Of a stretch of 64,000 bases of DNA, positions 1-64,000 are shown in pieces. The stretch is from Okeania sp. KiyG1. GTDB taxonomy: Bacteria; Cyanobacteriota; Cyanobacteriia; Cyanobacteriales; Microcoleaceae. The notes under the pieces are model-generated. The model was not told where the DNA came from. It was given only the letters and a program-made list of their open reading frames with translations, and made no database searches. The position numbers and the translations under genes are program-made. Location: assembly GCF_014132355.1 (NCBI RefSeq), contig NZ_BLZO01000087.1, forward strand, positions 1-64,000, written 5' to 3'. Position 1 is the stretch's first letter; the number at the start of each line of letters is the position of its first letter.

Positions 1-95
1 TACTGCCGACGCAATAATTCGAGCCACATTTCTATTCACACTCCTCTTAAAAATTATGGTGTGAGGCTCAAGGGCGGTCTAGCTAAAATGGTATG
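1..95 (-). pseudogene. Remnant of a tnpB 5' end plus IS left end
   Basis: Bases 1-37 match, on the minus strand, the coding sequence for the N-terminal stretch QYNYRLGE-type of the tnpB fragments at 27677-28195 and 38178-38429 (shared words TACTGCCGACGCAA and CCACATTTCTATT). Bases 38-95 then match the left-end region of the copy near 38560-38610 (ATTATGGTGTGAGGCTCAAG, GGGCGGT, TAGCTAAA). In the 38-kb copy these two blocks lie about 200 bp apart, so this copy has an internal deletion and is cut by the window edge. It shows that this tnpB family has at least three sites in the neighbourhood. Confidence 0.6.
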
Positions 96-226
96 ATTAT
101 TTTTACCGGAAAATTGGGGTAGGTGCCTCCCCCTTTGAGGGGAACTTTTTAATGTATATATTAGTTGCAGATATACTGAACTGTGTGCTATATTTTTATC
201 GTAGCATTAAAAGATAAAACATTTCT

Positions 227-1447
227 ATGCTCATCTATGAAATGAAGTTGCAAGGCACACAAGGCCAGTACGATCAGCTAGACTCAGCCATTAGGACTGG
301 TCGATTTGTGCGCAATAGCATTATCCGAGCATGGATAGACAGAGAAGTTAAAAGTCGTAACGATGCCTACAAATACTGCACAAAACTAGCACACAATCCT
401 AAATTTCCCTGGGCCAAGCAACTTAACTCCATGGCAAGACAAGCTCATGCTGAGAGAGCATGGGCAGCAATAGAAAGATTCTATCAAAACTGTAAAGCTA
501 ATGTTGCTGGTAAGAAGGGTTTTCCCAAGTTTAAAAAATACCAAATTAGAGACTCAGTAGAATACAAAACTAGCGGATGGAAACTATCAGAAGATAGACG
601 CTATTTAACTTTTACTGATGGCTTCAAAGCAGGTACTTTTAAGCTTTGGGGTAGTCGAAACCTTCATTTCTATCAAATCAATCAAATCAAACGAGTCAGA
701 GTTGTCAGAAGGTATGATGGCTACTATGCTCAATTCTCAATCGACCATACTAGAGAGGAGAAGAAAAATCTTACAGGAACTCAGTTAGGAATAGACTTAG
801 GTTTAAATCATTTCTACACTGACTCAGCTGGTGAAAAAGTAGATAATCCGAGATTTTTGAGACAAGGTGAACGTAAAATCAAGAAACTACAACGTCGCCT
901 TTCTCGTACTCAAAAGGGTAGTCAAAATAGGAGTAAAGCTAGGAATAGGTTAGGTAGAGCGCATCTAAAGGTTTCACGCAGACGTAACGACTGGGCAGTT
1001 AAATTAGCGCAGCGCGTCATACAATCTAACGATTTGGTAGCGATAGAAAACCTGAAAGTGCGTAACATGATGAAAAACCATAAGTTAGCGAAGTCCATAG
1101 CAGATGCAGCATGGTACAGGTTTAGAGAATGGTTGGAGTATTTTGGCAGAGTCTATGGTGTGCCTGTAGTAACAGTAGAACCTGCATATACTTCTGTAAA
1201 TTGTTCAAGTTGCGGTGAGAAAGTTGTGAAGACCCTCAGCACTAGGACTCATCAATGTCCACACTGTGGTTATGTTGCCGACAGGGACGAGAATGCAGCT
1301 ATCAATATACTCCAATCAGCATTAAGAGAATTAGCAACTACCCTGGGGCACAGGGAAAGTCACGCCTCTGGAGAGAACGACCTCTGCTGGCTTGAGGAAA
1401 CTCAGGCAAGTAAGTTGACTCGACGAAAGAGGAAGGTCTCACAGTGA
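227..1447 (+). CDS. tnpB: RNA-guided endonuclease TnpB (IS200/IS605 OrfB)
   Basis: This is the only tnpB in the window that looks intact. The N-terminal half holds the helix-turn-helix/WED-like region (residues 1-180). RuvC motif I is GIDLGLNHF with Asp near residue 189, motif II is AIENLKV with Glu near 272, and motif III is DRDENAA near 352. The zinc ribbon is CSSCG...CPHCG (about 325-345). The length of 406 residues is normal for the family. TnpB uses an omega-RNA transcribed from the transposon right end to cut DNA beside a target-adjacent motif, which favours retention of the element. The stop codon lies immediately before the right-end hairpin, as expected when the 3' end of the gene overlaps the omega-RNA. 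No TnpA is present, so mobility would depend on a transposase supplied in trans. Confidence 0.92.
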   Translation: MLIYEMKLQGTQGQYDQLDSAIRTGRFVRNSIIRAWIDREVKSRNDAYKYCTKLAHNPKFPWAKQLNSMARQAHAERAWAAIERFYQNCKANVAGKKGFPKFKKYQIRDSVEYKTSGWKLSEDRRYLTFTDGFKAGTFKLWGSRNLHFYQINQIKRVRVVRRYDGYYAQFSIDHTREEKKNLTGTQLGIDLGLNHFYTDSAGEKVDNPRFLRQGERKIKKLQRRLSRTQKGSQNRSKARNRLGRAHLKVSRRRNDWAVKLAQRVIQSNDLVAIENLKVRNMMKNHKLAKSIADAAWYRFREWLEYFGRVYGVPVVTVEPAYTSVNCSSCGEKVVKTLSTRTHQCPHCGYVADRDENAAINILQSALRELATTLGHRESHASGENDLCWLEETQASKLTRRKRKVSQ

Positions 1448-1487
1448 TGTGGGAATCCCCTCGCCTTTAGGCAGGGGAGGATGTCAA
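1400..1487 (+). ncRNA. Omega-RNA 3' scaffold of the TnpB element
   Basis: The end of tnpB and the 38 bases after it form the right-end structure. The stem pairs CCCCT with GGGG around GCC-TTTA-GGC (about 1457-1479) and is followed by GGATGTCAA. In TnpB systems the omega-RNA runs through this end and takes its guide from the flank. The guide would begin at 1488 with TGTATATTGGTCATAT, the flank of the gene at 1530. The 5' end of the RNA cannot be placed from sequence alone. Confidence 0.6.
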
Positions 1488-1529
1488 TGTATATTGGTCA
1501 TATTTATACCTCAATTATTTAGTCAAATC

Positions 1530-2048
1530 ATGGTTAGTTACACCTTGCCTCAAAATCCAGATACGATTATAACTGTTAGGGGGAAAGAGTCACCCAGGGC
1601 CCGTCAGAAAGCTATGGATAAGCTTGTGGAAATGATGGACTCTGGTGAAATACTAACAGAATTAGAAAATGGATTTAGTCCGGAGCAATTTATTGAGGTC
1701 AAAGAATCAAAAGAATCAAAGGAAATTGCCTCTGAGGAAGAAGAAGCTGTGGCCCAAGCGGTACAAATACTTAGCGATTTGGCAGCGCTGAAGATTAAAG
1801 TTGTAGAATCGAGAGAGGAAGCGCTAAAGATTCGTTCTGCAATTGAGGTACTATTCACAGATGAAGCTGTCACTGTTGAAGAAATTGCTAATCTTAAAGA
1901 TGGTTTTAAGGTATTGAAAACTTTTGCTGTGGCTAATTTGCGTTATAGGGAAGCAAGAGAGAAAGCACAAGAAGCTCGTATTATCTTAGACCAAGCGCTA
2001 AAATCTCCCGAATCAGAAATCAAGCGGTCTCCTAAACCTGGTAAATAA
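1530..2048 (+). CDS. Hypothetical coiled-coil protein
   Basis: I chose the ATG at 1530 (MVSYTLPQNPDT) because the upstream in-frame codons lie in the IS right end. The product is about 172 residues. It opens with a short beta-like segment (TIITVRGKESPRARQKAMDK). The rest is almost wholly helical and charged (EIASEEEEAVAQAVQIL, then ALKIRSAIEVL, then REAREKAQEARIILDQAL), which suggests a coiled coil. There is no signal peptide and no membrane segment. I do not recognise a named family. The tnpB element sits directly upstream, so the native promoter may have been separated from the gene. Confidence 0.6.
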   Translation: MVSYTLPQNPDTIITVRGKESPRARQKAMDKLVEMMDSGEILTELENGFSPEQFIEVKESKESKEIASEEEEAVAQAVQILSDLAALKIKVVESREEALKIRSAIEVLFTDEAVTVEEIANLKDGFKVLKTFAVANLRYREAREKAQEARIILDQALKSPESEIKRSPKPGK

Positions 2049-2615
2049 GTTTTCTCGTATCTTAATGGACTTTAATGGGTAAAATGGGCAATTAACTATT
2101 GCAAAGAAGTGGTTGGTTAGGGCATATATTGATAATTAGTCTTAGATAAGAAAGGTTTTTCTCGCTATTCTTCATAGACTTCTTGCAAAATTCAGGCAAT
2201 TGGCAATAGTGAATTAACGAAGTCAGAAGTCAGAAGTCAGAAGCGAGTGTGTAATACCAATTCCCAAAAATAATGCTATACTTCCGATGAACTTCAGTTA
2301 TTAAGTAATAATAATTATTCAGTAATGTTTGCATGGGATTATCTGCATTAAATCCAAATATCTTATGTCTTTTAACCCTACTCCCTACTCCCTACTCCCT
2401 ACTCCCTACTCTCAAGGAGGTGTAGCAAGAATGCGTGAGAAATGGTATAATTATCAGGGGACCTCAGAATGTAAGACACACATCTGACAGTCAGAAGTTA
2501 TTTTTGTAACGGGGATTTGAGCTTCTCTTCAAAAATATTTTGCCTTAAAAGGCGGGGTTGCGCGACCCAATTATTTTGAGAAAATTATTAATTTCATAGT
2601 CTTGAATTGATTTAA
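2049..2615. other. Non-coding stretch with short tandem repeats
   Basis: No convincing gene is seen. The stretch holds an AGAAGTC-type heptamer run at about 2219-2243 and a TACTCCC heptamer array at about 2380-2411. Such heptamer arrays (STRRs) are typical of filamentous cyanobacteria. Confidence 0.7.
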
Positions 2616-2866
<251 letters not shown>

Positions 2867-3416
2867 TTAAGACTTTTGCCAGAGGTCTTATCGATGCATA
2901 TCTACTACAGTTTCTAGATATAAGTAATTAAAGCTGTTATTGCCTAGATCAGCAATTTTACTGAGGGCGATGTAATTATAGCTTCCTGTAATAAATTTAT
3001 AAAACCCCCATATAATCCCATAAGTCAGGCAGTATTTTGAAACTTTCAATCAGAGAATATTGCATAGTGAGTATATGCTTATCTTATTAAATATTGACTT
3101 TATATATGCTACTTATAAAAAAGCATATTTTTCATCTATGATTGATCGACTGTTAAATTAATAACTATTTATATGCGTTAAAACGTATCAATGTTTCATC
3201 AAAAATGCTCAAGGGGAGCTAACTTTTCAAACTAGAGTTTAGTGTTCTAGACAACAAAATTGTGATCTGCATCATGAAAAAAATTGAGAAACGTCACATT
3301 ATTAAAAGATGTGAGTCATTGAGACTCACCTAATAATAATTGATACTAGGTATCGTGAAGATAAGATAAAGCCAATTAAAAATTTTTTAATATACTACTG
3401 GAGAAAACTTTTAATC
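2867..3416. other. Non-coding stretch upstream of the DUF2949 gene
   Basis: AT-rich, with no gene seen. A perfect 7-bp stem (GTGAGTC, loop ATTGA, GACTCAC) at about 3310-3330 lies about 90 bp before the start of the next gene and could be a regulatory site. That role is speculative. Confidence 0.5.
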
Positions 3417-3611
3417 ATGTCTACAAAACAAGCTCAGTTAATCAAATTCTTGAAGTGGGAGTTGTCCATCTCTGATTCAGCGATCGCCATTGCTTTACGA
3501 CACCAGGAAGAAGACTCAAATCAATTACCGATGATACTTTGGCAGTACGGTCTTGTTACATTGAAGCAGTTAGATCAAATATTTGACTGGTTACAGATGG
3601 CCCATATTTAA
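3417..3611 (+). CDS. DUF2949 family protein
   Basis: This 64-residue protein has the sequence pattern of the cyanobacterial DUF2949 family: a helical N-terminus (LIKFLKWELSISDSAIAIAL), then LPMILWQYGLVTLKQLDQIFDWL at the C-terminus. Its length is normal for the family and the function is unknown. ATG at 3417 is preceded by a purine-rich GGAGAAAA stretch at a suitable distance. The gene is monocistronic and followed by an intrinsic terminator at 3754-3802. No signal peptide is seen, so it is probably cytoplasmic. Confidence 0.9.
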   Translation: MSTKQAQLIKFLKWELSISDSAIAIALRHQEEDSNQLPMILWQYGLVTLKQLDQIFDWLQMAHI

Positions 3612-3753
3612 TATACTAAATTTCCTGAATTATCTGGGGCATAGATATATTACCCTGGTAATGCAAGAGAAGCGATATTTAAGGAGGTATGAATTGGGTT
3701 TTAAACCAAGGAAAATCATAAAAACCAAATTGAATAAAAAATTTGAATTAAAC

Positions 3754-3802
3754 AAGGGAGTATATCAGTTAGCTTTTTCAGCATGATTACTCCCTTTTTT
3801 TT
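3754..3802 (+). terminator. Intrinsic terminator
   Basis: An AAGGGAGTA arm pairs with TACTCCCTT across a loop of about 25 bases and is followed by a run of eight T. It lies about 140 bp after the DUF2949 gene on the same strand. Confidence 0.7.
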
Positions 3803-3803
3803 A

Positions 3804-3872
3804 TGGAAGAAGGAAGAAGGAAGAAGGAAGAAGGAAGAAGGAAGAAGGAAGAAGGAAGAAGAAAAATCTGGC
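3804..3872. repeat. Heptamer tandem repeat (GAAGAAG)n
   Basis: About nine units of a 7-bp GGAAGAA repeat. The same heptamer recurs inside coding sequence at about 30770-30895 and 54594-54625, where it is translated. Confidence 0.9.
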
Positions 3873-4703
3873 GTTGTCTGAGTTTTAAGCTTTTGAGATG
3901 TCCGCACCTTTTGCTTCAACTTCTATAAATCTTTTTGATTAAAGGAAGCAGAACTAATGGTTTCAAACTTTTTATCTATTTTGAAACTTTTCACAAATCA
4001 ATCAAATAGACTAGCTATAAGTGACATCCTCCCGACGCTCACCAATGGCGGGTAGAGCGCGGGCTTCCCTTCCTTGCGGTTGGTTTTTCCTGCTTCATCG
4101 GGGTACGCACGCAACCTTCCTCCACAGGCAGTATCACCGACTGTCCATCGGCTACAAGTACAAGACCTCGCTGCATGACTACTTGAGCAGCAGCAACATC
4201 TCGGTCAGTAACATATCCGCATTCCTCGCAATGATGCACTCGTTCACTGAGTTCTTTCTTTCCGGTATGCGCTCCACAGTGAGGACAGGTCTGACTTGTC
4301 CCATTGGGAGCAACCTTAGCGAAGTAGACTCCACGCTTCCAGCACACCTATTTGAGGATTTCCAAGAAACTACTCCAAGCAGCATCCAAGCAATGCTTTG
4401 CCAACATCCTGCGACTGGTCATTTTGAGGTTCAAGTCCTCAGCAAAGATCATCCCAACATTGTCACAAAGTTTGTGAGCTGTCAGGAAATGGAACTCACG
4501 CCGAATGTTGTGAATGTGTTCATGCAGTTTACGAACCTTGGCTTGAGTCTTCCGGTAGTTGGCAGAGCCTTTTTTCTTGTTTCTCAATTTGCGTTGCAGC
4601 AATCGTTGCTGGCTTTGCAAATCCACGAAAAAGCGAGGGCGCTCTACCAGTCCACCTGTCGATATAGCCAAGAACTTCTCCAATCCCAAATCAATACCAA
4701 TGG

Positions 4704-5144
4704 TTGACATCTCCAGGGGTTGAAACACCCTGGATTCCGTGGTTTACCCACCGCAAATGGGATAAATCCACATTTGCTTACAGCCTGTCAACAGACTTCT
4801 AAACTCCTCGGCATAGACCAAAATCTAGCTGTGAGCTTACTTTTTTTAGCTTTCACGAGTGGTTTTACTCAAGATGTTGGAGCAATAAATCGCTGCTTTA
4901 GCTGCCTGCTTGCTTTTCCTAGGTCATGCTACGCAAACAGCCGTCGTAGGAAATTAATTCCCCGTCTCCTGTCCACCGGAATTTCACCGCACTAGCTAAA
5001 GGTCATGGCGACAAACCTTGTTCTTACTTGCTATATCTAGTATAGCATGTATAGCAGATTTTTACTACGGGTTAAAACCCGCGTGTCGTTATTCAACCAG
5101 CCGTTAAAACAGGCGCTGCGTACTTCCTCCCGTTATTTTTTTAG
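4704..5144 (-). mobile_element. Non-autonomous IS605-like element (441 bp) inside tnpB
   Basis: This insert has no coding sequence but has IS605-type ends. The minus-strand right end is a hairpin (GGAATCCAGGGTGTTTCAAC, then CCCTGG) followed by AGATGTCAA ending at 4704. The left end has a hairpin (GCGGGTTTTAACCCG) near 5075-5092. Its length is a multiple of three, and removing it restores the host tnpB frame. It would be mobilised in trans, like a palindrome-associated element. The 16 bases beyond its right end, CCATTGGTATTGATTT, code for the conserved RuvC-I region of the host tnpB. Confidence 0.75.
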
Positions 5145-5424
5145 GTTTACCGTGCGGCATGGTTTCAGGAACGGATACATCCGTTTGCAGAATCAGTTGG
5201 GCATACCATCCCGACGCTTTGAACACCACCCGAACTTGTTTGACCTCAAACCATTCTGGGATGGGTCGATGCAGGTTGATAGACACGGCTCCAATTTTCG
5301 GCAGCTTGATTTCAAATCCGTTGACCGAAAAATTGGTTTCAAGCCTCGCCCTTCTAGGGCGACTTTTGGTTGATTTTTGTCTATAAAAATATGTTATCAT
5401 ATTGTTAATTTCTTTCGGTTGGTT

Positions 5425-6665
5425 ATGAAATCTAGATTTAAGTACCGTATATATCCAACATCAGGACAAAAATACCGATTGGCCAAGCTATTTGGTTGTG
5501 TTTGCTGTCGCAACACTTCGTGAACGTGTTGTTTGGAATGATAGTCTAGCTTGCTGCCAAGAAAAGTATAGATTAGGAGAAAAGAAACCAACTAACTCCG
5601 AGCTACAAAAACTGTTTATTACTCAAGCCAAAAATACTGAAGATAGAGAGTGGTTATCAGAAGTTTCTAATATACCACTACAGCAATCTTTGAATGATTT
5701 AAACCGTAGGGCGAACGGCCGTTCGCCCCTACAAAATTTTTTAAATCAACCAAAGGTCAACAGAAAGGCAGACTTATCAAGCCTCCTAAGTTCAAAACTA
5801 GAAAGTCAAGGCAAACTGCTAGGTTTAGAAAAGGTGGTTTTCAAGTTGGTCAAAATAAAGTCTATTTAGCTAAAATTGGGAAACTAAAAATAGTTTGGTC
5901 AAGAGATTTAACTGCTGCTCCATCATCAGTAACAGTAATCAAAGATTCAGCCAATAGATATTTTCTGAGTTTTGTAGTAGAAAGCATACCTGAAATCTTA
6001 CCTCAAACAGAGAATTCAGTAGGTATAGATTTAGGCATTTCTACTTTTGCTACATTGAGCGATGGTACAAAGGTCGATGCTCCTAAACCGCTCAAAAACG
6101 AATTAAGAAGTATAGAAAGTTAAGTAAGTCATTGTCGAATAAAACTAGAGGGTCAAACCGTTATGAAAAAGCGAGGCTAAGAATAGCTAAATTTCATGCC
6201 AAGCTAAAAGATACAAGAAGAGATTTTCTCCATAAATTGTCTACTAAAATAATTTGTGAAAACCAAACAATTGTTTTAGAAGACTTGAATATTTCAGGAA
6301 TGGTTAAAAACCGTAAATTATCCAGAGCAATATCAGATTTAGGCTGGAGACAATTTAGAACACTCTTAGAGGGAAAAGCAGAAAAATACGGTCGTGATTT
6401 TAGAGTAATAAGTCGTTGGGAGCCAACATCTCAAACTTGTTCATGTTGTGGATTTAAAGGTGGAAAGTTAGACCTTTCAGTTAGGGAGTGGGAATGTTTG
6501 AATTGTGGTGCAAAGCACGACCGTGATGAAAATGCAGCAATAAATATATTAGTCGCGGGCGGGCAGTCCGAGACAAAAAACGGACGTGGAGACAAGCGTA
6601 AGACTAGCGCCAAGGTAGCAGCAGTCAATGAGACGTCAACTCGCCGAGGAGCTACGGCTCGGTAG
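5425..6665 (+). pseudogene. tnpB: tnpB, frameshifted (inner element)
   Basis: The start MKSRFKYRIYPTSGQ matches the copy at 39978 (MKARFKYRIYPTPGQ). About 28 extra bases near 5500-5528 break the frame after LAKLFG. A 27-bp palindrome at 5705-5731 interrupts it again, and one lost A near 6090 causes a third shift (PLKNELRSIES, then stop). The remaining blocks are readable: GIDLGISTFATLSDG (RuvC-I), VLEDLNISGMV (RuvC-II) and CSCCGFKGG...CLNCGAKHDRDENAAINIL (zinc ribbon and RuvC-III). The 3' end runs into the omega-RNA hairpin. It cannot make a full TnpB. Confidence 0.85.
5705..5731. repeat. Small palindrome SDR-A (copy in inner tnpB)
   Basis: A near-perfect palindrome: GTAGGGCGAACGG followed by CCGTTCGCCCCTAC. 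The uninterrupted relative at about 39700-39740 lacks it, so it is an insertion. Other copies are at 24677, 39443, 59359 and 60498. Confidence 0.85.
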
Positions 6666-6700
6666 GAATCCCCGTGCCTTTAGGCCGGGGAGGATGTCAA
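6625..6700 (+). ncRNA. Omega-RNA 3' scaffold (inner element)
   Basis: The hairpin CCCCGTGCC-TTTA-GGCCGGGG is followed by AGGATGTCAA, ending at 6700. It is identical in core to the right end at 40237-40276. The guide would start at 6701 with TGGATTCGATTTGAAC, which is coding sequence of the outer tnpB; an uninterrupted copy of that gene would be the natural target. Confidence 0.6.
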
Positions 6701-7553
6701 TGGATTCGATTTGAACTGCGGAAATACAAACGAGCGATACTGGCCAAACTTTTTGAACCGGGGGAATCCAAACCCTCTCTCTTGCATAAACTTGAAGGAC
6801 TTATCGAGTCGTTTCAAAGCCTCTTGCAAGACTTGAGAGTGAACTGCTTTGAGCTTTGGAATCTCCTTTTTGGCTTTGGTCAGTGCGTTCTGTTGTTTGT
6901 AGTAGTCGGGATAGGGCCTGTCGGCAGGGATAATGTATTCGGAGCTGATACTGCAAGCATTGACTGGACATTTACGCGAGTTGATCCAGTCTTTGCGCTC
7001 TGCCAATGCGTAGTTATAGACGCGACGGCATTGCTCCAACCAGTCCAGCATTTGTGCCTCTTGGTCAAGACTTGGATAGATTCGGTAGCTGTAGGTCAAG
7101 TTCAACATAGCTACATTCTAACAGATTTGCATCTCCTTTTAGAACCGATAGATAGTGTGTGGATTTTCGGGGCATCGAAGGCGAGCGCCTGCCGTAGGCA
7201 TACCCCTCAATCGACGCGGGGAGTCCATGTATCCCGACGCTGACATGCACAGGTACAGCGCGGGACTTATAGCTCCCCGAACCCCTCAAAAGTTAAATTA
7301 TTAAATATCATAAATTAGACAAAATCCGGTTATTAAAGATATTTTATAGAATGTAAGATTCAACCTTCACCTCATTTCCCCTAAATCCAGTCTCCCCTTT
7401 TACATAAAAGGATGCTCTATAAATCGGATTTAGGATTATATTCTTAATTTGTTTATCTGGCCATGAAAAAAAATTTGATTGTAGCGAATTATCTCAACTT
7501 GGTATCATAAATATGATTTAGATGACAAAAACCGATTAAAAGAAAACTCGAAA

Positions 7554-7958
7554 ATGACAAAAGAAACTATCGAAACAGTAGTCAATTCTTATTTTACAAA
7601 TATGGCAGCGATGAATGCCGAAGCATGGGCAGAAAACTTTGCTGAAGACGGTTTTACCTATGACCCTGTAGGTAAACCACCCAGTAATGTGCAGTCAGAT
7701 TATCAGAAATTCTTTGAGCTATTATCAATGATTTTTGCCCAACTAGAATTGACACCAAATAATATATTTATTGTAGATAATGGAGCAGCAGTTAAATGGA
7801 CGATGCAGGGAGTGGGAAAAAATGGTAATCAGGGAGTTGCAGAGGGAATTAGTATTTTTGAAATTAATGAAAATGGTAAAATTAAACAAGTATCTTCTTA
7901 TTGGGATGATGCTGCAATGATGGCTCAAATCAAAGGTGATTCAACAATTAATAATTAA
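7554..7958 (+). CDS. NTF2-like / SnoaL-like domain protein
   Basis: This 134-residue product has the fold signature of the NTF2/SnoaL superfamily: an N-terminal helix (TIETVVNSYFTNMAAMNAEAW), then FAEDGFTYDPVGKPP, a helix-rich middle (DYQKFFELLSMIFAQL) and C-terminal strands (AAVKWTMQGVGKNG, GISIFEINENGKIKQVSSYWD). The C-terminal pattern is typical of small-molecule-binding or steroid-isomerase-like members. Substrate and reaction cannot be told from the sequence. No signal peptide is present. It is intact and flanked on both sides by mobile elements. The ATG at 7554 follows a GAAAA-rich stretch with no strong Shine-Dalgarno site. Confidence 0.8.
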   Translation: MTKETIETVVNSYFTNMAAMNAEAWAENFAEDGFTYDPVGKPPSNVQSDYQKFFELLSMIFAQLELTPNNIFIVDNGAAVKWTMQGVGKNGNQGVAEGISIFEINENGKIKQVSSYWDDAAMMAQIKGDSTINN

Positions 7959-7992
7959 TAATTAATAATTAACAATTACTTCTCCTTGAAAA

Positions 7993-8212
7993 TAACGTCA
8001 ACTTCTGCGAGCTAAAGTCACGCAGCTTGGACGGCCCAAGGTCTGAATAATAGTTGACTAGACCACTGAGTCAAAAGCGATAACACTTCCGGGTATTTCC
8101 CTAGCCCGGATTATCTGTTGGCCTTTTTGGGTAAAGGCATCGCATAATTGCGAGACACAACGTTTTTGGTTGGTCTTAGGGACACACAACTTGTTCTACA
8201 AGGATTATCTCC
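7993..8212 (+). ncRNA. Candidate IsrB omega-RNA
   Basis: In IscB/IsrB elements the omega-RNA is transcribed from the region directly upstream of the ORF, with the guide at its 5' end. The 220 bases before isrB are non-coding, richer in GC than the surroundings and able to form stems (GCGAGCTAAAGTCACGC; CTAGCCCGGATTATC; TAATTGCGAGAC). Homology to the repeat family ends at about 7992, giving a likely left boundary. The 16 bases before it, TACTTCTCCTTGAAAA, would be the guide and belong to the interspersed R2 repeat. The structure was not computed. Confidence 0.5.
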
Positions 8213-9088
8213 ATGATTAGAATACCAGTCCAAAATCCTGATGGTTCTCCTGTAATGCCTACAAAAGCATCGCGGGCGCGTCGTTGGGTTAAACAAGGAA
8301 AAGCAACTGAGCATTGGAATGATGCGGGCTTGTATTATGTCCGGCTAGTAGCTGAACCGTCGGGTAGTGAAACTCAAAAAATAACAATTGGTTGCGACCC
8401 TGGCAAAAACTATACAGGGATTGCAGTCCAGTCGGCCAAATTCACTCTTTATACCGCTCATTTAGTTTTGCCGTTTGAGCGAGTCAAAGAACGACTTGGC
8501 TCTACTGTGATTAAGCAAGGAAAAGTTATCAAAAATGTCAGAGGTAGAGCATTGCAACGCCGAATACGACGTGGCAGGAGGATTAATAGAAAAGTACCTT
8601 TTAACCAGGGTGCGCATAGACAAAAACGATTCGATAATCGCCGTAAAAAGGGTAAATTGGCTCCATCTATTCGAGCATCTAGGGAAATGGAAATTAGGAT
8701 AATAATAGAGTTGTCCAAAGTTTTCCCCATTACCACGATTGTTTACGAACTGGTTAAAGCCGATGTAGATTTAACTAGCGGCAGGAAAAAAGCGCGTTCG
8801 GGTAAAGGGTTTTCTCCAGTTATGATTGGGCAAAGTTGCTGTGTAGAAAAACTCAAATCTATTGCCTCAGTGAAGACCGTTTATGGCAGGCAGAAAAATA
8901 ACAATGGAACCAGTCAAATGCCTCTTGCAGAGGAGCTTCGCTTTCGTAAACATTTAGGATTGGAGAAAATCAAAGATAAAAAAGCCCAAGTGCCCGAATC
9001 TCATGCAGTTGATGGTATAGCTTTGGCGGCCAGTGAATTTGTCCGACATGGGGTCAGAAACCCCATTCAATTGTTCATTCTGCTTTAG
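8213..9088 (+). CDS. isrB: IsrB-type RNA-guided nickase, C-terminally truncated
   Basis: The N-terminus has the PLMP-like motif (SPVMPTKASRARRWVKQGKA). RuvC-I is GCDPGKNYTGIAV with Asp near residue 62. An Arg-rich bridge helix follows (RGRALQRRIRRGRR). RuvC-II is TIVYELVKADVD with Glu near 179, and RuvC-III is ESHAVDGIALAA with Asp near 267. There is no HNH domain between RuvC-II and RuvC-III, only SGKGFSPVMIGQ, which makes it IsrB rather than IscB. IsrB proteins nick DNA guided by an omega-RNA. At 291 residues it is about 50-60 shorter than usual, and its end (RNPIQLFILL) runs straight into a tnpB fragment, so the C-terminal part is lost. Activity is doubtful. Confidence 0.85.
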   Translation: MIRIPVQNPDGSPVMPTKASRARRWVKQGKATEHWNDAGLYYVRLVAEPSGSETQKITIGCDPGKNYTGIAVQSAKFTLYTAHLVLPFERVKERLGSTVIKQGKVIKNVRGRALQRRIRRGRRINRKVPFNQGAHRQKRFDNRRKKGKLAPSIRASREMEIRIIIELSKVFPITTIVYELVKADVDLTSGRKKARSGKGFSPVMIGQSCCVEKLKSIASVKTVYGRQKNNNGTSQMPLAEELRFRKHLGLEKIKDKKAQVPESHAVDGIALAASEFVRHGVRNPIQLFILL

Positions 9089-9207
9089 TGGACGGACTAA
9101 ATATCCTAACTTCAAGAAAAAGCGTATGGGGTGGTAGTCCTGAGTTTACGAAGTCGGCATTCAAGTGGAAAGATCATCAAGTCTATTTAGCCAAATGTGC
9201 AGATTAA
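9089..9207 (+). pseudogene. Internal fragment of tnpB
   Basis: The reading KYPNFKKKRMG, then SPEFTKSAFKWKDHQVYLAKCAD, is typical of the middle of TnpB proteins (the usual text is PNFKKKR...QIYLAK). It has neither start nor nuclease motifs and is fused directly to the truncated isrB end. It probably marks a deletion or recombination junction between two elements. Confidence 0.7.
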
Positions 9208-9345
9208 CAAGCTATCAGCTATCAGCTAAAATCGGCGGGTTTAAGTCCCCCACACTTATTTGAAAAATTAGTGGTGTGAGTTGATGGGGGATTCAAACCC
9301 CCATTATACACCTTGAGAAGCTGATAGCTGACCCCTGACCGCTGA
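9208..9345. repeat. Imperfect inverted repeat (AGCTATC family)
   Basis: The left arm CAAGCTATCAGCTATCAGCT pairs with the right arm AGAAGCTGATAGCTGACC. An inner pair is GGGTTTAAGTCCCCC with GGGGGATTCAAACCC. The AGCTATC words recur in the non-coding stretches at 40290-40360 and 50577-50790. Confidence 0.65.
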
Positions 9346-9363
9346 CTGCTATTTCAATAATTA

Positions 9364-9717
9364 GCCGTATTTGCAGCAGTAGAAGAATTTGTCGATCAAG
9401 CATTACGAGGAGAAGAAATAAAAAATGAATGGCCAGTATTTTTAGATGAAGTGCGATCGCAAGTTTGGCCGACTTTTGGATTCAGAAAAATTAGTCGCGA
9501 TGCTGAATATAATCCTGTGGATAATGACCAACCTTTACGTTACTTATTACGGTTTTTGTTGAAAATGCAGCATGAAGGGCGTACCCCTAAATTTTTACAA
9601 GCTGTTGTTACTTGGATTGGCTTAAATGTTCATATTAAAAATGCTCTGACTCAGTTTTCTAAGGGTTCTAAAAAGACCGGAGGTTTTGCTGTACTTCAGG
9701 GCAGATATTTCTTGTAA
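9364..9717 (+). pseudogene. C-terminal part of an unrecognised protein
   Basis: The frame is open from 9364 without a start codon before ATG 9451 (AVFAAVEEFVDQALRGEE, then WPVFLDEVRSQVWPTFGFRK, then LRYLLRFLLKMQHEGRTPKFLQ). The product reads as a mostly helical globular domain ending GGFAVLQGRYFL. I do not recognise the family. The absence of a start, together with transposon debris directly upstream, suggests a 5'-truncated gene. The GCGATCGC octamer at 9459 and base use like real genes support that it was coding. Confidence 0.45.
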
Positions 9718-9911
9718 TTTCTGACTATTGGTATTTATAAACAGTAAAATTTTTCACAGCAATTCTAAGAATGAATGAAGCAAGCATTCGTTTAATTTCA
9801 CGCTTTTTGGGAATTGTTATATTGACTATATTAATTTGTTTGCTGTAAAGTTGAAGCCTACTTAAACCTAGTTTAGAAAAAATCCCAGATAGAAATTGGC
9901 GATCGCCTGGT

Positions 9912-10117
9912 AATCTATAAATTGTGGAGCTTATGGATTTAATCATAGTTTGACCAATTTTGCCCTACACAATTATCCAGCAGAAGTAGCTTATAGTGAT
10001 GGAAAAATGGAACTTATTCGCGAACCGGGAAATATAGAAGATTTTTTCTTGAATCAAAAATTACCTTTTGCGACAAATCTAGAAAAAGAATTACTTACTT
10101 CTATTAAACATCTCTAA
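9912..10117 (+). pseudogene. Unrecognised C-terminal gene fragment
   Basis: The frame reads CGAYGFNHSLTNFALHNYPAE, KMELIREPGNIEDFF, then LEKELLTSIKHL and stop. There is no start codon. An in-frame stop just upstream and the decayed sequence around it suggest a gene remnant. No family is recognised. Confidence 0.35.
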
Positions 10118-10199
10118 CAATAAAAAATAAAATCAATGACTGTATAAAAATCATCAATTATTTCTCCCCTATTCCCTATTCCCTATTTTTTTTGAAGAT
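10096..10199 (+). repeat. MITE-3 copy 1 (~105 bp)
   Basis: It resembles 35688-35816 and 62188-62288: an AAACATCTCTAACAATAAAA left end, an interior ATCAATTATTTC followed by a CCC-heptamer array (TATTCCC), and an inverted GAAGATG right end. This copy is the most diverged. Confidence 0.5.
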
Positions 10200-10461
10200 G
10201 AAACAAGTTAAGTTTACGGCCATGGAAAATGGCGATCGACAAGATTACGATTTATTATGCGAAAGCTTTGAAGAATATACCTCAAACTTGCCAAAACGGA
10301 TTTTAGATGGCCTCATAGAATTGAAAACAGCTTATGAAGGTTATCAAATTTCTCGTTACGAGCATTCTTTACAAACAGCTACTAGAGCAGATCGCAATAA
10401 AGAAAATGAAGAAATGATTGTAGCAGCATTAGTTCATGATATAGGTGGAACTTTATATTAG
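10192..10461 (+). pseudogene. HD-domain phosphohydrolase fragment
   Basis: The frame reads MENGDRQDYDLLCESFEEY, ISRYEHSLQTATRADR, then EEMIVAALVHDIGG. The H...HD spacing with VHDIG matches the first half of HD-type metal-dependent phosphohydrolases such as PhnZ-like proteins. The text breaks just after HDIG, where relatives continue with the rest of the metal site, so about half of the domain is missing. The next gene (10445) is a dioxygenase-type fragment. HD and 2-oxoglutarate dioxygenase genes are often neighbours in phosphonate or carnitine-like pathways. That functional link is inference. Confidence 0.6.
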
Positions 10462-10936
10462 CGATCGCCCAGAACATCCCCTACCTTTATCAGTAGAATT
10501 AAACGAGGAAACTCTAACTATTGACTGGGATGAAACTCCTGCTCATCGCAGTATATTTTCTGTAGAGTGGTTGCTCAAAAATAGTTATGATCCTCAACCA
10601 GAATTAGAGTCTGACAGCTACATTTTCTGGGATAAAGCAAAACTAGAATTACGATCGCCCCAAACATACAACGGTCAGACTATTAATAGTGATTCTTGGA
10701 TGGAGCAATTATTTAGTCTGGGATTTGTTATCCTAGAAAACATCCCACCTGAAAAATTAGAATCTTTTCTTTCATCTGTTGCTCCAATTTATAACGTTGA
10801 TTACGGGAAAATCTTTGCTCTAGAAACTAAAGCCAAAACTAAAGAATCTATACCTCCCGGTGATGGTTGTCCCTTGCCTCCTAATAACGATCTGAGTTAC
10901 TGGGGAGGACATCGCCTCGCTCAGTTTCTTTATTAG
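10445..10936 (+). pseudogene. Gamma-butyrobetaine hydroxylase/TauD-like fragment
   Basis: The product opens with LYISDRPEHPLPLSVELNEE and TIDWDETPAHRSIFSVEWLL, the N-terminal domain pattern of gamma-butyrobetaine/trimethyllysine hydroxylases. It continues with the start of the dioxygenase domain (GFVILENIPPEKLESF). It then diverges (GCPLPPNNDLSYWGGHRLAQ) and stops before any Fe-binding HxD motif. At 163 residues it is less than half of the normal ~380. The overlap with the HD fragment (17 bp, different frame) indicates a deletion that fused two decayed genes. Confidence 0.6.
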
Positions 10937-11239
10937 ACTTGTCGCTTTATAACTTCAAAAATCCCCAAAAACCTTGTTCTATAAGGATTGTAGCTATTGG
11001 CAACTAAAAAGCCTTGGAATTATTGCTCTGTCTAGGTTGGAGCGATTTTTTCCCTTTATTTAGCGACAACTCTATTGTGTAGAAAATCACAACCGTACGA
11101 AAAAAACTGTAGAAAATTGTAACAGCTTTTATCTTGATATTGGATTAACAATACTGGCGCTCTCGGCGCAGCTCACTATTCCCATCCTTCGGAATGCTGC
11201 GCAAACGGCAGTAAATGCCTCTGGGAATTTCTTATCTTA
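10937..11239. other. Non-coding stretch with a small palindromic repeat
   Basis: No gene is seen. CCATCCTTCGGAATGCTGCG at 11181-11202 belongs to a small repeat also found at 50607-50632 and, inverted, at 50761-50785. Confidence 0.55.
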
Positions 11240-11978
11240 TATTTGAAGACTGCCATTAACGTCGGCATTAATGACTATACCAGTTCCACTCTTGAATAAA
11301 CCACGTTTGACTCGTTTACCCCCATAAGTTTCATGTTTAATTGGTTCCTCCAGGTCAAGGGCAGATGTTTTGCTTGTATAGCTTTCCTCTGTTTCAATCA
11401 CCTTGATTCGGTGCTAGCTGACATTTATAAGTAATTTGCTTGGGCTTTCTTATCATGTGGTATTTGGGTAAAATTTTGATTGTTTTTTTTGCCGATATTT
11501 GTACTTTGTTTCCAGTTATCATTTTTTCCTATGACTACAGTACCAATATTATTTGTGGTTAAATACAAGGGCCACTAAGAAACTGGTGTTATGTAGATAA
11601 TTCTCGACAAAACGATTTCTATGATAACTTAATACTTCAATATATCCGACTGGTTTTTCTGTTGCCTTTGAGGTTACTTTGGTACTTAGCTTTACGCTTG
11701 TTATATAGTTGATTGACGCTTTTTAGTGGCTTCCCGTTAATCAACAGTGGTTTGACACCAGGCTGGCTTTGTAGATAGAGCTACCTTACGGTCAATCCCT
11801 AAGTCTATTCCGGCTACAGATGTTGAATGTATTTGTGACTGATTCGTTTTTTCATACACTACTTCAATTATATAGCAGCTAGTAGCAGGTACTATTGGGA
11901 CTTACACAACTTAACTGGCCAAATTAGACTATAATGCTTGGTCTACAATAATTTTACGTCTCCCGCGATCGCTTTTCT

Positions 11979-13128
11979 ATGAAAGAAACGACCCCTACTG
12001 CAATGCCCCCTTGTTTTGAAAGGTGGTGTAAACAATTTGATAATTGTTGGAAAAACCCACCACAACAAACAGGATTCCGCCACTATTTGAGTGGATTACT
12101 AGGGGAAAGCGAAAGGAAAAACATATCTCACGCTCGCCAATAACTCTATTGGAGTAGTATATAATCGCCTACATCATTTCATTGCAGATTCTCATAATCG
12201 AGCCTAATAAAATAAACGAACGTCGTCTAGAAATAATTAATAAACGTTCTCAAACTAAATTCAAGAAAGGATTTAGTTTGATTTTAGATGATTCGGGACA
12301 CCGAAAAAGCGCACCGCCTGCGCTGAGGTTTCCTCAGCGTAAAGACGGAGCAAGAAGCGGTAATTTTACATCTGGAGTAGGACGACAATACATAGGAGAA
12401 ATTGGTAAAACAGACAATGGAATAGTAACTGTAACAACTCATCCGATACGATGGTAAAAAAAGTTTCCCTTTAGATATTGAATTATATCAACATTCCAGC
12501 TCTTTACCAGAAGGAAAAGATGACAAACTATTTCAGAAAAAGCCAGATATAGGAATAGAGCTAATAGACCGCAGTCTTAGCCGAGGCCATCGTCCAGGAA
12601 TAGTTTTAATGGATGGTGGTTATGGCAACAATACAACATTTCTGAAAAAACTCGGGAGTTAGGGAATTAAAATACTTAGGAAAAATCGCCAAAAATCGAA
12701 AAGTAATAGTTAAACAAAAATCTCAATCAGAAATAGAAATCAGAATAGATGAATGGGCAAAAAGCATCCCAACAGAGGAATTTGAGACAGTTATATTAAG
12801 TGTAGAAAAACCAAAAAAACTTTGGGTGACGATATTTAGAGCATCAACTTCACGCCTGAAAGAAGAAAGAACATTTGCTATCGTTATGAATGCTAGTTCT
12901 ATAGAAGAGGCGACAGAAATTGATTATTTTATTACCAATGTCGAGCCATCAAAAGTAACATCTGAGTGGATAGTAAATAGCTACTCAAACAGAAATTGGA
13001 TAGAAGTTTTTTACAGAGAAGCTAAAGAATGGTTAGGATTAAAAGAGTATCAAGTCAGAGATAAATGGAGTTTAGAACGTCATTTTATCCTGGTCCGATC
13101 GTGCTTACACTTTTATCATTTGTCATAA
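11979..13128 (+). pseudogene. IS701-family transposase, decayed
   Basis: The frame starts with MKETTPTAMPPCFERWCKQF and GFRHYLSGLLGESERKNISH, then shifts. It resumes with NERRLEIINKRSQTKFKKGF, LILDDSGHRKS (first DDE-type Asp region) and GVGRQYIGEIGKTDNG. After a further shift come DIELYQHSSSLPEGKDD, RPGIVLMDGGYGNNTTF (second Asp) and finally NWIEVFYREAKEWLGLKEYQ (Glu region of the DDE triad). At least three frameshifts or stops are present. A 48-bp in-frame insert at 12311-12358 is described separately. Confidence 0.85.
12311..12358. repeat. 48-bp insertion in the transposase gene
   Basis: In relatives as I remember them, GHRKS runs directly into GNF. Here 16 codons (APPALRFPQRKDGARS) are inserted in frame, ending in a 3-bp duplication AGC. 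The core CGCTGAGG-TTT-CCTCAGCG is a palindrome, as in very small dispersed repeats of cyanobacteria. Confidence 0.6.
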
Positions 13129-14015
13129 GTTAACTGGGGGACATGCATTGGCAATGGGGAAATAAACCTTTGAAGACATTTACTGATGCTGATAAAGCTT
13201 TTCGTACAGCGATGTATGCACCGTTTTTTAACTGGTTAACTAACAACATTGACGTCTTTGCCTTGCATAAAAAGAGCTTGGGCTATATTTGGGCTTAAAA
13301 GCGGATACGTGTAAATTTCGCCAAAAGTCTTATATAATCTCGCTTTTAGCAATTGAAGATTTACTTGATAAATCAGCTCTAAAATGTTGTATAAGTCCCG
13401 TAGCGATCGCGGGAGACGTAAAATTGTTGTAGACCAAGCATTATAGTCTAATTTTACCAGTTAAGTTGTGTAAGTCCCACTATCCTAACTTCGATTACAG
13501 TATCCACAACTACAGGTATTTTGATATCACTCATGGATAAGTGGCAAATACCATCTTTCAGAGGGGCTTTATAGACTGATTATGCATGAATATATGACTA
13601 CATTCCTACCTTGAGTTTTATTTTTATACTTTGGTATTTTTGGTTTACCTAAAAACTTCCCTGGATGTGCGCGACCATTCTTTATAGCTTGAAAATAACC
13701 ACGCCAAGTTGCAACTAGGCATTTTATTATTTGTTTTGATACTTTCGTTGGTAATGCTCTCTCCGACATCGCTATTTTTGGTGGCGTGGTATAGCTTGGT
13801 TAAATCTAGACTTTTTCCACACTTGAAAAAATGCTGACGACAATAATAACTAGCCAAGTTGTACAAGTTTTTCGACTTAAAGGCTAAATTATCGCACACC
13901 GTTCTTAGAAACCTACGATTATCTATATAAATCTATGATTTTCTCTAAACAATCTGTTCTATTCCTGCTTCAACCTGGCAACGTCGGCGTTATCCAGTCC
14001 ACAGGCTGTCACAGA

Positions 14016-14040
14016 CGTTCGCGCTAGCGTTGCGGAGCAA
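14016..14040. repeat. Small repeat SDR-B, first copy in tnpB
   Basis: CGTTCGCGCTAGCGTTGCGG followed by AGCAA. It is identical to 14081-14105, contains the palindrome CGCTAGCG and lies in the sequence coding for the tnpB C-terminus. Confidence 0.75.
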
Positions 14041-14080
14041 ACTGCCCGCCATAGCTAAATTTAACGCTCTTATCAAGTCT

Positions 14081-14105
14081 CGTTCGCGCTAGCGTTGCGG
14101 AGCAA
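14081..14105. repeat. Small repeat SDR-B, second copy in tnpB
   Basis: Identical to 14016-14040. It is inserted in the zinc-ribbon/RuvC-III region and adds CSATLARTR-type residues after CD, where relatives have DRD. Confidence 0.75.
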
Positions 14106-15362
14106 TCACAGCTAAAATTGCAGTGTTCACAATTGAAAACGCGCTCTGATAACAACAGAGACTCTTTAACAGATCCACACCTACTGCAAGTCTTAGAGCT
14201 AGGAAACCATCTATCAATAATGATTAGCTCAGAACCGTATAACTCACATTTGTACTCTAACTGTCTTCTGAACTCGTAAAAACCCATAGACCCAACTGCT
14301 GCCGCCAACTTATGATTTGCCATCATTCCTGATACATTGAGGTCTTCTATTACTATTTGGCTGTGGTTTTTAGCCAAATAAGTAGTTAGTTTGTGCAATG
14401 TATCTTTTCTAATATTAGCTCTGCATGCTATGTAGTTTAGCTATCTTAAGTTGAGCTTTTTTCCAGTTGGCGCGAGAACTTAGTTTTATGCCTGTTTAGG
14501 TATTGCAGTCGAGATAGTTTAGCTTCTAACTTTTTTTTCGGTTTAGCACCATCAAACACTTCCCCTGTTGACAATGTTGCTAAAGTTTTTACTCCTAAAT
14601 CTACACCAACTACATCTACTGATTTCTCAGTAATTTGGGGTATGGTTTCTACTCTGAAACTAATAAACCATCTATCAGATGCCCTGCTAATAGTTACAGA
14701 TTTAGGAGTTACATTATCTGGCAAGATTTCAAAGGTTTTAACCCAACCAATCCGAGGTAACTTTATACGATTAAAACCGACTGTAATTGAGCCATCCAAA
14801 GTAAAACTATCATCTCTACCTTTTTTCTTGAATTTAGGTTGTCCTGAGACTTTATTAAAGCAACGCTTCCAAGCTTCTGACAAATATCTCAAAGCATATT
14901 GAGGCGCTGTTTTAGAAACTTCATAGTACCAGCAGTTTTTCGGTTTTACCATTGCCACTAACAGTTTATGCAGGTCAATTGCGGTAGGAAACTTAAGTTT
15001 ACTGTCTGGATTATTGAAATTGTGGTTAAGAATGTTCCTAGTCAACCATAGTCCCCAATTATAAGCATGACGGGCTACACCAACGTGTTTAGCCAGTAAC
15101 GTTTTTTGACGATTATTAGGATGTAACTCAGTTTTGAATCCAAGTAGCATAAACAGATAATCTCAGATTTTTATAGATCATACCAGATTTTAGCCAACAG
15201 TTACAAGCCCCCCAATACTGATGTGTTCGGTTAATAATATGTCTGTCAACAAGTCGCATTCACCTGCTATAATTCATCTTAAGTCCTGTACCTGTTTAAT
15301 ATTACAACACTTTTCTTATAATAGCAACTACGCTTTTACAATTTTCATTCAACAGTTAATCA

Positions 15363-15908
15363 CCCCATCATTTTACGGCTGTCGATATTGCTGATGAAAT
15401 GCAAGTCAAAAACTGGAGTCAAATAATAACTTCAAAATACAATGCTCCAGACTTAATTATTAATAATGCTGGTATTGTCCATGAACTTGCCCCTCTTTGG
15501 GAAATAGAAGGACAAATCTTCGACCGCGTAATTGATATTAATATCAAAGGAGTGGCTAATATTCTTCTGAATTTTATACCACAAATGGTCGCTAAAAGTC
15601 AAGGAATAATTGTTAATTTTAGTGCAGGGTGGGGACGTTACACCACTGCCAACGCTGCACCTTACTGTGCGAGCAAATGGGCGATCGAAGGATTGACCAA
15701 AGCTTTAGCTCAAGAGTTACCTCCTGGTATGGCAGCAGTTTCTTTGTGGCCGGGAACCATCCATACTGATACTCTAGAAACAATTTATGGGGACGAAAAA
15801 GCTGCTAAGTATATTCAACCTCCAGATTGGGTGAAAATTGCCGTTCCTTTTCTGTTGCAAATAGGAGCGAGCGATAATGGTAAAGCTTTAACTATTCCGA
15901 CAGGTTAA
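15363..15908 (+). pseudogene. Short-chain dehydrogenase/reductase, 5' truncated
   Basis: The frame is open from about 15363 (HHFTAVDIADEMQVKNW). The catalytic parts of a classical short-chain dehydrogenase are present: NNAG (LIINNAGIV), the Ser region (IIVNFSAGWGRYT), the YxxxK motif (YCASKWAIEGLTKAL) and LWPGTIHTDTL. The N-terminal Rossmann glycine motif that binds the cofactor is absent, and no start lies upstream. About 70-80 residues are missing, so it is probably not functional. The first possible ATG is 15399. A downstream gene in the same direction (16057) is also decayed. Confidence 0.75.
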
Positions 15909-16056
15909 CGAAGTCAGAAGTTAGAAGTTAGAAGTTGTTTTTGTAACAGATTTTGAGCAACCCTACAGGCGTTGGTAATTGGTGAGATGATTTTCTACTA
16001 GGAGTGATACCCATCACTTATTATTTTGATAAATAGAGTTATTATTACTAAACAAA

Positions 16057-16809
16057 ATGTCAACTAACTTTCAAATTCACTTGCCCGATAATATTGAGAA
16101 TTTACCAATTAATGAAGAATATTTTTCATTACAGAAAATGGGCGATAGCGTCGGTTAAAACTCCATGATTATGCAGAAGTTTATCGGATCCCTGGACTCT
16201 ATAACTATTTGGCTTTAGAGAAACTCCACTATCGATCGCCTGAAGTTATGGCTACTCTACTAACTGAAAATTTACAAAATAGCGATGAATCTGTCAAAGA
16301 TTTGAAACTATTAGAGTTAGGATCGGGGAGCGGGTTATTTGGTAAAGCTATTACTAAATTAGGAGTAACATCTATTATTGGTATTGATATTGTTCCGGAA
16401 GCTGCTGAAGCTACTCTAAGAGATTCTCTAGGAGTGTATGAAAATTACTTTGTGGAAGACCTTACTCAATTATCGACATCAACTCACAATTTTTTCAGGG
16501 AGGAAAAATTTAATGGTTTTGTTTGTTGTTCTGCTTTGAGTGAAGGTCATATTCCTGTAAAAGCTTTTGCAACAGGGGTTAATTTCATTAAAAATCAAGG
16601 TTGGGTGTTATTCAATAATTGCGAAAAATAGCTATGAATGTGAGGATAATTGTCCGGAGTTTATTAATTTTTACCGTCAGGCAGTGGAAAAAAATTACTT
16701 GAAAATACATTGCACAAAATCCTATCTCCATCGTAGTTTTTTTAATGGTCAACCTCTAGAATATGTGGCAATTTTAGCCAAAAAGCAAACAGATATTCCC
16801 GTAATTTAA
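16057..16809 (+). pseudogene. Class I SAM-dependent methyltransferase, two frameshifts
   Basis: ATG 16057 starts MSTNFQIHLPDNIENLPIN. A frameshift at about 16150 follows, and the text resumes KLHDYAEVYRIPGLYNYL. Motif I is LLELGSGSGLFGKAIT with the acidic residue in IGIDIVPEAA. Later comes FVCCSALSEGHIP. A second frameshift near 16625 separates the end (SYECEDNCPEFINFYRQAVE, LEYVAILAKK). Restored, it would be about 250 residues. The substrate is unknown. Both breaks are single-base changes, so sequencing error is possible. Confidence 0.7.
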
Positions 16810-17149
16810 AACATAAAATCAATGGATGTAGAACTTTTAAAATCAATTTTCTATAATAGATTTGCCATTCCCGATAATTATCAGGTTGCGGAATTAACCC
16901 CCTAATATTATTTCTGTTTAATACTGACAGCAGTTTCCAATTTTATGCACTGCATAAAATTATTATTCTCAGGAACAGGGAGTAGCTCTTGAAGAATTTG
17001 ACTTTTAGTGACATACTTCGTTTTTCTAATTTCTCTATACTTAATTTATTTTGACGCAAGTTTATTATTGTTAACTAGAAGAAACAAGCCCTATTATAGC
17101 TATTTTAAAAATAATTTTATACCAAACAAATAAACTGGCTAGTAAATAA
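16810..17149. other. AT-rich non-coding stretch
   Basis: No gene, hairpin or repeat family was recognised here. Confidence 0.6.
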
Positions 17150-17393
17150 TTAGGGTTTGCTGAAAAAGTCTTATGAGTGAGGGTAGGAGTCAGTCCTCAG
17201 GAGTCAGTCCTCAGGATAAATGGGAATTATAGAGGAGGTAGGAGGAAGAATTTTCCCTTGATTTTTCTGCCATAGTTAGCCCAAAATACTAGCTTTTTGA
17301 GCTTTTTAGTGCAAAAAGCTAGAACTTTTTTCAATCAAAAAATGCTTGAGCCAATATCAGTCAATACTTTGAGAATTAATCAGCAAGCCCTAA
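17150..17393 (-). repeat. MITE-1 copy 2
   Basis: The ends are TTAGGGTTTGCTGAAAAAGT and AATCAGCAAGCCCTAA. The interior is inverted relative to copies 1, 3 and 4, with the heptamer array (AGGAGTCAGTCCTC) at the left. CTTTTTGAGC and the AGTATTGACT-type words are shared. Confidence 0.8.
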
Positions 17394-17700
17394 TTAATAA
17401 TTAATAACTAACAATTAATAATTTACCTAACACCTACCATCTACTACCTAACACATAGAAAGTTATTTATAGTAAATATTTATCAATTTTGTATTACAAA
17501 TAATTGGGTTAACTAAAATACCGTTAAGTCATATATCTATAGGAGATAATGAAATTGTTTCAAGCTAAAAAATAATAAGAAGCTATTTATATTAACTACT
17601 GAAAAGTAGAAAAATGCGTATTTCTAGCAAACATTAATTTATTTTGTCTTATTGAAAATTTTTGTGCCTAAAATTTTCAAATTTCAAACAGGAGATTTCT

Positions 17701-18660
17701 ATAGAAATATATATTGAAAGTAGAGGTTTTTCTCAGGATGATGATTACCGTTGGTTAAAAGTTACTGAAGAGAGTCAAACTAGAATAGATAAACAAGATT
17801 TACCTACTATTATTAAATAAGCTACTCAATTAATTGATAGTGAATCTGTTTCAGTAGTTTTGAGCCGAAAAAATCATAGTTTACTGTGTTTATTAACAGG
17901 TATCGAACCTACAGAACGAGTTGATTTTGCCGACCGTCAAATTCGGATTTCTATAGCTTGGGTAGCCTCATATTCTCCAGATAATGAAATAATTTTACCG
18001 AAAAATTGTGGTATAAAGCCTCCCCTTTTAAGGGGATAAAAAGCGGTCGAGGGATGGCGAGGTCTCCTCGCCATATCCAATCGACTAAGAGAAGAAAAAA
18101 TTTCATGATTAGTCAATCCTATCCGTTTTAAAGGAGAGGTAATTCTAAATTCGCGCATTCTAAATTCTAAATTATTGAAGAATGTTGGCTGCTGCGGCTT
18201 TAAATACAGAATAAAGACAACATTTGAGAGTAGAAATTAGTCAAGCTGTAAGTATCGGAGGTGAACTTTGGTTTCAAGTTAATTTTCAGTATATACAGCA
18301 ATTAGCTAATACTGAACAAGCTAAAAAATTACTCCAAGATAAGTTGCCAAATACAACTAAAAAAATTGCCGAAACTTCACCCCAACGTCAACAGGAATTA
18401 GCTCTGGAATTGAAAGAATATCCCTTGCCAACTCAACAGGATTTAATTATAGTTGTAACAGGAATAAAAAAAGAGCAAACTTTAAATTGATGCTGATATT
18501 TGGCGTGGTTTATCTAGTTTAGTCTTATCTTCAGATTGGCAGATTGTTCATCGTACCTTGCTAGACAAAAATCTTACCAATAAATTATCAAAATACTTCA
18601 ATAACTTGATGATTATTATTGGAGTTATTAGTGCTGTCTCTTTATTAGCGAAGACTTGAA
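17701..18660 (+). pseudogene. Unrecognised protein gene disrupted by a stop and a repeat
   Basis: The readable pieces, in order, are IYIESRGFSQDDDYRWLKVT, an in-frame TAA, ATQLIDSESVSVVLSRKNHS, RVDFADRQIRISIAWVASYS, then the R2 repeat insertion (17991-18144). They continue RVEISQAVSIGGELWFQVNF, QQLANTEQAKKLLQDKLPN and, after a frameshift at about 18488, DADIWRGLSSLVLSSDWQIV and a hydrophobic tail LMIIIGVISAVSLLA. The tail suggests a C-terminal membrane anchor. The family is unknown to me. With four lesions it is not functional. Confidence 0.55.
17991..18144 (-). repeat. R2 repeat copy (minus orientation)
   Basis: Read on the minus strand it runs AATTACCTCTCCTTTAAAA, AGGATTGA, the palindromic cassette (18043-18085), then TTAAAAGGGGAGGCTTTATA and TTTTTCGGTAAAATT. 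The ends AATTACC and GGTAA(A)ATT are inverted repeats. It interrupts the gene at 17701-18660. Confidence 0.75.
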
Positions 18661-18891
18661 AATTTTTATAATTTAACTATTGGCATCTCCTCCAAAAGAG
18701 GAGGTAGGGGGAAAGAATTGATGAATAAGACTGCAATAATTGATTTGATTTTTGATTATTGGAAAAGTCTATTAAAAATACTTCTATACACCCCATCTTC
18801 CCATCCCTCATCTCCCCATCTCACCATCTCCCCATCTCCCCCTCTACTTTTAAATAAATCCCAAATGGGATCTATAAATGAGAGTGTCAAA

Positions 18892-20295
18892 TCATATCTG
18901 GTGTTCCGTCTTAATGCTAGAAACAGGAGATAAATTACGATCGCTTTGTGATTCACTATCTAATCTATCTAAAATATCCAATATTTCCCGTTCAAAGGCC
19001 ACACTAGCACGATTAGTTTTACCCCCAATATAAACCCGCTGGCTTTCTTGCCAAGCCCAAATTTGCGAGTGAGAAACATAACTCATCAACACACTCAACA
19101 TCAATAAACCAAAACCTAAATAAACAATAGGAATTCCAGGGTCAGCCTTTATTTGTAAACCCGTACTACCTATAATCTTGTCAACAAATAGCCTTACCCC
19201 ATTAACTTCTGTAGACATTCCTTCACGCACACTACCAACTAATTTACCAGTGGCATCATAAATTAATACAGTTCCTTGTAAATCTCTTGCTAGTAAAGAT
19301 ACACCCTCACTCAAATCTGGTTTAGTCGGAATCCAAGTTCCCCAAATTCTGCCCCCGACCGTTGTATCTAATTTAGCCATTGGCAACTCAAAAACAGGGC
19401 TTCTATTAATTCTGACTTGAACTGCAGCGATCGCCCAATCTGCCTGATACATTGTCACCCCATGATATCTCATAGGTTGATTGACAAATATAGTTTTCCG
19501 ATCTACTTCTGAGCCATTTTTATCTAAAATTGATAGGTCTGAATAAAACTGGTCAATTGCCCCTTCTGGAGTATAGTCAATCCAAAAACGATTTACCCGG
19601 ACTAACCAATCTTGAGGAATTTGTGATTCGGCAAAAATACCAGCATCCACAATATTTTTAATTTGAAAAGTTTCTCCACTAGGCACTATTTCTTGACCGA
19701 TAAATCCGGTCATTGAACCAACTATTGACCCTGCTAAAATAATCAACATACTAGCGTGAACTATTATAGGGCCAATTTTACCAATAATTCCTTTTCGCCC
19801 ATAAAGTTTATCTCCTTCTTGAAATACCTGATAACCACGTTGCTGTAATATTTTTTCTAGAGAATCTAGGGAAGCTTTTTCTATTTCTGTGCTTAATGCT
19901 AAATTCTCAAATTGTTGTTTCTTATTATAGAATTTCCAGCGATTAGCAGACTTTAGAGCTGGCATTTGTCGCGTAAAAGTACAAGCTGTTAAACTTGCTC
20001 CAAACAAAATTAATATTGATAAAAACCACCAAGTACGATAGACATGGTCTAACTCTAATAACAAAATTACTTTCCAAGTCAAAAATCCAAATAATGCTGG
20101 TTTTTCAGGATAATTTTCCTGATAAAAATTTATTGATTCACCTTGTTCTATCACTGTGCCAGAAATGCTACTTATAGCAATTACTAATAGTAGAGCGATC
20201 GCTAACCGTAAATCAGCCAATAATGGCAATATTTCTCTTCTAAATATTTTGAGAGGATTGAACGTCCAACCTAATTCTGAATCTTTAGCATCCAT
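18892..20295 (-). CDS. ccs1: Cytochrome c biogenesis protein Ccs1 (ResB family)
   Basis: This intact 467-residue membrane protein is of the normal length for cyanobacterial Ccs1. It starts with [20 protein letters not shown] (first membrane segment) and GTVIEQGES. Further segments are [40 protein letters not shown] and [20 protein letters not shown]. The conserved His residues of the family are seen in IVHAS and [11 protein letters not shown]. The large region between segments 3 and 4 (about 200-390) faces the lumen. Ccs1 works with CcsA in system II to deliver and attach heme to apocytochromes c at the thylakoid membrane. ccdA lies upstream on the same strand, 620 bp away. Confidence 0.95.
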
Positions 20296-20914
20296 TAATT
20301 TAATTCCTATCAGCTTTAATATTTTTTAATCGCGGTGTACAAGTAGTATAGCGCTAGGCTTCAATAATTGATAATTGATAATGGATAATTGATAATTACT
20401 TCTCCCTAAAAGGAAGAGGATTGAATAAAAGGAAAATATTTTCTCTCTTGGTCGATTGGATATGGCGAGGTCTCCTCGCCATCCCTCGACCGCTTGTTTC
20501 TACTTTAAAGGAGAGGCTTTAAACCTTAATTATTCGGTAAGTCAGAGTTCAGAAGTCACAACTCAGAAGTCAGAAGTTATATCAAGTCTCATTAATTAGC
20601 TATAATAAAAATGTTTTCCCCGATCTATTTCTCCCTATTCCCTGTTCCCAGCTCCGGTGTTCCCTAAAATTTTGATTATGGATGTTTAAAGATAATGGCT
20701 TTAAATCCAGTATTAGCAAGGTAAATACCTGAAAAAGCTAAAAATAGCTGTTTGCGTAGCATGACCTAGGAAAACCCAGATATATCTAAAAAGTAGTTTA
20801 TTCAAACTAAAACCATTTCTGTATAAATTTTTAGAATATTTTTAACCTATTTTGACTACTTTTTGTTTGCCGCTTCAACCATAGATTACTACCATCTATC
20901 AAACTACCTTTTTT
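20296..20914. other. Intergenic stretch holding an R2 repeat and STRRs
   Basis: It lies between ccdA and ccs1 (both minus strand). It contains R2 at 20394-20540, AGAAGTC-type heptamers near 20545-20580 and CTGTTTGCGTAGCATGACC at 20750-20770, which recurs inverted at 4917-4940. No gene is seen. The insertions may have separated a former operon. Confidence 0.65.
20394..20540 (+). repeat. R2 repeat copy between ccdA and ccs1
   Basis: AATTACTTCTCCC start, the cassette GGTCGATTGGATATGGCG...CCTCGACCGC (20450-20493), then TTTAAAGGAGAGGCTTTAAA and an ATTATTCGGTAA end. Confidence 0.75.
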
Positions 20915-21649
20915 TCAAGTAACTGGTACTATTCTAAATAACAAAGAAAATACACCAAAACCAACTAATAAAATACCACTAGCAGGTGTAATCCAACTAG
21001 ACCATTTTCGCAGTTCTAAAAAATTTTTAATATTAGCTATAAAAGCACCTGCTAATATCAAAGGCGTTACATAACCAAAAGCATAAAATAGCAATAAAAC
21101 CCCTCCTAAAACCAAGTCTCCAGTCGTAGAAACCCAAGCTAATAATGTTGCTAATACGGGAGTGCTACAGGGAGATGCAACTAAACCAAATGTTAAACCT
21201 AATAAATATGAACGTATTCCTTTAGGTAAATCTTGAGATATCCATCCCATACTGTCAAAAGAAGGCATAGGTAATGGCAATGCTTCTAGTAAATTAAGAC
21301 CCATTAAAATAGCAACGATACTAACAAGAATTGGCAATCCTATACCTACTTGACCATATACTTTTCCCAGTAATGATGCTAAAATTCCTAAACCCGCAAG
21401 AGTTGTGGCTAATCCTAAAGAAAACCAAGTAGATTGAACAGCAGCTTGGAGACGACTCTTAGCTTCATATCCGCCAATATAACCAATAGTTATTGGTAAC
21501 ATCGAAAGCATACAGGGTGTCAAACTGGTGAGTAAACCAGCTACAAATATAATTATCAAACTGACCCAGGTTAGATGTGTGAGCTGAGTCTTCACTATAG
21601 TATTTGCATATTGAGTAGTTTCGTAAAGTAAAGTCAGAAAGGTTTCCAT
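20915..21649 (-). CDS. ccdA: Cytochrome c biogenesis protein CcdA
   Basis: This 244-residue polytopic membrane protein has about six membrane segments. The two redox cysteines are in SLTPCMLSMLPITIGYIGG (segment 1) and GLVASPCSTPVLATLLAWV (segment 4), with the conserved Pro next to each. CcdA passes reducing equivalents from stromal thioredoxin across the thylakoid membrane, keeping apocytochrome c cysteines reduced for heme attachment by the Ccs1/CcsA system. It starts METFLTLLYETTQYANT, with a ~30-residue extension before the first segment. The length is normal and the gene is intact. Confidence 0.95.
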   Translation of the reverse strand: METFLTLLYETTQYANTIVKTQLTHLTWVSLIIIFVAGLLTSLTPCMLSMLPITIGYIGGYEAKSRLQAAVQSTWFSLGLATTLAGLGILASLLGKVYGQVGIGLPILVSIVAILMGLNLLEALPLPMPSFDSMGWISQDLPKGIRSYLLGLTFGLVASPCSTPVLATLLAWVSTTGDLVLGGVLLLFYAFGYVTPLILAGAFIANIKNFLELRKWSSWITPASGILLVGFGVFSLLFRIVPVT

Positions 21650-22249
21650 AGTTATGATTGATTACTCTATTTATCTAAGTAAAACTAAAATATTTGCTTC
21701 AGTAGCAGAAGCTATAGGGTAGATTTACTATGACTTTGACTGAGACAGCTATACAGTGGTTGGAGAAAAAACAAATGGAACTAGGTGCAAATAGCTTATA
21801 CCATTTCTCAAAAACTTTTCTACATTTTGTTGAGCAGGGGAGTAGGGGAGAATTCATTAATTGATAATTGATAATGGATAATTGATAATTACCTCGGGTT
21901 TTAACCGCTACGGAATTGAATATAAGGAGATATTATTTCTTTTCTCTTGGTCGATTGGAGGACAGCGAGGAGACCTTGCCATCCCTCGACCGCTTTTTCC
22001 CCTTCAAAGGGGAGGCTTCAAGGCGCGAATTATTTAATAATTAATAATTAATAATTAATAATTCGGTAAAAAGTAAGAATAATTAACATTAACTGGGCTA
22101 TTTTTAACAAAAAGGTGATTATAGCTGTTTTGATTAATTAATAACTGAAGTATTACCCAAGTATAGCGTTACTTTTAGGAATTGGTATTAAGCGATGTAA
22201 TTGAGCGTATGGCCAGAAAAAAACTAGACCAAAGGTGAGATATGTCTAG
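21650..22249. other. Non-coding stretch with an R2 repeat
   Basis: A short frame at 21730-21862 (MTLTETAIQWLEKKQMELGA) may be a gene remnant but is too short to name. R2 occupies 21887-22069 and ends in a run of TTAATAA repeats. The rest is AT-rich. Confidence 0.5.
21887..22069 (+). repeat. R2 repeat copy
   Basis: AATTACCTCGGG start, the cassette GGTCGATTGGAGGACAGCGA to CCTCGACCGC (21949-21993), CCTTCAAAGGGGAGGCTTCA, then an expanded ATTAATAATTA tract and TTCGGTAA end. The centre of the cassette differs from the other two copies. Confidence 0.7.
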
Positions 22250-22479
22250 TTAGGGTTTGCTGATTAATTATAAAAGTATTGATATATAAAGGTTTGAACA
22301 CTTTGAGGGTCGAAAAAAGTGCCAGATTTTTAGTTGAAAACGCTCAAAAAGCTAGTATTTTGGCCTGACTATGGCAGAAAAATCAAGGGAAAATTCTTAC
22401 TCCTACCTCCTCGCTCATTCCTATTTCTCCTGACTCCTGACTCCTACCCTCGTTCATAGGACTTTTTCAGCAAACCCTA
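22250..22479 (+). repeat. MITE-1 copy 3
   Basis: The ends are TTAGGGTTTGCTGATTAAT and TTTTTCAGCAAACCCTA. Shared interior words are AAAGTATTGATATATAAAGG, AAAACGCTCAAAAAGCTAGT and TTACTCCTACCTCCTCGCTC, followed by a TCTCCTGAC-type array. Confidence 0.85.
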
Positions 22480-22767
22480 TGTTATGGGTGGATTTTAATT
22501 GACTGTTTCTGACCCAAGGAATTTTTCCTTCTGCCCCTGTTCTCTTCAAATTTAGATTTTAGATTTTTCCTGAATTTAAGATTTTCTCTGGAATTATTTG
22601 AAACAAATTGACTCCAAATTAAATCTAGAATGTAGAATGATTTTGTCTCTCAGTATAAAGGAGGAGGTAAATGTCTCAATAAATTCCAGAGGTAAGACCT
22701 TTGAGAATAAGTATTGACAGCAATATAACCTGTGATTATACTAACATAAAAGTTAAATTATAATTAT
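22480..22767. other. Promoter-side region of the toxin-antitoxin pair
   Basis: AT-rich, no gene. It holds TTAGATTTTAGATTTT-type repeats and the presumed promoter of the following pair, which I cannot place exactly. Confidence 0.4.
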
Positions 22768-23022
22768 ATGGCCACTGTCAAAACTGCAATTTCATTACAA
22801 GAGTATCTGTTTGAACAAGCTGAAACGCTAGCAGCAGAAATGAAAATATCTAGAAGTCGTTTAATAGCGATCGCTCTTGAAGAGTTTATTCGTCGGCATC
22901 AAAATCGACTATTGCTAGAAAAAATAAATGCTGCTTATGAGGATGTTTCTGAGACAGAAGCATTGACATCAATAAGTAGTATTAGTGGACATCATAGGAG
23001 TATAATAGAGGACGAGTGCTAA
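22768..23022 (+). CDS. Ribbon-helix-helix antitoxin (MazE/CopG-like)
   Basis: This 84-residue protein has an N-terminal ribbon-helix-helix domain (TVKTAISLQEYLFEQAETLAA, then EMKISRSRLIAIALEEFIRR) followed by a flexible acidic tail (ENINAAYEDVSETEALTSIS-like region). In such pairs the antitoxin binds the toxin through its tail and represses its own promoter through the RHH domain. Its stop overlaps the toxin start by 7 bp, indicating translational coupling. It is intact. Confidence 0.85.
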   Translation: MATVKTAISLQEYLFEQAETLAAEMKISRSRLIAIALEEFIRRHQNRLLLEKINAAYEDVSETEALTSISSISGHHRSIIEDEC

Positions 23023-23372
23023 TTAATCAAGGTGATATATTCTGGATTGAATTAGATGAACCATCGGGTTCTAAAGGTACTTACAGACATCCTCATGTTG
23101 TAATTCAGAACAATGTTTTTAATTTTAGTTTGATTAAGACTGTAGTTGTTTGTAGTTTAAGTTCTAATCTCAAGCTTGCTGCTGTTCCTGGTAATATTGT
23201 TTTGGCAGTAGGTGAGGCAAATTTACCAGATCAAACAGTTGTGAATATATCCCAGATTTTCACAGTAGAAAAAACAAAATTGACAGATAAAATAGGTACT
23301 CTTTCGCCGGAGAGAGTAGAAAAAATATTAGAGGGAGTAGAGTTACTACTTAAACCAACAGAAATGGAATAA
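23016..23372 (+). CDS. MazF/PemK-family endoribonuclease toxin
   Basis: This 118-residue protein starts with GTG (LINQGDIFWIELDEPSGSKG). The PemK/MazF fold is visible: GDIFWIEL, RHPHVVIQNNVFN, TVVVCSLSSNLKLAAVPGNI, and the LPDQTVVNISQIFTVEKTKL stretch that lines the active site in the family. The C-terminus is KIGTLSPERVEKILEGVELL. Members cleave mRNA at short sites; the site here cannot be predicted. The GTG start overlaps the antitoxin stop. The pair may stabilise this insertion-rich region. Confidence 0.9.
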   Translation: MLINQGDIFWIELDEPSGSKGTYRHPHVVIQNNVFNFSLIKTVVVCSLSSNLKLAAVPGNIVLAVGEANLPDQTVVNISQIFTVEKTKLTDKIGTLSPERVEKILEGVELLLKPTEME

Positions 23373-23672
23373 CGATCAGATTTTTACCTCTTTTGCTCCT
23401 CACCTTAAGTTTTGTATAGGCAATTTTTTTGTATCAAAAATTTTAATTTTTACCTAAATAACATGGGAGCATGAAAGCCATTGTCTTTTAAGCGATGGAT
23501 GAAAGGCTACTCGTCGGATTTTAATCCGATGTATTTTATTTGACCGAAAAGCCACGTTGAAGGTCTCCGTGTTTTAACCGGGAGATGAAAACAACCAAGT
23601 CGTTTAGACTAGACAACTAAAGTAGTCCTGTGCTATTATTACTCACAATAAATATTCCCACCCTCGTTTCAA

Positions 23673-24896
23673 ATGTACTCTTGTCAGCAAGTTTTAGTAG
23701 GTAAAAATCCCGAATTAATTGCTATCTTAAAATTCTTATGTGAACAGTCTCACAAGCTAACTAACATGGGAATATATTATGGTAGGCAATTATTTTTTAA
23801 GTCTCACAAAACTCTCGGCAAGTATGACTTGGAAAAGCTCTACAAAAAGAACTATCATTACAAAGTTTTATATTCACAAGCAGCACAACAAATACTGAGA
23901 ACTGTAGCGGAATCATTTCGCTCTTATTATAGTCTTATTATTGCCTATAATGAAGGTAAAATCTCAGACAGACCAAGGATTCCTAACTATAGAAAAAAAG
24001 GGGGAATGGCTACAGTAAGTTACCCCAAGCAAGCATTAAAACTTAAAGATAATCAAATTAGAGTGCCGCTAGGGAATACCTGTAAACGCTGGTTTGGTCT
24101 AGATTGCTTTTTAATTCCCATGCCTAGTAATCTAGAATTTTCATCTCTCAAAGAACTAAGGCTATTACCAAGAAATAGATGTTTTTACTATGAATTTGTC
24201 TATGAAAAAGAAGTAGTAGTTAAACCTCAATTAAATCAAGAAAATGTATTAGGAATAGACCATGGTTTACATAATTGGTTGACCTGTGTATCGAATGTAG
24301 GTACTAGCGCGGGTTGTAGATGGGAAAAATCTCAAATCAATGAATCGTTGGTACAACAAACAAGTATCAACTATTAAAGAAAATAAACCGACTGGATTTT
24401 GGTCAAATAAACTAGCTGCAATTACAGAGAAGCGTAACCGCCAAATTCGTGACGGTATTAATAAAGCAGCCAGAATAGTAATTAATCATTGTTTAAAAAA
24501 TCAGATCGGTACAATTGTTTTTGGTTGGAATAAAGGTCAGAAAAATCAAATAGAATTAGGAAAAAAAAGTAATTCAGAATTTGTACCAATTCCCACAGCT
24601 AGACTCAAAGAAAGAATAGCTCAGTTGTGCGATGAATATGGAATTATATTTATAGAAACCGAAGAAAGTTATACTTGTAGGGGCGAATGGCATTCGCCCC
24701 TTCGTTTTTAGATGGTGACTATCTACCTAATTATGGTGAGAAACCCAATGATTGGAAACCATCAGGAAAAAGAATAAAGCGTGGTTTGTATAGAAGTGGT
24801 AATAATTGGTTAATTAATGCAGACTGTAATGGAGCTGCAAATATAATCACAAAAGTAAGCCGCAAAGCTAAGTTTAGACTTAAGCCGACTGTGTAG
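23673..24896 (+). pseudogene. TnpB-related protein (GWN-type), frameshifted
   Basis: MYSCQQVLVGKNPELIAILK starts the N-terminal block, with YCRQ-like IYYGRQLFFKSHKTLGKYD and RPRIPNYRKKGG. RuvC-I is VLGIDHGLHNWLTCVSN. A frameshift near 24310 follows, and the text resumes MNRWYNKQVSTIKEN, TIVFGWNKGQKNQIELGKKS and IIFIETEESYT. A 26-bp palindrome at 24677 then shifts the frame, and the end SFLDGDYLPNYGEKPNDWKP, KRIKRGLYRSGNNWLINADC, NGAANII is out of frame. The position of the usual motif-II Glu reads FGWN. A Glu in ETEESYT may replace it, as described for variant TnpBs. Confidence 0.8.
24677..24702. repeat. Small palindrome SDR-A in tnpB
   Basis: GTAGGGGCGAATGGCATTCG followed by CCCCTT. It separates EESYT from SFLDGDY and breaks the frame. 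Confidence 0.85.
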
Positions 24897-24984
24897 GGGC
24901 ACTTTGACTTGTCCCCAGAGAGTGTATCTTTGGTCAGCTAAGAAAAAACAAAGCAACATGGATTTATCCTGTTGCGTAGTATCA

Positions 24985-25023
24985 ACTTAGAATCTCCGTG
25001 ACTTAAGTCTGGGGAGTAGTCAA
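24985..25023 (+). ncRNA. Omega-RNA 3' hairpin of the GWN-type element
   Basis: A stem built from CTCCGTGACTT and AAGTCTGGGGAG, then TAGTCAA. The guide position starts at 25024 with TGTATCTACTATATTT, which lies in the 3' end of the glycosyltransferase gene. Confidence 0.5.
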
Positions 25024-26202
25024 TGTATCTACTATATTTTTTGACCCAATCTCTTGATAAAAAGATTTCAATAATTCTGTATTTTTCTGCCAATTTAGAT
25101 GAGTTTTAGCAAAATTAATTGCACCTTGACCTAACTTTTCAAATAGAGAGTTATCCTCAAACAACTTACCCACCGATTCAACAATATTAACTCCATCAAC
25201 CACAGGCAAAACCAAAGCATCTTTCTCATTTTCCATCACCAAACCAATATTAGTCGCAGGCAAAATTACAGGTTTACCCATTGCCAAAAATTCTGGTAAT
25301 TTACAGGGGAAACGATAATCATTAAATTTATCTGGTCTACCTGGTTGAATTAACACATTTGCCAAAGCCAAAATTTCTGGCATTAAACTCCGGTCTACAT
25401 ATCCTAATTCAATGGCATATTTCCGCGCCCAATTATCATCATCCCCCAAAAAATTACAGAAATCTCTACCTGTTCTAACTAACACTGCAGGTTTACCTTC
25501 TCGGTTCAACATTGCTACAGCTAAATACAAACTTCTCACTTCATGAGTATTAGCAGCATGAACATTTCCGGTGTAGGAGAAAACTAAAGTATTTTCAGGA
25601 ATATTAAACCTTTTTACTATTTCTGGATTGGGATTTCTGGGATAAAAATACTCGGTTTCTACACCAGGCCATAAAACTAAACTCGGTACATTATTCGGCA
25701 CAAATTCTTTTAACTTTTCAATAATTACTGTTACTCCATCTGCACTTGCTAGAAACTCGCGATATTTCTGGGGATGAGAAACATTATCTGGAATTGCGAG
25801 AGACCCATTAGCATTAGCTATTTCTTTAAAAGGTTTGTTTAAATATTTTTCCAGGACATATTCTTCATTATCTTCCAAGTGAATTACTAATTTAAAATCA
25901 TAAGCTTTCCGGAGTTTATGACAATAATTTCGCGTAACTTCTCTAGGAGTCCAAACATGAACCACATCCGGACCTTGCTGATTTTCAAATAATTTATTCA
26001 GCCGATAAAATTCACCATATTCTGTCACATTATATAAATGTGTTAAATCTTCTCCCACTTGAGAAACAGTCTGTTTATTTCTAGGAACAGCCACCACACA
26101 ATCAAAGCCCAATTTAACTAAATTATTAGCAAAATGATGCACATGAAGGGCACTATTAGAATGAAAATCTTCGTACAGAACAAATAAAATATTTTTCATC
26201 AA
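25003..26202 (-). CDS. GT4-type glycosyltransferase
   Basis: This 399-residue protein has a GT-B fold. The N-terminal Rossmann part starts ILFVLYEDFHSNSALHVHHF and includes DVVHVWTPREVTRNYCHKLR. The C-terminal donor-binding half has LVFSYTGNVHAANTHEVRSL, VLIQPGRPDKFNDYRFPCKL and EFLAMGKPVILPATNIG, with the family Glu near the end of that run. It transfers a sugar from an activated nucleotide donor; donor and acceptor are unknown. The last residues (LTTPQT, stop) are encoded by the right end of the IS at 23490-25023, so the native C-terminus is lost. Since the catalytic part is complete it may still work. It is transcribed convergently with that IS. Confidence 0.85.
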   Translation of the reverse strand: MMKNILFVLYEDFHSNSALHVHHFANNLVKLGFDCVVAVPRNKQTVSQVGEDLTHLYNVTEYGEFYRLNKLFENQQGPDVVHVWTPREVTRNYCHKLRKAYDFKLVIHLEDNEEYVLEKYLNKPFKEIANANGSLAIPDNVSHPQKYREFLASADGVTVIIEKLKEFVPNNVPSLVLWPGVETEYFYPRNPNPEIVKRFNIPENTLVFSYTGNVHAANTHEVRSLYLAVAMLNREGKPAVLVRTGRDFCNFLGDDDNWARKYAIELGYVDRSLMPEILALANVLIQPGRPDKFNDYRFPCKLPEFLAMGKPVILPATNIGLVMENEKDALVLPVVDGVNIVESVGKLFEDNSLFEKLGQGAINFAKTHLNWQKNTELLKSFYQEIGSKNIVDTLTTPQT

Positions 26203-26523
26203 AACTATATCTTTGAATATCTAATTTTTTAATAATTGTAAGTCAATATAGCAATTAGCTATGAGCCGTCAGCTTTTGTTGTTTGCCCTACTGAAGTAGA
26301 CATAATATACTACTTATCCTTAAAAAAAAGGAGGGTCATTTCAGTTATCAGTACCGACCACTAAAGCCGGATGTTTGAAAATACTGGATTGAATATTTTT
26401 TCATCCCCTTAAAAGGGGAGGGTTTGGACCTCATTTTTTGGTAAGGAGAGAGATCCTTATAAAAAGATCTTAGATGAACGAGAGGCGATCGCTAAACTTG
26501 CTTGACTCATCATACTGACAAAT
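26203..26523. other. Intergenic stretch with a partial R2 repeat
   Basis: The right half of R2 (CATCCCCTTAAAAGGGGAGG, then TTTTTTGGTAAGG) lies at about 26388-26445. A polyA-GGAGGG run is at 26323-26335. No gene is seen. Confidence 0.55.
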
Positions 26524-27054
26524 TTATTCCATTAGTTGTTGTACTTCATTTAATGGTAAATCTACCGCTTCAGCAACTTGCTCTGCTGTTAAACCGAGTT
26601 TGATTAATTTAGAAACAGTATTTAATTTAGTTGCGTATAAAACGTTTTCAACGATGGGTTGGCAAGAGGTTGTCTTTTTATAATTTGATTGAGTATTTGC
26701 AGCATTACTATTTTCTAATTCTGCTGTTTCGGAATTAGGACAAAGATTGAGATTACCAATTTGTACCGGATTAAATAACCGAGAGTGATAATTTGCAAAT
26801 CCTAAACGTTCGACTGTAGCGATAAAATTTGACTTATTTAACTTCTCCCCAAAAATCTCTGATAAAACTTGCCAGAGTTCGTATCCTTCATCCTTAACAT
26901 GACCATTAGAACATTTATATTTTTCTGCAATTTCTCTATATTTTTCGTTATTCAGAACACCTTTTAAAATTCCCATTTGTAGATTATTGAGGTGTTTTCC
27001 CGTTTGCTGAAAGACTAACTCATCAATTGAATTTAAAACTGTTTGCCAGTCCAT
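26524..27054 (-). CDS. HTH protein with a vMAP-like N-terminal domain
   Basis: This 176-residue protein begins with DWQTVLNSIDELVFQQTGKH, then LNNLQMGILKGVLNNEKYRE and IAEKYKCSNGHVKDEGYELW. That is the helix-turn-helix-like domain that opens many cyanobacterial WD40, NB-ARC and vWA-MoxR-associated proteins. Here no effector follows, only a polar linker (SETAELENSNAANTQSNYKK) and a helical tail KLIKLGLTAEQVAEAVDLPL resembling a short HTH. It may be a stand-alone adaptor or regulator; this is inference. Repeated TTATCC words lie in its promoter region. Confidence 0.65.
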   Translation of the reverse strand: MDWQTVLNSIDELVFQQTGKHLNNLQMGILKGVLNNEKYREIAEKYKCSNGHVKDEGYELWQVLSEIFGEKLNKSNFIATVERLGFANYHSRLFNPVQIGNLNLCPNSETAELENSNAANTQSNYKKTTSCQPIVENVLYATKLNTVSKLIKLGLTAEQVAEAVDLPLNEVQQLME

Positions 27055-27078
27055 TGTTTTAGAATTAATTCTTCTGAA

Positions 27079-27165
27079 TAGCTTATCCGCTATTATCCTT
27101 CTTTATCCGTCCTTTTTATATTTTCTTAATAAAATCTCCGTTTTTATCCGTCTTTTTCCGGCTTG
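27079..27165 (-). promoter_or_regulatory. Cluster of TTATCC(G) repeats upstream of the HTH gene
   Basis: TTATCCGC, TTATCC, TTATCCGTCC, TTATCCGTC and TTTTCCGG occur at roughly 10- to 40-bp spacing just upstream of the start of the HTH gene and before the next gene's divergent start. Such clusters can be operator sites. No known regulator motif was recognised. Confidence 0.35.
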
Positions 27166-27245
27166 TAGATATGAAAATGAGGGAATTAGAATTGCATTAG
27201 GTGCCTAATTATAGGGTAAAAAGATTCAATAAATAAGGTAATAAA

Positions 27246-27680
27246 ATGTCAAAAGTAGTTACAGAATTTATCAATTCAACAAAAAACAGCTTAGTTCGTT
27301 CTCTAACTTTAACTGTTGCTGCTACATCTGCTGTAACTTTCTTATCAGCAATTTCTGCTTATGCTGGAGGTCCTTTGAAAGCAAGAGTAATTTCTATCGA
27401 TATTTGTACAGAAAACTATGGTGTTTTGAAAGGTCATGACTTAGCGGTTGCTAGAATATTTGATGATAAAACTGGTAAAGCGCCAAGCACTTTTGTTGTT
27501 TACTCTACTTATCCTGGTCATGGTCTTAACCGACCAGAATTTTTACAAATGGCTAGAGAGAGCAAAGATACTGGAAGATATCTAGACTTTTACTGGAGTG
27601 ATAATAAAGGTAGTAATATTTGTGGAGTTACATCACCTTCTCGTTATCATTTCTTGCAAGATATGCGCTATATCCGCTAA
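27246..27680 (+). CDS. Secreted protein of unknown function
   Basis: This 144-residue protein has a signal peptide: the basic start SKVVTEFINSTKNSLVRS, the hydrophobic core LTLTVAATSAVTFLSAIS, and a likely cut after AYA (about residue 38). The mature part has about 105 residues with two cysteines (DICTENYG and NICGVTS) that could form a disulfide. It shows beta-rich text (ARVISIDICTENYGVLKGHD; FVVYSTYPGHGLNRPEFLQM). I do not recognise the family. It is intact, and divergent from the HTH gene with 190 bp between the starts. Confidence 0.7.
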   Translation: MSKVVTEFINSTKNSLVRSLTLTVAATSAVTFLSAISAYAGGPLKARVISIDICTENYGVLKGHDLAVARIFDDKTGKAPSTFVVYSTYPGHGLNRPEFLQMARESKDTGRYLDFYWSDNKGSNICGVTSPSRYHFLQDMRYIR

Positions 27681-28195
27681 AGCATTTGTAGTCCAGTAGG
27701 GTGCGTTAATGAAATGTAACGCACCATATTAAAACTCATATTTCTTGGGCCACAGATTTTAAGCTGCGAGTATCTATAACCTATCTGGAAAATCATTTTC
27801 TCATTTTTCACACTCCCATATCTCCAGTAAATTTTTTCCCTTGGTTTCCCTGATTTATGTCCATTTTTGTCTGCTTTCAACCATCTATCAAAGGCAAGTT
27901 TTACTCGTTTTATGCAATCCTGTAAAACTTGAGAATGAATTAGCTTGTACTCAGGAAACTGGTGTTTGGTATTGACCAAATCTTTTTTTTGAGAGTAATA
28001 ATCTGGATCATCTAAGAGTTGAGGAATGGGCATCACCAAGGGACAAGCATTAACCGGACAGCGATTTTCTTCCCACCACGAGAACCGCTCGCCTAACCGA
28101 TAGTTGTACTGCCGACGCAACAATTCCAACCACATTTCTATTGTGGCTAACTGTTCTTTGTTTGGCCTTAATTTATATTGGTAGGCAGTGCGCAT
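27677..28195 (-). pseudogene. tnpB N-terminal fragment
   Basis: MRTAYQYKLRPNKEQLATIE, WLELLRRQYNYRLGERFSWW and NRCPVNACPLVMPIPQL match the start of TnpB and the fragment at 38178-38429. After DRWLKADKNGHKSGKP the sequence leaves TnpB. All nuclease motifs are missing. Its tail lies in a ~100-bp segment repeated at 28551-28652. Confidence 0.8.
27746..27846. repeat. Direct repeat, first copy (~100 bp)
   Basis: Shares TTGGGCCACA-ATTTTAAGCT, GCGAGTATCTATA and CCTCCA/CTCCAGTAAATTT-type text with 28551-28652. Together the two copies bracket the tnpB fragment and its left end. Confidence 0.7.
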
Positions 28196-28707
28196 GGTGG
28201 AAAATTTCCGGGGTTATTGCAAGATAATCATACAAGTTTTTCAACTAGGGCGAAAGCTTCTGGTAGGAGATTTGCAAATTTAATGGGCATCGAACTCATT
28301 CAATTTGCTGCCGATTCATCTCACACCAAATCAAATATTATGGCGTGAGGCTTCTCGGCAATTCAGCTAAAAAAGTAATTTTTGGGCGTAGTCCTAACCC
28401 TTAAGCCTTTAGGAATCCTAGCTCCGGCTGCTTTACCCTCCTCATCAAACAACGCGCGATACGCGCTCCGCGATCGCCGGATTTAGTAGCTGGATTTAAT
28501 ATCAGAGGAATTTTGAATTTCTTTTCAAACTACTCTCTTTCTATCATCTGTCTTGGGCCACAAATTTTAAGCTGCGAGTATCTATATCTATTTCTAAAAT
28601 ATTTTTTTAATTTTTAAAACTTTCCTATACCTCCAATAAATTTCTTCATCCCACTAATTACAATTTCAGCTATCTAATGTACTATTGCTATAGTCGCAAT
28701 AGAAGAA
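28196..28707. other. tnpB left-end region and direct repeat
   Basis: Bases 28196-28370 match the left-end region at 38430-38607 (GGTGGAAAATTTCCGGGGTT, then TTTTTCAACTAGGGCGAAAG). A GC-rich palindromic patch (CGCGCGATACGCGCTCCGCG) lies at 28453-28472, and the second copy of the ~100-bp direct repeat follows at 28551-28652. No gene is seen. Confidence 0.6.
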
Positions 28708-29190
28708 ATGATGTTTGTAAGCACCACAGAAGCAGCAAGTCTTTTAAGTATATCTACTCAAAGAGTTAGAATATTGCTTAAGGAAGGCCGCATACAAGGA
28801 GCCAGAAAAATCAATAATCGAGTTTGGGTAATTCCGTTACATCAAGGAATGCCTAGAATACATCGCAGAAGAAAAGGTCCTAAACCACGTTGGAGTTCTC
28901 ATAAGCGTTGTGGCAAGAACACTGTTCACTTTAATCGCAACCATATAGATAGAAATAAAAACAAGCAAAATAGCGATTTGACGATTCTTTCTGTTAAAGA
29001 AGGCAGCAGCAATTTAGCAACTGGCCATGAAGCTGAAATTCACGGCCCCTGTAGGATTGTCTACCAACCAGAGAAACCTCATAGTTGTGGTGCCACTGTG
29101 TGGATTGAAACTCTGGCAGCAGTTACCATGGTTGATTATCAAGAGGGAGTTTTAAAAATAGATAACAAATGGGCTTTAACTGATGAGTAA
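28708..29190 (+). CDS. Excisionase-like HTH domain protein
   Basis: This 160-residue protein has an N-terminal MerR/excisionase-type helix-turn-helix (STTEAASLLSISTQRVRILL, then KEGRIQGARKINNRVWVIPL). A basic linker follows (RIHRRRKGPKPRWSSHKR). The C-terminal half is unassigned (DLTILSVKEGSSNLATGHEA, IHGPCRIVYQPEKPHSCGAT). The HTH part should bind DNA; the role of the second half is unknown. It is intact, ends 16 bp before the convergent giant glycosyltransferase gene and is not linked to an integrase. The start could be the second Met. Confidence 0.7.
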   Translation: MMFVSTTEAASLLSISTQRVRILLKEGRIQGARKINNRVWVIPLHQGMPRIHRRRKGPKPRWSSHKRCGKNTVHFNRNHIDRNKNKQNSDLTILSVKEGSSNLATGHEAEIHGPCRIVYQPEKPHSCGATVWIETLAAVTMVDYQEGVLKIDNKWALTDE

Positions 29191-29206
29191 AAAGTAGGTT
29201 TATCAG

Positions 29207-31942
29207 CTACAAAGCAACAGTATAATCGCTAAGTTGAATATCAAAATTCAGATTATAGTATGGGTCTCCCAAATCCATATAAATTTGCCGTTGGTCTAAT
29301 AGCAACATATAGTCAACCACATCATAATTTCTTTGTCTGTGTTTTTCTGATTGATGATTAATTAAAACACTACGGGGGGTAAAGACTATTCGCTTGCCAT
29401 TTTTCCTCAACTTCAAACACAAATCAACATCTTGATAATCGGAGAAAAAGTGTTCATTAAAACCTCCAACTATTTCAAAATTTTGCCTACTCACCATCAA
29501 ACAATCTCTACTTACAGCAGATACTTCTCTTGCACAAACTAAAGAACCTGCATAACCATCATGGTTAGAGGGAAAACCTCGCATTAGATAATCAACTTTT
29601 CCAGACTTTCCTAATACAATGCCTGCGTGTTCAACAATTCCATCTGGGAAAATTAATAATCCTCCCACAGCCCCAATATCAGATTGTTCGGCGTAATATA
29701 AAATATGTCGTTGCCAATCTTCAGTAACAACTTCCAAATTAGTATTGAGGAAAATAAAATATTCTCCTTGGGCTGTTTTGGCAGCCAGATTATAAGCACG
29801 AGAATAATTAAATTGCCCTGATAGATTTAAAACTTTCACCGCAGAATTTTTGATAATATTTTCTGTTTTTTCCCCACCCACTAAAATCAATTCATTTTTG
29901 GGATAAGTTGAAACAGACAAAAGATTTTTCGACCATTTATCAATATTTTCTGAAAGATTAGGAGCAGCAATAATTAGACTAATCAAAGGATGATTATTTT
30001 TAGGTAAAGGATTAATATTTATCCGATGTTTACCTACCCCTGGTTCTGCTTTTGCTGCTAAACCAATCCTTTGTAAATGAGAATTAACAGCAGCTTGTTG
30101 TACTACTTCTATACCTGCTTTAGCATCGGCATCTCCCGAAATACTTCCTTTAACTTGTCGCCAATGATAAAGGTGTCGAGAAAGATGAGCAATTTTATTA
30201 GTTTGCTCGGAAACTCGTAACATAAACTCATAGTCTTGTACCCCATCAAATTCGCTATTAAAACCACCAGCAGTTAAAGCTAATTCTCGGCGGACACATA
30301 ATAAATGACCGACATACATAACACCACGAAAATATTCAGGAGACCAGTCAGGTTTAAAGAATGGAACGATATAATTTAACCCAGAAAAATCAATTTTATC
30401 TTCATCGGAATAAACCACATCGAATCCTTCTGCCAGTTTATTGAGACTATCTTCTAATGCTGTGGGAGCCAGAGTATCATCATGGTCTAATAAACAAATA
30501 TATTCTCCTGTAGCCATATTTAGAGCTTTATTTGTAGCAGCACTAATTCCACCATTATCTTCTGAAAAGAGAACTTTAATTCTGGGTTCTTTTTCTGCTA
30601 AACCTGCAAGAACATTTCTAATTTCTGCTTGTTTCGAGCCATCATCAACAATACACCATTCCCAGTTAGGGATAGATTGGTTAAGAACACTTAAAACTGT
30701 TTCCACAAACCAATCTAAAGATGAGTTCCAGGTTGGAGTAAGAATACTAATAGAAGGTTTAGAGTAATCTCCTCTTCCTTCTATCAAAGATTCAGAAAAA
30801 TCTCCTCTTCCTTCTTCCTCCTTCCTTCTTCCTTCTATAGAAGATTCAGAAAAATCCCTTCTTCCTTCTTCCTTCTTCCTCCTTCCTTCTACTAAAATAA
30901 TTTCCCAGAATTTATCAACTGTTACTCCGGATAAACCCAATAATTCTTGTTTTTGTTTGGGCGGGGGAGTAGGAAATTTTGACTTTTGAGTAAATTTTTC
31001 TAAAGGTTTAGTCAGAAGTTTTTTTTTAGCCGTAGTTGAAATATCTCGTTCTACAGGAAATAGACTCTTGGCAGGAATATTTTCTTTTTGAGATTTAAAT
31101 CTTTCTAAATCAGCTTTAATTTCTTGAATTTCTGTTTGCGAAAGTTCTAAATCTGCCTGAATTGTTTCCAGCACAGAAGAAGATAATTTTACTTGTTCTA
31201 CTTTTTGATGTGTTGATGATTCTGGAGATAGTAACTCTGGCGATGTAGCAGTAATTGTTTTAGGTTCTAACTCCTGTTTTAGTGATTCTGGAGAAGTTGG
31301 TAATTGAACAGTAGAATTAGGTGGTTGTATTGTTTGAATTTGTTTGTCTGAGTGGGATTCATTTTTTTGTTTTGGTAAAGACAAAACTAACTGTTTTAAA
31401 ATCACAGTACCTTCACCTTTTTGGAAAAAGGGAGTCAAACTAACATCAGAATCTTGGCACTGCTCTAACTGTTGTGAATTTAAAGGTATCGAAAGTTCAA
31501 ACCTAGCATTTTCCGCATCCAAATCAGAATTAGACTTTTTCACATCCGGACTAGGAATCCCTTTTTTAAGTTGAAAATTCTCTATTTCCACCCCACCGAG
31601 AATCACCTTCATATTTTCTAGAAAACCTGAGTTAACTCCAGCCACCCAACCTTTAATAGAAAGTTGATTTTCCTGAGAAATTTCCACCTGTTCCACATAT
31701 CCAGTTGTAGGTAGTAAAGGTATAGTTTTTGATATTTGCTCTGGTTCTATTTCCTGTTGAATTTGTGGTTTTGGTAAAGACAAAACTAACTGTTTTAAAA
31801 TCACAGTACCTTCACCTTTTTGGAAAAAGGGAGTCAAACTAACATCAGAATCTTGGCACTGCTCTAACTGTTGTGAATTTAAAGGTATCGAAAGTTCAAA
31901 CCTAGCATTTTCCGCATCCAAATCAGAATTAGACTTTTTCAC
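29207..31942 (-). CDS. GWV/PSPD-domain protein with two GT2 glycosyltransferase domains (3' part of a split gene)
   Basis: The 911-residue frame starts with GTG inside a repeat unit. Residues 1-190 hold the end of array unit 5 and all of unit 6 (GWVAGVNSGF...GIPSPDVKK). A polar linker with a coiled-coil stretch (SVLETIQADLELSQTEIQEI) and a heptamer-encoded part (EGRRKKEEGRRDFSES) follows. The first GT2 domain is SISILTPTWNSSLDWFVETV with DDGS and LLDHDDTLAP. The second is PLISLIIAAPN...FIFLNTNLEVVTEDW...CLKLRKNGKRI. GT2 enzymes build polysaccharide chains on the cytoplasmic side. Upstream parts of the same gene lie at 31939-33138 and 33135-35279, separated by two one-base deletions. Confidence 0.85.
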   Translation of the reverse strand: MKKSNSDLDAENARFELSIPLNSQQLEQCQDSDVSLTPFFQKGEGTVILKQLVLSLPKPQIQQEIEPEQISKTIPLLPTTGYVEQVEISQENQLSIKGWVAGVNSGFLENMKVILGGVEIENFQLKKGIPSPDVKKSNSDLDAENARFELSIPLNSQQLEQCQDSDVSLTPFFQKGEGTVILKQLVLSLPKQKNESHSDKQIQTIQPPNSTVQLPTSPESLKQELEPKTITATSPELLSPESSTHQKVEQVKLSSSVLETIQADLELSQTEIQEIKADLERFKSQKENIPAKSLFPVERDISTTAKKKLLTKPLEKFTQKSKFPTPPPKQKQELLGLSGVTVDKFWEIILVEGRRKKEEGRRDFSESSIEGRRKEEEGRGDFSESLIEGRGDYSKPSISILTPTWNSSLDWFVETVLSVLNQSIPNWEWCIVDDGSKQAEIRNVLAGLAEKEPRIKVLFSEDNGGISAATNKALNMATGEYICLLDHDDTLAPTALEDSLNKLAEGFDVVYSDEDKIDFSGLNYIVPFFKPDWSPEYFRGVMYVGHLLCVRRELALTAGGFNSEFDGVQDYEFMLRVSEQTNKIAHLSRHLYHWRQVKGSISGDADAKAGIEVVQQAAVNSHLQRIGLAAKAEPGVGKHRININPLPKNNHPLISLIIAAPNLSENIDKWSKNLLSVSTYPKNELILVGGEKTENIIKNSAVKVLNLSGQFNYSRAYNLAAKTAQGEYFIFLNTNLEVVTEDWQRHILYYAEQSDIGAVGGLLIFPDGIVEHAGIVLGKSGKVDYLMRGFPSNHDGYAGSLVCAREVSAVSRDCLMVSRQNFEIVGGFNEHFFSDYQDVDLCLKLRKNGKRIVFTPRSVLINHQSEKHRQRNYDVVDYMLLLDQRQIYMDLGDPYYNLNFDIQLSDYTVAL

Positions 31943-33722
31943 ATCCGGACTAGGAATCCCTTTTTAAGTTGAAAATTCTGTATTTCCACCCCACCGAGAA
32001 TCACCTTCATATTTTCTAGAAAACCTGAATTAACCGCAGCCACCCAACCTTTAATAGAAAGTTGATTTTCCTGAGAAATTTTCACCTGTTCCACATATCC
32101 AGTTGTAGGTAGTAAAGGTATAGTTTTTGATATTTGCTCTGGTTCTATTTCCTGTTGAATTTGTGGTTTTGGTAAAGACAAAACTAACTGTTTTAAAATC
32201 ACAGTACCTTCACCTTTTTGGAAAAAGGGAGTCAAACTAACATCAGAATCTTGGCACTGCTCTAACTGTTGTGAATTTAAAGGTATCGAAAGTTCAAACC
32301 TAGCATTTTCCGCATCCAAATCAGAATTAGACTTTTTCACATCCGGACTAGGAATCCCTTTTTTAAGTTGAAAATTCTGTATTTCCACCCCACCGAGAAT
32401 CACCTTCATATTTTCTAGAAAACCTGAGTTAACTCCAGCCACCCAACCTTTAATAGAAAGTTGATTTTCCTGAGAAATTTCCACCTGTTCCACATATCCA
32501 GTTGTAGGTAGTAAAGGTATAGTTTTTGATATTTGCTCTGGTTCTATTTCCTGTTGAATTTGTGGTTTTGGTAAAGACAAAACTAACTGTTTTAAAATCA
32601 CAGTACCTTCACCTTTTTGGAAAAAGGGAGTCAAACTAACATCAGAATCTTGGCACTGCTCTAACTGTTGTGAATTTAAAGGTATCGAAAGTTCAAACCT
32701 AGCATTTTCCGCATCCAAATCAGAATTAGACTTTTTCACATCCGGACTAGGAATCCCTTTTTTAAGTTGAAAATTCTGTATTTCCACCCCACCCAGAATC
32801 ACCTTCATATTTTCTAGAAAACCTGAGTTAACTCCAGCCACCCAACCTTTAATAGAAAGTTGATTTTCCTGAGAAATTTCCACCTGTTCCACATATCCAG
32901 TTGTAGGTAGTAAAGGTATAGTTTTTGATATTTGCTCTGGTTCTATTTCCTGTTGAATTTGTGGTTTTGGTAAAGACAAAACTAACTGTTTTAAAATCAC
33001 AGTACCTTCACCTTTTTGGAAAAAGGGAGTCAAACTAACATCAGAATCTTGGCACTGCTCTAACTGTTGTAAATTTAAAGGTATCGAAAGTTCAAACCTA
33101 GCATTTTCCGCATCCAAATCAGAATTAGACTTTTTCACATCCGGACTAGGAATCCCTTTTTAAGTTGAAAATTCTGTATTTCCACCCCACCCAGAATCAC
33201 CTTCATATTTTCTAGAAAACCTGAATTAACCGCAGCCACCCAACCTTTAATAGAAAGTTGATTTTCCTGAGAAATTTCCACCTGTTCCACATATCCAGTT
33301 GTAGGTAGTAAAGGTATAGTTTTTGATATTTGCTCTGGTTCTATTTCCTGTTGAATTTGTGGTTTTGGTAAAGACAAAACTAACTGTTTTAAAATCACAG
33401 TACCTTCACCTTTTTGGAAAAAGGGAGTCAAACTAACATCAGAATCTTGGCACTGCTCTAACTGTTGTAAATTTAAAGGTATCGAAAGTTCAAACCTAGC
33501 ATTTTCCGCATCCAAATCAGAATTAGACTTTTTCACATCCGGACTAGGAATCCCTTTTTTAAGTTGAAAATTCTGTATTTCCACCCCACCCAGAATCACC
33601 TTCATATTTTCTAGAAAACCTGAATTAACCGCAGCCACCCAACCTTTAATAGAAAGTTGATTTTCCTGAGAAATTTTCACCTGTTCCACATATCCAGTTG
33701 TAGGTAGTAAAGGTGTAGTTTC
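31376..33722 (-). repeat. Tandem array of six 399-bp coding units
   Basis: The words TCTCAGGAAAATCAACTT and GGTTGGGTGGC recur at 399-bp spacing. Spacings measured at the GAAA before TTTCCACCTG are 398, 399, 399, 398 and 399 bp. Units differ by only a few bases (GTTAACTCC or ATTAACCGC). Two units (at about 31961 and 33157) have five instead of six T in CCCTTTTTTAAG (plus strand), and each such deletion ends a reading frame. Confidence 0.95.
31939..33138 (-). CDS. GWV/PSPD tandem-repeat segment (middle part of a split gene)
   Basis: This 399-residue frame consists only of 133-residue repeat units: the end of unit 2, units 3 and 4, and the front of unit 5. Each unit has VEQVEISQENQLSIKGWVA, NSGFLENMKVILGGVEI, LKKGIPSPDVKKSNSDL, ARFELSIPLN, DVSLTPFFQKGEGTVIL and a linker PQIQQEIEPEQISKTIPLLP. 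It starts with GTG and ends KKGFLVRM at a run of five A where other units have six. The stop and the next start overlap as GTGA at both ends, so coupled translation is possible. Otherwise it is one gene with 29207-35279. Confidence 0.7.
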   Translation of the reverse strand: MKKSNSDLDAENARFELSIPLNLQQLEQCQDSDVSLTPFFQKGEGTVILKQLVLSLPKPQIQQEIEPEQISKTIPLLPTTGYVEQVEISQENQLSIKGWVAGVNSGFLENMKVILGGVEIQNFQLKKGIPSPDVKKSNSDLDAENARFELSIPLNSQQLEQCQDSDVSLTPFFQKGEGTVILKQLVLSLPKPQIQQEIEPEQISKTIPLLPTTGYVEQVEISQENQLSIKGWVAGVNSGFLENMKVILGGVEIQNFQLKKGIPSPDVKKSNSDLDAENARFELSIPLNSQQLEQCQDSDVSLTPFFQKGEGTVILKQLVLSLPKPQIQQEIEPEQISKTIPLLPTTGYVEQVKISQENQLSIKGWVAAVNSGFLENMKVILGGVEIQNFQLKKGFLVRM

Positions 33723-35279
33723 TGATATTTGCTCTTCCCCTATTCCTTCTTCCCTGTTCTGATTATTTCGCAGAATAACTATATCTTGATTACCGCGAAT
33801 CCCACCAGGAAGATAATCAATTATTTCAAATTCCGATGCCCACCTATTTCTGACATAATCTTCGGTTTGATAAGTAGTTTTGTACCAGTCAGGAAAAATC
33901 TTCTTTTCTGCAACAGAGGGCACAAATACTAATCCATCTGTTTCCAACTTAGTTGCCAATTCATAAGCTTCTTTTGGAGTATTGGGGCGACGAGTGGTAA
34001 TCAAAACAATGCCTTCCGGCTTAGTAATTCTGCGTAACTCTTGCAGCCATTGCAACTGCATTTCTTCATTAATATGAGTGAATACTGAGATGAGATAAAC
34101 CAAGTCAAATTGATTATCTTCGTATTCTATAGGTGGTAAAGCTTGGTTGACTCTAAACTTGGCAAATTTTAGATTTTCCTGACACCAAGATATTGCCTCT
34201 GCATCAATATCTGTACCGTATAAGGAAGTAGAGTTACTTAACAGAGAATTCCAGATAATTACCCGCCCACAACCGCAGCCAAAATCTAAGACTGAATCAA
34301 ATTCACTAAACTCTTTGCCAATTTTCTTCAGAACTGCTTTTAAGTCTCTACTTATTTCCCAACCTGCTTGTAAAAATCCACTAATTTTTGAATCTCCATG
34401 CACTCTAACTACCAGAGGTGTTGGTGGCACAGGTATCGATTTTCCATCAGACAGAATTACATGGGAATCAACAATTTTGTGGTTAACAGGTTTATTCCCC
34501 CCACCCACAACAGAAATTACTTTAACCATAACAACACCTTTACCATCATTAAATAAAGGAGTTAAGGCAACAACAGAATCATCAAACTGTTCGATTTGAG
34601 GTTGAGAAATAGGAATTATTACCTGGAAACGAGCAACTTCAGCATTATCAAGTTTGGGAAAAGCCTTCTTGACATCTGGACTCGGAAGACCAAGAGAATA
34701 TTCAAATTCTGTGATGGCTTGACCTGCGATAGAAATTTCAAACCCTTCTACAGGGCCAGAGTTGAGAGAAGCTACCCAACCAGAAAGGCGTAACTGTTGA
34801 TTTTGAATAATTGCTTGGTCAAAATTGCCAACACTCCGTAAAGTATTAGTTGTTTGAGAAATTTTATCTGGCAATAGACTTAGCGATCGCTGTTGTTGAC
34901 TTTCATCAGATTGGGATTTGTTTGCTGGAGTTGTTGTGCCTAGATGATGAAGTATAACTTTCCCCTTACCCTCAGAGAAAATAGGAGTAAGGGCAATTCC
35001 CGACTTTTGATATTGCTCAATTTGTTGGGAGTTGAGAGGGATAACCAGACGAAAGCGAGCTTTAGCACTATTACCCAGGTGAGGATGAATTTGATTAACA
35101 TCTGGACTAGGGATACCCAAGGTCTGTTCAAAATCCTCTATTTGTTGGGTATCGATAGTTACATTAAAATTTTGCACTGGATTAGGATTAACTGAGGCTA
35201 TCCAACCATATACCTCTAGTTTTTGATTTTCTAGCCTTACTAATTCGAGATTTCCCTTAGTTTCTATTGGTTTATTCAT
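33135..35279 (-). CDS. GWV/PSPD-domain methyltransferase (5' part of a split gene)
   Basis: This 714-residue frame starts MNKPIETKGNLELVRL. Residues 8-118 are one GWV/PSPD domain (EVYGWIASVNPNPVQNFNV, LGIPSPDVNQ, RFRLVIPLNSQQIEQ). Residues 148-262 are a second (LSGWVASLNSGPVEGFEI, LGLPSPDVKKAF). A class I methyltransferase follows at about 300-500: VLDFGCGCGRVI, LYGTDIDAEAISW and FDLVYLISVFTHI. Array unit 1 and half of unit 2 end the frame at KKGFLVRM. The intact gene would be about 2020 residues: two domains, methyltransferase, six repeats, two GT2 domains. The substrate is unknown. The upstream region is 530 bp without a gene. Confidence 0.85.
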   Translation of the reverse strand: MNKPIETKGNLELVRLENQKLEVYGWIASVNPNPVQNFNVTIDTQQIEDFEQTLGIPSPDVNQIHPHLGNSAKARFRLVIPLNSQQIEQYQKSGIALTPIFSEGKGKVILHHLGTTTPANKSQSDESQQQRSLSLLPDKISQTTNTLRSVGNFDQAIIQNQQLRLSGWVASLNSGPVEGFEISIAGQAITEFEYSLGLPSPDVKKAFPKLDNAEVARFQVIIPISQPQIEQFDDSVVALTPLFNDGKGVVMVKVISVVGGGNKPVNHKIVDSHVILSDGKSIPVPPTPLVVRVHGDSKISGFLQAGWEISRDLKAVLKKIGKEFSEFDSVLDFGCGCGRVIIWNSLLSNSTSLYGTDIDAEAISWCQENLKFAKFRVNQALPPIEYEDNQFDLVYLISVFTHINEEMQLQWLQELRRITKPEGIVLITTRRPNTPKEAYELATKLETDGLVFVPSVAEKKIFPDWYKTTYQTEDYVRNRWASEFEIIDYLPGGIRGNQDIVILRNNQNREEGIGEEQISETTPLLPTTGYVEQVKISQENQLSIKGWVAAVNSGFLENMKVILGGVEIQNFQLKKGIPSPDVKKSNSDLDAENARFELSIPLNLQQLEQCQDSDVSLTPFFQKGEGTVILKQLVLSLPKPQIQQEIEPEQISKTIPLLPTTGYVEQVEISQENQLSIKGWVAAVNSGFLENMKVILGGVEIQNFQLKKGFLVRM

Positions 35280-35811
35280 AGTTTGTTGTTATATCAAGAG
35301 CGATAAATGTTTGTTATAAATGAGCGCCTGCAAGTCTCTCTCTGAAAGCGTTGGTCCTTGGTCCTTGCAGGAATTCTTCAAAATGGTATTAATCAATAGA
35401 CTCGTCGTTAAATAAACTGAAAAATTATACCAATCTTTGTCTATGCTAGGAATATAGACAAGAGACTCGTCAAGGTAACTGCTTCGGCTAATTGTTTTGA
35501 AACAGTCGAAAAAATTCCCAATATCATTTTTCTATCCTTAAATATACCTCTGGTAGAAATTAAGATTTAATCTTAAAGTCTTTTGAATTATTTTAATCAT
35601 AAATACAAACCCAAGAAAAGCTCCCTTGTCTCTCTTTTCATCAAAAAAAATGGGTCTGATGTCAAAAGAGCTTAAACTGAATTATCACCAGATGTCTAAT
35701 AGACATCTCCAAAAATCAAATATCAAATAAGTTCTTATCCATAAATTATCAATTATTTCCCCCAGATGAGCTGTTGCCTTCCGGAGCTGTTGCCTCTTTT
35801 GGAGGAGATGT
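35280..35811. other. Non-coding stretch with MITE-3
   Basis: It holds the presumed promoter of the giant gene (upstream of 35279) and a MITE-3 copy at 35688-35816. GAGACTCGTC occurs twice, near 35398 and 35463. No gene is seen. Confidence 0.55.
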
Positions 35812-35816
35812 CTAAT
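35688..35816 (+). repeat. MITE-3 copy 2
   Basis: Begins GATGTCTAATAGACATCTCC and ends TTTGGAGGAGATGTCTAAT. The interior ATAAATTATCAATTATTTCC is shared with 10096 and 62188. It ends in the last codons of the sulfotransferase gene on the minus strand. Confidence 0.65.
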
Positions 35817-37152
35817 ATTCAACAACACTAGATTTCCCATAACCAAATTCCTGTAAAGCTTCAGCAAAAACCTGCTGACATAATTCTTGAAGTTCAGGGT
35901 TTAGGTCAGATTTCCATCTACCGATGGAAGCTTCAGCACTGGTAGTAGTTCGATGTTTTTCCATTTTATTGGTATCTCCCGATGCAGTTTCGAGCATAGT
36001 ACCAATAGTTGTCTGGGAATTTTCCAAACCCAAATATTCCAAAAGCTGACTCAGAGTCTCTACTGGGGATAAAATCAAATCTTCGTAGCGCAGTAAGAAA
36101 GCTGTTTGCGAACATTCTTTCCATCTTTGTACCAACATTCTTGCTTGAAAATTTCCGGTTTTGCGAATAATCTCTTCATCAGTTTTAATCTGTTGTTGAC
36201 CTGCCATATCGTATCCGCGTTTAGCATTAAAAGCAATGACCGAGCAGACTACATCTCGGAAATCTCGCACTAAAATTATTTCTCGTCCTTCGGGATAAAG
36301 TTCTAGGAAGAGTGTTTTAATCGGGTTGAGCATATACTTCTCTGCAAAATATATAGGTTGCCCATCATTGGAAAAATTTTTACCTTGGCTACTTCCGAGA
36401 GCTTGGTAAAGTCCATCAATACTTTGCTGGCAAAAGGCTGCTAGTTTTTCTGGGTAATCATTTCCATACCAATCAAGGGTTTCGGGTGAATTGACGTTTT
36501 TATGATAAAAAGGATTATGCCCAATCAAATTTAGATTGTTCTCGAAACCAACTATAGGAGTAGAATGTTGAGGATTTGCTGGTTGTGAAAGCACTTGCAA
36601 CATTTGCATCCAATACTGTGCAGCTCTAACTTCATAGGGGTAATGTTGAGACACAATCAACCGTGGATGTTGGGATAGGAGTTGCATTAACCAAGTTGTG
36701 CCTGTGCGTCCGACACAAGTTACTATTAATGGCTGTAATTTTGGTTGGTAGCCAGAACGCAAAGGCTGATGTCTAAATCGTATTTTTGCGATGGGAATAT
36801 GAGTTTGGTCTTTGAGAACTGCTTGTAAATTTAATTCATCTTCTGTTGATAATCCAATGATGCTAATAGAGGTGGCAAAACCACAGTTTTTCGCTTTTGG
36901 ATTTTGTGGATAAATTGTAGCTAATTCTGGTCGCTGATTTCCAATCGGAATTTTCCGTAACATTCTCTTGTTGTTAATTATTTTGATAGCTACGGCTGGA
37001 TATTTCTTGCCTAATACCCAACCTGAAATATCAATTGTGTATGTATTTTTGTGTTCTCCTGTTTCAGGAATGTCTATTGCACAGCCTAATAATTCTGCCA
37101 AATTAGAATATTTTTCTACTTCTAATATTTCTACTTTTGCTATTGCGACCAT
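35812..37152 (-). CDS. Sulfotransferase with an N-terminal GWV-like domain
   Basis: Residues about 20-130 form a beta-rich domain with the GW core (YTIDISGWVLGKKYPAVAIK, RPELATIYPQNPKAKNCGFA). The sulfotransferase domain starts at about 140: the 5'-phosphosulfate loop is LIVTCVGRTGTTWLMQLLSQ, and the 3'-phosphate motif is EIILVRDFRDVVCSVIAFNA near residue 300. Later motifs are FLLRYEDLILSPVETLSQLL and SIGRWKSDL. It would move sulfate from PAPS to a sugar hydroxyl, probably a polysaccharide, given its neighbours. At 446 residues it is intact. MITE-3 lies at the very 3' end. Confidence 0.9.
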   Translation of the reverse strand: MVAIAKVEILEVEKYSNLAELLGCAIDIPETGEHKNTYTIDISGWVLGKKYPAVAIKIINNKRMLRKIPIGNQRPELATIYPQNPKAKNCGFATSISIIGLSTEDELNLQAVLKDQTHIPIAKIRFRHQPLRSGYQPKLQPLIVTCVGRTGTTWLMQLLSQHPRLIVSQHYPYEVRAAQYWMQMLQVLSQPANPQHSTPIVGFENNLNLIGHNPFYHKNVNSPETLDWYGNDYPEKLAAFCQQSIDGLYQALGSSQGKNFSNDGQPIYFAEKYMLNPIKTLFLELYPEGREIILVRDFRDVVCSVIAFNAKRGYDMAGQQQIKTDEEIIRKTGNFQARMLVQRWKECSQTAFLLRYEDLILSPVETLSQLLEYLGLENSQTTIGTMLETASGDTNKMEKHRTTTSAEASIGRWKSDLNPELQELCQQVFAEALQEFGYGKSSVVEY

Positions 37153-37182
37153 TACGAATAATTTTTTAATTTACTTGTGGTT

Positions 37183-37268
37183 TATCTTTTCCCTTATGGG
37201 TTTAATACCCCACCGTCAACGGGGGTGTTTAAAATTGTTTGGGGTGAGAATCCCCATACAATTTTCCC
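37183..37268 (-). repeat. Dispersed repeat R4, copy 1
   Basis: TTTTCCCTTATGGGTTTAAT, ACCCCACCGTCAACGGGG and AAAATTGTTTGGGGTGAG. The inverted partner is at 50845-50955, which carries an extra ~27-bp insert. Confidence 0.7.
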
Positions 37269-37300
37269 TTCTGCCTTCTGTCTTCTGCCTTTTGCCTTCT

Positions 37301-37927
37301 TCAATTTCTGAGTCTTAAGGCTTGTTGATATAATTCTATATCTAACCTATTCAGAGATGCTAACTTATCCAGTATTTTTTGGTCAGACAATATTTCTGGC
37401 AATTTTTCTTGATAACCAGGATACTTATTTGTTTGTTTACTACTTATCTGAAAGTCTTGCCAATTCAATTTTTCTTTAAGTTTTTTCAAATCCTCAGAAA
37501 AATATTCTTTGATGCCAATAAAATAAAAATTTGTGATTGGTTTTTCACTGGTAGCTTTATACATTAAATTCCGCATTTCTGGCATTTCGGCAAATTCGAC
37601 AATACTTAAATTTTGTTCGATTACTAATTTATGATGGGGGTCATTAAATGGATTATTTCCCAAGGGTAAACCTTTCCAATAGAAGTATTGAGAAATTAAA
37701 CGTTCTACAGGATTTCTCAGCCAAATTATCCTTTTAGCACCAGGATATTTTCCTTCATATTTAATAGTCCGAAAATGACCGTGAATTACCCTCACTTTGG
37801 CTCCGACTTCTGGATATCCTGGTTGATTATCAACACAAACTCCCTCGGGACCATACACTTGTAATAATATATCTTTAAAAGTTGTACCTGCTGTTTTAGG
37901 TACATGAATTGAAATAATATCTACCAT
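37301..37927 (-). CDS. Sulfotransferase family 2-type protein
   Basis: I chose the ATG at 37927 (MVDIISIHVPKTAGTTFKDI). The open frame continues upstream into a tnpB fragment but that part is unrelated. The phosphosulfate-binding loop is HVPKTAGTTF, and the second motif is RIIWLRNPVERLISQYFYWK. The C-terminal part FYFIGIKEYFSEDLKKLKEK and LASLNRLDIELYQQAL matches the neighbour at 41748-42476, indicating duplication. The length is about 208 residues, usual for the group. It probably sulfates a glycan with PAPS. The tnpB remnant replaces its native promoter region. Confidence 0.85.
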   Translation of the reverse strand: MVDIISIHVPKTAGTTFKDILLQVYGPEGVCVDNQPGYPEVGAKVRVIHGHFRTIKYEGKYPGAKRIIWLRNPVERLISQYFYWKGLPLGNNPFNDPHHKLVIEQNLSIVEFAEMPEMRNLMYKATSEKPITNFYFIGIKEYFSEDLKKLKEKLNWQDFQISSKQTNKYPGYQEKLPEILSDQKILDKLASLNRLDIELYQQALRLRN

Positions 37928-38429
37928 GAATTTATAATAATCCCATCTTGAATTTAGATGTTGAATCAACTTTATATTGCCTATTTTTGGCAAGTTGATC
38001 TTGTTTTCTTGAATGCAGTCTTGCTTGATTTGAGGATAAGTAAAACTACGATAACGACCTTTTCCCTTAAACCTTGGTTTCCCTAATTTCTGTCCATTTT
38101 TGTCTGCTTTCAACCATCTATCAAAGGCAAGTTTTACCCGTTTTATGCAGTCGTGGCATACCTGAGAATGAATTAGCTTATATTCTGGAAATTTGTCTTT
38201 GGTATTGACTAAATCTTTTTTTTGAGAGTAATAATCTGGATGATCTCTTAGTTGAGGAATTGGCATCTACCTTGGGGCAAGCATTAACCGGACAGCGATT
38301 TTCTGACCACCATGAGAATCTTTCACCTAACCGATAGTTGTACTGCCGACGCAACAATTCCAACCACATTTCTATTGTGGCTAACTGTTTTTTATTGGGC
38401 CTTAATTTATATTGGTAGGCAGTCCGCAT
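37928..38429 (-). pseudogene. tnpB N-terminal fragment fused in frame to a sulfotransferase
   Basis: MRTAYQYKLRPNKKQLATIE and RRQYNYRLGERFSWWSENRC, then after a one-base shift near 38265 MPIPQLRDHPDYYSQKKDLV, FPEYKLIHSQVCHDCIKRVK, KPRFKGKGRYRSFTYPQIKQ and KINLPKIGNIKLIQHLNSRW. The fragment stops before RuvC-I and runs without a stop into MVDIISIHVPKTAG. The left-end region is at 38430-38607. It is close to the fragment at 27677-28195. Confidence 0.8.
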
Positions 38430-38613
38430 GGTGGAAAATTTCCGGGGTTATTGCAATATAATCATACAAGTTTTTCAACTAGGGCGAAAGCTTCTGCTGG
38501 GATAGCGTGCAAATTGAATGGGCATCGAACCTATTCAATTGGTCGCCGATTCATCTGACACTCCTCTTTCAAATTATGGTGTGAGGCTCAAGGGCGGTTT
38601 AGCTAAATGCCAT
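38430..38613 (-). other. Left-end region of the tnpB family B element
   Basis: Shared with 28196-28370 and in part with 38-95. Ends near AGGGCGGTTTAGCTAAA, which is directly followed by the right end of the next element (38614). Confidence 0.55.
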
Positions 38614-38655
38614 TTGACATCCTCCCCGGCTGTTAGGCACGGGGATTCCTACCGA
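38614..38655 (-). ncRNA. Omega-RNA 3' hairpin (minus strand)
   Basis: Read on the minus strand: GGTAGGAATCCCCGTGCC, TAACAG, CCGGGGAGGATGTCAA. The guide position on that strand starts ATGGCATTTAGCTAAA, the left end of the neighbouring tnpB family B element. Confidence 0.5.
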
Positions 38656-38696
38656 GCCGTAACTCCTCGGTGGGTTGACGTCTTACAGGCTGCTGC

Positions 38697-38740
38697 ACCC
38701 ACCCCTCTTGCTCTCCTCCCGGGAGGGGATGGGGGTGGGT
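38697..38740. repeat. Small palindrome SDR-C, copy 1
   Basis: ACCCACCCCTCTTGCTCTCC, centre TCCCGGGA, ending GGGGATGGGGGTGGGT. It lies near the 3' end of tnpB. A related arrangement (CCCCTCCTGGGAGGGGG) is inside MITE-1 copy 4. Confidence 0.75.
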
Positions 38741-39036
38741 TACCCTTGCCTCCACGTCCGTTTTTTGTCTCCGTTAGCGTAGCTCCTCCGGAGGAGGCAT
38801 GCCCAAGGAGCGACTAATATATTTATCGCTGCGTTTTCGTCTAAGAACGTGTTTGCTGCCACAGTTTAGACACTCCCATTCTCGCACCTTAAGGTCTAAC
38901 TTGCCACCTTTGAATCCACAGCTAGAGCAAGTTTGAGATGTTGGTTCCCAACGATTAATTACTCTGAAATAGCGACCATATTTTTCAGCAATTCCATCTA
39001 GGAATGTTCTGAAAGTTCTCCAACCTAAATCTGATA

Positions 39037-39078
39037 CCCACCCCTCTTGCTCCTCCCGGGAGGGGATGGGGGTGGGTT
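39037..39078. repeat. Small palindrome SDR-C, copy 2
   Basis: Same sequence as 38697-38740 apart from a missing TC. It is inserted before the motif-II region of tnpB. Confidence 0.75.
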
Positions 39079-39442
39079 ACGGTTTTTTACCATACCAGAA
39101 ACGTTGTTATACTTCTAAAACAACTGTTTGGTTTTCACGAATTATTTTAGTAGATAATTTATGCAGAAAATCTGTTAAGCGTATCTTTCAGTTTGCCATG
39201 GAACTTAGCAATTCTAACCCGTGCTTTTTCATATCTTTTAGACCCCTTAGTTTTATGAGATAATGATTTACTTAACTTTCTTAACTTCTTAATTCGTTTT
39301 TTGAGTGGTTTTGGTGCATCAATCTTTGTACCGTCGCTAAATGTAGCAAAGGTTTTGAACCCTAAATCTATACCTACTGAATTATCAGTTTGAGGTAAGA
39401 TTTATGGTTGTATTTCTACTACAAAACTTAAGAAATATCTAT

Positions 39443-39493
39443 GTAGGGGCGTTAACGATAGTTATGCGCAAGCTTTCGGCCGTTCGCCCCTAC
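39443..39493. repeat. SDR-A variant with enlarged centre
   Basis: It has GTAGGGGCG at the left and CGTTCGCCCCTAC at the right, as in the other SDR-A copies, but 29 different bases between them. Compared with 5925-5965 it replaces a few bases of tnpB. Confidence 0.7.
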
Positions 39494-40117
39494 GTCTTTG
39501 ATTACTGTTACTGATGATGGAGCAGCAGGTAACTGTCTTGACCAAACTATTTTCAGCTTTCCAATTTTGGCGCTTCTAAACTTTATGTTGACCAACTTTA
39601 AATCCTCACGAGTGTAAACCTAGCAGTTTGTTTTGATTTCCTGCTTTTGAATTTAGGAGGTTTAATGGGTCTACCTTTTCTCTCACCTTTTGTCGATTTA
39701 AAAAAGTTAGAGCAACGCCTGGTTTAAATCATTTAAAGATTGCTGCAATGGTATAGCAGAAACTTCTGATAACCACTCTCTGTCTTCAGTTTTTTTAGCT
39801 TGAGTAATAAAAAGCTTTTGTAGTTCAGAATTAATTGTTTTTTTTCTCCTGAAGTATACTTTTCTTGGCAGCAAGCTAGACTATCATTCCAAACCACACG
39901 GACCGAACCAAATAGCTTTGCTAATCGGTCTTTTTGTCCCGGTGTTGGATAAATACGATACTTAAATCTAGCTTTCATAATTTGACTCTTAAACTAACAA
40001 TATGATAACATATTTATTCACATAATATATACTAAAAAGTCGCCCTTGTAGGGCGACTTTTTATTTTATTTGCAAGTGAATTGAATATATGCTACACTAT
40101 TATTAGTTGCCGAGGGG

Positions 40118-40276
40118 CACTCGGAAACTCTAAACGGACGTGGAGGGAAGCGTCAGACTACCGCCAAGGAAGCAGCACCCTGTGTTAGCGACAGCTATGC
40201 GAAGCAAAGCGTCAACCCGCCGAAGAGCTACGGCTCAGTAGGAATCCCCGTGCCTTTAGGCCGGGGAGGATGTCAA
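40118..40276 (+). pseudogene. Right-end fragment of a third copy of the element
   Basis: The sequence matches the 3' end of the inner tnpB (6565-6700): CGGACGTGGAGG, GACTACCGCCAAGG, GTCAACCCGCCGAAGAGCTA. The hairpin CCCCGTGCCTTTAGGCCGGG, GAGGATGTCAA ends at 40276. A small insert near 40183-40200 (GCGACAGCTATGCGAAGC) is not in the relative. Only the omega-RNA end survives. The guide position would begin AAGATAATGAGTTAAT. Confidence 0.65.
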
Positions 40277-40587
40277 AAGATAATGAGTTAATAACTCATA
40301 GCTGATAAGGTAGTTCCGACCATAGGAGGATAGCTGACCGCTTACCGCTGAATGCTTACAATGCCATGATCTACCACCTCAAACCTCAGACCTAATTTTA
40401 GCCTAGTGCAAGATGGCGGAAATAACTGACCAGTTACAAAATCGCGGGAACAATTACAAATCAATACTTTAATCAATACTTTTGATTTTTAACTTTTGAC
40501 TGTCTTGAGTGCGTCTTACATTCTGAGGGGACCTCAGAATTACGCACTCGCTTTTAACTTCCGCGTAGCGGCACTAGATATTCTACC
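40277..40587. other. Non-coding stretch with AGCTATC-type repeats
   Basis: AGCTGATAAGG, AGCTGACCGCTTACCGCTGA and GAATGCTTACAATG relate to 9208-9345 and 50577-50790. No gene is seen. Confidence 0.55.
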
Positions 40588-41781
40588 TTAATTTAACTCA
40601 TTTTTTTCTATAACTAAGAAATCTTCGCAGACAAAAGCTCGACGTCCACACCAAAAACCGAATGTTTTATTTACCACAATAAACCCTTGCTGCTCAATCC
40701 AATTTAACAATAAAGATTCTTGAAACCCTATAGCTTCTTCTGGCAGATCGGGATTTTTAGTAAAACTTTCCCCAAGTTGATAAATAATATTTTGGGAACT
40801 CTTACCTTTAGCAATTAAATGTTGTGATTCTGAATTGAGCAAAAAGCAAGTCAAAAAACATCTAGCACCCCTCCTTAAAACTCGATAAATTTCATCAAGA
40901 TAATGTCTAACTTCAGCAGCTTGTAGATGAGTAAATAGAGAAATTACACAGACAAAATCAAAACTTTCATTCTGATATGGAAAACAGAAATCTGTAGCCA
41001 ATATCTTGCCAGTAGGATTATAAATAGAGTTATAAATATCTAAATATTTAAAATTGAAGTTAGGTCTAGCAGGAGTAATATTTTTTGTAGCCCAAGAAAC
41101 TAACTTATCTGAAACATCAAAACCTTCATAGCAAGTTGTTTGGTTAAGATAATAAGTCAAAGAATAAGCAATCCGACCTACTCCACATCCCACATCAAAA
41201 ATTTGGTCTGTAGGTTTGAGACCTGCGGTTTGGATAAAAAAGCCCAGAAATTTCAAAGCTGTACGAATAAATACTCCTTTATCTCCACTACCAACCCACT
41301 GAATTAACTCTTGATCGGGAATTGGTAGACCAGGATTAAACAATTTGAATAAGATAGTCCCTTCACGACCTTTAAATATAGGAATTAAAACTATTAAACA
41401 ATCCCGACATCTTTGGATTTGTTGTGGAAATAGAGGAATTTTTAGAGAAAATCTAGCAGCTTCAGCTTTGTCTAGATGAGAGCATATCTTCTTTATATCT
41501 GGGCTGGGTAAACCACAAATTATTTCAAAGTTATCTATTTTTATGCCTCCAACTATCACTTGAAAATTTTCAACAACACCAGAATAAAGGGATGCTACCC
41601 ATCCTTGAATTTTTAATTCTTCACTATTAATTATGACTTTATCAATATTGCCTTTTGAGACTAACTGCCCAGAGTCATTCGCTATGTTTGTTATCTTTAA
41701 AGGCGAGCCCTCGGGGTTAAGTTTTAGTTGCTGTATTTTTTTTAATTCTAGTTGTTTTTGTTTTTGGTCATCACCATACAA
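40588..41781 (-). CDS. GWV/PSPD-domain SAM methyltransferase
   Basis: This 397-residue protein has the GWV/PSPD domain at about 45-160: LKIQGWVASLYSGVVENFQV, IICGLPSPDIKKICSHLDKA and RFSLKIPLFPQQI. The methyltransferase (about 190-390) has IFDVGCGVGRIAYSLTYYL, YEGFDVSDKLVSWA, FDFVCVISLFTHL and VLRRGARCFLTCF. The layout is the same as 62667-63749. The N-terminal 33 residues overlap the 3' end of the upstream sulfotransferase (34 bp), so the two are translationally coupled and probably modify the same glycan. The acceptor is unknown. It is intact. Confidence 0.85.
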   Translation of the reverse strand: MYGDDQKQKQLELKKIQQLKLNPEGSPLKITNIANDSGQLVSKGNIDKVIINSEELKIQGWVASLYSGVVENFQVIVGGIKIDNFEIICGLPSPDIKKICSHLDKAEAARFSLKIPLFPQQIQRCRDCLIVLIPIFKGREGTILFKLFNPGLPIPDQELIQWVGSGDKGVFIRTALKFLGFFIQTAGLKPTDQIFDVGCGVGRIAYSLTYYLNQTTCYEGFDVSDKLVSWATKNITPARPNFNFKYLDIYNSIYNPTGKILATDFCFPYQNESFDFVCVISLFTHLQAAEVRHYLDEIYRVLRRGARCFLTCFLLNSESQHLIAKGKSSQNIIYQLGESFTKNPDLPEEAIGFQESLLLNWIEQQGFIVVNKTFGFWCGRRAFVCEDFLVIEKNELN

Positions 41782-42476
41782 TAAACCAGATTTTTTAGTC
41801 TTTTTTCTCTTAAATTTAAGGCTTCTTGATATATTTCTATATCCTCCTGATTTAGCTTTGCTAACTGAGAAATTATTGGTTTATTTTTGAGTAATTCTTG
41901 CAGACTATCTTGATATTCTGCTGATATATTTTTATTTTTATAGCTAACAGCAATTTCCGGCCATTCTAACATTTCTTTTAATTCTTTGATATCGGTTTCA
42001 AAGAATTCTTGAATGCCGACAAAGTAAAAGTCTGTTAATTTAGTTTCTTTGAGATACTTACGTTTAATCTGATTCTGATTTTCTGGTATTTCTGCAAATT
42101 CAATCAAATCTATTTTTTTTTCTTGTTGCAAATACTCCTGCATCTTAGTGACATAATGTGTCTGACTAGCATTCTTTAAAAAATAGTACCGAGAAAATAA
42201 TGCAATTATGGGATTTCTTAACCAGATAATTTGGCGAGCCTCTGGATAATATTCATCGTATTTATTTGCTGGAAAATGACCGTGAATTACTTTCGTTTGA
42301 GAATGAAGAGTTTTTAGGGCTTGATAACGTCTTTTATTAGGTATTGGATAATCTAGAATAACATTTTTATGACCATAAACTTGTAATAAAATCTTTTTAA
42401 ATGTTGACCCTGCTGTTTTGGGTACATGAATAGAAATTATTTCTATTTTTGAATCTACCCCATTTATATGTGTCAT
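41748..42476 (-). CDS. Sulfotransferase family 2-type protein
   Basis: This 242-residue protein starts MTHINGVDSKIEIISIHVPK. The PAPS loop is HVPKTAGSTFKKILLQVYGH, and the second motif is QIIWLRNPIIALFSRYYFLK. The C-terminal part FYFVGIQEFFETDIKELKEM and LAKLNQEDIEIYQEALNL is shared with 37301-37927, so the two are paralogs. Its stop lies inside the next gene (overlap 34 bp). It is likely to sulfate a polysaccharide. The upstream 500 bp hold MITE-1 rather than a gene. Confidence 0.85.
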   Translation of the reverse strand: MTHINGVDSKIEIISIHVPKTAGSTFKKILLQVYGHKNVILDYPIPNKRRYQALKTLHSQTKVIHGHFPANKYDEYYPEARQIIWLRNPIIALFSRYYFLKNASQTHYVTKMQEYLQQEKKIDLIEFAEIPENQNQIKRKYLKETKLTDFYFVGIQEFFETDIKELKEMLEWPEIAVSYKNKNISAEYQDSLQELLKNKPIISQLAKLNQEDIEIYQEALNLREKRLKNLVYCMVMTKNKNN

Positions 42477-42987
42477 TTCAGTTAGCCTCTAGAGAGAGGA
42501 GCTAGGCTATCAATTATCAATGACTACCCCTATCTTTCGGTAGCTTTACTTCAGGAATATTTTAATTTTCATCCCCTTGTAAGGAAACAGTCCGTGGGGC
42601 AGTCAAGGCGAGGCTTGTTACCTCTTTTTCTAGGTCATAATACCGTACAGTAATTAGGGCTTACCAATCTAATCTAAAAGTATTGATAGATAAAGGTAAG
42701 TGCCTTTTTGGGGCTTTTAAAAAGTGCCTAGTATAACGTCTAAAACGCTCAAAAAGTTAGTATTTTAGGCGCATAGTTGGGGAGAAAAATCTAGGAATAA
42801 TTCTTACTCTTACCTCCTCGCTCATTCCCATTTATCCCCTCCTGGGAGGGGGAGGGGCGAGGTTTGGGTTGTCTCCTGTATCCTGTATCCTACCCTAACC
42901 CATAATACTCTTTCAGCAAACCCTAATTAATGGGAATTATTTGACTATATTTATACATATATACATATACTTTTTCTATTTTTTTCA
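42477..42987. other. Non-coding stretch with MITE-1
   Basis: A partial R2-like end (CATCCCCTTGTAAGGAAACA) lies at 42572-42590 and MITE-1 copy 4 at 42654-42925. No gene is seen. Confidence 0.6.
42654..42925 (+). repeat. MITE-1 copy 4, carrying an SDR-C-like insert
   Basis: The ends are TTAGGGCTTACCAAT and CTTTCAGCAAACCCTAA. Interior words AAAAGTATTGATAGATAAAG, AAAACGCTCAAAAAGTTAGT and TTACCTCCTCGCTCATTCCC match the other copies. A GC-rich palindrome CCCCTCCTGGGAGGGGG at about 42836-42855 is absent from copies 1 and 3. Confidence 0.85.
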
Positions 42988-43322
42988 TCAGTTTTTCTGT
43001 GTCGCTTCGGTCACTTGCCTCTTAATTTTTTGCAGTTTGTTTTGATAATGGTTTAGTGATTTTTTCATTTGATCTAATTGATATTTATATTCTTCTATTG
43101 ACTCCCGTTCTGGATTTTCTAGAGGGTCGGAAGTAGAGTTTTTTTGTAAGATTAGTAAATCAGGTTTTGTAAAGGAAATTCTACCACACCAAGAACCATA
43201 ATATTTTGAGATGACATTCAAATCTTGCTCTATAATCAACTTCTGTAGATAAGATTCTTGATAACCAATAGTTACTTCTGGTTTCTTAGGATTACTGGTA
43301 AAACAATCTTTTAATTGATGTA
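42988..43322 (-). pseudogene. C-terminal piece of the GT92/methyltransferase gene
   Basis: HQLKDCFTSNPKKPEVTIGY, QESYLQKLIIEQDLNVISKY and YGSWCGRISF match the C-termini of the methyltransferases at 40588 and 62667. A coiled-coil tail (YKYQLDQMKKSLNHYQNKLQ) follows. It is out of frame with 43311-45887 because of one missing base near 43320. Confidence 0.75.
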
Positions 43323-45887
43323 CAAATTTTTAGAACTTTTTCCTTCAGCAGTCAAATTTTCTGATTCCAAATTAAGCAAAAAACAACTAAATAAACATTT
43401 ACCACCTGGTTTAAGCACCCGACTAATTTCTCTCAAATATTGCTTTACCCCATCAGCTTGCAGATTAGTAAAAATATTCCTCAGACAAACAACATCAAAA
43501 CTTTCATTAGGATAGGGAAAAATAAATTCTGCTACTGGTACATTTCCTTTGGGATAATAAATAGGATGATATAGGTCAACGAAACGGAATTTAAAGTTAG
43601 GTTTGCCAGTAGAAATTTCTTGCTGAAGCCACTTTAGAGGTTTGTCTACCATGTCAAAACCTTCATAACGTCCAGGAGATTTGAGGTAGGAGGTCAAAGC
43701 ATAAGCAATGTTACCTAATCCACAACCAATATCCAGGATATGGTCTGTGGGTTTGAGGTTTACTCTTTGAATTAAGTAACTTAGCCATTTAAACCCAGTG
43801 GCAATAAATTCCTGACTACTTATCCCACCAAAATTCTTGGTGTATTTTGTGCTAGGAATGGGTATTGAAGGGTTTTTAACTGCTAGTATTAAACCACCTT
43901 CACGATGATTGAACAAAGGAGTTAAAGCTATTAGTGAATCTTGATATTCTTGCTGTTTTTGCTCTATAGGTAATTTTAAGCGGAATTTAGCCAGGGAGGC
44001 ATTGTCTAGGTCTGGATATGATTTTTTCACCCCAGGACTTGGTAAACCTAGGGTGAGGTCGAATTTGGTAATTTCTTGCCCGGCGATCGCGACTTTGAAG
44101 CCATCTACGGGGCCATAGTTAATTGAGGCCACCCAACCAACTAGAAGTAAGTTTTGGTTTTGAATTAGAGATTTATCTAGATTTCCTTGGGTTGGTATAA
44201 CTTCTTTTGATGGGGGTGAAGTTGGAATTAGTGGGTTTAATAAATTTGCAGTTTGAGAAGTTTTTTGTAGCTGCGGTAGCGAAGCATTTACTTTTTCTAT
44301 TGCTTTTTTCAGCTTGGGAATAAACCGTTGAATAGTTAAATCTTTTACTTCGTTAAAAATATGTTCTTTAGATTCAAAATTCGACCAATCTTTCTTGTTA
44401 TTCTTGTTTGCTTTCCCACCCATCATTTTGGGTTTGCTTTCTTCTTTTGAGCGAGTATGGTAATGATTAATTCTTAATTTTTGTACTGAATGTTTTGGGG
44501 TAATTGCTCTATTTACTGGTTGTTTATTTTCTGTTACTGCTAAACCATTTAGGTAAATGAAGCGGTGAGGATTGACAGGTTTAACAGTTTGTTCTGGATG
44601 AACAATACATTTTACAGTTTTGTTGGGGCTATAATTATTTTTACTACGTTTAATAAAGTTTTCTATTTGCAAGCCTTCGGGTTTTGTTTCATGGTTGGAA
44701 TTTCCAAAAATCAACCAGTTTACTGCTAATGCAGGAACGTCAATAAATTCATCTAATATTTCTTTTATATCGTCTGCTTTTGTGGGAAATAAAAATTCAT
44801 CTAAGTCTATAAATGCTATCCATTCAGATTCTTGTTTGTGATTTTCTAGACAATGAGAATAAGCAGAAAGTTGTCCTGGTCTTTGAGGCCAATAACAATA
44901 AATTACTTCACCTGAATTAATATAAGAACTGATAATCTCTTTTGTATTATCTGTACTCTCATTATCGTATAAATAAAATCTTTCTACACCCACTAACTTG
45001 TGAAATTCTAACCATTCCACTAGATAAGGGCTTTCATTTTTGATTATTGCACAGATACTTAATTTACATTTTTCTGTAATCTGAGGATTATCTGAAGTTT
45101 TTGTTAGTGCTGATTTTAGCTGAGGAAGAAAGCGTTGAATAGTTAAATCTTCCACATCATTACGATCGTGCAGTAAAACAAATGATAATTTTCTCTTACT
45201 TTTTACAGTTGCTCTTCCACGTTGAACTTTCTTTTTGGTTTCTTCTTTTGAGCGAGTAAAATAATGATTAATCCTCAATTTACTAACTGAATGTTTCTCG
45301 GAAATTTTACCCAATAAAGGTTCTAGATTTTCTGTTACGGCTACCCCATTATTAATGTATGTAAAATGATGTGGACTAAGACAACTAATAGTTTGGTCAC
45401 TGCGAACAATTGACTTGAAATTTAAATTAGCTTTAAAATCATTTTTGCCTCTATAAGTATAATTTTCCATTTGTAAACCTTCTGGTTTAGTTTCATGTCC
45501 GGAAGAACCAAAAATTAGCCAATTTACACCTACTGCTGGAGCATCAACAAATTCTTTTAATACCTCTTTTAAATCATTGTCTAGTGTGGGAAATAAAAAC
45601 TCATCTAAATCGATAAAAGCAATCCATTCCGATTCATGTTTATAGTTTTCCAAAAAATCTGTATAAGCTGCCATTTGTTGTCCTACTTTTCCCGGCCAAT
45701 GTTTGAGAATAACTTCTCCTGTATCTAGATAAGGACGAATAATATCTCTGGTATTGTCGGTACTATTATTGTCATATAAGTAAAACCTTTCTACTCCTAC
45801 TAACTTGTGAAATTCCAACCATTCTCTGAGATATGAGCCCTCATTTTTCATAATTGCACAGATACTTAGGGTACATTTTTGCCTCAT
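43311..45887 (-). CDS. Double GT92-type glycosyltransferase with GWV/PSPD domain and methyltransferase
   Basis: The 858-residue frame has two copies of a GT92/DUF23-like domain: residues 5-270 (LSICAIMKNEGSYLREWLEF, RFYLYDNNSTDNTRDIIRP, IAFIDLDEFLFPT) and 275-545 (LSICAIIKNESPYLVEWLEF, IAFIDLDEFLFPT). The DLDE motif matches a metal site of GT-A enzymes. The GWV/PSPD domain follows at 575-690 (LVGWVASINYGPVDGFKVAI, LGLPSPGVKKSYPDLDNA). A methyltransferase starts at about 720 (ILDIGCGLGNIAYALTSYL). The frame ends early (KNLYIN) by a one-base loss; the rest is at 42988-43322. The glycosyl transfer domains look intact. Confidence 0.85.
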   Translation of the reverse strand: MRQKCTLSICAIMKNEGSYLREWLEFHKLVGVERFYLYDNNSTDNTRDIIRPYLDTGEVILKHWPGKVGQQMAAYTDFLENYKHESEWIAFIDLDEFLFPTLDNDLKEVLKEFVDAPAVGVNWLIFGSSGHETKPEGLQMENYTYRGKNDFKANLNFKSIVRSDQTISCLSPHHFTYINNGVAVTENLEPLLGKISEKHSVSKLRINHYFTRSKEETKKKVQRGRATVKSKRKLSFVLLHDRNDVEDLTIQRFLPQLKSALTKTSDNPQITEKCKLSICAIIKNESPYLVEWLEFHKLVGVERFYLYDNESTDNTKEIISSYINSGEVIYCYWPQRPGQLSAYSHCLENHKQESEWIAFIDLDEFLFPTKADDIKEILDEFIDVPALAVNWLIFGNSNHETKPEGLQIENFIKRSKNNYSPNKTVKCIVHPEQTVKPVNPHRFIYLNGLAVTENKQPVNRAITPKHSVQKLRINHYHTRSKEESKPKMMGGKANKNNKKDWSNFESKEHIFNEVKDLTIQRFIPKLKKAIEKVNASLPQLQKTSQTANLLNPLIPTSPPSKEVIPTQGNLDKSLIQNQNLLLVGWVASINYGPVDGFKVAIAGQEITKFDLTLGLPSPGVKKSYPDLDNASLAKFRLKLPIEQKQQEYQDSLIALTPLFNHREGGLILAVKNPSIPIPSTKYTKNFGGISSQEFIATGFKWLSYLIQRVNLKPTDHILDIGCGLGNIAYALTSYLKSPGRYEGFDMVDKPLKWLQQEISTGKPNFKFRFVDLYHPIYYPKGNVPVAEFIFPYPNESFDVVCLRNIFTNLQADGVKQYLREISRVLKPGGKCLFSCFLLNLESENLTAEGKSSKNLYIN

Positions 45888-45920
45888 TTTTTTTAATAAC
45901 TCCTCTTATTCTATGTTTGG

Positions 45921-46973
45921 TTACTTATTTTTTGAAAAATCGGGTGAAGATGGGTATAATTCATCTTTTATTTTTGCCAATTTGCAGGCAAAGTCCTGTA
46001 ATTTTTTTTCAGCTTGATCGAGTTTAATTATATTTTCTTGTTGAACTTGGTTGTTAGACTTAGGCGTTTCTATTTCTTCTTTAATTGAGTAACCATACCG
46101 TTCAGCCATTTCAATAATTTGTTTAAGCAAATCTGGTTCTTCTATTTCTTCCATAAAATTAATTTCTCTACGATTTTCAGGATTTCTAGTATTAGTTTTA
46201 ATGTCATTAAAAATTTCATACTTATGATAATCTAAGTTCAGTCTATCGAACAGTATTTCCAGAGAATCTTCCACTCTATAATGTATTAACTTTCTGCCAC
46301 TTTGTTCAATTTTCTGATGCCAGTATAAATACCATTTACAACATTTAGTTAATTCTGAGTCTGATGATTTAATTTCAGGTGTATTTAAAAGAGCATAGTT
46401 AGTATAAAAACAGTGATTTCGTCGAAAAAAACCTATTGCTATTAGGGATTCAATTACTTTTTTGGGATGACGAGTTAGATGAATAATCGAAACATCTTTT
46501 GGTACGCATTCGGTATTTAAAAAAGGAACTGCTAACCAACTAGAATCAGCTTCTAGGTTTGAGTGATTCAACATTCTCTGCTTAACTACTTGCTTGGTTA
46601 GGTGTCGTTGTTTTCTTGAAGGTGCGCCAAAAAATGTTTCATGTCCGCATTTTATTCCCACACTTTTAAAAGCATGAGCCATAAATTTAGTTCCACTTCT
46701 AGCTGTTGCTACAACTAAGTATTTGAATTCTATTTCTCTTGAGGCTTTTTGATTTTTCTTTTGACTGGGGAAGACCTGACCTGGCTGAGTTTTAGTTACT
46801 GATAATTTATCTTGATTTTTATGTGTTCTTTGCTGAATTATAGAGGTGGCGTTTAAAGATTTCTTTTCCTGATTTTCTAATTTTTTAGTAGCAGTATTAT
46901 CCCAATTAAATTTCTGACCTAAGTATTCCTCTAACTTTTGGTTATAGGGCTGAAAATATTCGGTTAGCATCAT
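45921..46973 (-). CDS. Sulfotransferase (second half of a two-domain protein)
   Basis: Residues 1-27 (MLTEYFQPYNQKLEEYLGQK, FNWD) are the C-terminal end of the sulfotransferase at 46988-47656. A linker follows. The second sulfotransferase domain starts at about 85: YLVVATARSGTKFMAHAFKS, then VSIIHLTRHPKKVIESLIAI and LIHYRVEDSLEILFDRLNLD. A helical tail (IIKLDQAEKKLQDFACKLAK) ends the 350-residue frame. The two frames are separated by a one-base shift near 46990 and were probably one ~570-residue protein. The acceptor is unknown. Confidence 0.8.
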   Translation of the reverse strand: MMLTEYFQPYNQKLEEYLGQKFNWDNTATKKLENQEKKSLNATSIIQQRTHKNQDKLSVTKTQPGQVFPSQKKNQKASREIEFKYLVVATARSGTKFMAHAFKSVGIKCGHETFFGAPSRKQRHLTKQVVKQRMLNHSNLEADSSWLAVPFLNTECVPKDVSIIHLTRHPKKVIESLIAIGFFRRNHCFYTNYALLNTPEIKSSDSELTKCCKWYLYWHQKIEQSGRKLIHYRVEDSLEILFDRLNLDYHKYEIFNDIKTNTRNPENRREINFMEEIEEPDLLKQIIEMAERYGYSIKEEIETPKSNNQVQQENIIKLDQAEKKLQDFACKLAKIKDELYPSSPDFSKNK

Positions 46974-46987
46974 TCGTGTAGCTTCAC

Positions 46988-47656
46988 TTATATCATTATT
47001 GTGCTTTCTATAATTGTATTTTTATAAATTTCTTGTGGTCTGTTAGGTACTCCTAAAAAATTCCATACTTGTTTCATTTTTTGTCTGGGATTTTCCCAAA
47101 GTTCTTCACTTTTTAAGATTAACAAATTTTTCCGAGGAAAAAATTTCAGCCATCGGAGCAATTGCTCGATATAAATACCTCTAGATAAGTAACTGTAGTA
47201 TCGATGTGGCAAACTTTTATAATTTTCATCTGCCATAATTTTATCTATTTCTGGTTCAATTCGAGATGGCTCTTGTTGAATTGCTTGTTCAAAAGATAGA
47301 GGTTCGCGAGACTTGCCAAACTGACGATTATGATAGTAATGAGATACTGCTCTGTCTACAGGATTTCTTAGTAATAAAATCAGTTTTATATCTGGTAGAG
47401 ATTGAGATATTCTCTGGGGAGCGTGGGGATGAAATATATAGTATGGACTAGCTTCTCCTGTAATGGTTTGATTTGGAATTTCTTTTTGAGGAAAATGAGA
47501 ATAATACCAATTCATTCCTTTGTCAAAGTTTAAGTCGAAGAAATGTACTTCTTTTTTAGTGGCTGGTAAAATTTGAGGATGTTTAGTCAAATATCTATAT
47601 AGAGAGGTAGTTCCACATTTCTGAGCGCCGATAATAATAAAGTTTGGTAAAGTCAT
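46988..47656 (-). CDS. Heparan-sulfate-type sulfotransferase, C-terminus shifted
   Basis: This 222-residue product has the PAPS loop FIIIGAQKCGTTSLYRYLTK, VHFFDLNFDKGMNWYYSHFP, TGEASPYYIFHPHAPQRIS and LILLLRNPVDRAVSHYYHNR (3'-phosphate motif). Later parts are SRGIYIEQLLRWLKFFPRKN and LGVPNRPQEIYKNT. This resembles the heparan N-/3-O-sulfotransferase group. The end TIIESTIMI replaces the usual HN...EATR text, which occurs in the next frame (DISEATRMMLTEYFQPYN), so the gene is split from 45921-46973 by a frameshift. Confidence 0.85.
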   Translation of the reverse strand: MTLPNFIIIGAQKCGTTSLYRYLTKHPQILPATKKEVHFFDLNFDKGMNWYYSHFPQKEIPNQTITGEASPYYIFHPHAPQRISQSLPDIKLILLLRNPVDRAVSHYYHNRQFGKSREPLSFEQAIQQEPSRIEPEIDKIMADENYKSLPHRYYSYLSRGIYIEQLLRWLKFFPRKNLLILKSEELWENPRQKMKQVWNFLGVPNRPQEIYKNTIIESTIMI

Positions 47657-47916
47657 TTTGATACTCTTGAACCTTTTAAAAATATTTATTATATATTATA
47701 GATAGTGTTTACTAACCTAGTGAGGTATAGCTTCTAAATTACTAACTTTGGTCTGACAAAATTTAATGTACCTCAGTAGACTGAGAAATGCTATAACTAC
47801 TGTAAAATTATTATGTAATTTAGACTTTATTCTACAGTAAACAACCTCAACTATCTAGAAGATGTGGCAAAAAATCAGAGGAGTTATTTATGAGTTGCAA
47901 AAGGTATATAAATTAA

Positions 47917-48471
47917 ATGAATAATAAAAATATGTGTTCCCAAGTGAATCAAGAAACAACAGCAGTGGAAAACCACCAACAGGCAGAGAATTATTTGGCC
48001 CAAGGGAAATTGGATAAAGCCCAGGCAGCTTGTCAAAAAGTCTTAGCTACAGTGCCAGATTTTGCCCCTGCGTACAAGACACTAGGAAACATTAGTCTGG
48101 ATATGGGCCAAATCGCAGAAGCTATGGATTGGTACACAAAAGCCCTTGCTACTCAACCTGATTGGGCAGAAGTTTATGCTGATATTGGCAGTCTATATGG
48201 GATGCAAAAGCAGTGGCAGTCAGCTATAGACTATTATCAAAAAGCGATTGAACTAACACCAGATAAGTGGGAATATTACAAATTTTTAGGGAAATGTCTT
48301 GAGAAACTACAGAAATGGAATAGGGCGATCGCTTGTTATTCAAAGGCGATTGAATTAAATCCTCATCATCCTAATAATTACTATTTATTGGGGAAAATTT
48401 TAGAAAAACAAAAGAACTCCTCGGAGGCGATCGCTATTTATCAACAAGGATTAAAAACTACCAGAAAATAG
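47917..48471 (+). CDS. TPR protein, 5' part of a frameshifted gene
   Basis: The 184-residue frame holds about four TPR units of 34 residues: AENYLAQGKLDKAQAACQKV, KTLGNISLDMGQIAEAMDWY, ADIGSLYGMQKQWQSAIDYY and KFLGKCLEKLQKWNRAIACY, then LLGKILEKQKNSSEAIAIYQ. It ends GLKTTRK at an A-run; one base later the text continues LPENSQLVRRIERLLNQ into 48497-50212. TPRs usually bind partner proteins or the acceptor in cyanobacterial glycosyltransferase giants. It probably forms one gene with the next two frames. Confidence 0.75.
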   Translation: MNNKNMCSQVNQETTAVENHQQAENYLAQGKLDKAQAACQKVLATVPDFAPAYKTLGNISLDMGQIAEAMDWYTKALATQPDWAEVYADIGSLYGMQKQWQSAIDYYQKAIELTPDKWEYYKFLGKCLEKLQKWNRAIACYSKAIELNPHHPNNYYLLGKILEKQKNSSEAIAIYQQGLKTTRK

Positions 48472-48496
48472 TCAATTAGTTAGAAGAATAGAGCGG

Positions 48497-50212
48497 TTGT
48501 TAAATCAGCAAAAACAAAATTTGGTAGAAAATTATCGCACTTATGGAGAAACCCAAAAACAAATTGAAAACTTAGAATCTGCTATTAGTGTTTATCGTGA
48601 AATTATCAAGATAGAGCCACAAAGTTCTGACTATTATGAACTAGGGATGCTTTTGGTAAAACAAGAAGATTTTGAAGGAGCATTATTATGCTATGAAGAA
48701 ATCTTAAAAATGCAGTCTTGGTCAGAGGATAAAGCTCAAAAAAATGTGACATTAGGAATAGCTTTAATTAAGGCAGGAAAACTTAGGGAAATTATCAATT
48801 GTTACCACAAAATTTTCGATAAAAATATTCAAAATTTAGAGTTTTATTATCAATTTAGTATCAGTATTTCCACAGCAGGATTAATCTCTGAAGCAGTTAC
48901 TTTTTTTAAGGAGTTACCTAAAGCACAGTTTCCTAAACAAGTTAAGCAGTCAACAAATGTAAGTAGTAATTCAATATATGACTTGCTCTGGGATGCTTTG
49001 AATCAAACTAATTCAGATAATTTAGATCTGAATCAAGACCTAGAGGGTTTAGAATTAAAATCTCAAGAAATTCAAAAACATTTTTCTAGAAAAGAATTAA
49101 AAGTTTTTCAAATAGATAAATTACATCCAAAACATATAAAATATATTAAAAATAGTGGCATTGTTTTAGAATATGTCAAATTAATAATAATTGAAAATCC
49201 TCATTTAGAAAATATTTACATCAATTACTTTGAGAGTACTAATGGAGTTGTACAAACAAGAACAAATAATGTCAAAAAAAAGGAACTTAAAAAAGACACA
49301 GGAGAGTATAAATATCAAGCCATTGAGTTTACTCAAAGTCTAGTAGAATTTGGGTATATATATGCCGTTTGCCCTCTAAGTGGTCGAGTAGTTAGGTCTA
49401 ATACTTCTTTTTATCTGGAAAGATTAACTCTTATATATAGATTTGAAGGAGAAGAAGTGTTTTACATTATACTCAATAATTTTATTGGTTCTAAAGCGGC
49501 TTTATATATTCCTAAACTTAACATCTGCATTGCTTTTAGCGGAACAAAAAAAACTGTTACAAACATACCTCAACATATTGCCAATAAAATTTCTAAATTT
49601 CAAAGCTATGCAGTTAGTAATTGGAGAGATGTCGAGAATTATCTGGGAAATGTTAATAAGTCATTAGTAGAAGTATATGGTACGATGAAAAACTTAGGGC
49701 ATTTTTTCTGGCAAGATGTCACAGGTATATACTATTTGTACGAACAGAATTTATTAGAAAAAATAGATTATTTTTGTGGTGGTTGGAATCAATATCTAAA
49801 CTTATTATCTATTTTTCCCGAAATTCCGGAAAATAAAATTTTAGATATGTCTGAAATGTCTGGTGAAGAGCAATTCAGATTTATGTTAAAAAATAACTTT
49901 TTCTGCGTGAGAATAACAGATGCTTTTATTAAACAAACTGTTGGGAATAGAATTGCTCAAGCTGCATATAATTTATGTTCTCAAGAGTTTATAGCAGAAG
50001 TAAGAAAAGCTAAAGAAAATAATAATTTACTGCTTTGGATAAATGTCAGAACTCATAATAAGGTTTGGGTCGATCAGGATGAAAATTATCCAAAAATTAT
50101 TAATAGTTTGATAGATGATTTTTCTGATTTAAGGATAGGAATTGTTTTTGACGGAACTCCAGATGCTAGTGATAGTGTAAAAAAATTATCGAAAAAACCA
50201 AATCAAAGGTGA
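48497..50212 (+). CDS. TPR protein with an unrecognised C-terminal domain, middle part
   Basis: The 571-residue frame begins with TPR-like units (YGETQKQIENLESAISVYRE, YYELGMLLVKQEDFEGALLC). From residue about 190 a domain without recognised family follows: LDLNQDLEGLELKSQEIQKH, YIYAVCPLSGRVVRSNTSFY, VFYIILNNFIGSKAALYIPK, TMKNLGHFFWQDVTGIYYLY and LLLWINVRTHNKVWVDQDEN. The alternation of strands and the late GIVFDGTPDAS stretch recall a GT-B-type transferase, but I cannot prove it. The frame ends KKLSKKPNQR at an A-run, and the remaining part is 50209-50556. Confidence 0.65.
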   Translation: MLNQQKQNLVENYRTYGETQKQIENLESAISVYREIIKIEPQSSDYYELGMLLVKQEDFEGALLCYEEILKMQSWSEDKAQKNVTLGIALIKAGKLREIINCYHKIFDKNIQNLEFYYQFSISISTAGLISEAVTFFKELPKAQFPKQVKQSTNVSSNSIYDLLWDALNQTNSDNLDLNQDLEGLELKSQEIQKHFSRKELKVFQIDKLHPKHIKYIKNSGIVLEYVKLIIIENPHLENIYINYFESTNGVVQTRTNNVKKKELKKDTGEYKYQAIEFTQSLVEFGYIYAVCPLSGRVVRSNTSFYLERLTLIYRFEGEEVFYIILNNFIGSKAALYIPKLNICIAFSGTKKTVTNIPQHIANKISKFQSYAVSNWRDVENYLGNVNKSLVEVYGTMKNLGHFFWQDVTGIYYLYEQNLLEKIDYFCGGWNQYLNLLSIFPEIPENKILDMSEMSGEEQFRFMLKNNFFCVRITDAFIKQTVGNRIAQAAYNLCSQEFIAEVRKAKENNNLLLWINVRTHNKVWVDQDENYPKIINSLIDDFSDLRIGIVFDGTPDASDSVKKLSKKPNQR

Positions 50213-50556
50213 ATTTTTACAATACGAATTTAAAGATAAAATTATACGAAAGTATAGTTTGGGCTAATAATATTGATGCTTATATTGCAGTAGTAGGTTC
50301 TGGATTAGTAATAACATCATGGTTAACAGATAAACCAGGTGTAGCTCATGGCGATCTGGCTCATTTGGCACAAAAAAGTTTTTGGTATGGAGTGAAAGAA
50401 GCTGGTATCCGGCCAACATTTTTGAAAGCTCAAGACATTCAACAACTAAACACAAAAGCTTATGGTAATTATAAAGTTAATTGGAAAATTATCTACAAAA
50501 AAATCTTGAATATTCTTAAAAAAGTGGAACAGCAAAAACGAATGTCTAAAGACTAA
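50209..50556 (+). CDS. C-terminal part of the same frameshifted gene
   Basis: Read from GTG 50209 (NFYNTNLKIKLYESIVWANN), the frame continues the domain of 48497-50212: IDAYIAVVGSGLVITSWLTD, KPGVAHGDLAHLAQKSFWYG, then a basic tail. The pattern of a hydrophobic strand followed by GSG and a conserved H fits the nucleotide-sugar side of a transferase, without proof. The overlap of 4 bp with the upstream frame is caused by one base shift; one original gene of about 880 codons (47917-50556) is likely. Confidence 0.6.
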   Translation: MNFYNTNLKIKLYESIVWANNIDAYIAVVGSGLVITSWLTDKPGVAHGDLAHLAQKSFWYGVKEAGIRPTFLKAQDIQQLNTKAYGNYKVNWKIIYKKILNILKKVEQQKRMSKD

Positions 50557-51042
50557 ACTAAAAAGTAAATAGAATGTAAGCATTCAGCTATCAGCAGTCA
50601 GCTATTCCTTCGGAATGCGGAGCAAACAGCAATTAGTAATAAATAATTACTTCTGAGGTTTTGTCCAGGAACTTTGGTAGTAACTTTTTATTCTTTTTGA
50701 ATTTCAAAGGTTGCTTTTACCTTCCCTAAAATTAATAGCTGATAGCTAATAGCTGACGGCTGTTTGCGCAGCATTCCGGAGGAAATGCTTACAATAGAAT
50801 ATATTGTGGCAGTTGATGGGGAATTTTAATTGAAGAAAGCAGAAGGGAAAATTGTATGGGGATAGTCAAGGACTTGCTGCTCCGCGTCTACTCACCCTAA
50901 ACAATTTTAAGCACTCCAGTTGACGGTGGGGTATTAAACCCATAAGGGAAAAGATAAATGTAGTGAAATAATCCCCATTAATTACTGTTTAATCAAAGTT
51001 TTTAGGCGATAAAAAAATCATAAATTAATAAATTATAGATAT
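50557..51042. other. Non-coding stretch with inverted repeats
   Basis: The outer arms GTAAGCATTCAGCTATCAGC (50577) and AGCTGACGGCTGTTTGCGCA...GAAATGCTTACAATAG (to 50793) are inverted and include CCTTCGGAATGCGGAGCAAA and its partner. The R4 repeat copy is at 50845-50955. No gene is seen. Confidence 0.7.
50845..50955 (+). repeat. Dispersed repeat R4, copy 2 with insert
   Basis: GGGAAAATTGTATGGGGAT, then an extra AGTCAAGGACTTGCTGCTCC, GCGTCTA, then CTCACCCTAAACAATTTTAA, GTTGACGGTGGGGTATTAAA. The insert is absent from copy 1 (37183-37268). Confidence 0.7.
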
Positions 51043-52058
51043 ATGGAATCTCAAACAATATTAGTTGTAACCACAATTTCAGCACCCAATAAAGTTTTAC
51101 GAGAATTGGCAGCAGGGTGTCAGTTATCCCACTGGAATTTCATAATTATAGGTGATACAAAAACACCAAGTGACTTTCTCTTAGAAGGTTCTCAATATTA
51201 TGATATAAAAGCTCAAATAGCTACAGGACTAAATTATGCTAAAGTCTGCCCAACTAAACATTATGCTAGAAAAAATATAGGGTATTTACTAGCAATGGAA
51301 CAAGGAGCAGAAAATATAGTAGAGACTGATGATGATAACTTACCTTTAGATAGTTTTTGGCAGAAAAATATTTAGAAATTCAATGTAAAATTATCGACAA
51401 AGCAGGTTGGATAAATATTTATAAATATTTTTCAGAAGCACCAATATGGCCGAGAGGATTACCGTTAGACAAAATTAATCACCCAATACCACCTTATGAA
51501 GAATTATCAGAATATTTGGCAAAATGCCCTATTCAGCAAGGATTAGCTAACCAAAACCCTGATGTTGATGCAATTTATAGATTAGTTTTACCTTGACCTC
51601 AAAACTTTAGAGATAATATTAACTTAGCATTAGGTAAAGAGAGTTGGTGCCCTTTCAACAGTCAAAATACATATTGGTTTCCCAATGCTTATCCACTTAT
51701 GTATTTGCCTGCATACTGTTCATTTAGAATGACAGATATATGGCGAATTTTTATCGCTCAAAGAATTTGTTGGGAAAATGGTTGGCGGATTTTATTTCAT
51801 AGTCCAACTGTTTATCAAGAGCGTAATATTCATAATCTAATGCAAGATTTTGAACAAGAGATTCCCGGTTATCTCAATAATGAAAAAATTGCCAAATTAT
51901 TATCCGAAGTTAAACTGAAGACCGGAAAAAATGCAATATCAGATAACCTAAGAAAATGCTACGAAACTCTAATTAAAAGTGATATATTCCCACCACAAGA
52001 AATTGATTTAGTAGAAGCTTGGCTAAAAGATATAGATACAGTATTGACATCCTCCTGA
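51043..52058 (+). pseudogene. STELLO-like (DUF288) glycosyltransferase, broken
   Basis: MESQTILVVTTISAPNKVLR, LAAGCQLSHWNFIIIGDTKT, CPTKHYARKNIGYLLAMEQG and IVETDDDNLPLDSFW match the start of STELLO/DUF288 proteins, with DDD as metal-binding motif. A frameshift at about 51358 follows, then WINIYKYFSEAPIWPRGLPL, an in-frame TGA at about 51595 where LPLP is expected, and PQNFRDNINLALGKESWCPF, YLPAYCSFRMTDIWRIFIAQ, WRILFHSPTVYQERNIHNL. The end (DIDTVLTSS) runs into the right end of an IS605-type remnant at 52044. In its present form it is inactive. Confidence 0.75.
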
Positions 52059-52200
52059 CGTGGCCTTTGAGCCATATCTAGAGGATTCCCAAACTTCACG
52101 ATGGGGAGTTTGTGTATCAAAAACAACTAAATCTATACATTTAGAATTGGTATTAAACCCACTTATACTGCTGTACAGAACCAAGCTAAATCTATTCATC
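52044..52200 (-). mobile_element. IS605-type right-end remnant
   Basis: On the minus strand the sequence GGGAATCCTCTAGATATGGC, CCACGTCAGGAGGATGTCAA ends at 52044, matching the other right ends. There is no tnpB. The rest may be a non-autonomous element with an unclear left end. The guide position (minus) starts TACTGTATCTATATCT. Confidence 0.55.
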
Positions 52201-52258
52201 TACAGAATTTTATTCTGACTCCTAAATTCTTTCTTAACCATCTTTACCAACGATAAAA

Positions 52259-55200
52259 ATGAAATCCGTGCCTCAAGTAACTCCAGAAACTTCAGCCCAA
52301 TACTTTCAAAAAGCCAACGACGCTATAGAAGCAGGCAAACTAGAAGAAGCCATCCCTCTCTATCGCCAAGCTATAAAACTAAACCCTAACTTCTCTTTGT
52401 ATTACCAAAGTCTGGGAGATGTAGAAGCCCAACTAGGTCATTGGGAACAAGCGACTACTGCCTATAGTCAGGCCATAAAACTTAAACCAAACTCGGCTAT
52501 CTCTCATCATCACCTGGGGGACATTCTGGCTCAACAAGGGAAATTAGAGAAAGCGATCGCCTCCTACTCCCAGGCCATTAATATCAATCCCAACTTTTCA
52601 GAATTTTATAACAGTCTCGGAAAAGCTGTATTCAACAAAGGTGAATTTGACAAAGCCATAACCTACTACCAAAAAGCTATATCCCTGGACTCAGAATCTG
52701 CTATTGCCCACCATAACTTGGGAGAAACTTTTGATAAACAAGGTCAAACTCAGGAAGCTACTAATTACTATCGGAAAGCTATAGAAATAGACCCCAGTTT
52801 CTGGGAATCATACCAAAAATTAGGAATAGCCCTGAGTAAACTAGGAGACCTACATCAAGCTGCCCAAGTTTATTTAAAAGCTAGTCAACTTGTCCCGAAT
52901 TCCGCTAAAATCCATCATCATTGTGGAGAAACTTTATCCAAACTCCAAAGGTGGGATGAGGCCATTGTTGCCTATGGTAAAGCAACCGAACTAAAACCAA
53001 ACTCTGCACCCATTTATCATCAGTTCGGATATGCTCTGGCTCAACTACAAAAATGGCCGGAAGCTATAGCTGCCTACCGCAAAGCGATCGAACTTCAGCC
53101 CAACTCCCCAGAAGTACATCACCATCTGGGATATGCTTTAGCTCAACAGAAAAATTGGTCTGACGCTGTAGTTGCTTACCGCAAAGTCACAGAACTTCAG
53201 CCTAACTCCCCAGAGGTTTATTATCATTTGGGATATGCTCTGGGTAAACTTCAAAAGTGGGAACAAGCGGTGGTCGCTTACCAGAAAGCTGCACAATTAC
53301 AACCCAATTCCCCACAGGTACATTACCAGTTAGGTTGCGCCCTGATAGAATTCAAACAAAATCAAGAGGCAGTGGCCTCTCTCCGTAAAGCTTTAGAACT
53401 TAATCCTAACTTGGCCGAAGCTTATGGGGAATTGGGAATAGCTCTCGGTAATTTGAAGCAGTGGGATGAGGCGATCGCTACTTATCATCGGGCCTTGGAA
53501 CTTAATCCAAATTTAGGGGAAGTTCATGGTTATTTGGGAAAGATATTGGCTTCACAAAAACAGTGGGATGATGCTATTGCTAGTTATCGCCGTGGTCTGG
53601 AAGTTAATCCTAAGTTGCCGGAGGTTTACCAAAATCTGGCTTTAGCTTTGGTGCAGCAACAAAAGTTTGATGATGCTATTACCAATTATCAGCAAGCTAT
53701 TCAAATAGGTATCAATACTGCGGAAATTCACCATCAGTTGGGTCATACTCTCAGCAAACTCAAACGTTGGGATGAGGCTGTGGTTAGTTATGGTCGGGCA
53801 GTTGAGATTAATCCTAAGTCTGCAGCAGTGCATCATATGTTAGGAGAAGCTCTTGCCCAATTAAAACGGTGGGATGAGGCCCTCGCTTCTTTATCTCAAG
53901 CTGCTGAACTGAATCCTAAATCTGCGGATGTTATATACCACAAAGCCGAATTATTGTCAAAATTAGAAAGGTGGGATGAAGCTGTGGCGGCTTATTCAAA
54001 AGCTGTAGAGTTAAGGCCAAACTCGGCAAAGTTTCATTTGCGGTTGGGGGAAGCTTTGGCCCAGAAAACTCCTATGGATGAGGCGATCGCTTGTTACCGT
54101 CGTGCTTTGGAAATAGACCCTCATTTTTCTAAGGCTAAGAAAAAATTAGAAGCTGCTCAAGGAAGAAAAAATTTACTGGAAACGGGCAATTTTACGAACA
54201 TTAATATATTAGGAGAAACTGATTTTGAGGGTTGTTTGGATTATGCGACTCTTGATTATGTTTCTGGTTGGGCGAGACATAAAAATGATTCTGATAAGGT
54301 TGTATTTGTTGATGTTTTTGTTGGTAATAATTTAGTTGGAACGTTAGTAGCGAATAAATATCGTCAAGATTTAGCGGAAGCTTTTGATACTCACGGATAT
54401 CATGCTTTTGCTCAAAAAATTCCTCCTTCTTTACATAGTAATGGGTTAGTTGAAGTTAGTGTCAAGATAACAGAAACAGGTGAACAATTGAAAAATTCTC
54501 CTAAACCATTAGTAGTCGGACCGAAGGGGAAAAAGCATGAGGTTAATCTGAGTTTTGGTCAGGGAGAAATTAATAAACTTATCTATCATTTTCAAGAAGG
54601 AAGAAGGAAGAAGGAAGAAGGAAGTAGTGAAGAATTCAAAAGTCAAAAGTCAAAAGTCAAAAGTGAAGAAGTAAATTTGGAATTCAAAAGTCAAAAGTCA
54701 AAATTCCAAGAAGAATTCAAAAGTCAAAAGTCAAAAGTCAAAAGTGAAGAAGAAGTCAGAAGTAAAGAAGTAAAAAATGGAGAAGGAGTCGGAAGTAGAG
54801 AGTTAGAAGAATTCAGGAGTGAAGAGGAAGTTAGAAGTCAGATATCTCTGGCAAAAGTTCGGACGGAAAAACCAGCAGTAGCAGTAATTATTTTGAGTTT
54901 GAATGGAGCGAAATTATTAAGTGAGTTATTTGCTTCCTTTGAGCTTTATAACAGTTATGAAAATTTGGAATTAGTAGTGGTTGACCACGGATCGACAGAT
55001 AATAGTATTGATGTCTGTATGGAGTGGTTTAAAAAGTTGCCCATAACGGTTATTGCCAGGGGAGAAAATTATTCTTTTTCCAACTCAAATAATGTGGGAG
55101 TGAATGAAACAAAAGCTCCTTTACTGTTATTTATGAATAATGATATTACCCTCTGCCAAGACATAATTCCTCAAATGGTTGAGTTAATTCAACAAGATGA

Positions 55201-58024
55201 AAATCTAGGAATGGTAGGAGTAAAATTATTAGATATTGTTAGTGACAAGTCTTTGGCTTTTCCTCCTACTCAACATTTAGGAGTGCAGATATATTTTCAT
55301 AGTCAAAATGAACCTTTTTATCCTTTTGAAGTTCGTTATGCTCCGCAGTTATTAAAAGTACAATCTGCTCCTTGGAAAGTACCTGTTGTAACTGGAGCAT
55401 TAATGATGTGTCGGCGGGAAGATTTTCAGAAAGTGGGAGGTTTTAATGAAGATTATTTCTACGGTTATGAGGATGTAGATTTATGTTTGAGTATCCGGCA
55501 AAAATTAGGCAAAGAAATTATTAGTGCTAATCATTTAACTGCTTTTCATAATCGTGGTTTTTCTCGGTTTAATAAAGGTAAAGAATTTATCCAGAAAATA
55601 TTGAAAAATCGTCCGATAATAGAAGAAAGATTTGCTTATTATCTCCGTCGGAAACATTTACAAGATTATTTTGAAAAAGGAATTTATTGGACTGGTCATC
55701 CTTTAACTATTGGTTTTGCTGTAACCGAAGCAGATATGACAGCTGCGGCAGGTGATTATTTTACAGCAGTAGAATTAGGAGAACAATTAGTTAAACAATT
55801 TGGGTGGGATGTTTATTATCTTTCTGAAGGAGAAGATTGGTATGATATGACCCGTTTAGATGTAATTGTGGTGATGCGCCATGATTATGAATTAGAAAGA
55901 ATAGAAAATGCTAAACCAAGTTTAGTAAAAGTTGCTTGGGCGAGAAATTGGTTTGAGGTTTGGGCGTCTCAAAAAACGGCAGGAGATTATGATTGTTTTT
56001 GGTGTTCTTCTCAAAAATCTGCCGATTATATTCAGCAAAAATTATCTAAGTCTACAACAGTAGTTAGGATAGCTACTAATGATGAAAGATTTAAAGAATT
56101 TAGAATTAAGAATTTAGAATTTAGAATTCATAATTCAGAATCTAGAAGTGGAGCAGAAGTCAATTTAGAAGTCAAAAGTCAAAAGTCAGAAGTCAACTTA
56201 GAATTCAAAAGTCAAAAGTCAAAAGTCAACTTAGAATTCAAAAGTCAAAAGTCAAAAGTCAAAAGTGAAGAAGAAATTAATTCTGAAGTTATAAGTCAAA
56301 AGTCAAAAGTCAAAAGTGAAGAAGAAGTTAATTCTGAAGTTATAAGTCAAAAGTCAGAAGTCACAAGTGAAGAAGAAGTCAGAAGTGAACTAGGTAATAA
56401 AATTCCAGAAACAGGCAAAAGTGAAGTAGGGAAAAATTTGGAAGTAGGAGTTTCAGAAGAGTCAGAAAAAATTCCTTCTGAACTAGGTAATAAAATTCCA
56501 GAAACAGGCAAAAGTGAAGTAGGGAATAATTCGGAAGTAGCAATTTTAGAACAACAGGAAAAAGTCAATTCAGAACTAGAGAATAAATATAAATCTGACT
56601 ATTGCTTTACAGGAAGTTTCTGGAAATATCCACGAGATATTATGAGTTTTTTGGAACCAGATAATTTACCCTTTGAATTTGCTTTGTATGGCTATAACTG
56701 GGAAAAATTTGAGAAGTTTAAAAAATATAATCGTGGACTCTTGCCTTATACAGATATGCCCAAAGTTTATGCTTCGACAAAAATAGTAATTGATGATGCT
56801 AACTCAGTGACAAAACAATGGGGTTCTACAAATTCACGAGTATTTGATGCGATTATTTCTGGGGCGTTAGTTGTGACAAATGGAGAATTAGGAAATCAAG
56901 AATCTTTCGATGGTTTATTGCCTACTTATAATTGTCGCGAATCTCTAGAAAATTTATTACGGGAGTATCTAACAAATGAGGAACTAAGATTAGCAAAAGT
57001 GGCAGAATTACAGAAAATAGTTGAGGAACAACACACATACAAACATCGTGCCCAAACAGTATTTACTGCCTTACGGGAAAAAATGAGTAATAGTTTCCGC
57101 ATCGGTATAAAAATTGGAGTTCCTGACTGGAAACAAGCGCAAGAATGGGGAGATTATCATTATGCTTTAGCTATGAAACGACAGTTTGAAATATTAGGTC
57201 ATTCTGTCAGAATTGATATTTTGTCAGAGTGGGAAACGCCGAAAAGTTTTGGAGATGATGTAGCAATTGTGATTCGTGGTTTGAGTCGTTATCAACCTAA
57301 GTATTATCACATTAATTTGATGTGGAATATTAGTCATCCAGATAAAGTTGAGTTGGCAGAATATGAAGAATATGACCATATATTTGTAGCCTCCTATTCT
57401 TATGCTGAGGAGTTACAAAAACAGGTAAAAGTTCCAGTACAAACTTTACTGCAATGTACCGATAAAAATTTGTTTTATCCAGATAAAGAAGGTTATGAAG
57501 AAGTAGGAGAAATATTGTTTGTCGGTAACTCTCGCAAAGTTTATCGTCAGATAGTAAAAGATGCTGTCGAAGCAGGTTTAAAAATAGATGTTTATGGTAC
57601 AAACTGGGAAAAATTATTGCCCAGTGGTTATTTAAAAGGAGAATATATTCCCAATGAAATTTTACGACGTTATTACAGTAAATGTGGCGTACTATTAAAC
57701 GACCATTGGGATACCATGCGAGAAAAAGGATTTATTTCCAATCGTTTATTCGATGCTGCTGCTTGTGGAGCAACAATTATTTCTGACAAAATTTCTGGTT
57801 TAGAAAAAGTGTTTGGAGATAAAATTTTCACTTATAACTCTCAGGAAGATTTGCCAAAAGTAGTAGAAAATTGTTTACAGCAAAAAAGTCAGAATATTGG
57901 GGAAAAATTAGAATTAGCAAAATATATCCGAGAGAATCATAGCTTTGAGAAAAGAGTCAGAGAAATATTAGGAACTATTGAGAAGTTGAATGAGGAAAAA
58001 ATGTTGGGGAAGTTCATAAAATAA
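52259..58024 (+). CDS. Giant TPR protein with GW domain and three or four glycosyltransferase domains
   Basis: This 1921-residue protein is intact. Residues 10-640 are about 18 TPR units (YFQKANDAIEAGKLEEAIPL; AIALRP-type spacing of 34). Residues 650-745 form a GW-type domain (LDYVSGWARHKNDSDKVVFV). Residues 778-863 are a linker encoded by heptamer repeats (EFKSQKSKVKSEE). A GT2 domain follows at about 872-1130 (VAVIILSLNGAKLLSELFAS, DHGSTDNSI, MNNDITLCQD, YEDVDLCLS). Residues 1145-1280 look like a GT-B N-terminal half (GFAVTEADMTAAAGDYFTAV). A second heptamer linker is at 1283-1440. Two CgeB-like GT units complete it: YCFTGSFWKYPRDIMSF...STNSRVFDAIISGALVVTNG and LFVGNSRKVYRQIVKDAVEA...FISNRLFDAAACGATIISDK. 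It probably builds repeat units of the local polysaccharide. Confidence 0.9.
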   Translation: MKSVPQVTPETSAQYFQKANDAIEAGKLEEAIPLYRQAIKLNPNFSLYYQSLGDVEAQLGHWEQATTAYSQAIKLKPNSAISHHHLGDILAQQGKLEKAIASYSQAININPNFSEFYNSLGKAVFNKGEFDKAITYYQKAISLDSESAIAHHNLGETFDKQGQTQEATNYYRKAIEIDPSFWESYQKLGIALSKLGDLHQAAQVYLKASQLVPNSAKIHHHCGETLSKLQRWDEAIVAYGKATELKPNSAPIYHQFGYALAQLQKWPEAIAAYRKAIELQPNSPEVHHHLGYALAQQKNWSDAVVAYRKVTELQPNSPEVYYHLGYALGKLQKWEQAVVAYQKAAQLQPNSPQVHYQLGCALIEFKQNQEAVASLRKALELNPNLAEAYGELGIALGNLKQWDEAIATYHRALELNPNLGEVHGYLGKILASQKQWDDAIASYRRGLEVNPKLPEVYQNLALALVQQQKFDDAITNYQQAIQIGINTAEIHHQLGHTLSKLKRWDEAVVSYGRAVEINPKSAAVHHMLGEALAQLKRWDEALASLSQAAELNPKSADVIYHKAELLSKLERWDEAVAAYSKAVELRPNSAKFHLRLGEALAQKTPMDEAIACYRRALEIDPHFSKAKKKLEAAQGRKNLLETGNFTNINILGETDFEGCLDYATLDYVSGWARHKNDSDKVVFVDVFVGNNLVGTLVANKYRQDLAEAFDTHGYHAFAQKIPPSLHSNGLVEVSVKITETGEQLKNSPKPLVVGPKGKKHEVNLSFGQGEINKLIYHFQEGRRKKEEGSSEEFKSQKSKVKSEEVNLEFKSQKSKFQEEFKSQKSKVKSEEEVRSKEVKNGEGVGSRELEEFRSEEEVRSQISLAKVRTEKPAVAVIILSLNGAKLLSELFASFELYNSYENLELVVVDHGSTDNSIDVCMEWFKKLPITVIARGENYSFSNSNNVGVNETKAPLLLFMNNDITLCQDIIPQMVELIQQDENLGMVGVKLLDIVSDKSLAFPPTQHLGVQIYFHSQNEPFYPFEVRYAPQLLKVQSAPWKVPVVTGALMMCRREDFQKVGGFNEDYFYGYEDVDLCLSIRQKLGKEIISANHLTAFHNRGFSRFNKGKEFIQKILKNRPIIEERFAYYLRRKHLQDYFEKGIYWTGHPLTIGFAVTEADMTAAAGDYFTAVELGEQLVKQFGWDVYYLSEGEDWYDMTRLDVIVVMRHDYELERIENAKPSLVKVAWARNWFEVWASQKTAGDYDCFWCSSQKSADYIQQKLSKSTTVVRIATNDERFKEFRIKNLEFRIHNSESRSGAEVNLEVKSQKSEVNLEFKSQKSKVNLEFKSQKSKVKSEEEINSEVISQKSKVKSEEEVNSEVISQKSEVTSEEEVRSELGNKIPETGKSEVGKNLEVGVSEESEKIPSELGNKIPETGKSEVGNNSEVAILEQQEKVNSELENKYKSDYCFTGSFWKYPRDIMSFLEPDNLPFEFALYGYNWEKFEKFKKYNRGLLPYTDMPKVYASTKIVIDDANSVTKQWGSTNSRVFDAIISGALVVTNGELGNQESFDGLLPTYNCRESLENLLREYLTNEELRLAKVAELQKIVEEQHTYKHRAQTVFTALREKMSNSFRIGIKIGVPDWKQAQEWGDYHYALAMKRQFEILGHSVRIDILSEWETPKSFGDDVAIVIRGLSRYQPKYYHINLMWNISHPDKVELAEYEEYDHIFVASYSYAEELQKQVKVPVQTLLQCTDKNLFYPDKEGYEEVGEILFVGNSRKVYRQIVKDAVEAGLKIDVYGTNWEKLLPSGYLKGEYIPNEILRRYYSKCGVLLNDHWDTMREKGFISNRLFDAAACGATIISDKISGLEKVFGDKIFTYNSQEDLPKVVENCLQQKSQNIGEKLELAKYIRENHSFEKRVREILGTIEKLNEEKMLGKFIK
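54594..54800 (+). repeat. Translated heptamer repeats, linker 1
   Basis: GAAGGAAGAAGGAAG units are followed by AAAAGTCAAAAGTC units. They keep the frame open and encode EGRRKKEEGSSEEFKSQKSK-type text between the GW and GT2 domains. Confidence 0.85.
56160..56400 (+). repeat. Translated heptamer repeats, linker 2
   Basis: AAAAGTC heptamers in several blocks encode FKSQKSKV and VISQKSKVKSEEE units. Longer duplications of about 60 bp (56272-56390) lie on top, so the linker grew by two processes. Confidence 0.85.
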
Positions 58025-58076
58025 CAAACAGAAATCTAGAATTTCTGCTGATTAGTGAAACAGAAATAACAACAAT

Positions 58077-58108
58077 TTAGAATTTAGAATTTAGAATTTA
58101 GAATTTAG
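58077..58108. repeat. TAGAATT heptamer tract
   Basis: About four units of TTTAGAA directly after the giant gene and before R2. Confidence 0.8.
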
Positions 58109-58207
58109 AATTACCTCTCCTTTAAAAGAAGAGGATTGACTCAAAAGAAATTTTTTCCTTTTATCCCCTTAAAGGGGGAGGCTTTATACCACAATTTTTT
58201 GGTAATT
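58109..58207 (+). repeat. R2 repeat copy (short form)
   Basis: AATTACCTCTCCTTTAAAAG, AAGAGGATTGACTCAAAAGA, CCCCTTAAAGGGGGAGGCTT, TTTTTTGGTAATT. It lacks the palindromic cassette of the copies at 17991, 20394 and 21887. Confidence 0.8.
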
Positions 58208-58378
58208 ATGCGAAAAAATTAGGCTCCGAAGCTATTTTACGAACACCTGAATCTGCCAGCTTATTTGTTATTTATAATGTTTTGATGGAATTATGTTTAG
58301 CCTATAAGTTGGTAGAAGATAAAGAAGCTGTTCCACAATTAATAATTAATAATTAATAATTAATAATTAATAATTAAC

Positions 58379-58477
58379 AATTACCTCTCCTTGAAAAGAA
58401 GAGGATTGACGTGGTAGGGAAAATTTTTTCTTGTTTATCCTTTAAAGGAGAAGTTTTAAACCTTAATTATTCGGTAA
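58379..58477 (+). repeat. R2 repeat copy inside the heparinase-like gene
   Basis: AATTACCTCTCCTTGAAAAG, AAGAGGATTGACGTGG, TTTAAAGGAGAAGTTTTAAA, ATTATTCGGTAA. An ATTAATA tract precedes it. Confidence 0.8.
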
Positions 58478-59110
58478 ATTAGCAAAAATATAGTCAACAA
58501 AATTAGCCAAAATTATTCTAGATATCCTAACTTGTTTAGTGAGGAAATTCACAGAGCATTTGTGCTAACTGCAATTATCTTATTTAGAGATATAGCTCCT
58601 GAATTATTTACCGTAGAAGAACATCTTTGTCTAGTAGAATTTATCGAGAAAAAAACCAGAGAAACTTGGCAAGAATCTCACAGTAAACTTTGGGGTAGAA
58701 AAGAAAAACAACTTAATAGCTGGAATCATCGAATAATCGCTTTTTCCGGTTTAGCGATCGCTACTATTAGTCTGCATAATTATCTCCCTGAAGCACAAGA
58801 ATGGCTAAATGTGGCAATGAGTCGTGTGGAAGACTTTTTTATTGATGGTATAACCGACCAAGGAATGACGAGGGAAGGTCTTTGGTATTGTGGATTTGTT
58901 TCTAAAATATTAGGAATTTTACTTCGCATTTGTCGCCAGAAAAATATTAAAGTTAATGGAGAATTTTTAGATGATAAATATAGTTATAAATTAGACCGTT
59001 TAGTTGAATGGTATTTGTATGAATCATTCCCCCGTGGAAAATATCTAAATAACTGGAATGATTCATAGTGAAGTTCTCTCCCGTTAAATCGGAGATTATA
59101 ACGGGAGCTT

Positions 59111-60389
59111 CTAAAACAAAGATAATTGAACCCAAGTTTCAGAAGTTTCTTGTCTCACAGGCTGACTAATGTCTAAGCCTCCACAAGCAGACAAGATGAT
59201 ACCCACCTCGTTTAACCCTTTATTTAATATGTTAATTGCTGCATTCTCATCTCTATCTAAAACTGTTCCACATTTAGGACAAGAATGAGTTCTAACTGAT
59301 AAAGTTTTAGGTACTTTTTGACCACAATTACTACAATTTTGTGATGTATTATGAGGGTGTACGGGCGAATGGCCATTCGCCCCTACTTACATGAACACCG
59401 CGTTTTACCGCCACTGCACTCAATTTTTCAATAAAAGCACCCCAGGCTACATCATAGATTGATTTTGATAGTTTAGTATTTCTAGCTAAACCTTTAATAT
59501 TAAGGTCTTCTACAGCAATTAAATCATACTCTTTAACTAACTTATGAGCAGTTTTATAATGAAAATCTTCTCTTTGTCTAGCAATATGTTGATGCAATCT
59601 AGCTATTTTATTCTGTGCTTTTTGCCAGTTATTAGACCCAATTTCTTTTCTAGCTGCTTTACTTTGCTTTCTAGCTAAATTAGATTGTGCTTTTCTATAG
59701 AAATTTGGAACAGAAACAGTCTCACTAGTATTAGTAGTTAAAAACTCTTTTAAACCTACATCAACACCTACAGCAGTTTTGATATTATCAGTAGGAATTA
59801 CACTGGGAACTGACTTATCTTCTAAACTAAAACTGACATAATAGCCGTCAGCTTTTTTGGTTATGGTTGCAGTTTTAATTGTAAATCCATTTGGAATTGG
59901 TCTATGAACTATAACTGGGATAATACCCAACCTACTAATAATAATTTGTTTACCATCAAACTTAACTGCTGCTTTAGAATGATTTACTCTACTAAAACAT
60001 AATGACCTTAGTTTCCCAGACTTTTTAAACCTTGGTCTACCAAATCTTTTACCTGTTTTGTCAGGAACTAACCAGCGTTTCCAAGCTTTATCTAGTTTTT
60101 GTAAATTAATTTGTTGAACTTCAGAGTAAATTTCTTTGTAATCAGGAAATAACTGTTTTGTTTCTTTAAGCGCTGATTGCTGAAAATAATAATCTGGTCT
60201 ACAAGAAATCTCCCCAATAGGACATGAAATTATTGAGCATCGGTCTATTTGACACCTGGTTCTGTTTAACCAGTATAACCTTTGACCAAGGGCATAATTC
60301 CAATGTCTCCTCAAGAGTTCTAACCAATTATCTATCTTAGTTATTTGTTCTTGATTTGGTTTAATTTTGTAACAATGACTTAGGATCAT
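59111..60389 (-). pseudogene. tnpB: tnpB disrupted at the 3' end by SDR-A
   Basis: MILSHCYKIKPNQEQITKID, WLELLRRHWNYALGQRLYWL, RPRFKKSGKLRSLCFSRV, AVGVDVGLKEFLTTNTSETV (RuvC-I) and LIAVEDLNIKGLARNTKLSK (RuvC-II) lie in one 346-codon frame. A 28-bp palindrome (59359-59386) shifts the frame after VKRGVHV. The C-terminus is readable beyond it: HNTSQNCSNCGQKVPKTLSV, CPKCGTVLDRDENAAINILN, LDISQPVRQETSETWVQLSL. Without zinc ribbon and RuvC-III the frame gives no active nuclease. Confidence 0.85.
59359..59386. repeat. Small palindrome SDR-A in tnpB
   Basis: GTACGGGCGAATGGCCATTC, GCCCCTAC. One mismatch in the arms. It separates RuvC-II from the zinc ribbon. Confidence 0.85.
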
Positions 60390-60450
60390 TTTATTTCCTT
60401 TTCGACCAGAGCTTTATTATAATAGTTTGTGTAGAGTTTGTCTATACATA

Positions 60451-60641
60451 ATGAAAAAAACAGGATTAAATATACGAATAAGTCATAACAGATTAAAGTA
60501 GGGGCGAACGGCCGTTCGCCCCTACGATTATATGCAGCAGAAAATGAAAAAACGATGACCCAAGTAATAAGTGATTTCATAGATTCACTAAGACTTAAAG
60601 ACAAGAAATCAGAAGAAAAACATCAATCGACACCTATATAA
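60451..60641 (+). pseudogene. Ribbon-helix-helix accessory gene, interrupted by SDR-A
   Basis: ATG 60451 reads MKKTGLNIRISHNRLK, and the SDR-A palindrome (60498-60525) then adds a stop. After it the text goes on RLYAAENEKTMTQVISDFID, SLRLKDKKSEEKHQSTPI, stop. Joined, this is a ~52-residue ribbon-helix-helix protein. It is divergent from tnpB (starts 60 bp apart), a layout seen in some cyanobacterial tnpB elements. It may have regulated tnpB; that is inference. Confidence 0.65.
60498..60525. repeat. Small palindrome SDR-A (perfect)
   Basis: GTAGGGGCGAACGG followed by its exact reverse complement, inserted between codons for LK and RL of the small accessory gene. Confidence 0.9.
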
Positions 60642-61671
60642 GTAAGCTTGCAGCTCGGCAATTCCCCTCCCGTTAAATGGCTCGATTATAACGGGAGACC
60701 CCGAGACCGTATCTAGTTGGAATCCTCATCCTGGTTTATGGGGATATTTAACTATAGTGGGTAACAGAAATCCTAGTCTTGTTAATTATGTTTGGGAATT
60801 ATTAGTAGGTAGCAAAGGATTAAAAACCTATGGCAGAGACCCTAATTTAAACTTCTCTTCCCTATTTGATGCCTACTTATTTTTACCTCAACCACCAGTA
60901 GCAGAATTTAAACTAGAAAATACTAACTTATCAATACGTCGTTTTTGCTCCGATATTGGTTATTTGAACGTTAGAAATTCTTGGTCATCAGCAGCAACAA
61001 TTGTTAGTTTCAATTGTGGTAAATATATAGAAGGTATTCACGACCAATCAGATAATAATTCTTTTACATTAATATTTGAAGGTCAACCTCTAGTTATTGA
61101 CTCTGGTGCTGCTAATGATACAAGGGAAAATTCTCCATCATCCTCCCTCGGTCATAACTTAGTTTTAATTGATGGTAAAGGTCAAAGATTTTCAGGAAGG
61201 GGGAATGGTGTATCAGGGAAAATAATAAAATATGATTATTCTGAGGTGTTTGATTATATTCTAGGAGATGCAACACCATCATATAATTTACAGAATTATA
61301 ATCCTGTTAATTTTGCCATTAGACATTTATGTTTTGTGAGAGAACCTTTTCCTTATGTAGTCACATTTGATGATATTGAGCCATCTGATTTTTCAGATAT
61401 AAAATTTCATCTATATGAGTATTTATTGCATATCCCTAACAGCTTCAGTGTAGAAAAAATTAATCACAATCAATTTAGACTAAAGCTCCTAGAAACAGGA
61501 AATACTTACTCATTTATTTTGCAATTTTTTAACCAAGAAAAACTAGAGATTAAAATCGAACAATTTCAATCAAAACATCACCATAGCTTTGCCAATCATA
61601 ATTTATTGCGATTTAGCACCAGAGCAATAAATGCTCATTTTTTAGCTGTATTTATATCTGAAAAAAATTAG

Positions 61672-62279
61672 AAAATCTCAGTATGAAAAGTCATATAAAT
61701 ATTGATAATAGTAGAATTGTACTGGAAATTTTATCGTCAGAATGGTCAGATAATCTAGAATTAAAATTCTATAGAGGAAAAGACACTTCTTTAAAAGATA
61801 AATTGTTTAAATTTCAACGAACTGACTCCTCATTAATTGATAATGGATAGTTGACCCAGAAAGTTTTCAGGTGACAAATTTCACTCGTTCTGCTCATTCA
61901 ATGCACTACTACGATAGTGTTCTGGTAATAGAAAAACGCCAAATGGAAAAGTCTATTGTCAGGGAGACGGGTAAAAAGTCGTTTGGGAAGTAAATATTAG
62001 TATTAGGGTGGGAAGGTATATGATAACGGCGGGAGTAATTCTCAAAAATACTTCCTTTCCGCTAGAGGATTACCTAGCAAAATTTGGCTATAAACTATAT
62101 GCTCAAATGATCTACTAATTATAATCTTGCGCCGGGAAGGGAGTAATACAAGAATAAACCTGATTTCTCAATGAATAAAAAAATCCCAATAGACTTCTCC
62201 AATAATAAAAAATAGAATCAATTATGGCACAGAAATTATTAATTATTTCCCCCTACTCCCTACTCCCTCTTTTCCGGAG
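61672..62279. other. Non-coding stretch with gene debris
   Basis: A short frame at 61684-61848 (MKSHINIDNSRIVLEILSSE) may continue the heparinase-like region. A piece reading TNFTRSAHSMHYYDSVLVIE at about 61870-61930 and VILKNTSFPLEDYLAKFG near 62040-62090 are unassigned. MITE-3 copy 3 starts at 62188. No intact gene is seen. Confidence 0.45.
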
Positions 62280-62288
62280 ATGTCTAAT
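62188..62288 (+). repeat. MITE-3 copy 3
   Basis: AATAGACTTCTCCAATAATA start, interior AATTATTAATTATTTCCCCC and TACTCCC heptamers, inverted TTTCCGGAGATGTCTAATA end. The start codon of the next small gene lies in its right end. Confidence 0.65.
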
Positions 62289-62468
62289 AAATTATCTGAG
62301 CAAATTGATTCGAGTGTAAGAGCAGCGATACTGCTGAGGCAGCGCTACGCGAAGGCTTCTGCAATTGAAAGACATAGAAAATTGGGAGAATCAATTAGTA
62401 TTCTCAAAGATGGTAAAATGGTGACATTAACTGCCGATCAAATCCCGCCGTTAGAGAGTAGTTGTTAA
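62280..62468 (+). CDS. Small conserved-type protein with an in-frame repeat insertion
   Basis: This 62-residue product reads MSNKLSEQIDSSVRAAI, then LLRQRYAKASA, then IERHRKLGESISILKDGKMV and TLTADQIPPLESS. Short proteins ending in a HRKLG...KDGK pattern are common in cyanobacteria as antitoxin-like or unknown genes. The middle stretch is coded by a GC-rich small repeat (GAGGCAGCGCTACGCGAAGG) that keeps the frame. The ATG overlaps the end of MITE-3, so part of its 5' side may be derived from that element. Confidence 0.5.
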   Translation: MSNKLSEQIDSSVRAAILLRQRYAKASAIERHRKLGESISILKDGKMVTLTADQIPPLESSC

Positions 62469-62666
62469 TTAAAGTATTTTTGAATTAAGAATCAAGAAAA
62501 AATTATGAAGATATCTCATAACAACCCAAATAATCAAATAGTTTCTGGTTTTTCTCCAGGAAAAAGAACTGATAGTTTCAATTGTTTCATTTTCCCAAGT
62601 TACTAATCTATTTATTGATCTTTTTGATGTTAAAATATCCTAGATTTAATCAAAATTTAATCAAGA

Positions 62667-63749
62667 ATGAAATTTTTAAAACCAACTGACCCTTTACCTA
62701 CTTTGGGTAGATTAGAAAAAACAGCCATTACAAATGGAGTAGTACATTTAGAAGGCTGGGTAGTATCTTTTGATAAGAAGCCATTGGATAGAATCCAAGT
62801 TACTATTGGAGGCCAAGAATTTAGTAATTTGGAAATATCACACAGTCTGCCCTCTCCCGATATCAATAAGGGTTATCCCAACATTCCAGGAACAGACAAA
62901 GCAAGATACATAATTAAAATATCCCTGACTGGGCAGCAACAACAACTGAAAAATTCTTTAGTAGTATTAACTCCCATATACCAAGGGCGACCAGGTGGAA
63001 TAATGCCCAATGTATTAGACCCCTCTATACCTCTTCCCAGTCAAGAATACATCAAATTTGTCGGGGATCATTTCACAGATGTAGCCTTCGACTTTCTCGG
63101 TTATTTTATTCAGAGGGTAGGTTTAGAACCTAACGACAAAGTATTGGACGTTGGTTGTGGTGTGGGCCGTCTTGCTTATTCTTTAGCCTATTATTTAACT
63201 CCCCAAGGTGGATATGCAGGTTTTGATATTGCTGAAAAGTTAATTAAATGGGCAAATTCAGAGATTACTTCCAGATTTCCCAACTTCAACTTTCAGGTAG
63301 TCAACATCTACAATCAAATGTACAACCCAGAGGGAAATGTCAAAACTTTGGATTTTATCTTTCCCCACGAGGATAAAAGTTTCGAGTTGGTGTTTTTGAT
63401 TTCTGTTTTTACTCATTTGCGGGCTAAGGAAGTACGCCATTATCTAGATGAAATTTCCAGAGTATTAAAACCAGGAAGTCGATGTCTGTGTAGTTGTTTT
63501 TTATTGAATCCAGAGTCAGAGTCGGCGATCGCTAAAGGTAGAGGCGCTCATAAGATAGTACATCAACTCGAAGAGTGTTTTACCAGTAATCCTAAAATGC
63601 CAGAAGCAGTTATTGGTTACAAGGAACCCCTACTTTTAGGTTGGATGCGAGAGCGGGGGCTAACTGTGGTGGGTAAATATTACGGTCAGTGGTGTGGACG
63701 AAATAGATTTACCAGTTATCAGGATATATTAGTGTTGCAGAAAAATTAG
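62667..63749 (+). CDS. GWV/PSPD-domain SAM methyltransferase
   Basis: This 360-residue intact protein has the GWV/PSPD domain at 10-118 (LEGWVVSFDKKPLDRIQVTI, HSLPSPDINKGYPNIPGTDK, RYIIKISLTGQQQQLKNSLV, LTPIYQGRPGG). The methyltransferase part has VLDVGCGVGRLAYSLAYYL, YAGFDIAEKLIKWANSEITS, FELVFLISVFTHLRAKEVRH and VLKPGSRCLCSCFLLN. It ends YGQWCGRNRFTSYQDILVLQ, shared with 40588 and 42988. The target is unknown; O-methylation of a sugar is likely in this setting. A second methyltransferase starts 20 bp downstream. Confidence 0.9.
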   Translation: MKFLKPTDPLPTLGRLEKTAITNGVVHLEGWVVSFDKKPLDRIQVTIGGQEFSNLEISHSLPSPDINKGYPNIPGTDKARYIIKISLTGQQQQLKNSLVVLTPIYQGRPGGIMPNVLDPSIPLPSQEYIKFVGDHFTDVAFDFLGYFIQRVGLEPNDKVLDVGCGVGRLAYSLAYYLTPQGGYAGFDIAEKLIKWANSEITSRFPNFNFQVVNIYNQMYNPEGNVKTLDFIFPHEDKSFELVFLISVFTHLRAKEVRHYLDEISRVLKPGSRCLCSCFLLNPESESAIAKGRGAHKIVHQLEECFTSNPKMPEAVIGYKEPLLLGWMRERGLTVVGKYYGQWCGRNRFTSYQDILVLQKN

Positions 63750-63768
63750 GATACAAATATTTCTATAG

Positions 63769-64000
63769 ATGTCAGTAAAACAGTTACGCTTAAGTCCTCA
63801 GAATCCTAACGGCATCAAAAAAGTCCAAGTAGGTTGTGGCCCCCATAATATCATGGCCGACTGGTGGAATGTAGATATTCGACCTTTTCCTGGTATTGAC
63901 CAACCGATGGATGTAACTAAACCTTGGCCTTTTAATGGTTTGGAATATGTGTATGGGGAACATTTTCTCGAACATCTAAGTCTCGAAGGAGCGATCGCTT
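63769..64000 (+). CDS. SAM methyltransferase, N-terminal part (cut by window end)
   Basis: ATG 63769 starts MSVKQLRLSPQNPNGIKKVQ, VGCGPHNIMADWWNVDIRPF and EYVYGEHFLEHLSLEGAI. The VGCGPHN...GWxNxD-like motif and EHFLEHL are typical of the small methyltransferases found in glycan clusters. The gene runs beyond the window. It lies 20 bp after the previous methyltransferase, so the two are probably co-transcribed. Confidence 0.75.
   Translation, partial: MSVKQLRLSPQNPNGIKKVQVGCGPHNIMADWWNVDIRPFPGIDQPMDVTKPWPFNGLEYVYGEHFLEHLSLEGAIA

What the first reader, a model, noticed from the sequence alone, without database searches (positions are those of the whole stretch)
29207..63749. A recurring ~110-residue GWV/PSPD domain joins methyltransferases and glycosyltransferases
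Seen: a domain with GWVA-x-x-NSG, a G-[IL]-PSPD-x-K block, RF-x-L-x-IP-x-x-QQ and [AS]LTP-[LI]-F occurs 11 times by my count. There are two copies in 33135-35279, six array units in 31376-33722, and one each in 40588-41781, 43311-45887 and 62667-63749. It precedes methyltransferase or glycosyltransferase domains in each protein. Related GW domains head the sulfotransferase at 35812 and sit in the giant at 52259. I know of no named family with this signature. Inference: a glycan-binding or docking module that brings modifying enzymes to one polysaccharide.
Basis: partly seen in the sequence, partly recalled or inferred. Interest (0 to 1): 0.8.

Follow-up and report, generated by a model that had tools for sequence, protein, structure and literature searches.

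The report
New Ig-like module in glycan-modifying enzymes
A small, unnamed protein module with an antibody-like fold is built again and again into cyanobacterial enzymes that methylate, sulfate and join sugars, and in this genome one copy has multiplied six-fold; what it binds is not yet known.

Summary
Eleven copies of one ~115-residue domain ('PSPD domain', my label) align into one profile; two of six array copies are split by a one-base-short A-run. No Pfam or NCBIfam model searched describes it, and no solved structure matches by sequence. AlphaFold2 (pLDDT 86) gives an Ig-like beta-sandwich. Profile comparison makes it a divergent branch of a wider, also unnamed 'GW/RPDV' domain (95.8%, E 6.9e-9; controls at most 2.4%), the kind heading the sulfotransferase at 35812. 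The branches differ by a reciprocal arginine swap.

Of 69 PSPD ORFs read outside the window, 66 carry a methyltransferase; two others are cut by assembly ends and one has it in the next ORF. The basic unit is PSPD-methyltransferase. In the window's family it is also joined to sulfotransferases, GT92 and GT2 enzymes, up to 2,145 aa. Genome G634 holds the window's gene set intact (63-89% identity) with ONE array unit where the window has six, so the ORFs at 29207-35279 are one gene with an amplified module and two frame breaks (sequencing error or recent).

Best reading: a non-catalytic accessory module on methyltransferase and sulfotransferase domains that positions glycan acceptors or spaces modules. 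Glycan binding is untested.

The parts
34926..35267 (-). PSPD domain copy 1 (first of the megaenzyme)
34512..34841 (-). PSPD domain copy 2; groups with the copy before the same methyltransferase in G011/G022
33840..34379 (-). class I methyltransferase domain (my label MTw33)
31369..33735 (-). tandem array: 399-bp unit x 5.9, six PSPD copies (33360-33707, 32962-33308 broken, 32563-32910, 32164-32511, 31766-32112 broken, 31370-31714)
   Evidence: one unit only in L234
30176..30775 (-). GT2 glycosyltransferase domain a
29210..29995 (-). GT2 glycosyltransferase domain b
36745..37092 (-). related GW/RPDV domain at the head of the sulfotransferase ORF 35812-37152
35833..36738 (-). sulfotransferase domain (Sulfotransfer_3)
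37307..37933 (-). Sulfotransfer_2 domain, separate small ORF in L234 (87.6% identity)
41748..42476 (-). Sulfotransfer_2 half of a sulfotransferase-PSPD-methyltransferase gene that is one ORF in relatives
41317..41664 (-). PSPD domain of ORF 40588-41781
40618..41280 (-). methyltransferase domain following it
44484..45878 (-). two GT92 domains (one in L234)
43854..44198 (-). PSPD domain of ORF 43311-45887 (modelled)
43018..43817 (-). methyltransferase domain; frame changes near 43329
62694..63038 (+). PSPD domain of the stand-alone PSPD-methyltransferase ORF 62667-63749
63069..63707 (+). methyltransferase domain of the same ORF
54206..54523 (+). GW-like domain in the TPR-glycosyltransferase giant 52259-58024 (distant)

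Best explanation
The domain is a ~115-residue Ig-like beta-sandwich, a divergent branch of a wider unnamed GW/RPDV domain. It works as a non-catalytic accessory module fixed just before a class I methyltransferase (and before a sulfotransferase in the large proteins). Its likely job is to hold the glycan acceptor, or the next enzyme module, in reach of the active site, so that methylation, sulfation and glycosyl transfer are done on one substrate by one multi-enzyme polypeptide. In this genome one such unit, lying between the methyltransferase and the two GT2 domains, has been tandemly amplified from one to six copies, which lengthens or multiplies that linker. Shown: the family, predicted fold, partners, distribution in the genomes searched, relation to the GW domain, and six copies against one in relatives. 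Inferred: that it is non-catalytic, that it positions the acceptor, and that the product is a sulfated, methylated glycan.
For: One profile. Fold at pLDDT 86; PSPD-methyltransferase pair at pLDDT 92, pTM 0.91, which suggests a fixed relative placement. Of 69 PSPD ORFs read outside the window 66 carry a methyltransferase; two of the other three are cut by a contig end or a run of N, and in L161 a 147-aa PSPD ORF is followed at once by a separate methyltransferase ORF (one search counted 63 ORFs, one of which, L053 605 aa, is a GW protein and was removed; one search added 7). The gap from PSPD to the next domain is 2-17 residues for 48 'MT', 4-6 for 9 'MTb' and 7-25 for 12 sulfotransferase cases. 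Methyltransferases of the same family elsewhere lack the domain: 1 of 80 loci (Planktothrix) has it, so it is an added module. G634 has the same genes intact with one array unit. Precedent: TarS C1/C2, Ig-like modules on a glycosyltransferase that trimerise it, are proposed to bind the polymer, and whose removal lowers processivity (PMC5156392, passages seen).
Confidence: 0.55

Rival explanations
1. A true carbohydrate-binding module (lectin-like) specific for the nascent or finished polysaccharide; the six-fold array raises avidity.
For: Found with methyltransferases, sulfotransferases and glycosyltransferases; Ig-like folds are used by starch-binding domains (PMC5156392, passages); CD22 Ig domains in complex with sialosides are among the structural neighbours.
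Against: No CBM family match in Pfam for 32 copies; conserved aromatics limited to W22, F46, F72 among the positions counted; the CD22 rows are tied with many antibody domains, and the CD22 range matched (140-237) is only one of its three Ig domains.
Confidence: 0.3
2. A spacer or oligomerisation module without ligand: it sets distance between catalytic modules or trimerises the enzyme, as TarS C1/C2 do.
For: Occurs between catalytic domains in the large proteins; array copy number is six against one and, independently, another unit was duplicated in G001 at 507-bp spacing, 93-94% identity; one of 32 copies touches Pfam TarS_C1 at E 0.085.
Against: The commonest form has a single copy at the N terminus of a ~360-aa protein, where nothing needs spacing; the TarS_C1 hit is not significant; the two GT2 domains at the C terminus have no PSPD between them.
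Confidence: 0.3
3. The array is a decaying gene: unequal crossing-over in a gene already broken by frame shifts, with no functional meaning.
For: Four frame breaks in the cluster, near 31.96, 33.15, 41.79 and 43.33 kb; insertion-sequence ORFs and fragments in many places of the window.
Against: The array breaks lie in an A-run and the other two in stretches with A/T runs (exact places not determined); identity to G634 stays high on both sides (74.0 and 67.1% at 41.79 kb; 63.2 and 74.0% at 43.33 kb); this assembly is 92% complete where five congeners are 96-99%, as indel errors would give. Not decided without reads.
Confidence: 0.2
4. The similarity to the GW/RPDV domain is chance and the PSPD domain is a separate Ig-like family.
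For: Direct profile hits are weak (E about 1e-3 to 1e-7 per genome) and the aligned part is 62-86 of 116 positions.
Against: hhalign 95.8%, E 6.9e-9; reversed profile 1.5% and 20 column-shuffled profiles at most 2.4%; both directions of genome search meet; motifs align GW-GW, SPDV-RPDV, RF-GF.
Confidence: 0.05

Closest known systems
GW/RPDV domain of cyanobacterial sulfotransferases, GT and methyltransferase proteins (unnamed; 35812 N-terminus)
   Same: Homologous by profile comparison; same kinds of partner enzymes; GW and xPDV motifs.
   Different: PSPD branch has Ser instead of Arg before PD (99 of 100) and Arg/Lys instead of Gly before F/Y (99 of 100); GW has R and G in 28 of 29. GW profile: 22 of 386 cyanobacterial genomes; strong PSPD: 6 of 386.
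TarS C1/C2 (Pfam TarS_C1), wall teichoic acid beta-glycosyltransferase
   Same: Ig-like accessory modules on a glycosyltransferase; TarS truncation lowers processivity (PMC5156392, passages).
   Different: C-terminal and tandem in TarS; PSPD mostly N-terminal to a methyltransferase. Only 1 of 32 copies meets TarS_C1, at E 0.085.
Synechan (xss) sulfated exopolysaccharide cluster of Synechocystis 6803
   Same: Sulfotransferases together with glycosyltransferases in a cyanobacterium (PMC8205485, passages).
   Different: Separate genes plus Wzx/Wzy; here fused multi-enzyme proteins with methyltransferases; no Wzx/Wzy match among 39 ORFs of the window, its contig and G005 flanks scanned with Pfam, which is not all ORFs there.
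wps-1 cluster of Actinoplanes missouriensis
   Same: Two sulfotransferases and a methyltransferase in one exopolysaccharide cluster (PMC13390465, passages).
   Different: Encoded by separate genes; no such linking module in the passages seen.

Membership tests
Ig-like beta-sandwich fold | two-sheet sandwich of 7-9 strands, structural match to Ig-like domains | tested here: met
GW/RPDV domain family (35812 kind) | profile-level similarity over the core | tested here: met
   (95.8%, E 6.9e-9), controls
GW/RPDV domain family (35812 kind) | Arg before P-D-V and Gly before F | tested here: not met
   PSPD: S/R 94, S/K 4, R/R 1, S/V 1 of 100 copies; so it is a separate branch
TarS_C1 (PF18674) | significant Pfam match | tested here: not met
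   1 of 32 copies at E 0.085, no other at E<=1
TarS-type trimerisation module | self-association and effect on processivity | not testable with these tools
   needs protein
Carbohydrate-binding module (any CBM) | sequence family match | tested here: not met
   no CBM model among Pfam hits of 32 copies at E<=1; one CBM_4_9_1 hit of the repetitive ORF 31939 at E 0.054 is not believed; CAZy/dbCAN was not available
Carbohydrate-binding module (any CBM) | measured glycan binding | not testable with these tools
   needs protein
Carbohydrate-binding module (any CBM) | structural neighbours that are CBMs | tested here: inconclusive
   generic Ig domains fill the 50 rows; one search lists an acarbose hydrolase (TM 0.52) whose matched part was not identified

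The most novel reading that the evidence does not exclude
PSPD and GW domains are one superfamily of Ig-like acceptor-holding modules that cyanobacteria use to wire methyltransferases, sulfotransferases and glycosyltransferases into a glycan-decorating assembly line. A single arginine, supplied from either of two backbone positions (RPDV..GF or SPDV..RF, with one genome holding both), forms the ligand or docking site. Copy number of the module is tuned by tandem amplification, as in this genome.
Probability: 0.25. Interest if true: 0.75.

Novelty: new variant of a known kind. Interest (0 to 1): 0.5.

Why it matters
It names and bounds an undescribed domain family that marks enzymes of cyanobacterial glycan decoration, a field where sulfation and methylation genes are hard to assign. 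Single proteins that combine sulfotransferase, methyltransferase and two glycosyltransferases, joined by one repeated module, would be an unusual multi-enzyme format for glycans. Six copies against one in an otherwise matching relative gives a natural pair for testing what linker copy number does. The arginine swap gives a precise residue to test.

Tried and rejected
Rejected: that the domain is a named family. Pfam on full proteins and on 32 copies, NCBIfam on 8 window proteins and PDB sequences gave only insignificant, scattered or composition-type hits over it. The repetitive ORF 31939 hit many unrelated families (Sde2 at E 3.8e-6, just above its cut-off; Zonadhesin; acylphosphatase; others), each with 0 stretches passing on their own; these were discarded. 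The comparison 'PSPD vs MT A5' was meant as a control but A5 contains PSPD rows, so it is not one and is not used.

Led nowhere: viral structure library (none at E<=0.001); PDB sequence search with the GW profile and the giant's domain (designed beta-trefoil hits up to E 0.0015 with 0 stretches, not believed). No distribution search outside the cyanobacterial phylum was made (one search was an error). PHROGs, PADLOC, metagenome and viral contigs were not searched. That no description is in print rests on five full-text searches of open-access papers by enzyme and organism words, of which I saw listings with abstract starts; subscription journals are not held. No CBM appears among the rows.

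Rows dropped before counts: domain hits above E 1e-15, then 2 of 68 (under 100 aa or with a stop); 14 of 29 GW loci in the first try (wrong strand, recovered), then 1 of 30 (L183). One search printed only tblastn pieces over 55% identity. One search counted 63 PSPD ORFs; L053 605 aa is a GW protein and was removed by hand. One search added L161, L212-L216 and L218 (7 ORFs); L219 there repeats L233.
Full report
WHAT IS THERE. The window is bases 1-64000 of a 92,526-base contig in an 11-Mb genome. The genome shares its family grouping (f1) with genus g3, whose copies fall in the domain tree with the named Planktothrix paucivesiculata locus L064 (family Microcoleaceae), so a cyanobacterium of that family is the likely source. 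Six distinct copies align over 117 columns at 60% mean column identity; G5, G21-W22, P53-S54-P55, A70 and P95 are among the 11 invariant columns. The array is a 399-bp unit repeated 5.9 times at 98% matches. Two of six units, numbers 2 and 5, are 398 bp, one base short in an A-run, which splits the reading frame into ORFs 33135-35279, 31939-33138 and 29207-31942.

ONE GENE, NOT THREE. In genome G634 (L234) one 1,337-aa ORF has the order PSPD-PSPD-methyltransferase-PSPD-GT2-GT2, colinear with window 35279-29210 at 68-69% identity. Its neighbours match too: GW-sulfotransferase (79%), small sulfotransferase (88%), sulfotransferase-PSPD-methyltransferase (67-74%), GT92-PSPD-methyltransferase (63-82%), and stand-alone PSPD-methyltransferase in L235 (89%). 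L234 has one array unit and no tandem repeat of score 100 or more, where the window has six; G011 and G022 also have a single copy grouping with the array unit, though that fork's support is 82. So the array is best read as a local one-to-six amplification; that the assembly counts the units rightly was not testable. The window also has two GT92 domains where L234 has one. In G001, of the window's genus, a different PSPD unit was duplicated independently (300-nt copies 93-94% alike, 507 bp apart; that assembly has a run of N beside it).

FRAME BREAKS. Besides the two array breaks, frames change near 41,787 and 43,329, in stretches with A/T runs; the exact places were not determined. Identity to G634 stays high on both sides (74.0 and 67.1%; 63.2 and 74.0%). 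The genome's completeness is 92.4% against 96-99% in five congeners. Sequencing error is therefore likely, but a true recent break is not excluded; reads are needed.

RELATION TO THE GW DOMAIN. A separate set grown from the 35812 N-terminus compared with the PSPD profile gave 95.8%, E 6.9e-9 over 62 columns. A reversed profile gave 1.5% and 20 column-shuffled ones at most 2.4%. Genome searches meet from both sides at E below 1e-4. The register puts RPDV on SPDV and GF on RF. Among 100 PSPD copies the pair of positions 54/71 reads S/R in 94, S/K in 4, R/R in 1 (genome G031) and S/V in 1; among 29 GW copies R/G in 28 and T/G in 1. The sequences are related, so these are not independent events. 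A basic residue has thus moved from one position to the other, with one genome holding both. That it marks a common site is inference; no coordinates were available to measure distance. The giant's domain at 52259 belongs with GW (71%) rather than PSPD (3.7%).

PARTNERS AND DISTRIBUTION. Outside the window 69 PSPD ORFs were read, from the 40 other genomes with strong matches and from L064; 66 carry a methyltransferase. Of the other three, two are cut by a contig end or N-run and one (L161, G011) is a 147-aa ORF followed at once by a separate methyltransferase ORF. Architectures: PSPD-MT alone (357-392 aa; one 561-aa ORF has extra N-terminal sequence, one of 301 aa lacks its start); sulfotransferase-PSPD-MT; GT92-PSPD-MT, with GT61-MT-GW before it in L044 and as GW-GT92-GW-sulfotransferase-PSPD-MT in L049; and PSPD-sulfotransferase-PSPD-(PSPD/MT)-PSPD-MT-GT2-GT2 up to 2,145 aa. 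Strong matches occur in 6 of 386 genomes drawn from the phylum (12 at E<=1e-3, six of them weak and GW-like) and in 41 of 389 of the order, in five families (42 at E<=1e-6, one of them GW-like). Of the 41, 14 have three or more matches and these 14 are all in the window's family. The wider GW profile matches 22 of 386. In the tree of 66 copies the relatives' groups mostly follow place in the protein, so the multi-domain layout predates the species that share it; but columns are few, 21 of 62 forks are open, and three window copies sit on long branches. Methyltransferases of the same family in other phyla lack the domain (1 of 80 loci has it).

HOW IT LIKELY WORKS. Shown: an added, conserved module right before methyltransferase and sulfotransferase domains. 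Inferred: it holds the acceptor or spaces the modules. TarS is the nearest worked precedent known to me: Ig-like C1/C2 modules form a trimer, are proposed to bind the polymer, and a construct without them is less processive (PMC5156392; passages seen). Sulfotransferases in cyanobacteria lie mostly in extracellular polysaccharide clusters (PMC8205485; passages seen), which makes a sulfated glycan the likely product here; O-methylation by these methyltransferases is inference. Against: stand-alone PSPD-MT genes lie among seemingly unrelated genes in four loci listed, conserved aromatics are few, and no polysaccharide exporter is among the 39 ORFs of the window, its contig and the G005 flanks scanned with Pfam.

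VERDICT. Observation confirmed; the claim of a new family is supported for the libraries searched; the glycan-binding claim is open. New variant of a known kind: an Ig-like accessory module on glycan enzymes, with a new family, a defined arginine swap and a one-to-six module amplification.

Noticed in passing
58532-61671 (+) with 59349-60389 (-): A gene with a heparinase II/III-like C-terminal part (60757-61671) appears interrupted by an IS605-type OrfB (TnpB) ORF on the other strand; G005 (L197 7492-10866) shows the same layout, which suggests one old insertion. The part before the insert has no Pfam match.
   Followed up: partly
37301-38266 (-): The ORF begins with a stretch like the OrfB-type ORF 27677-28195, running in frame into a sulfotransferase; in L234 the sulfotransferase ORF is 244 aa and only its residues 35-243 match the window.
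   Followed up: partly
30773-30897, 54594-54801, 56095-56587, 58074-58383: Seven-base tandem repeats, several inside coding linkers of the GT2 megaenzyme and the TPR giant; repeats also fill linkers of relatives (L042, L043, L050, L052).
   Followed up: no
43311-45887 (-): Two GT92 domains in tandem where L234 has one, a second internal duplication in the same cluster.
   Followed up: partly
L044:10143-14624 (G003): A 1,493-aa fusion GT61-methyltransferase-GW-GT92-PSPD-methyltransferase; in most sister loci read the first parts are not in this ORF.
   Followed up: no
own genome, 31 places: 31 Sulfotransfer_3 matches, several in pairs on the same contigs and some of them pieces of one gene: a sulfotransferase-rich genome.
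   Followed up: no
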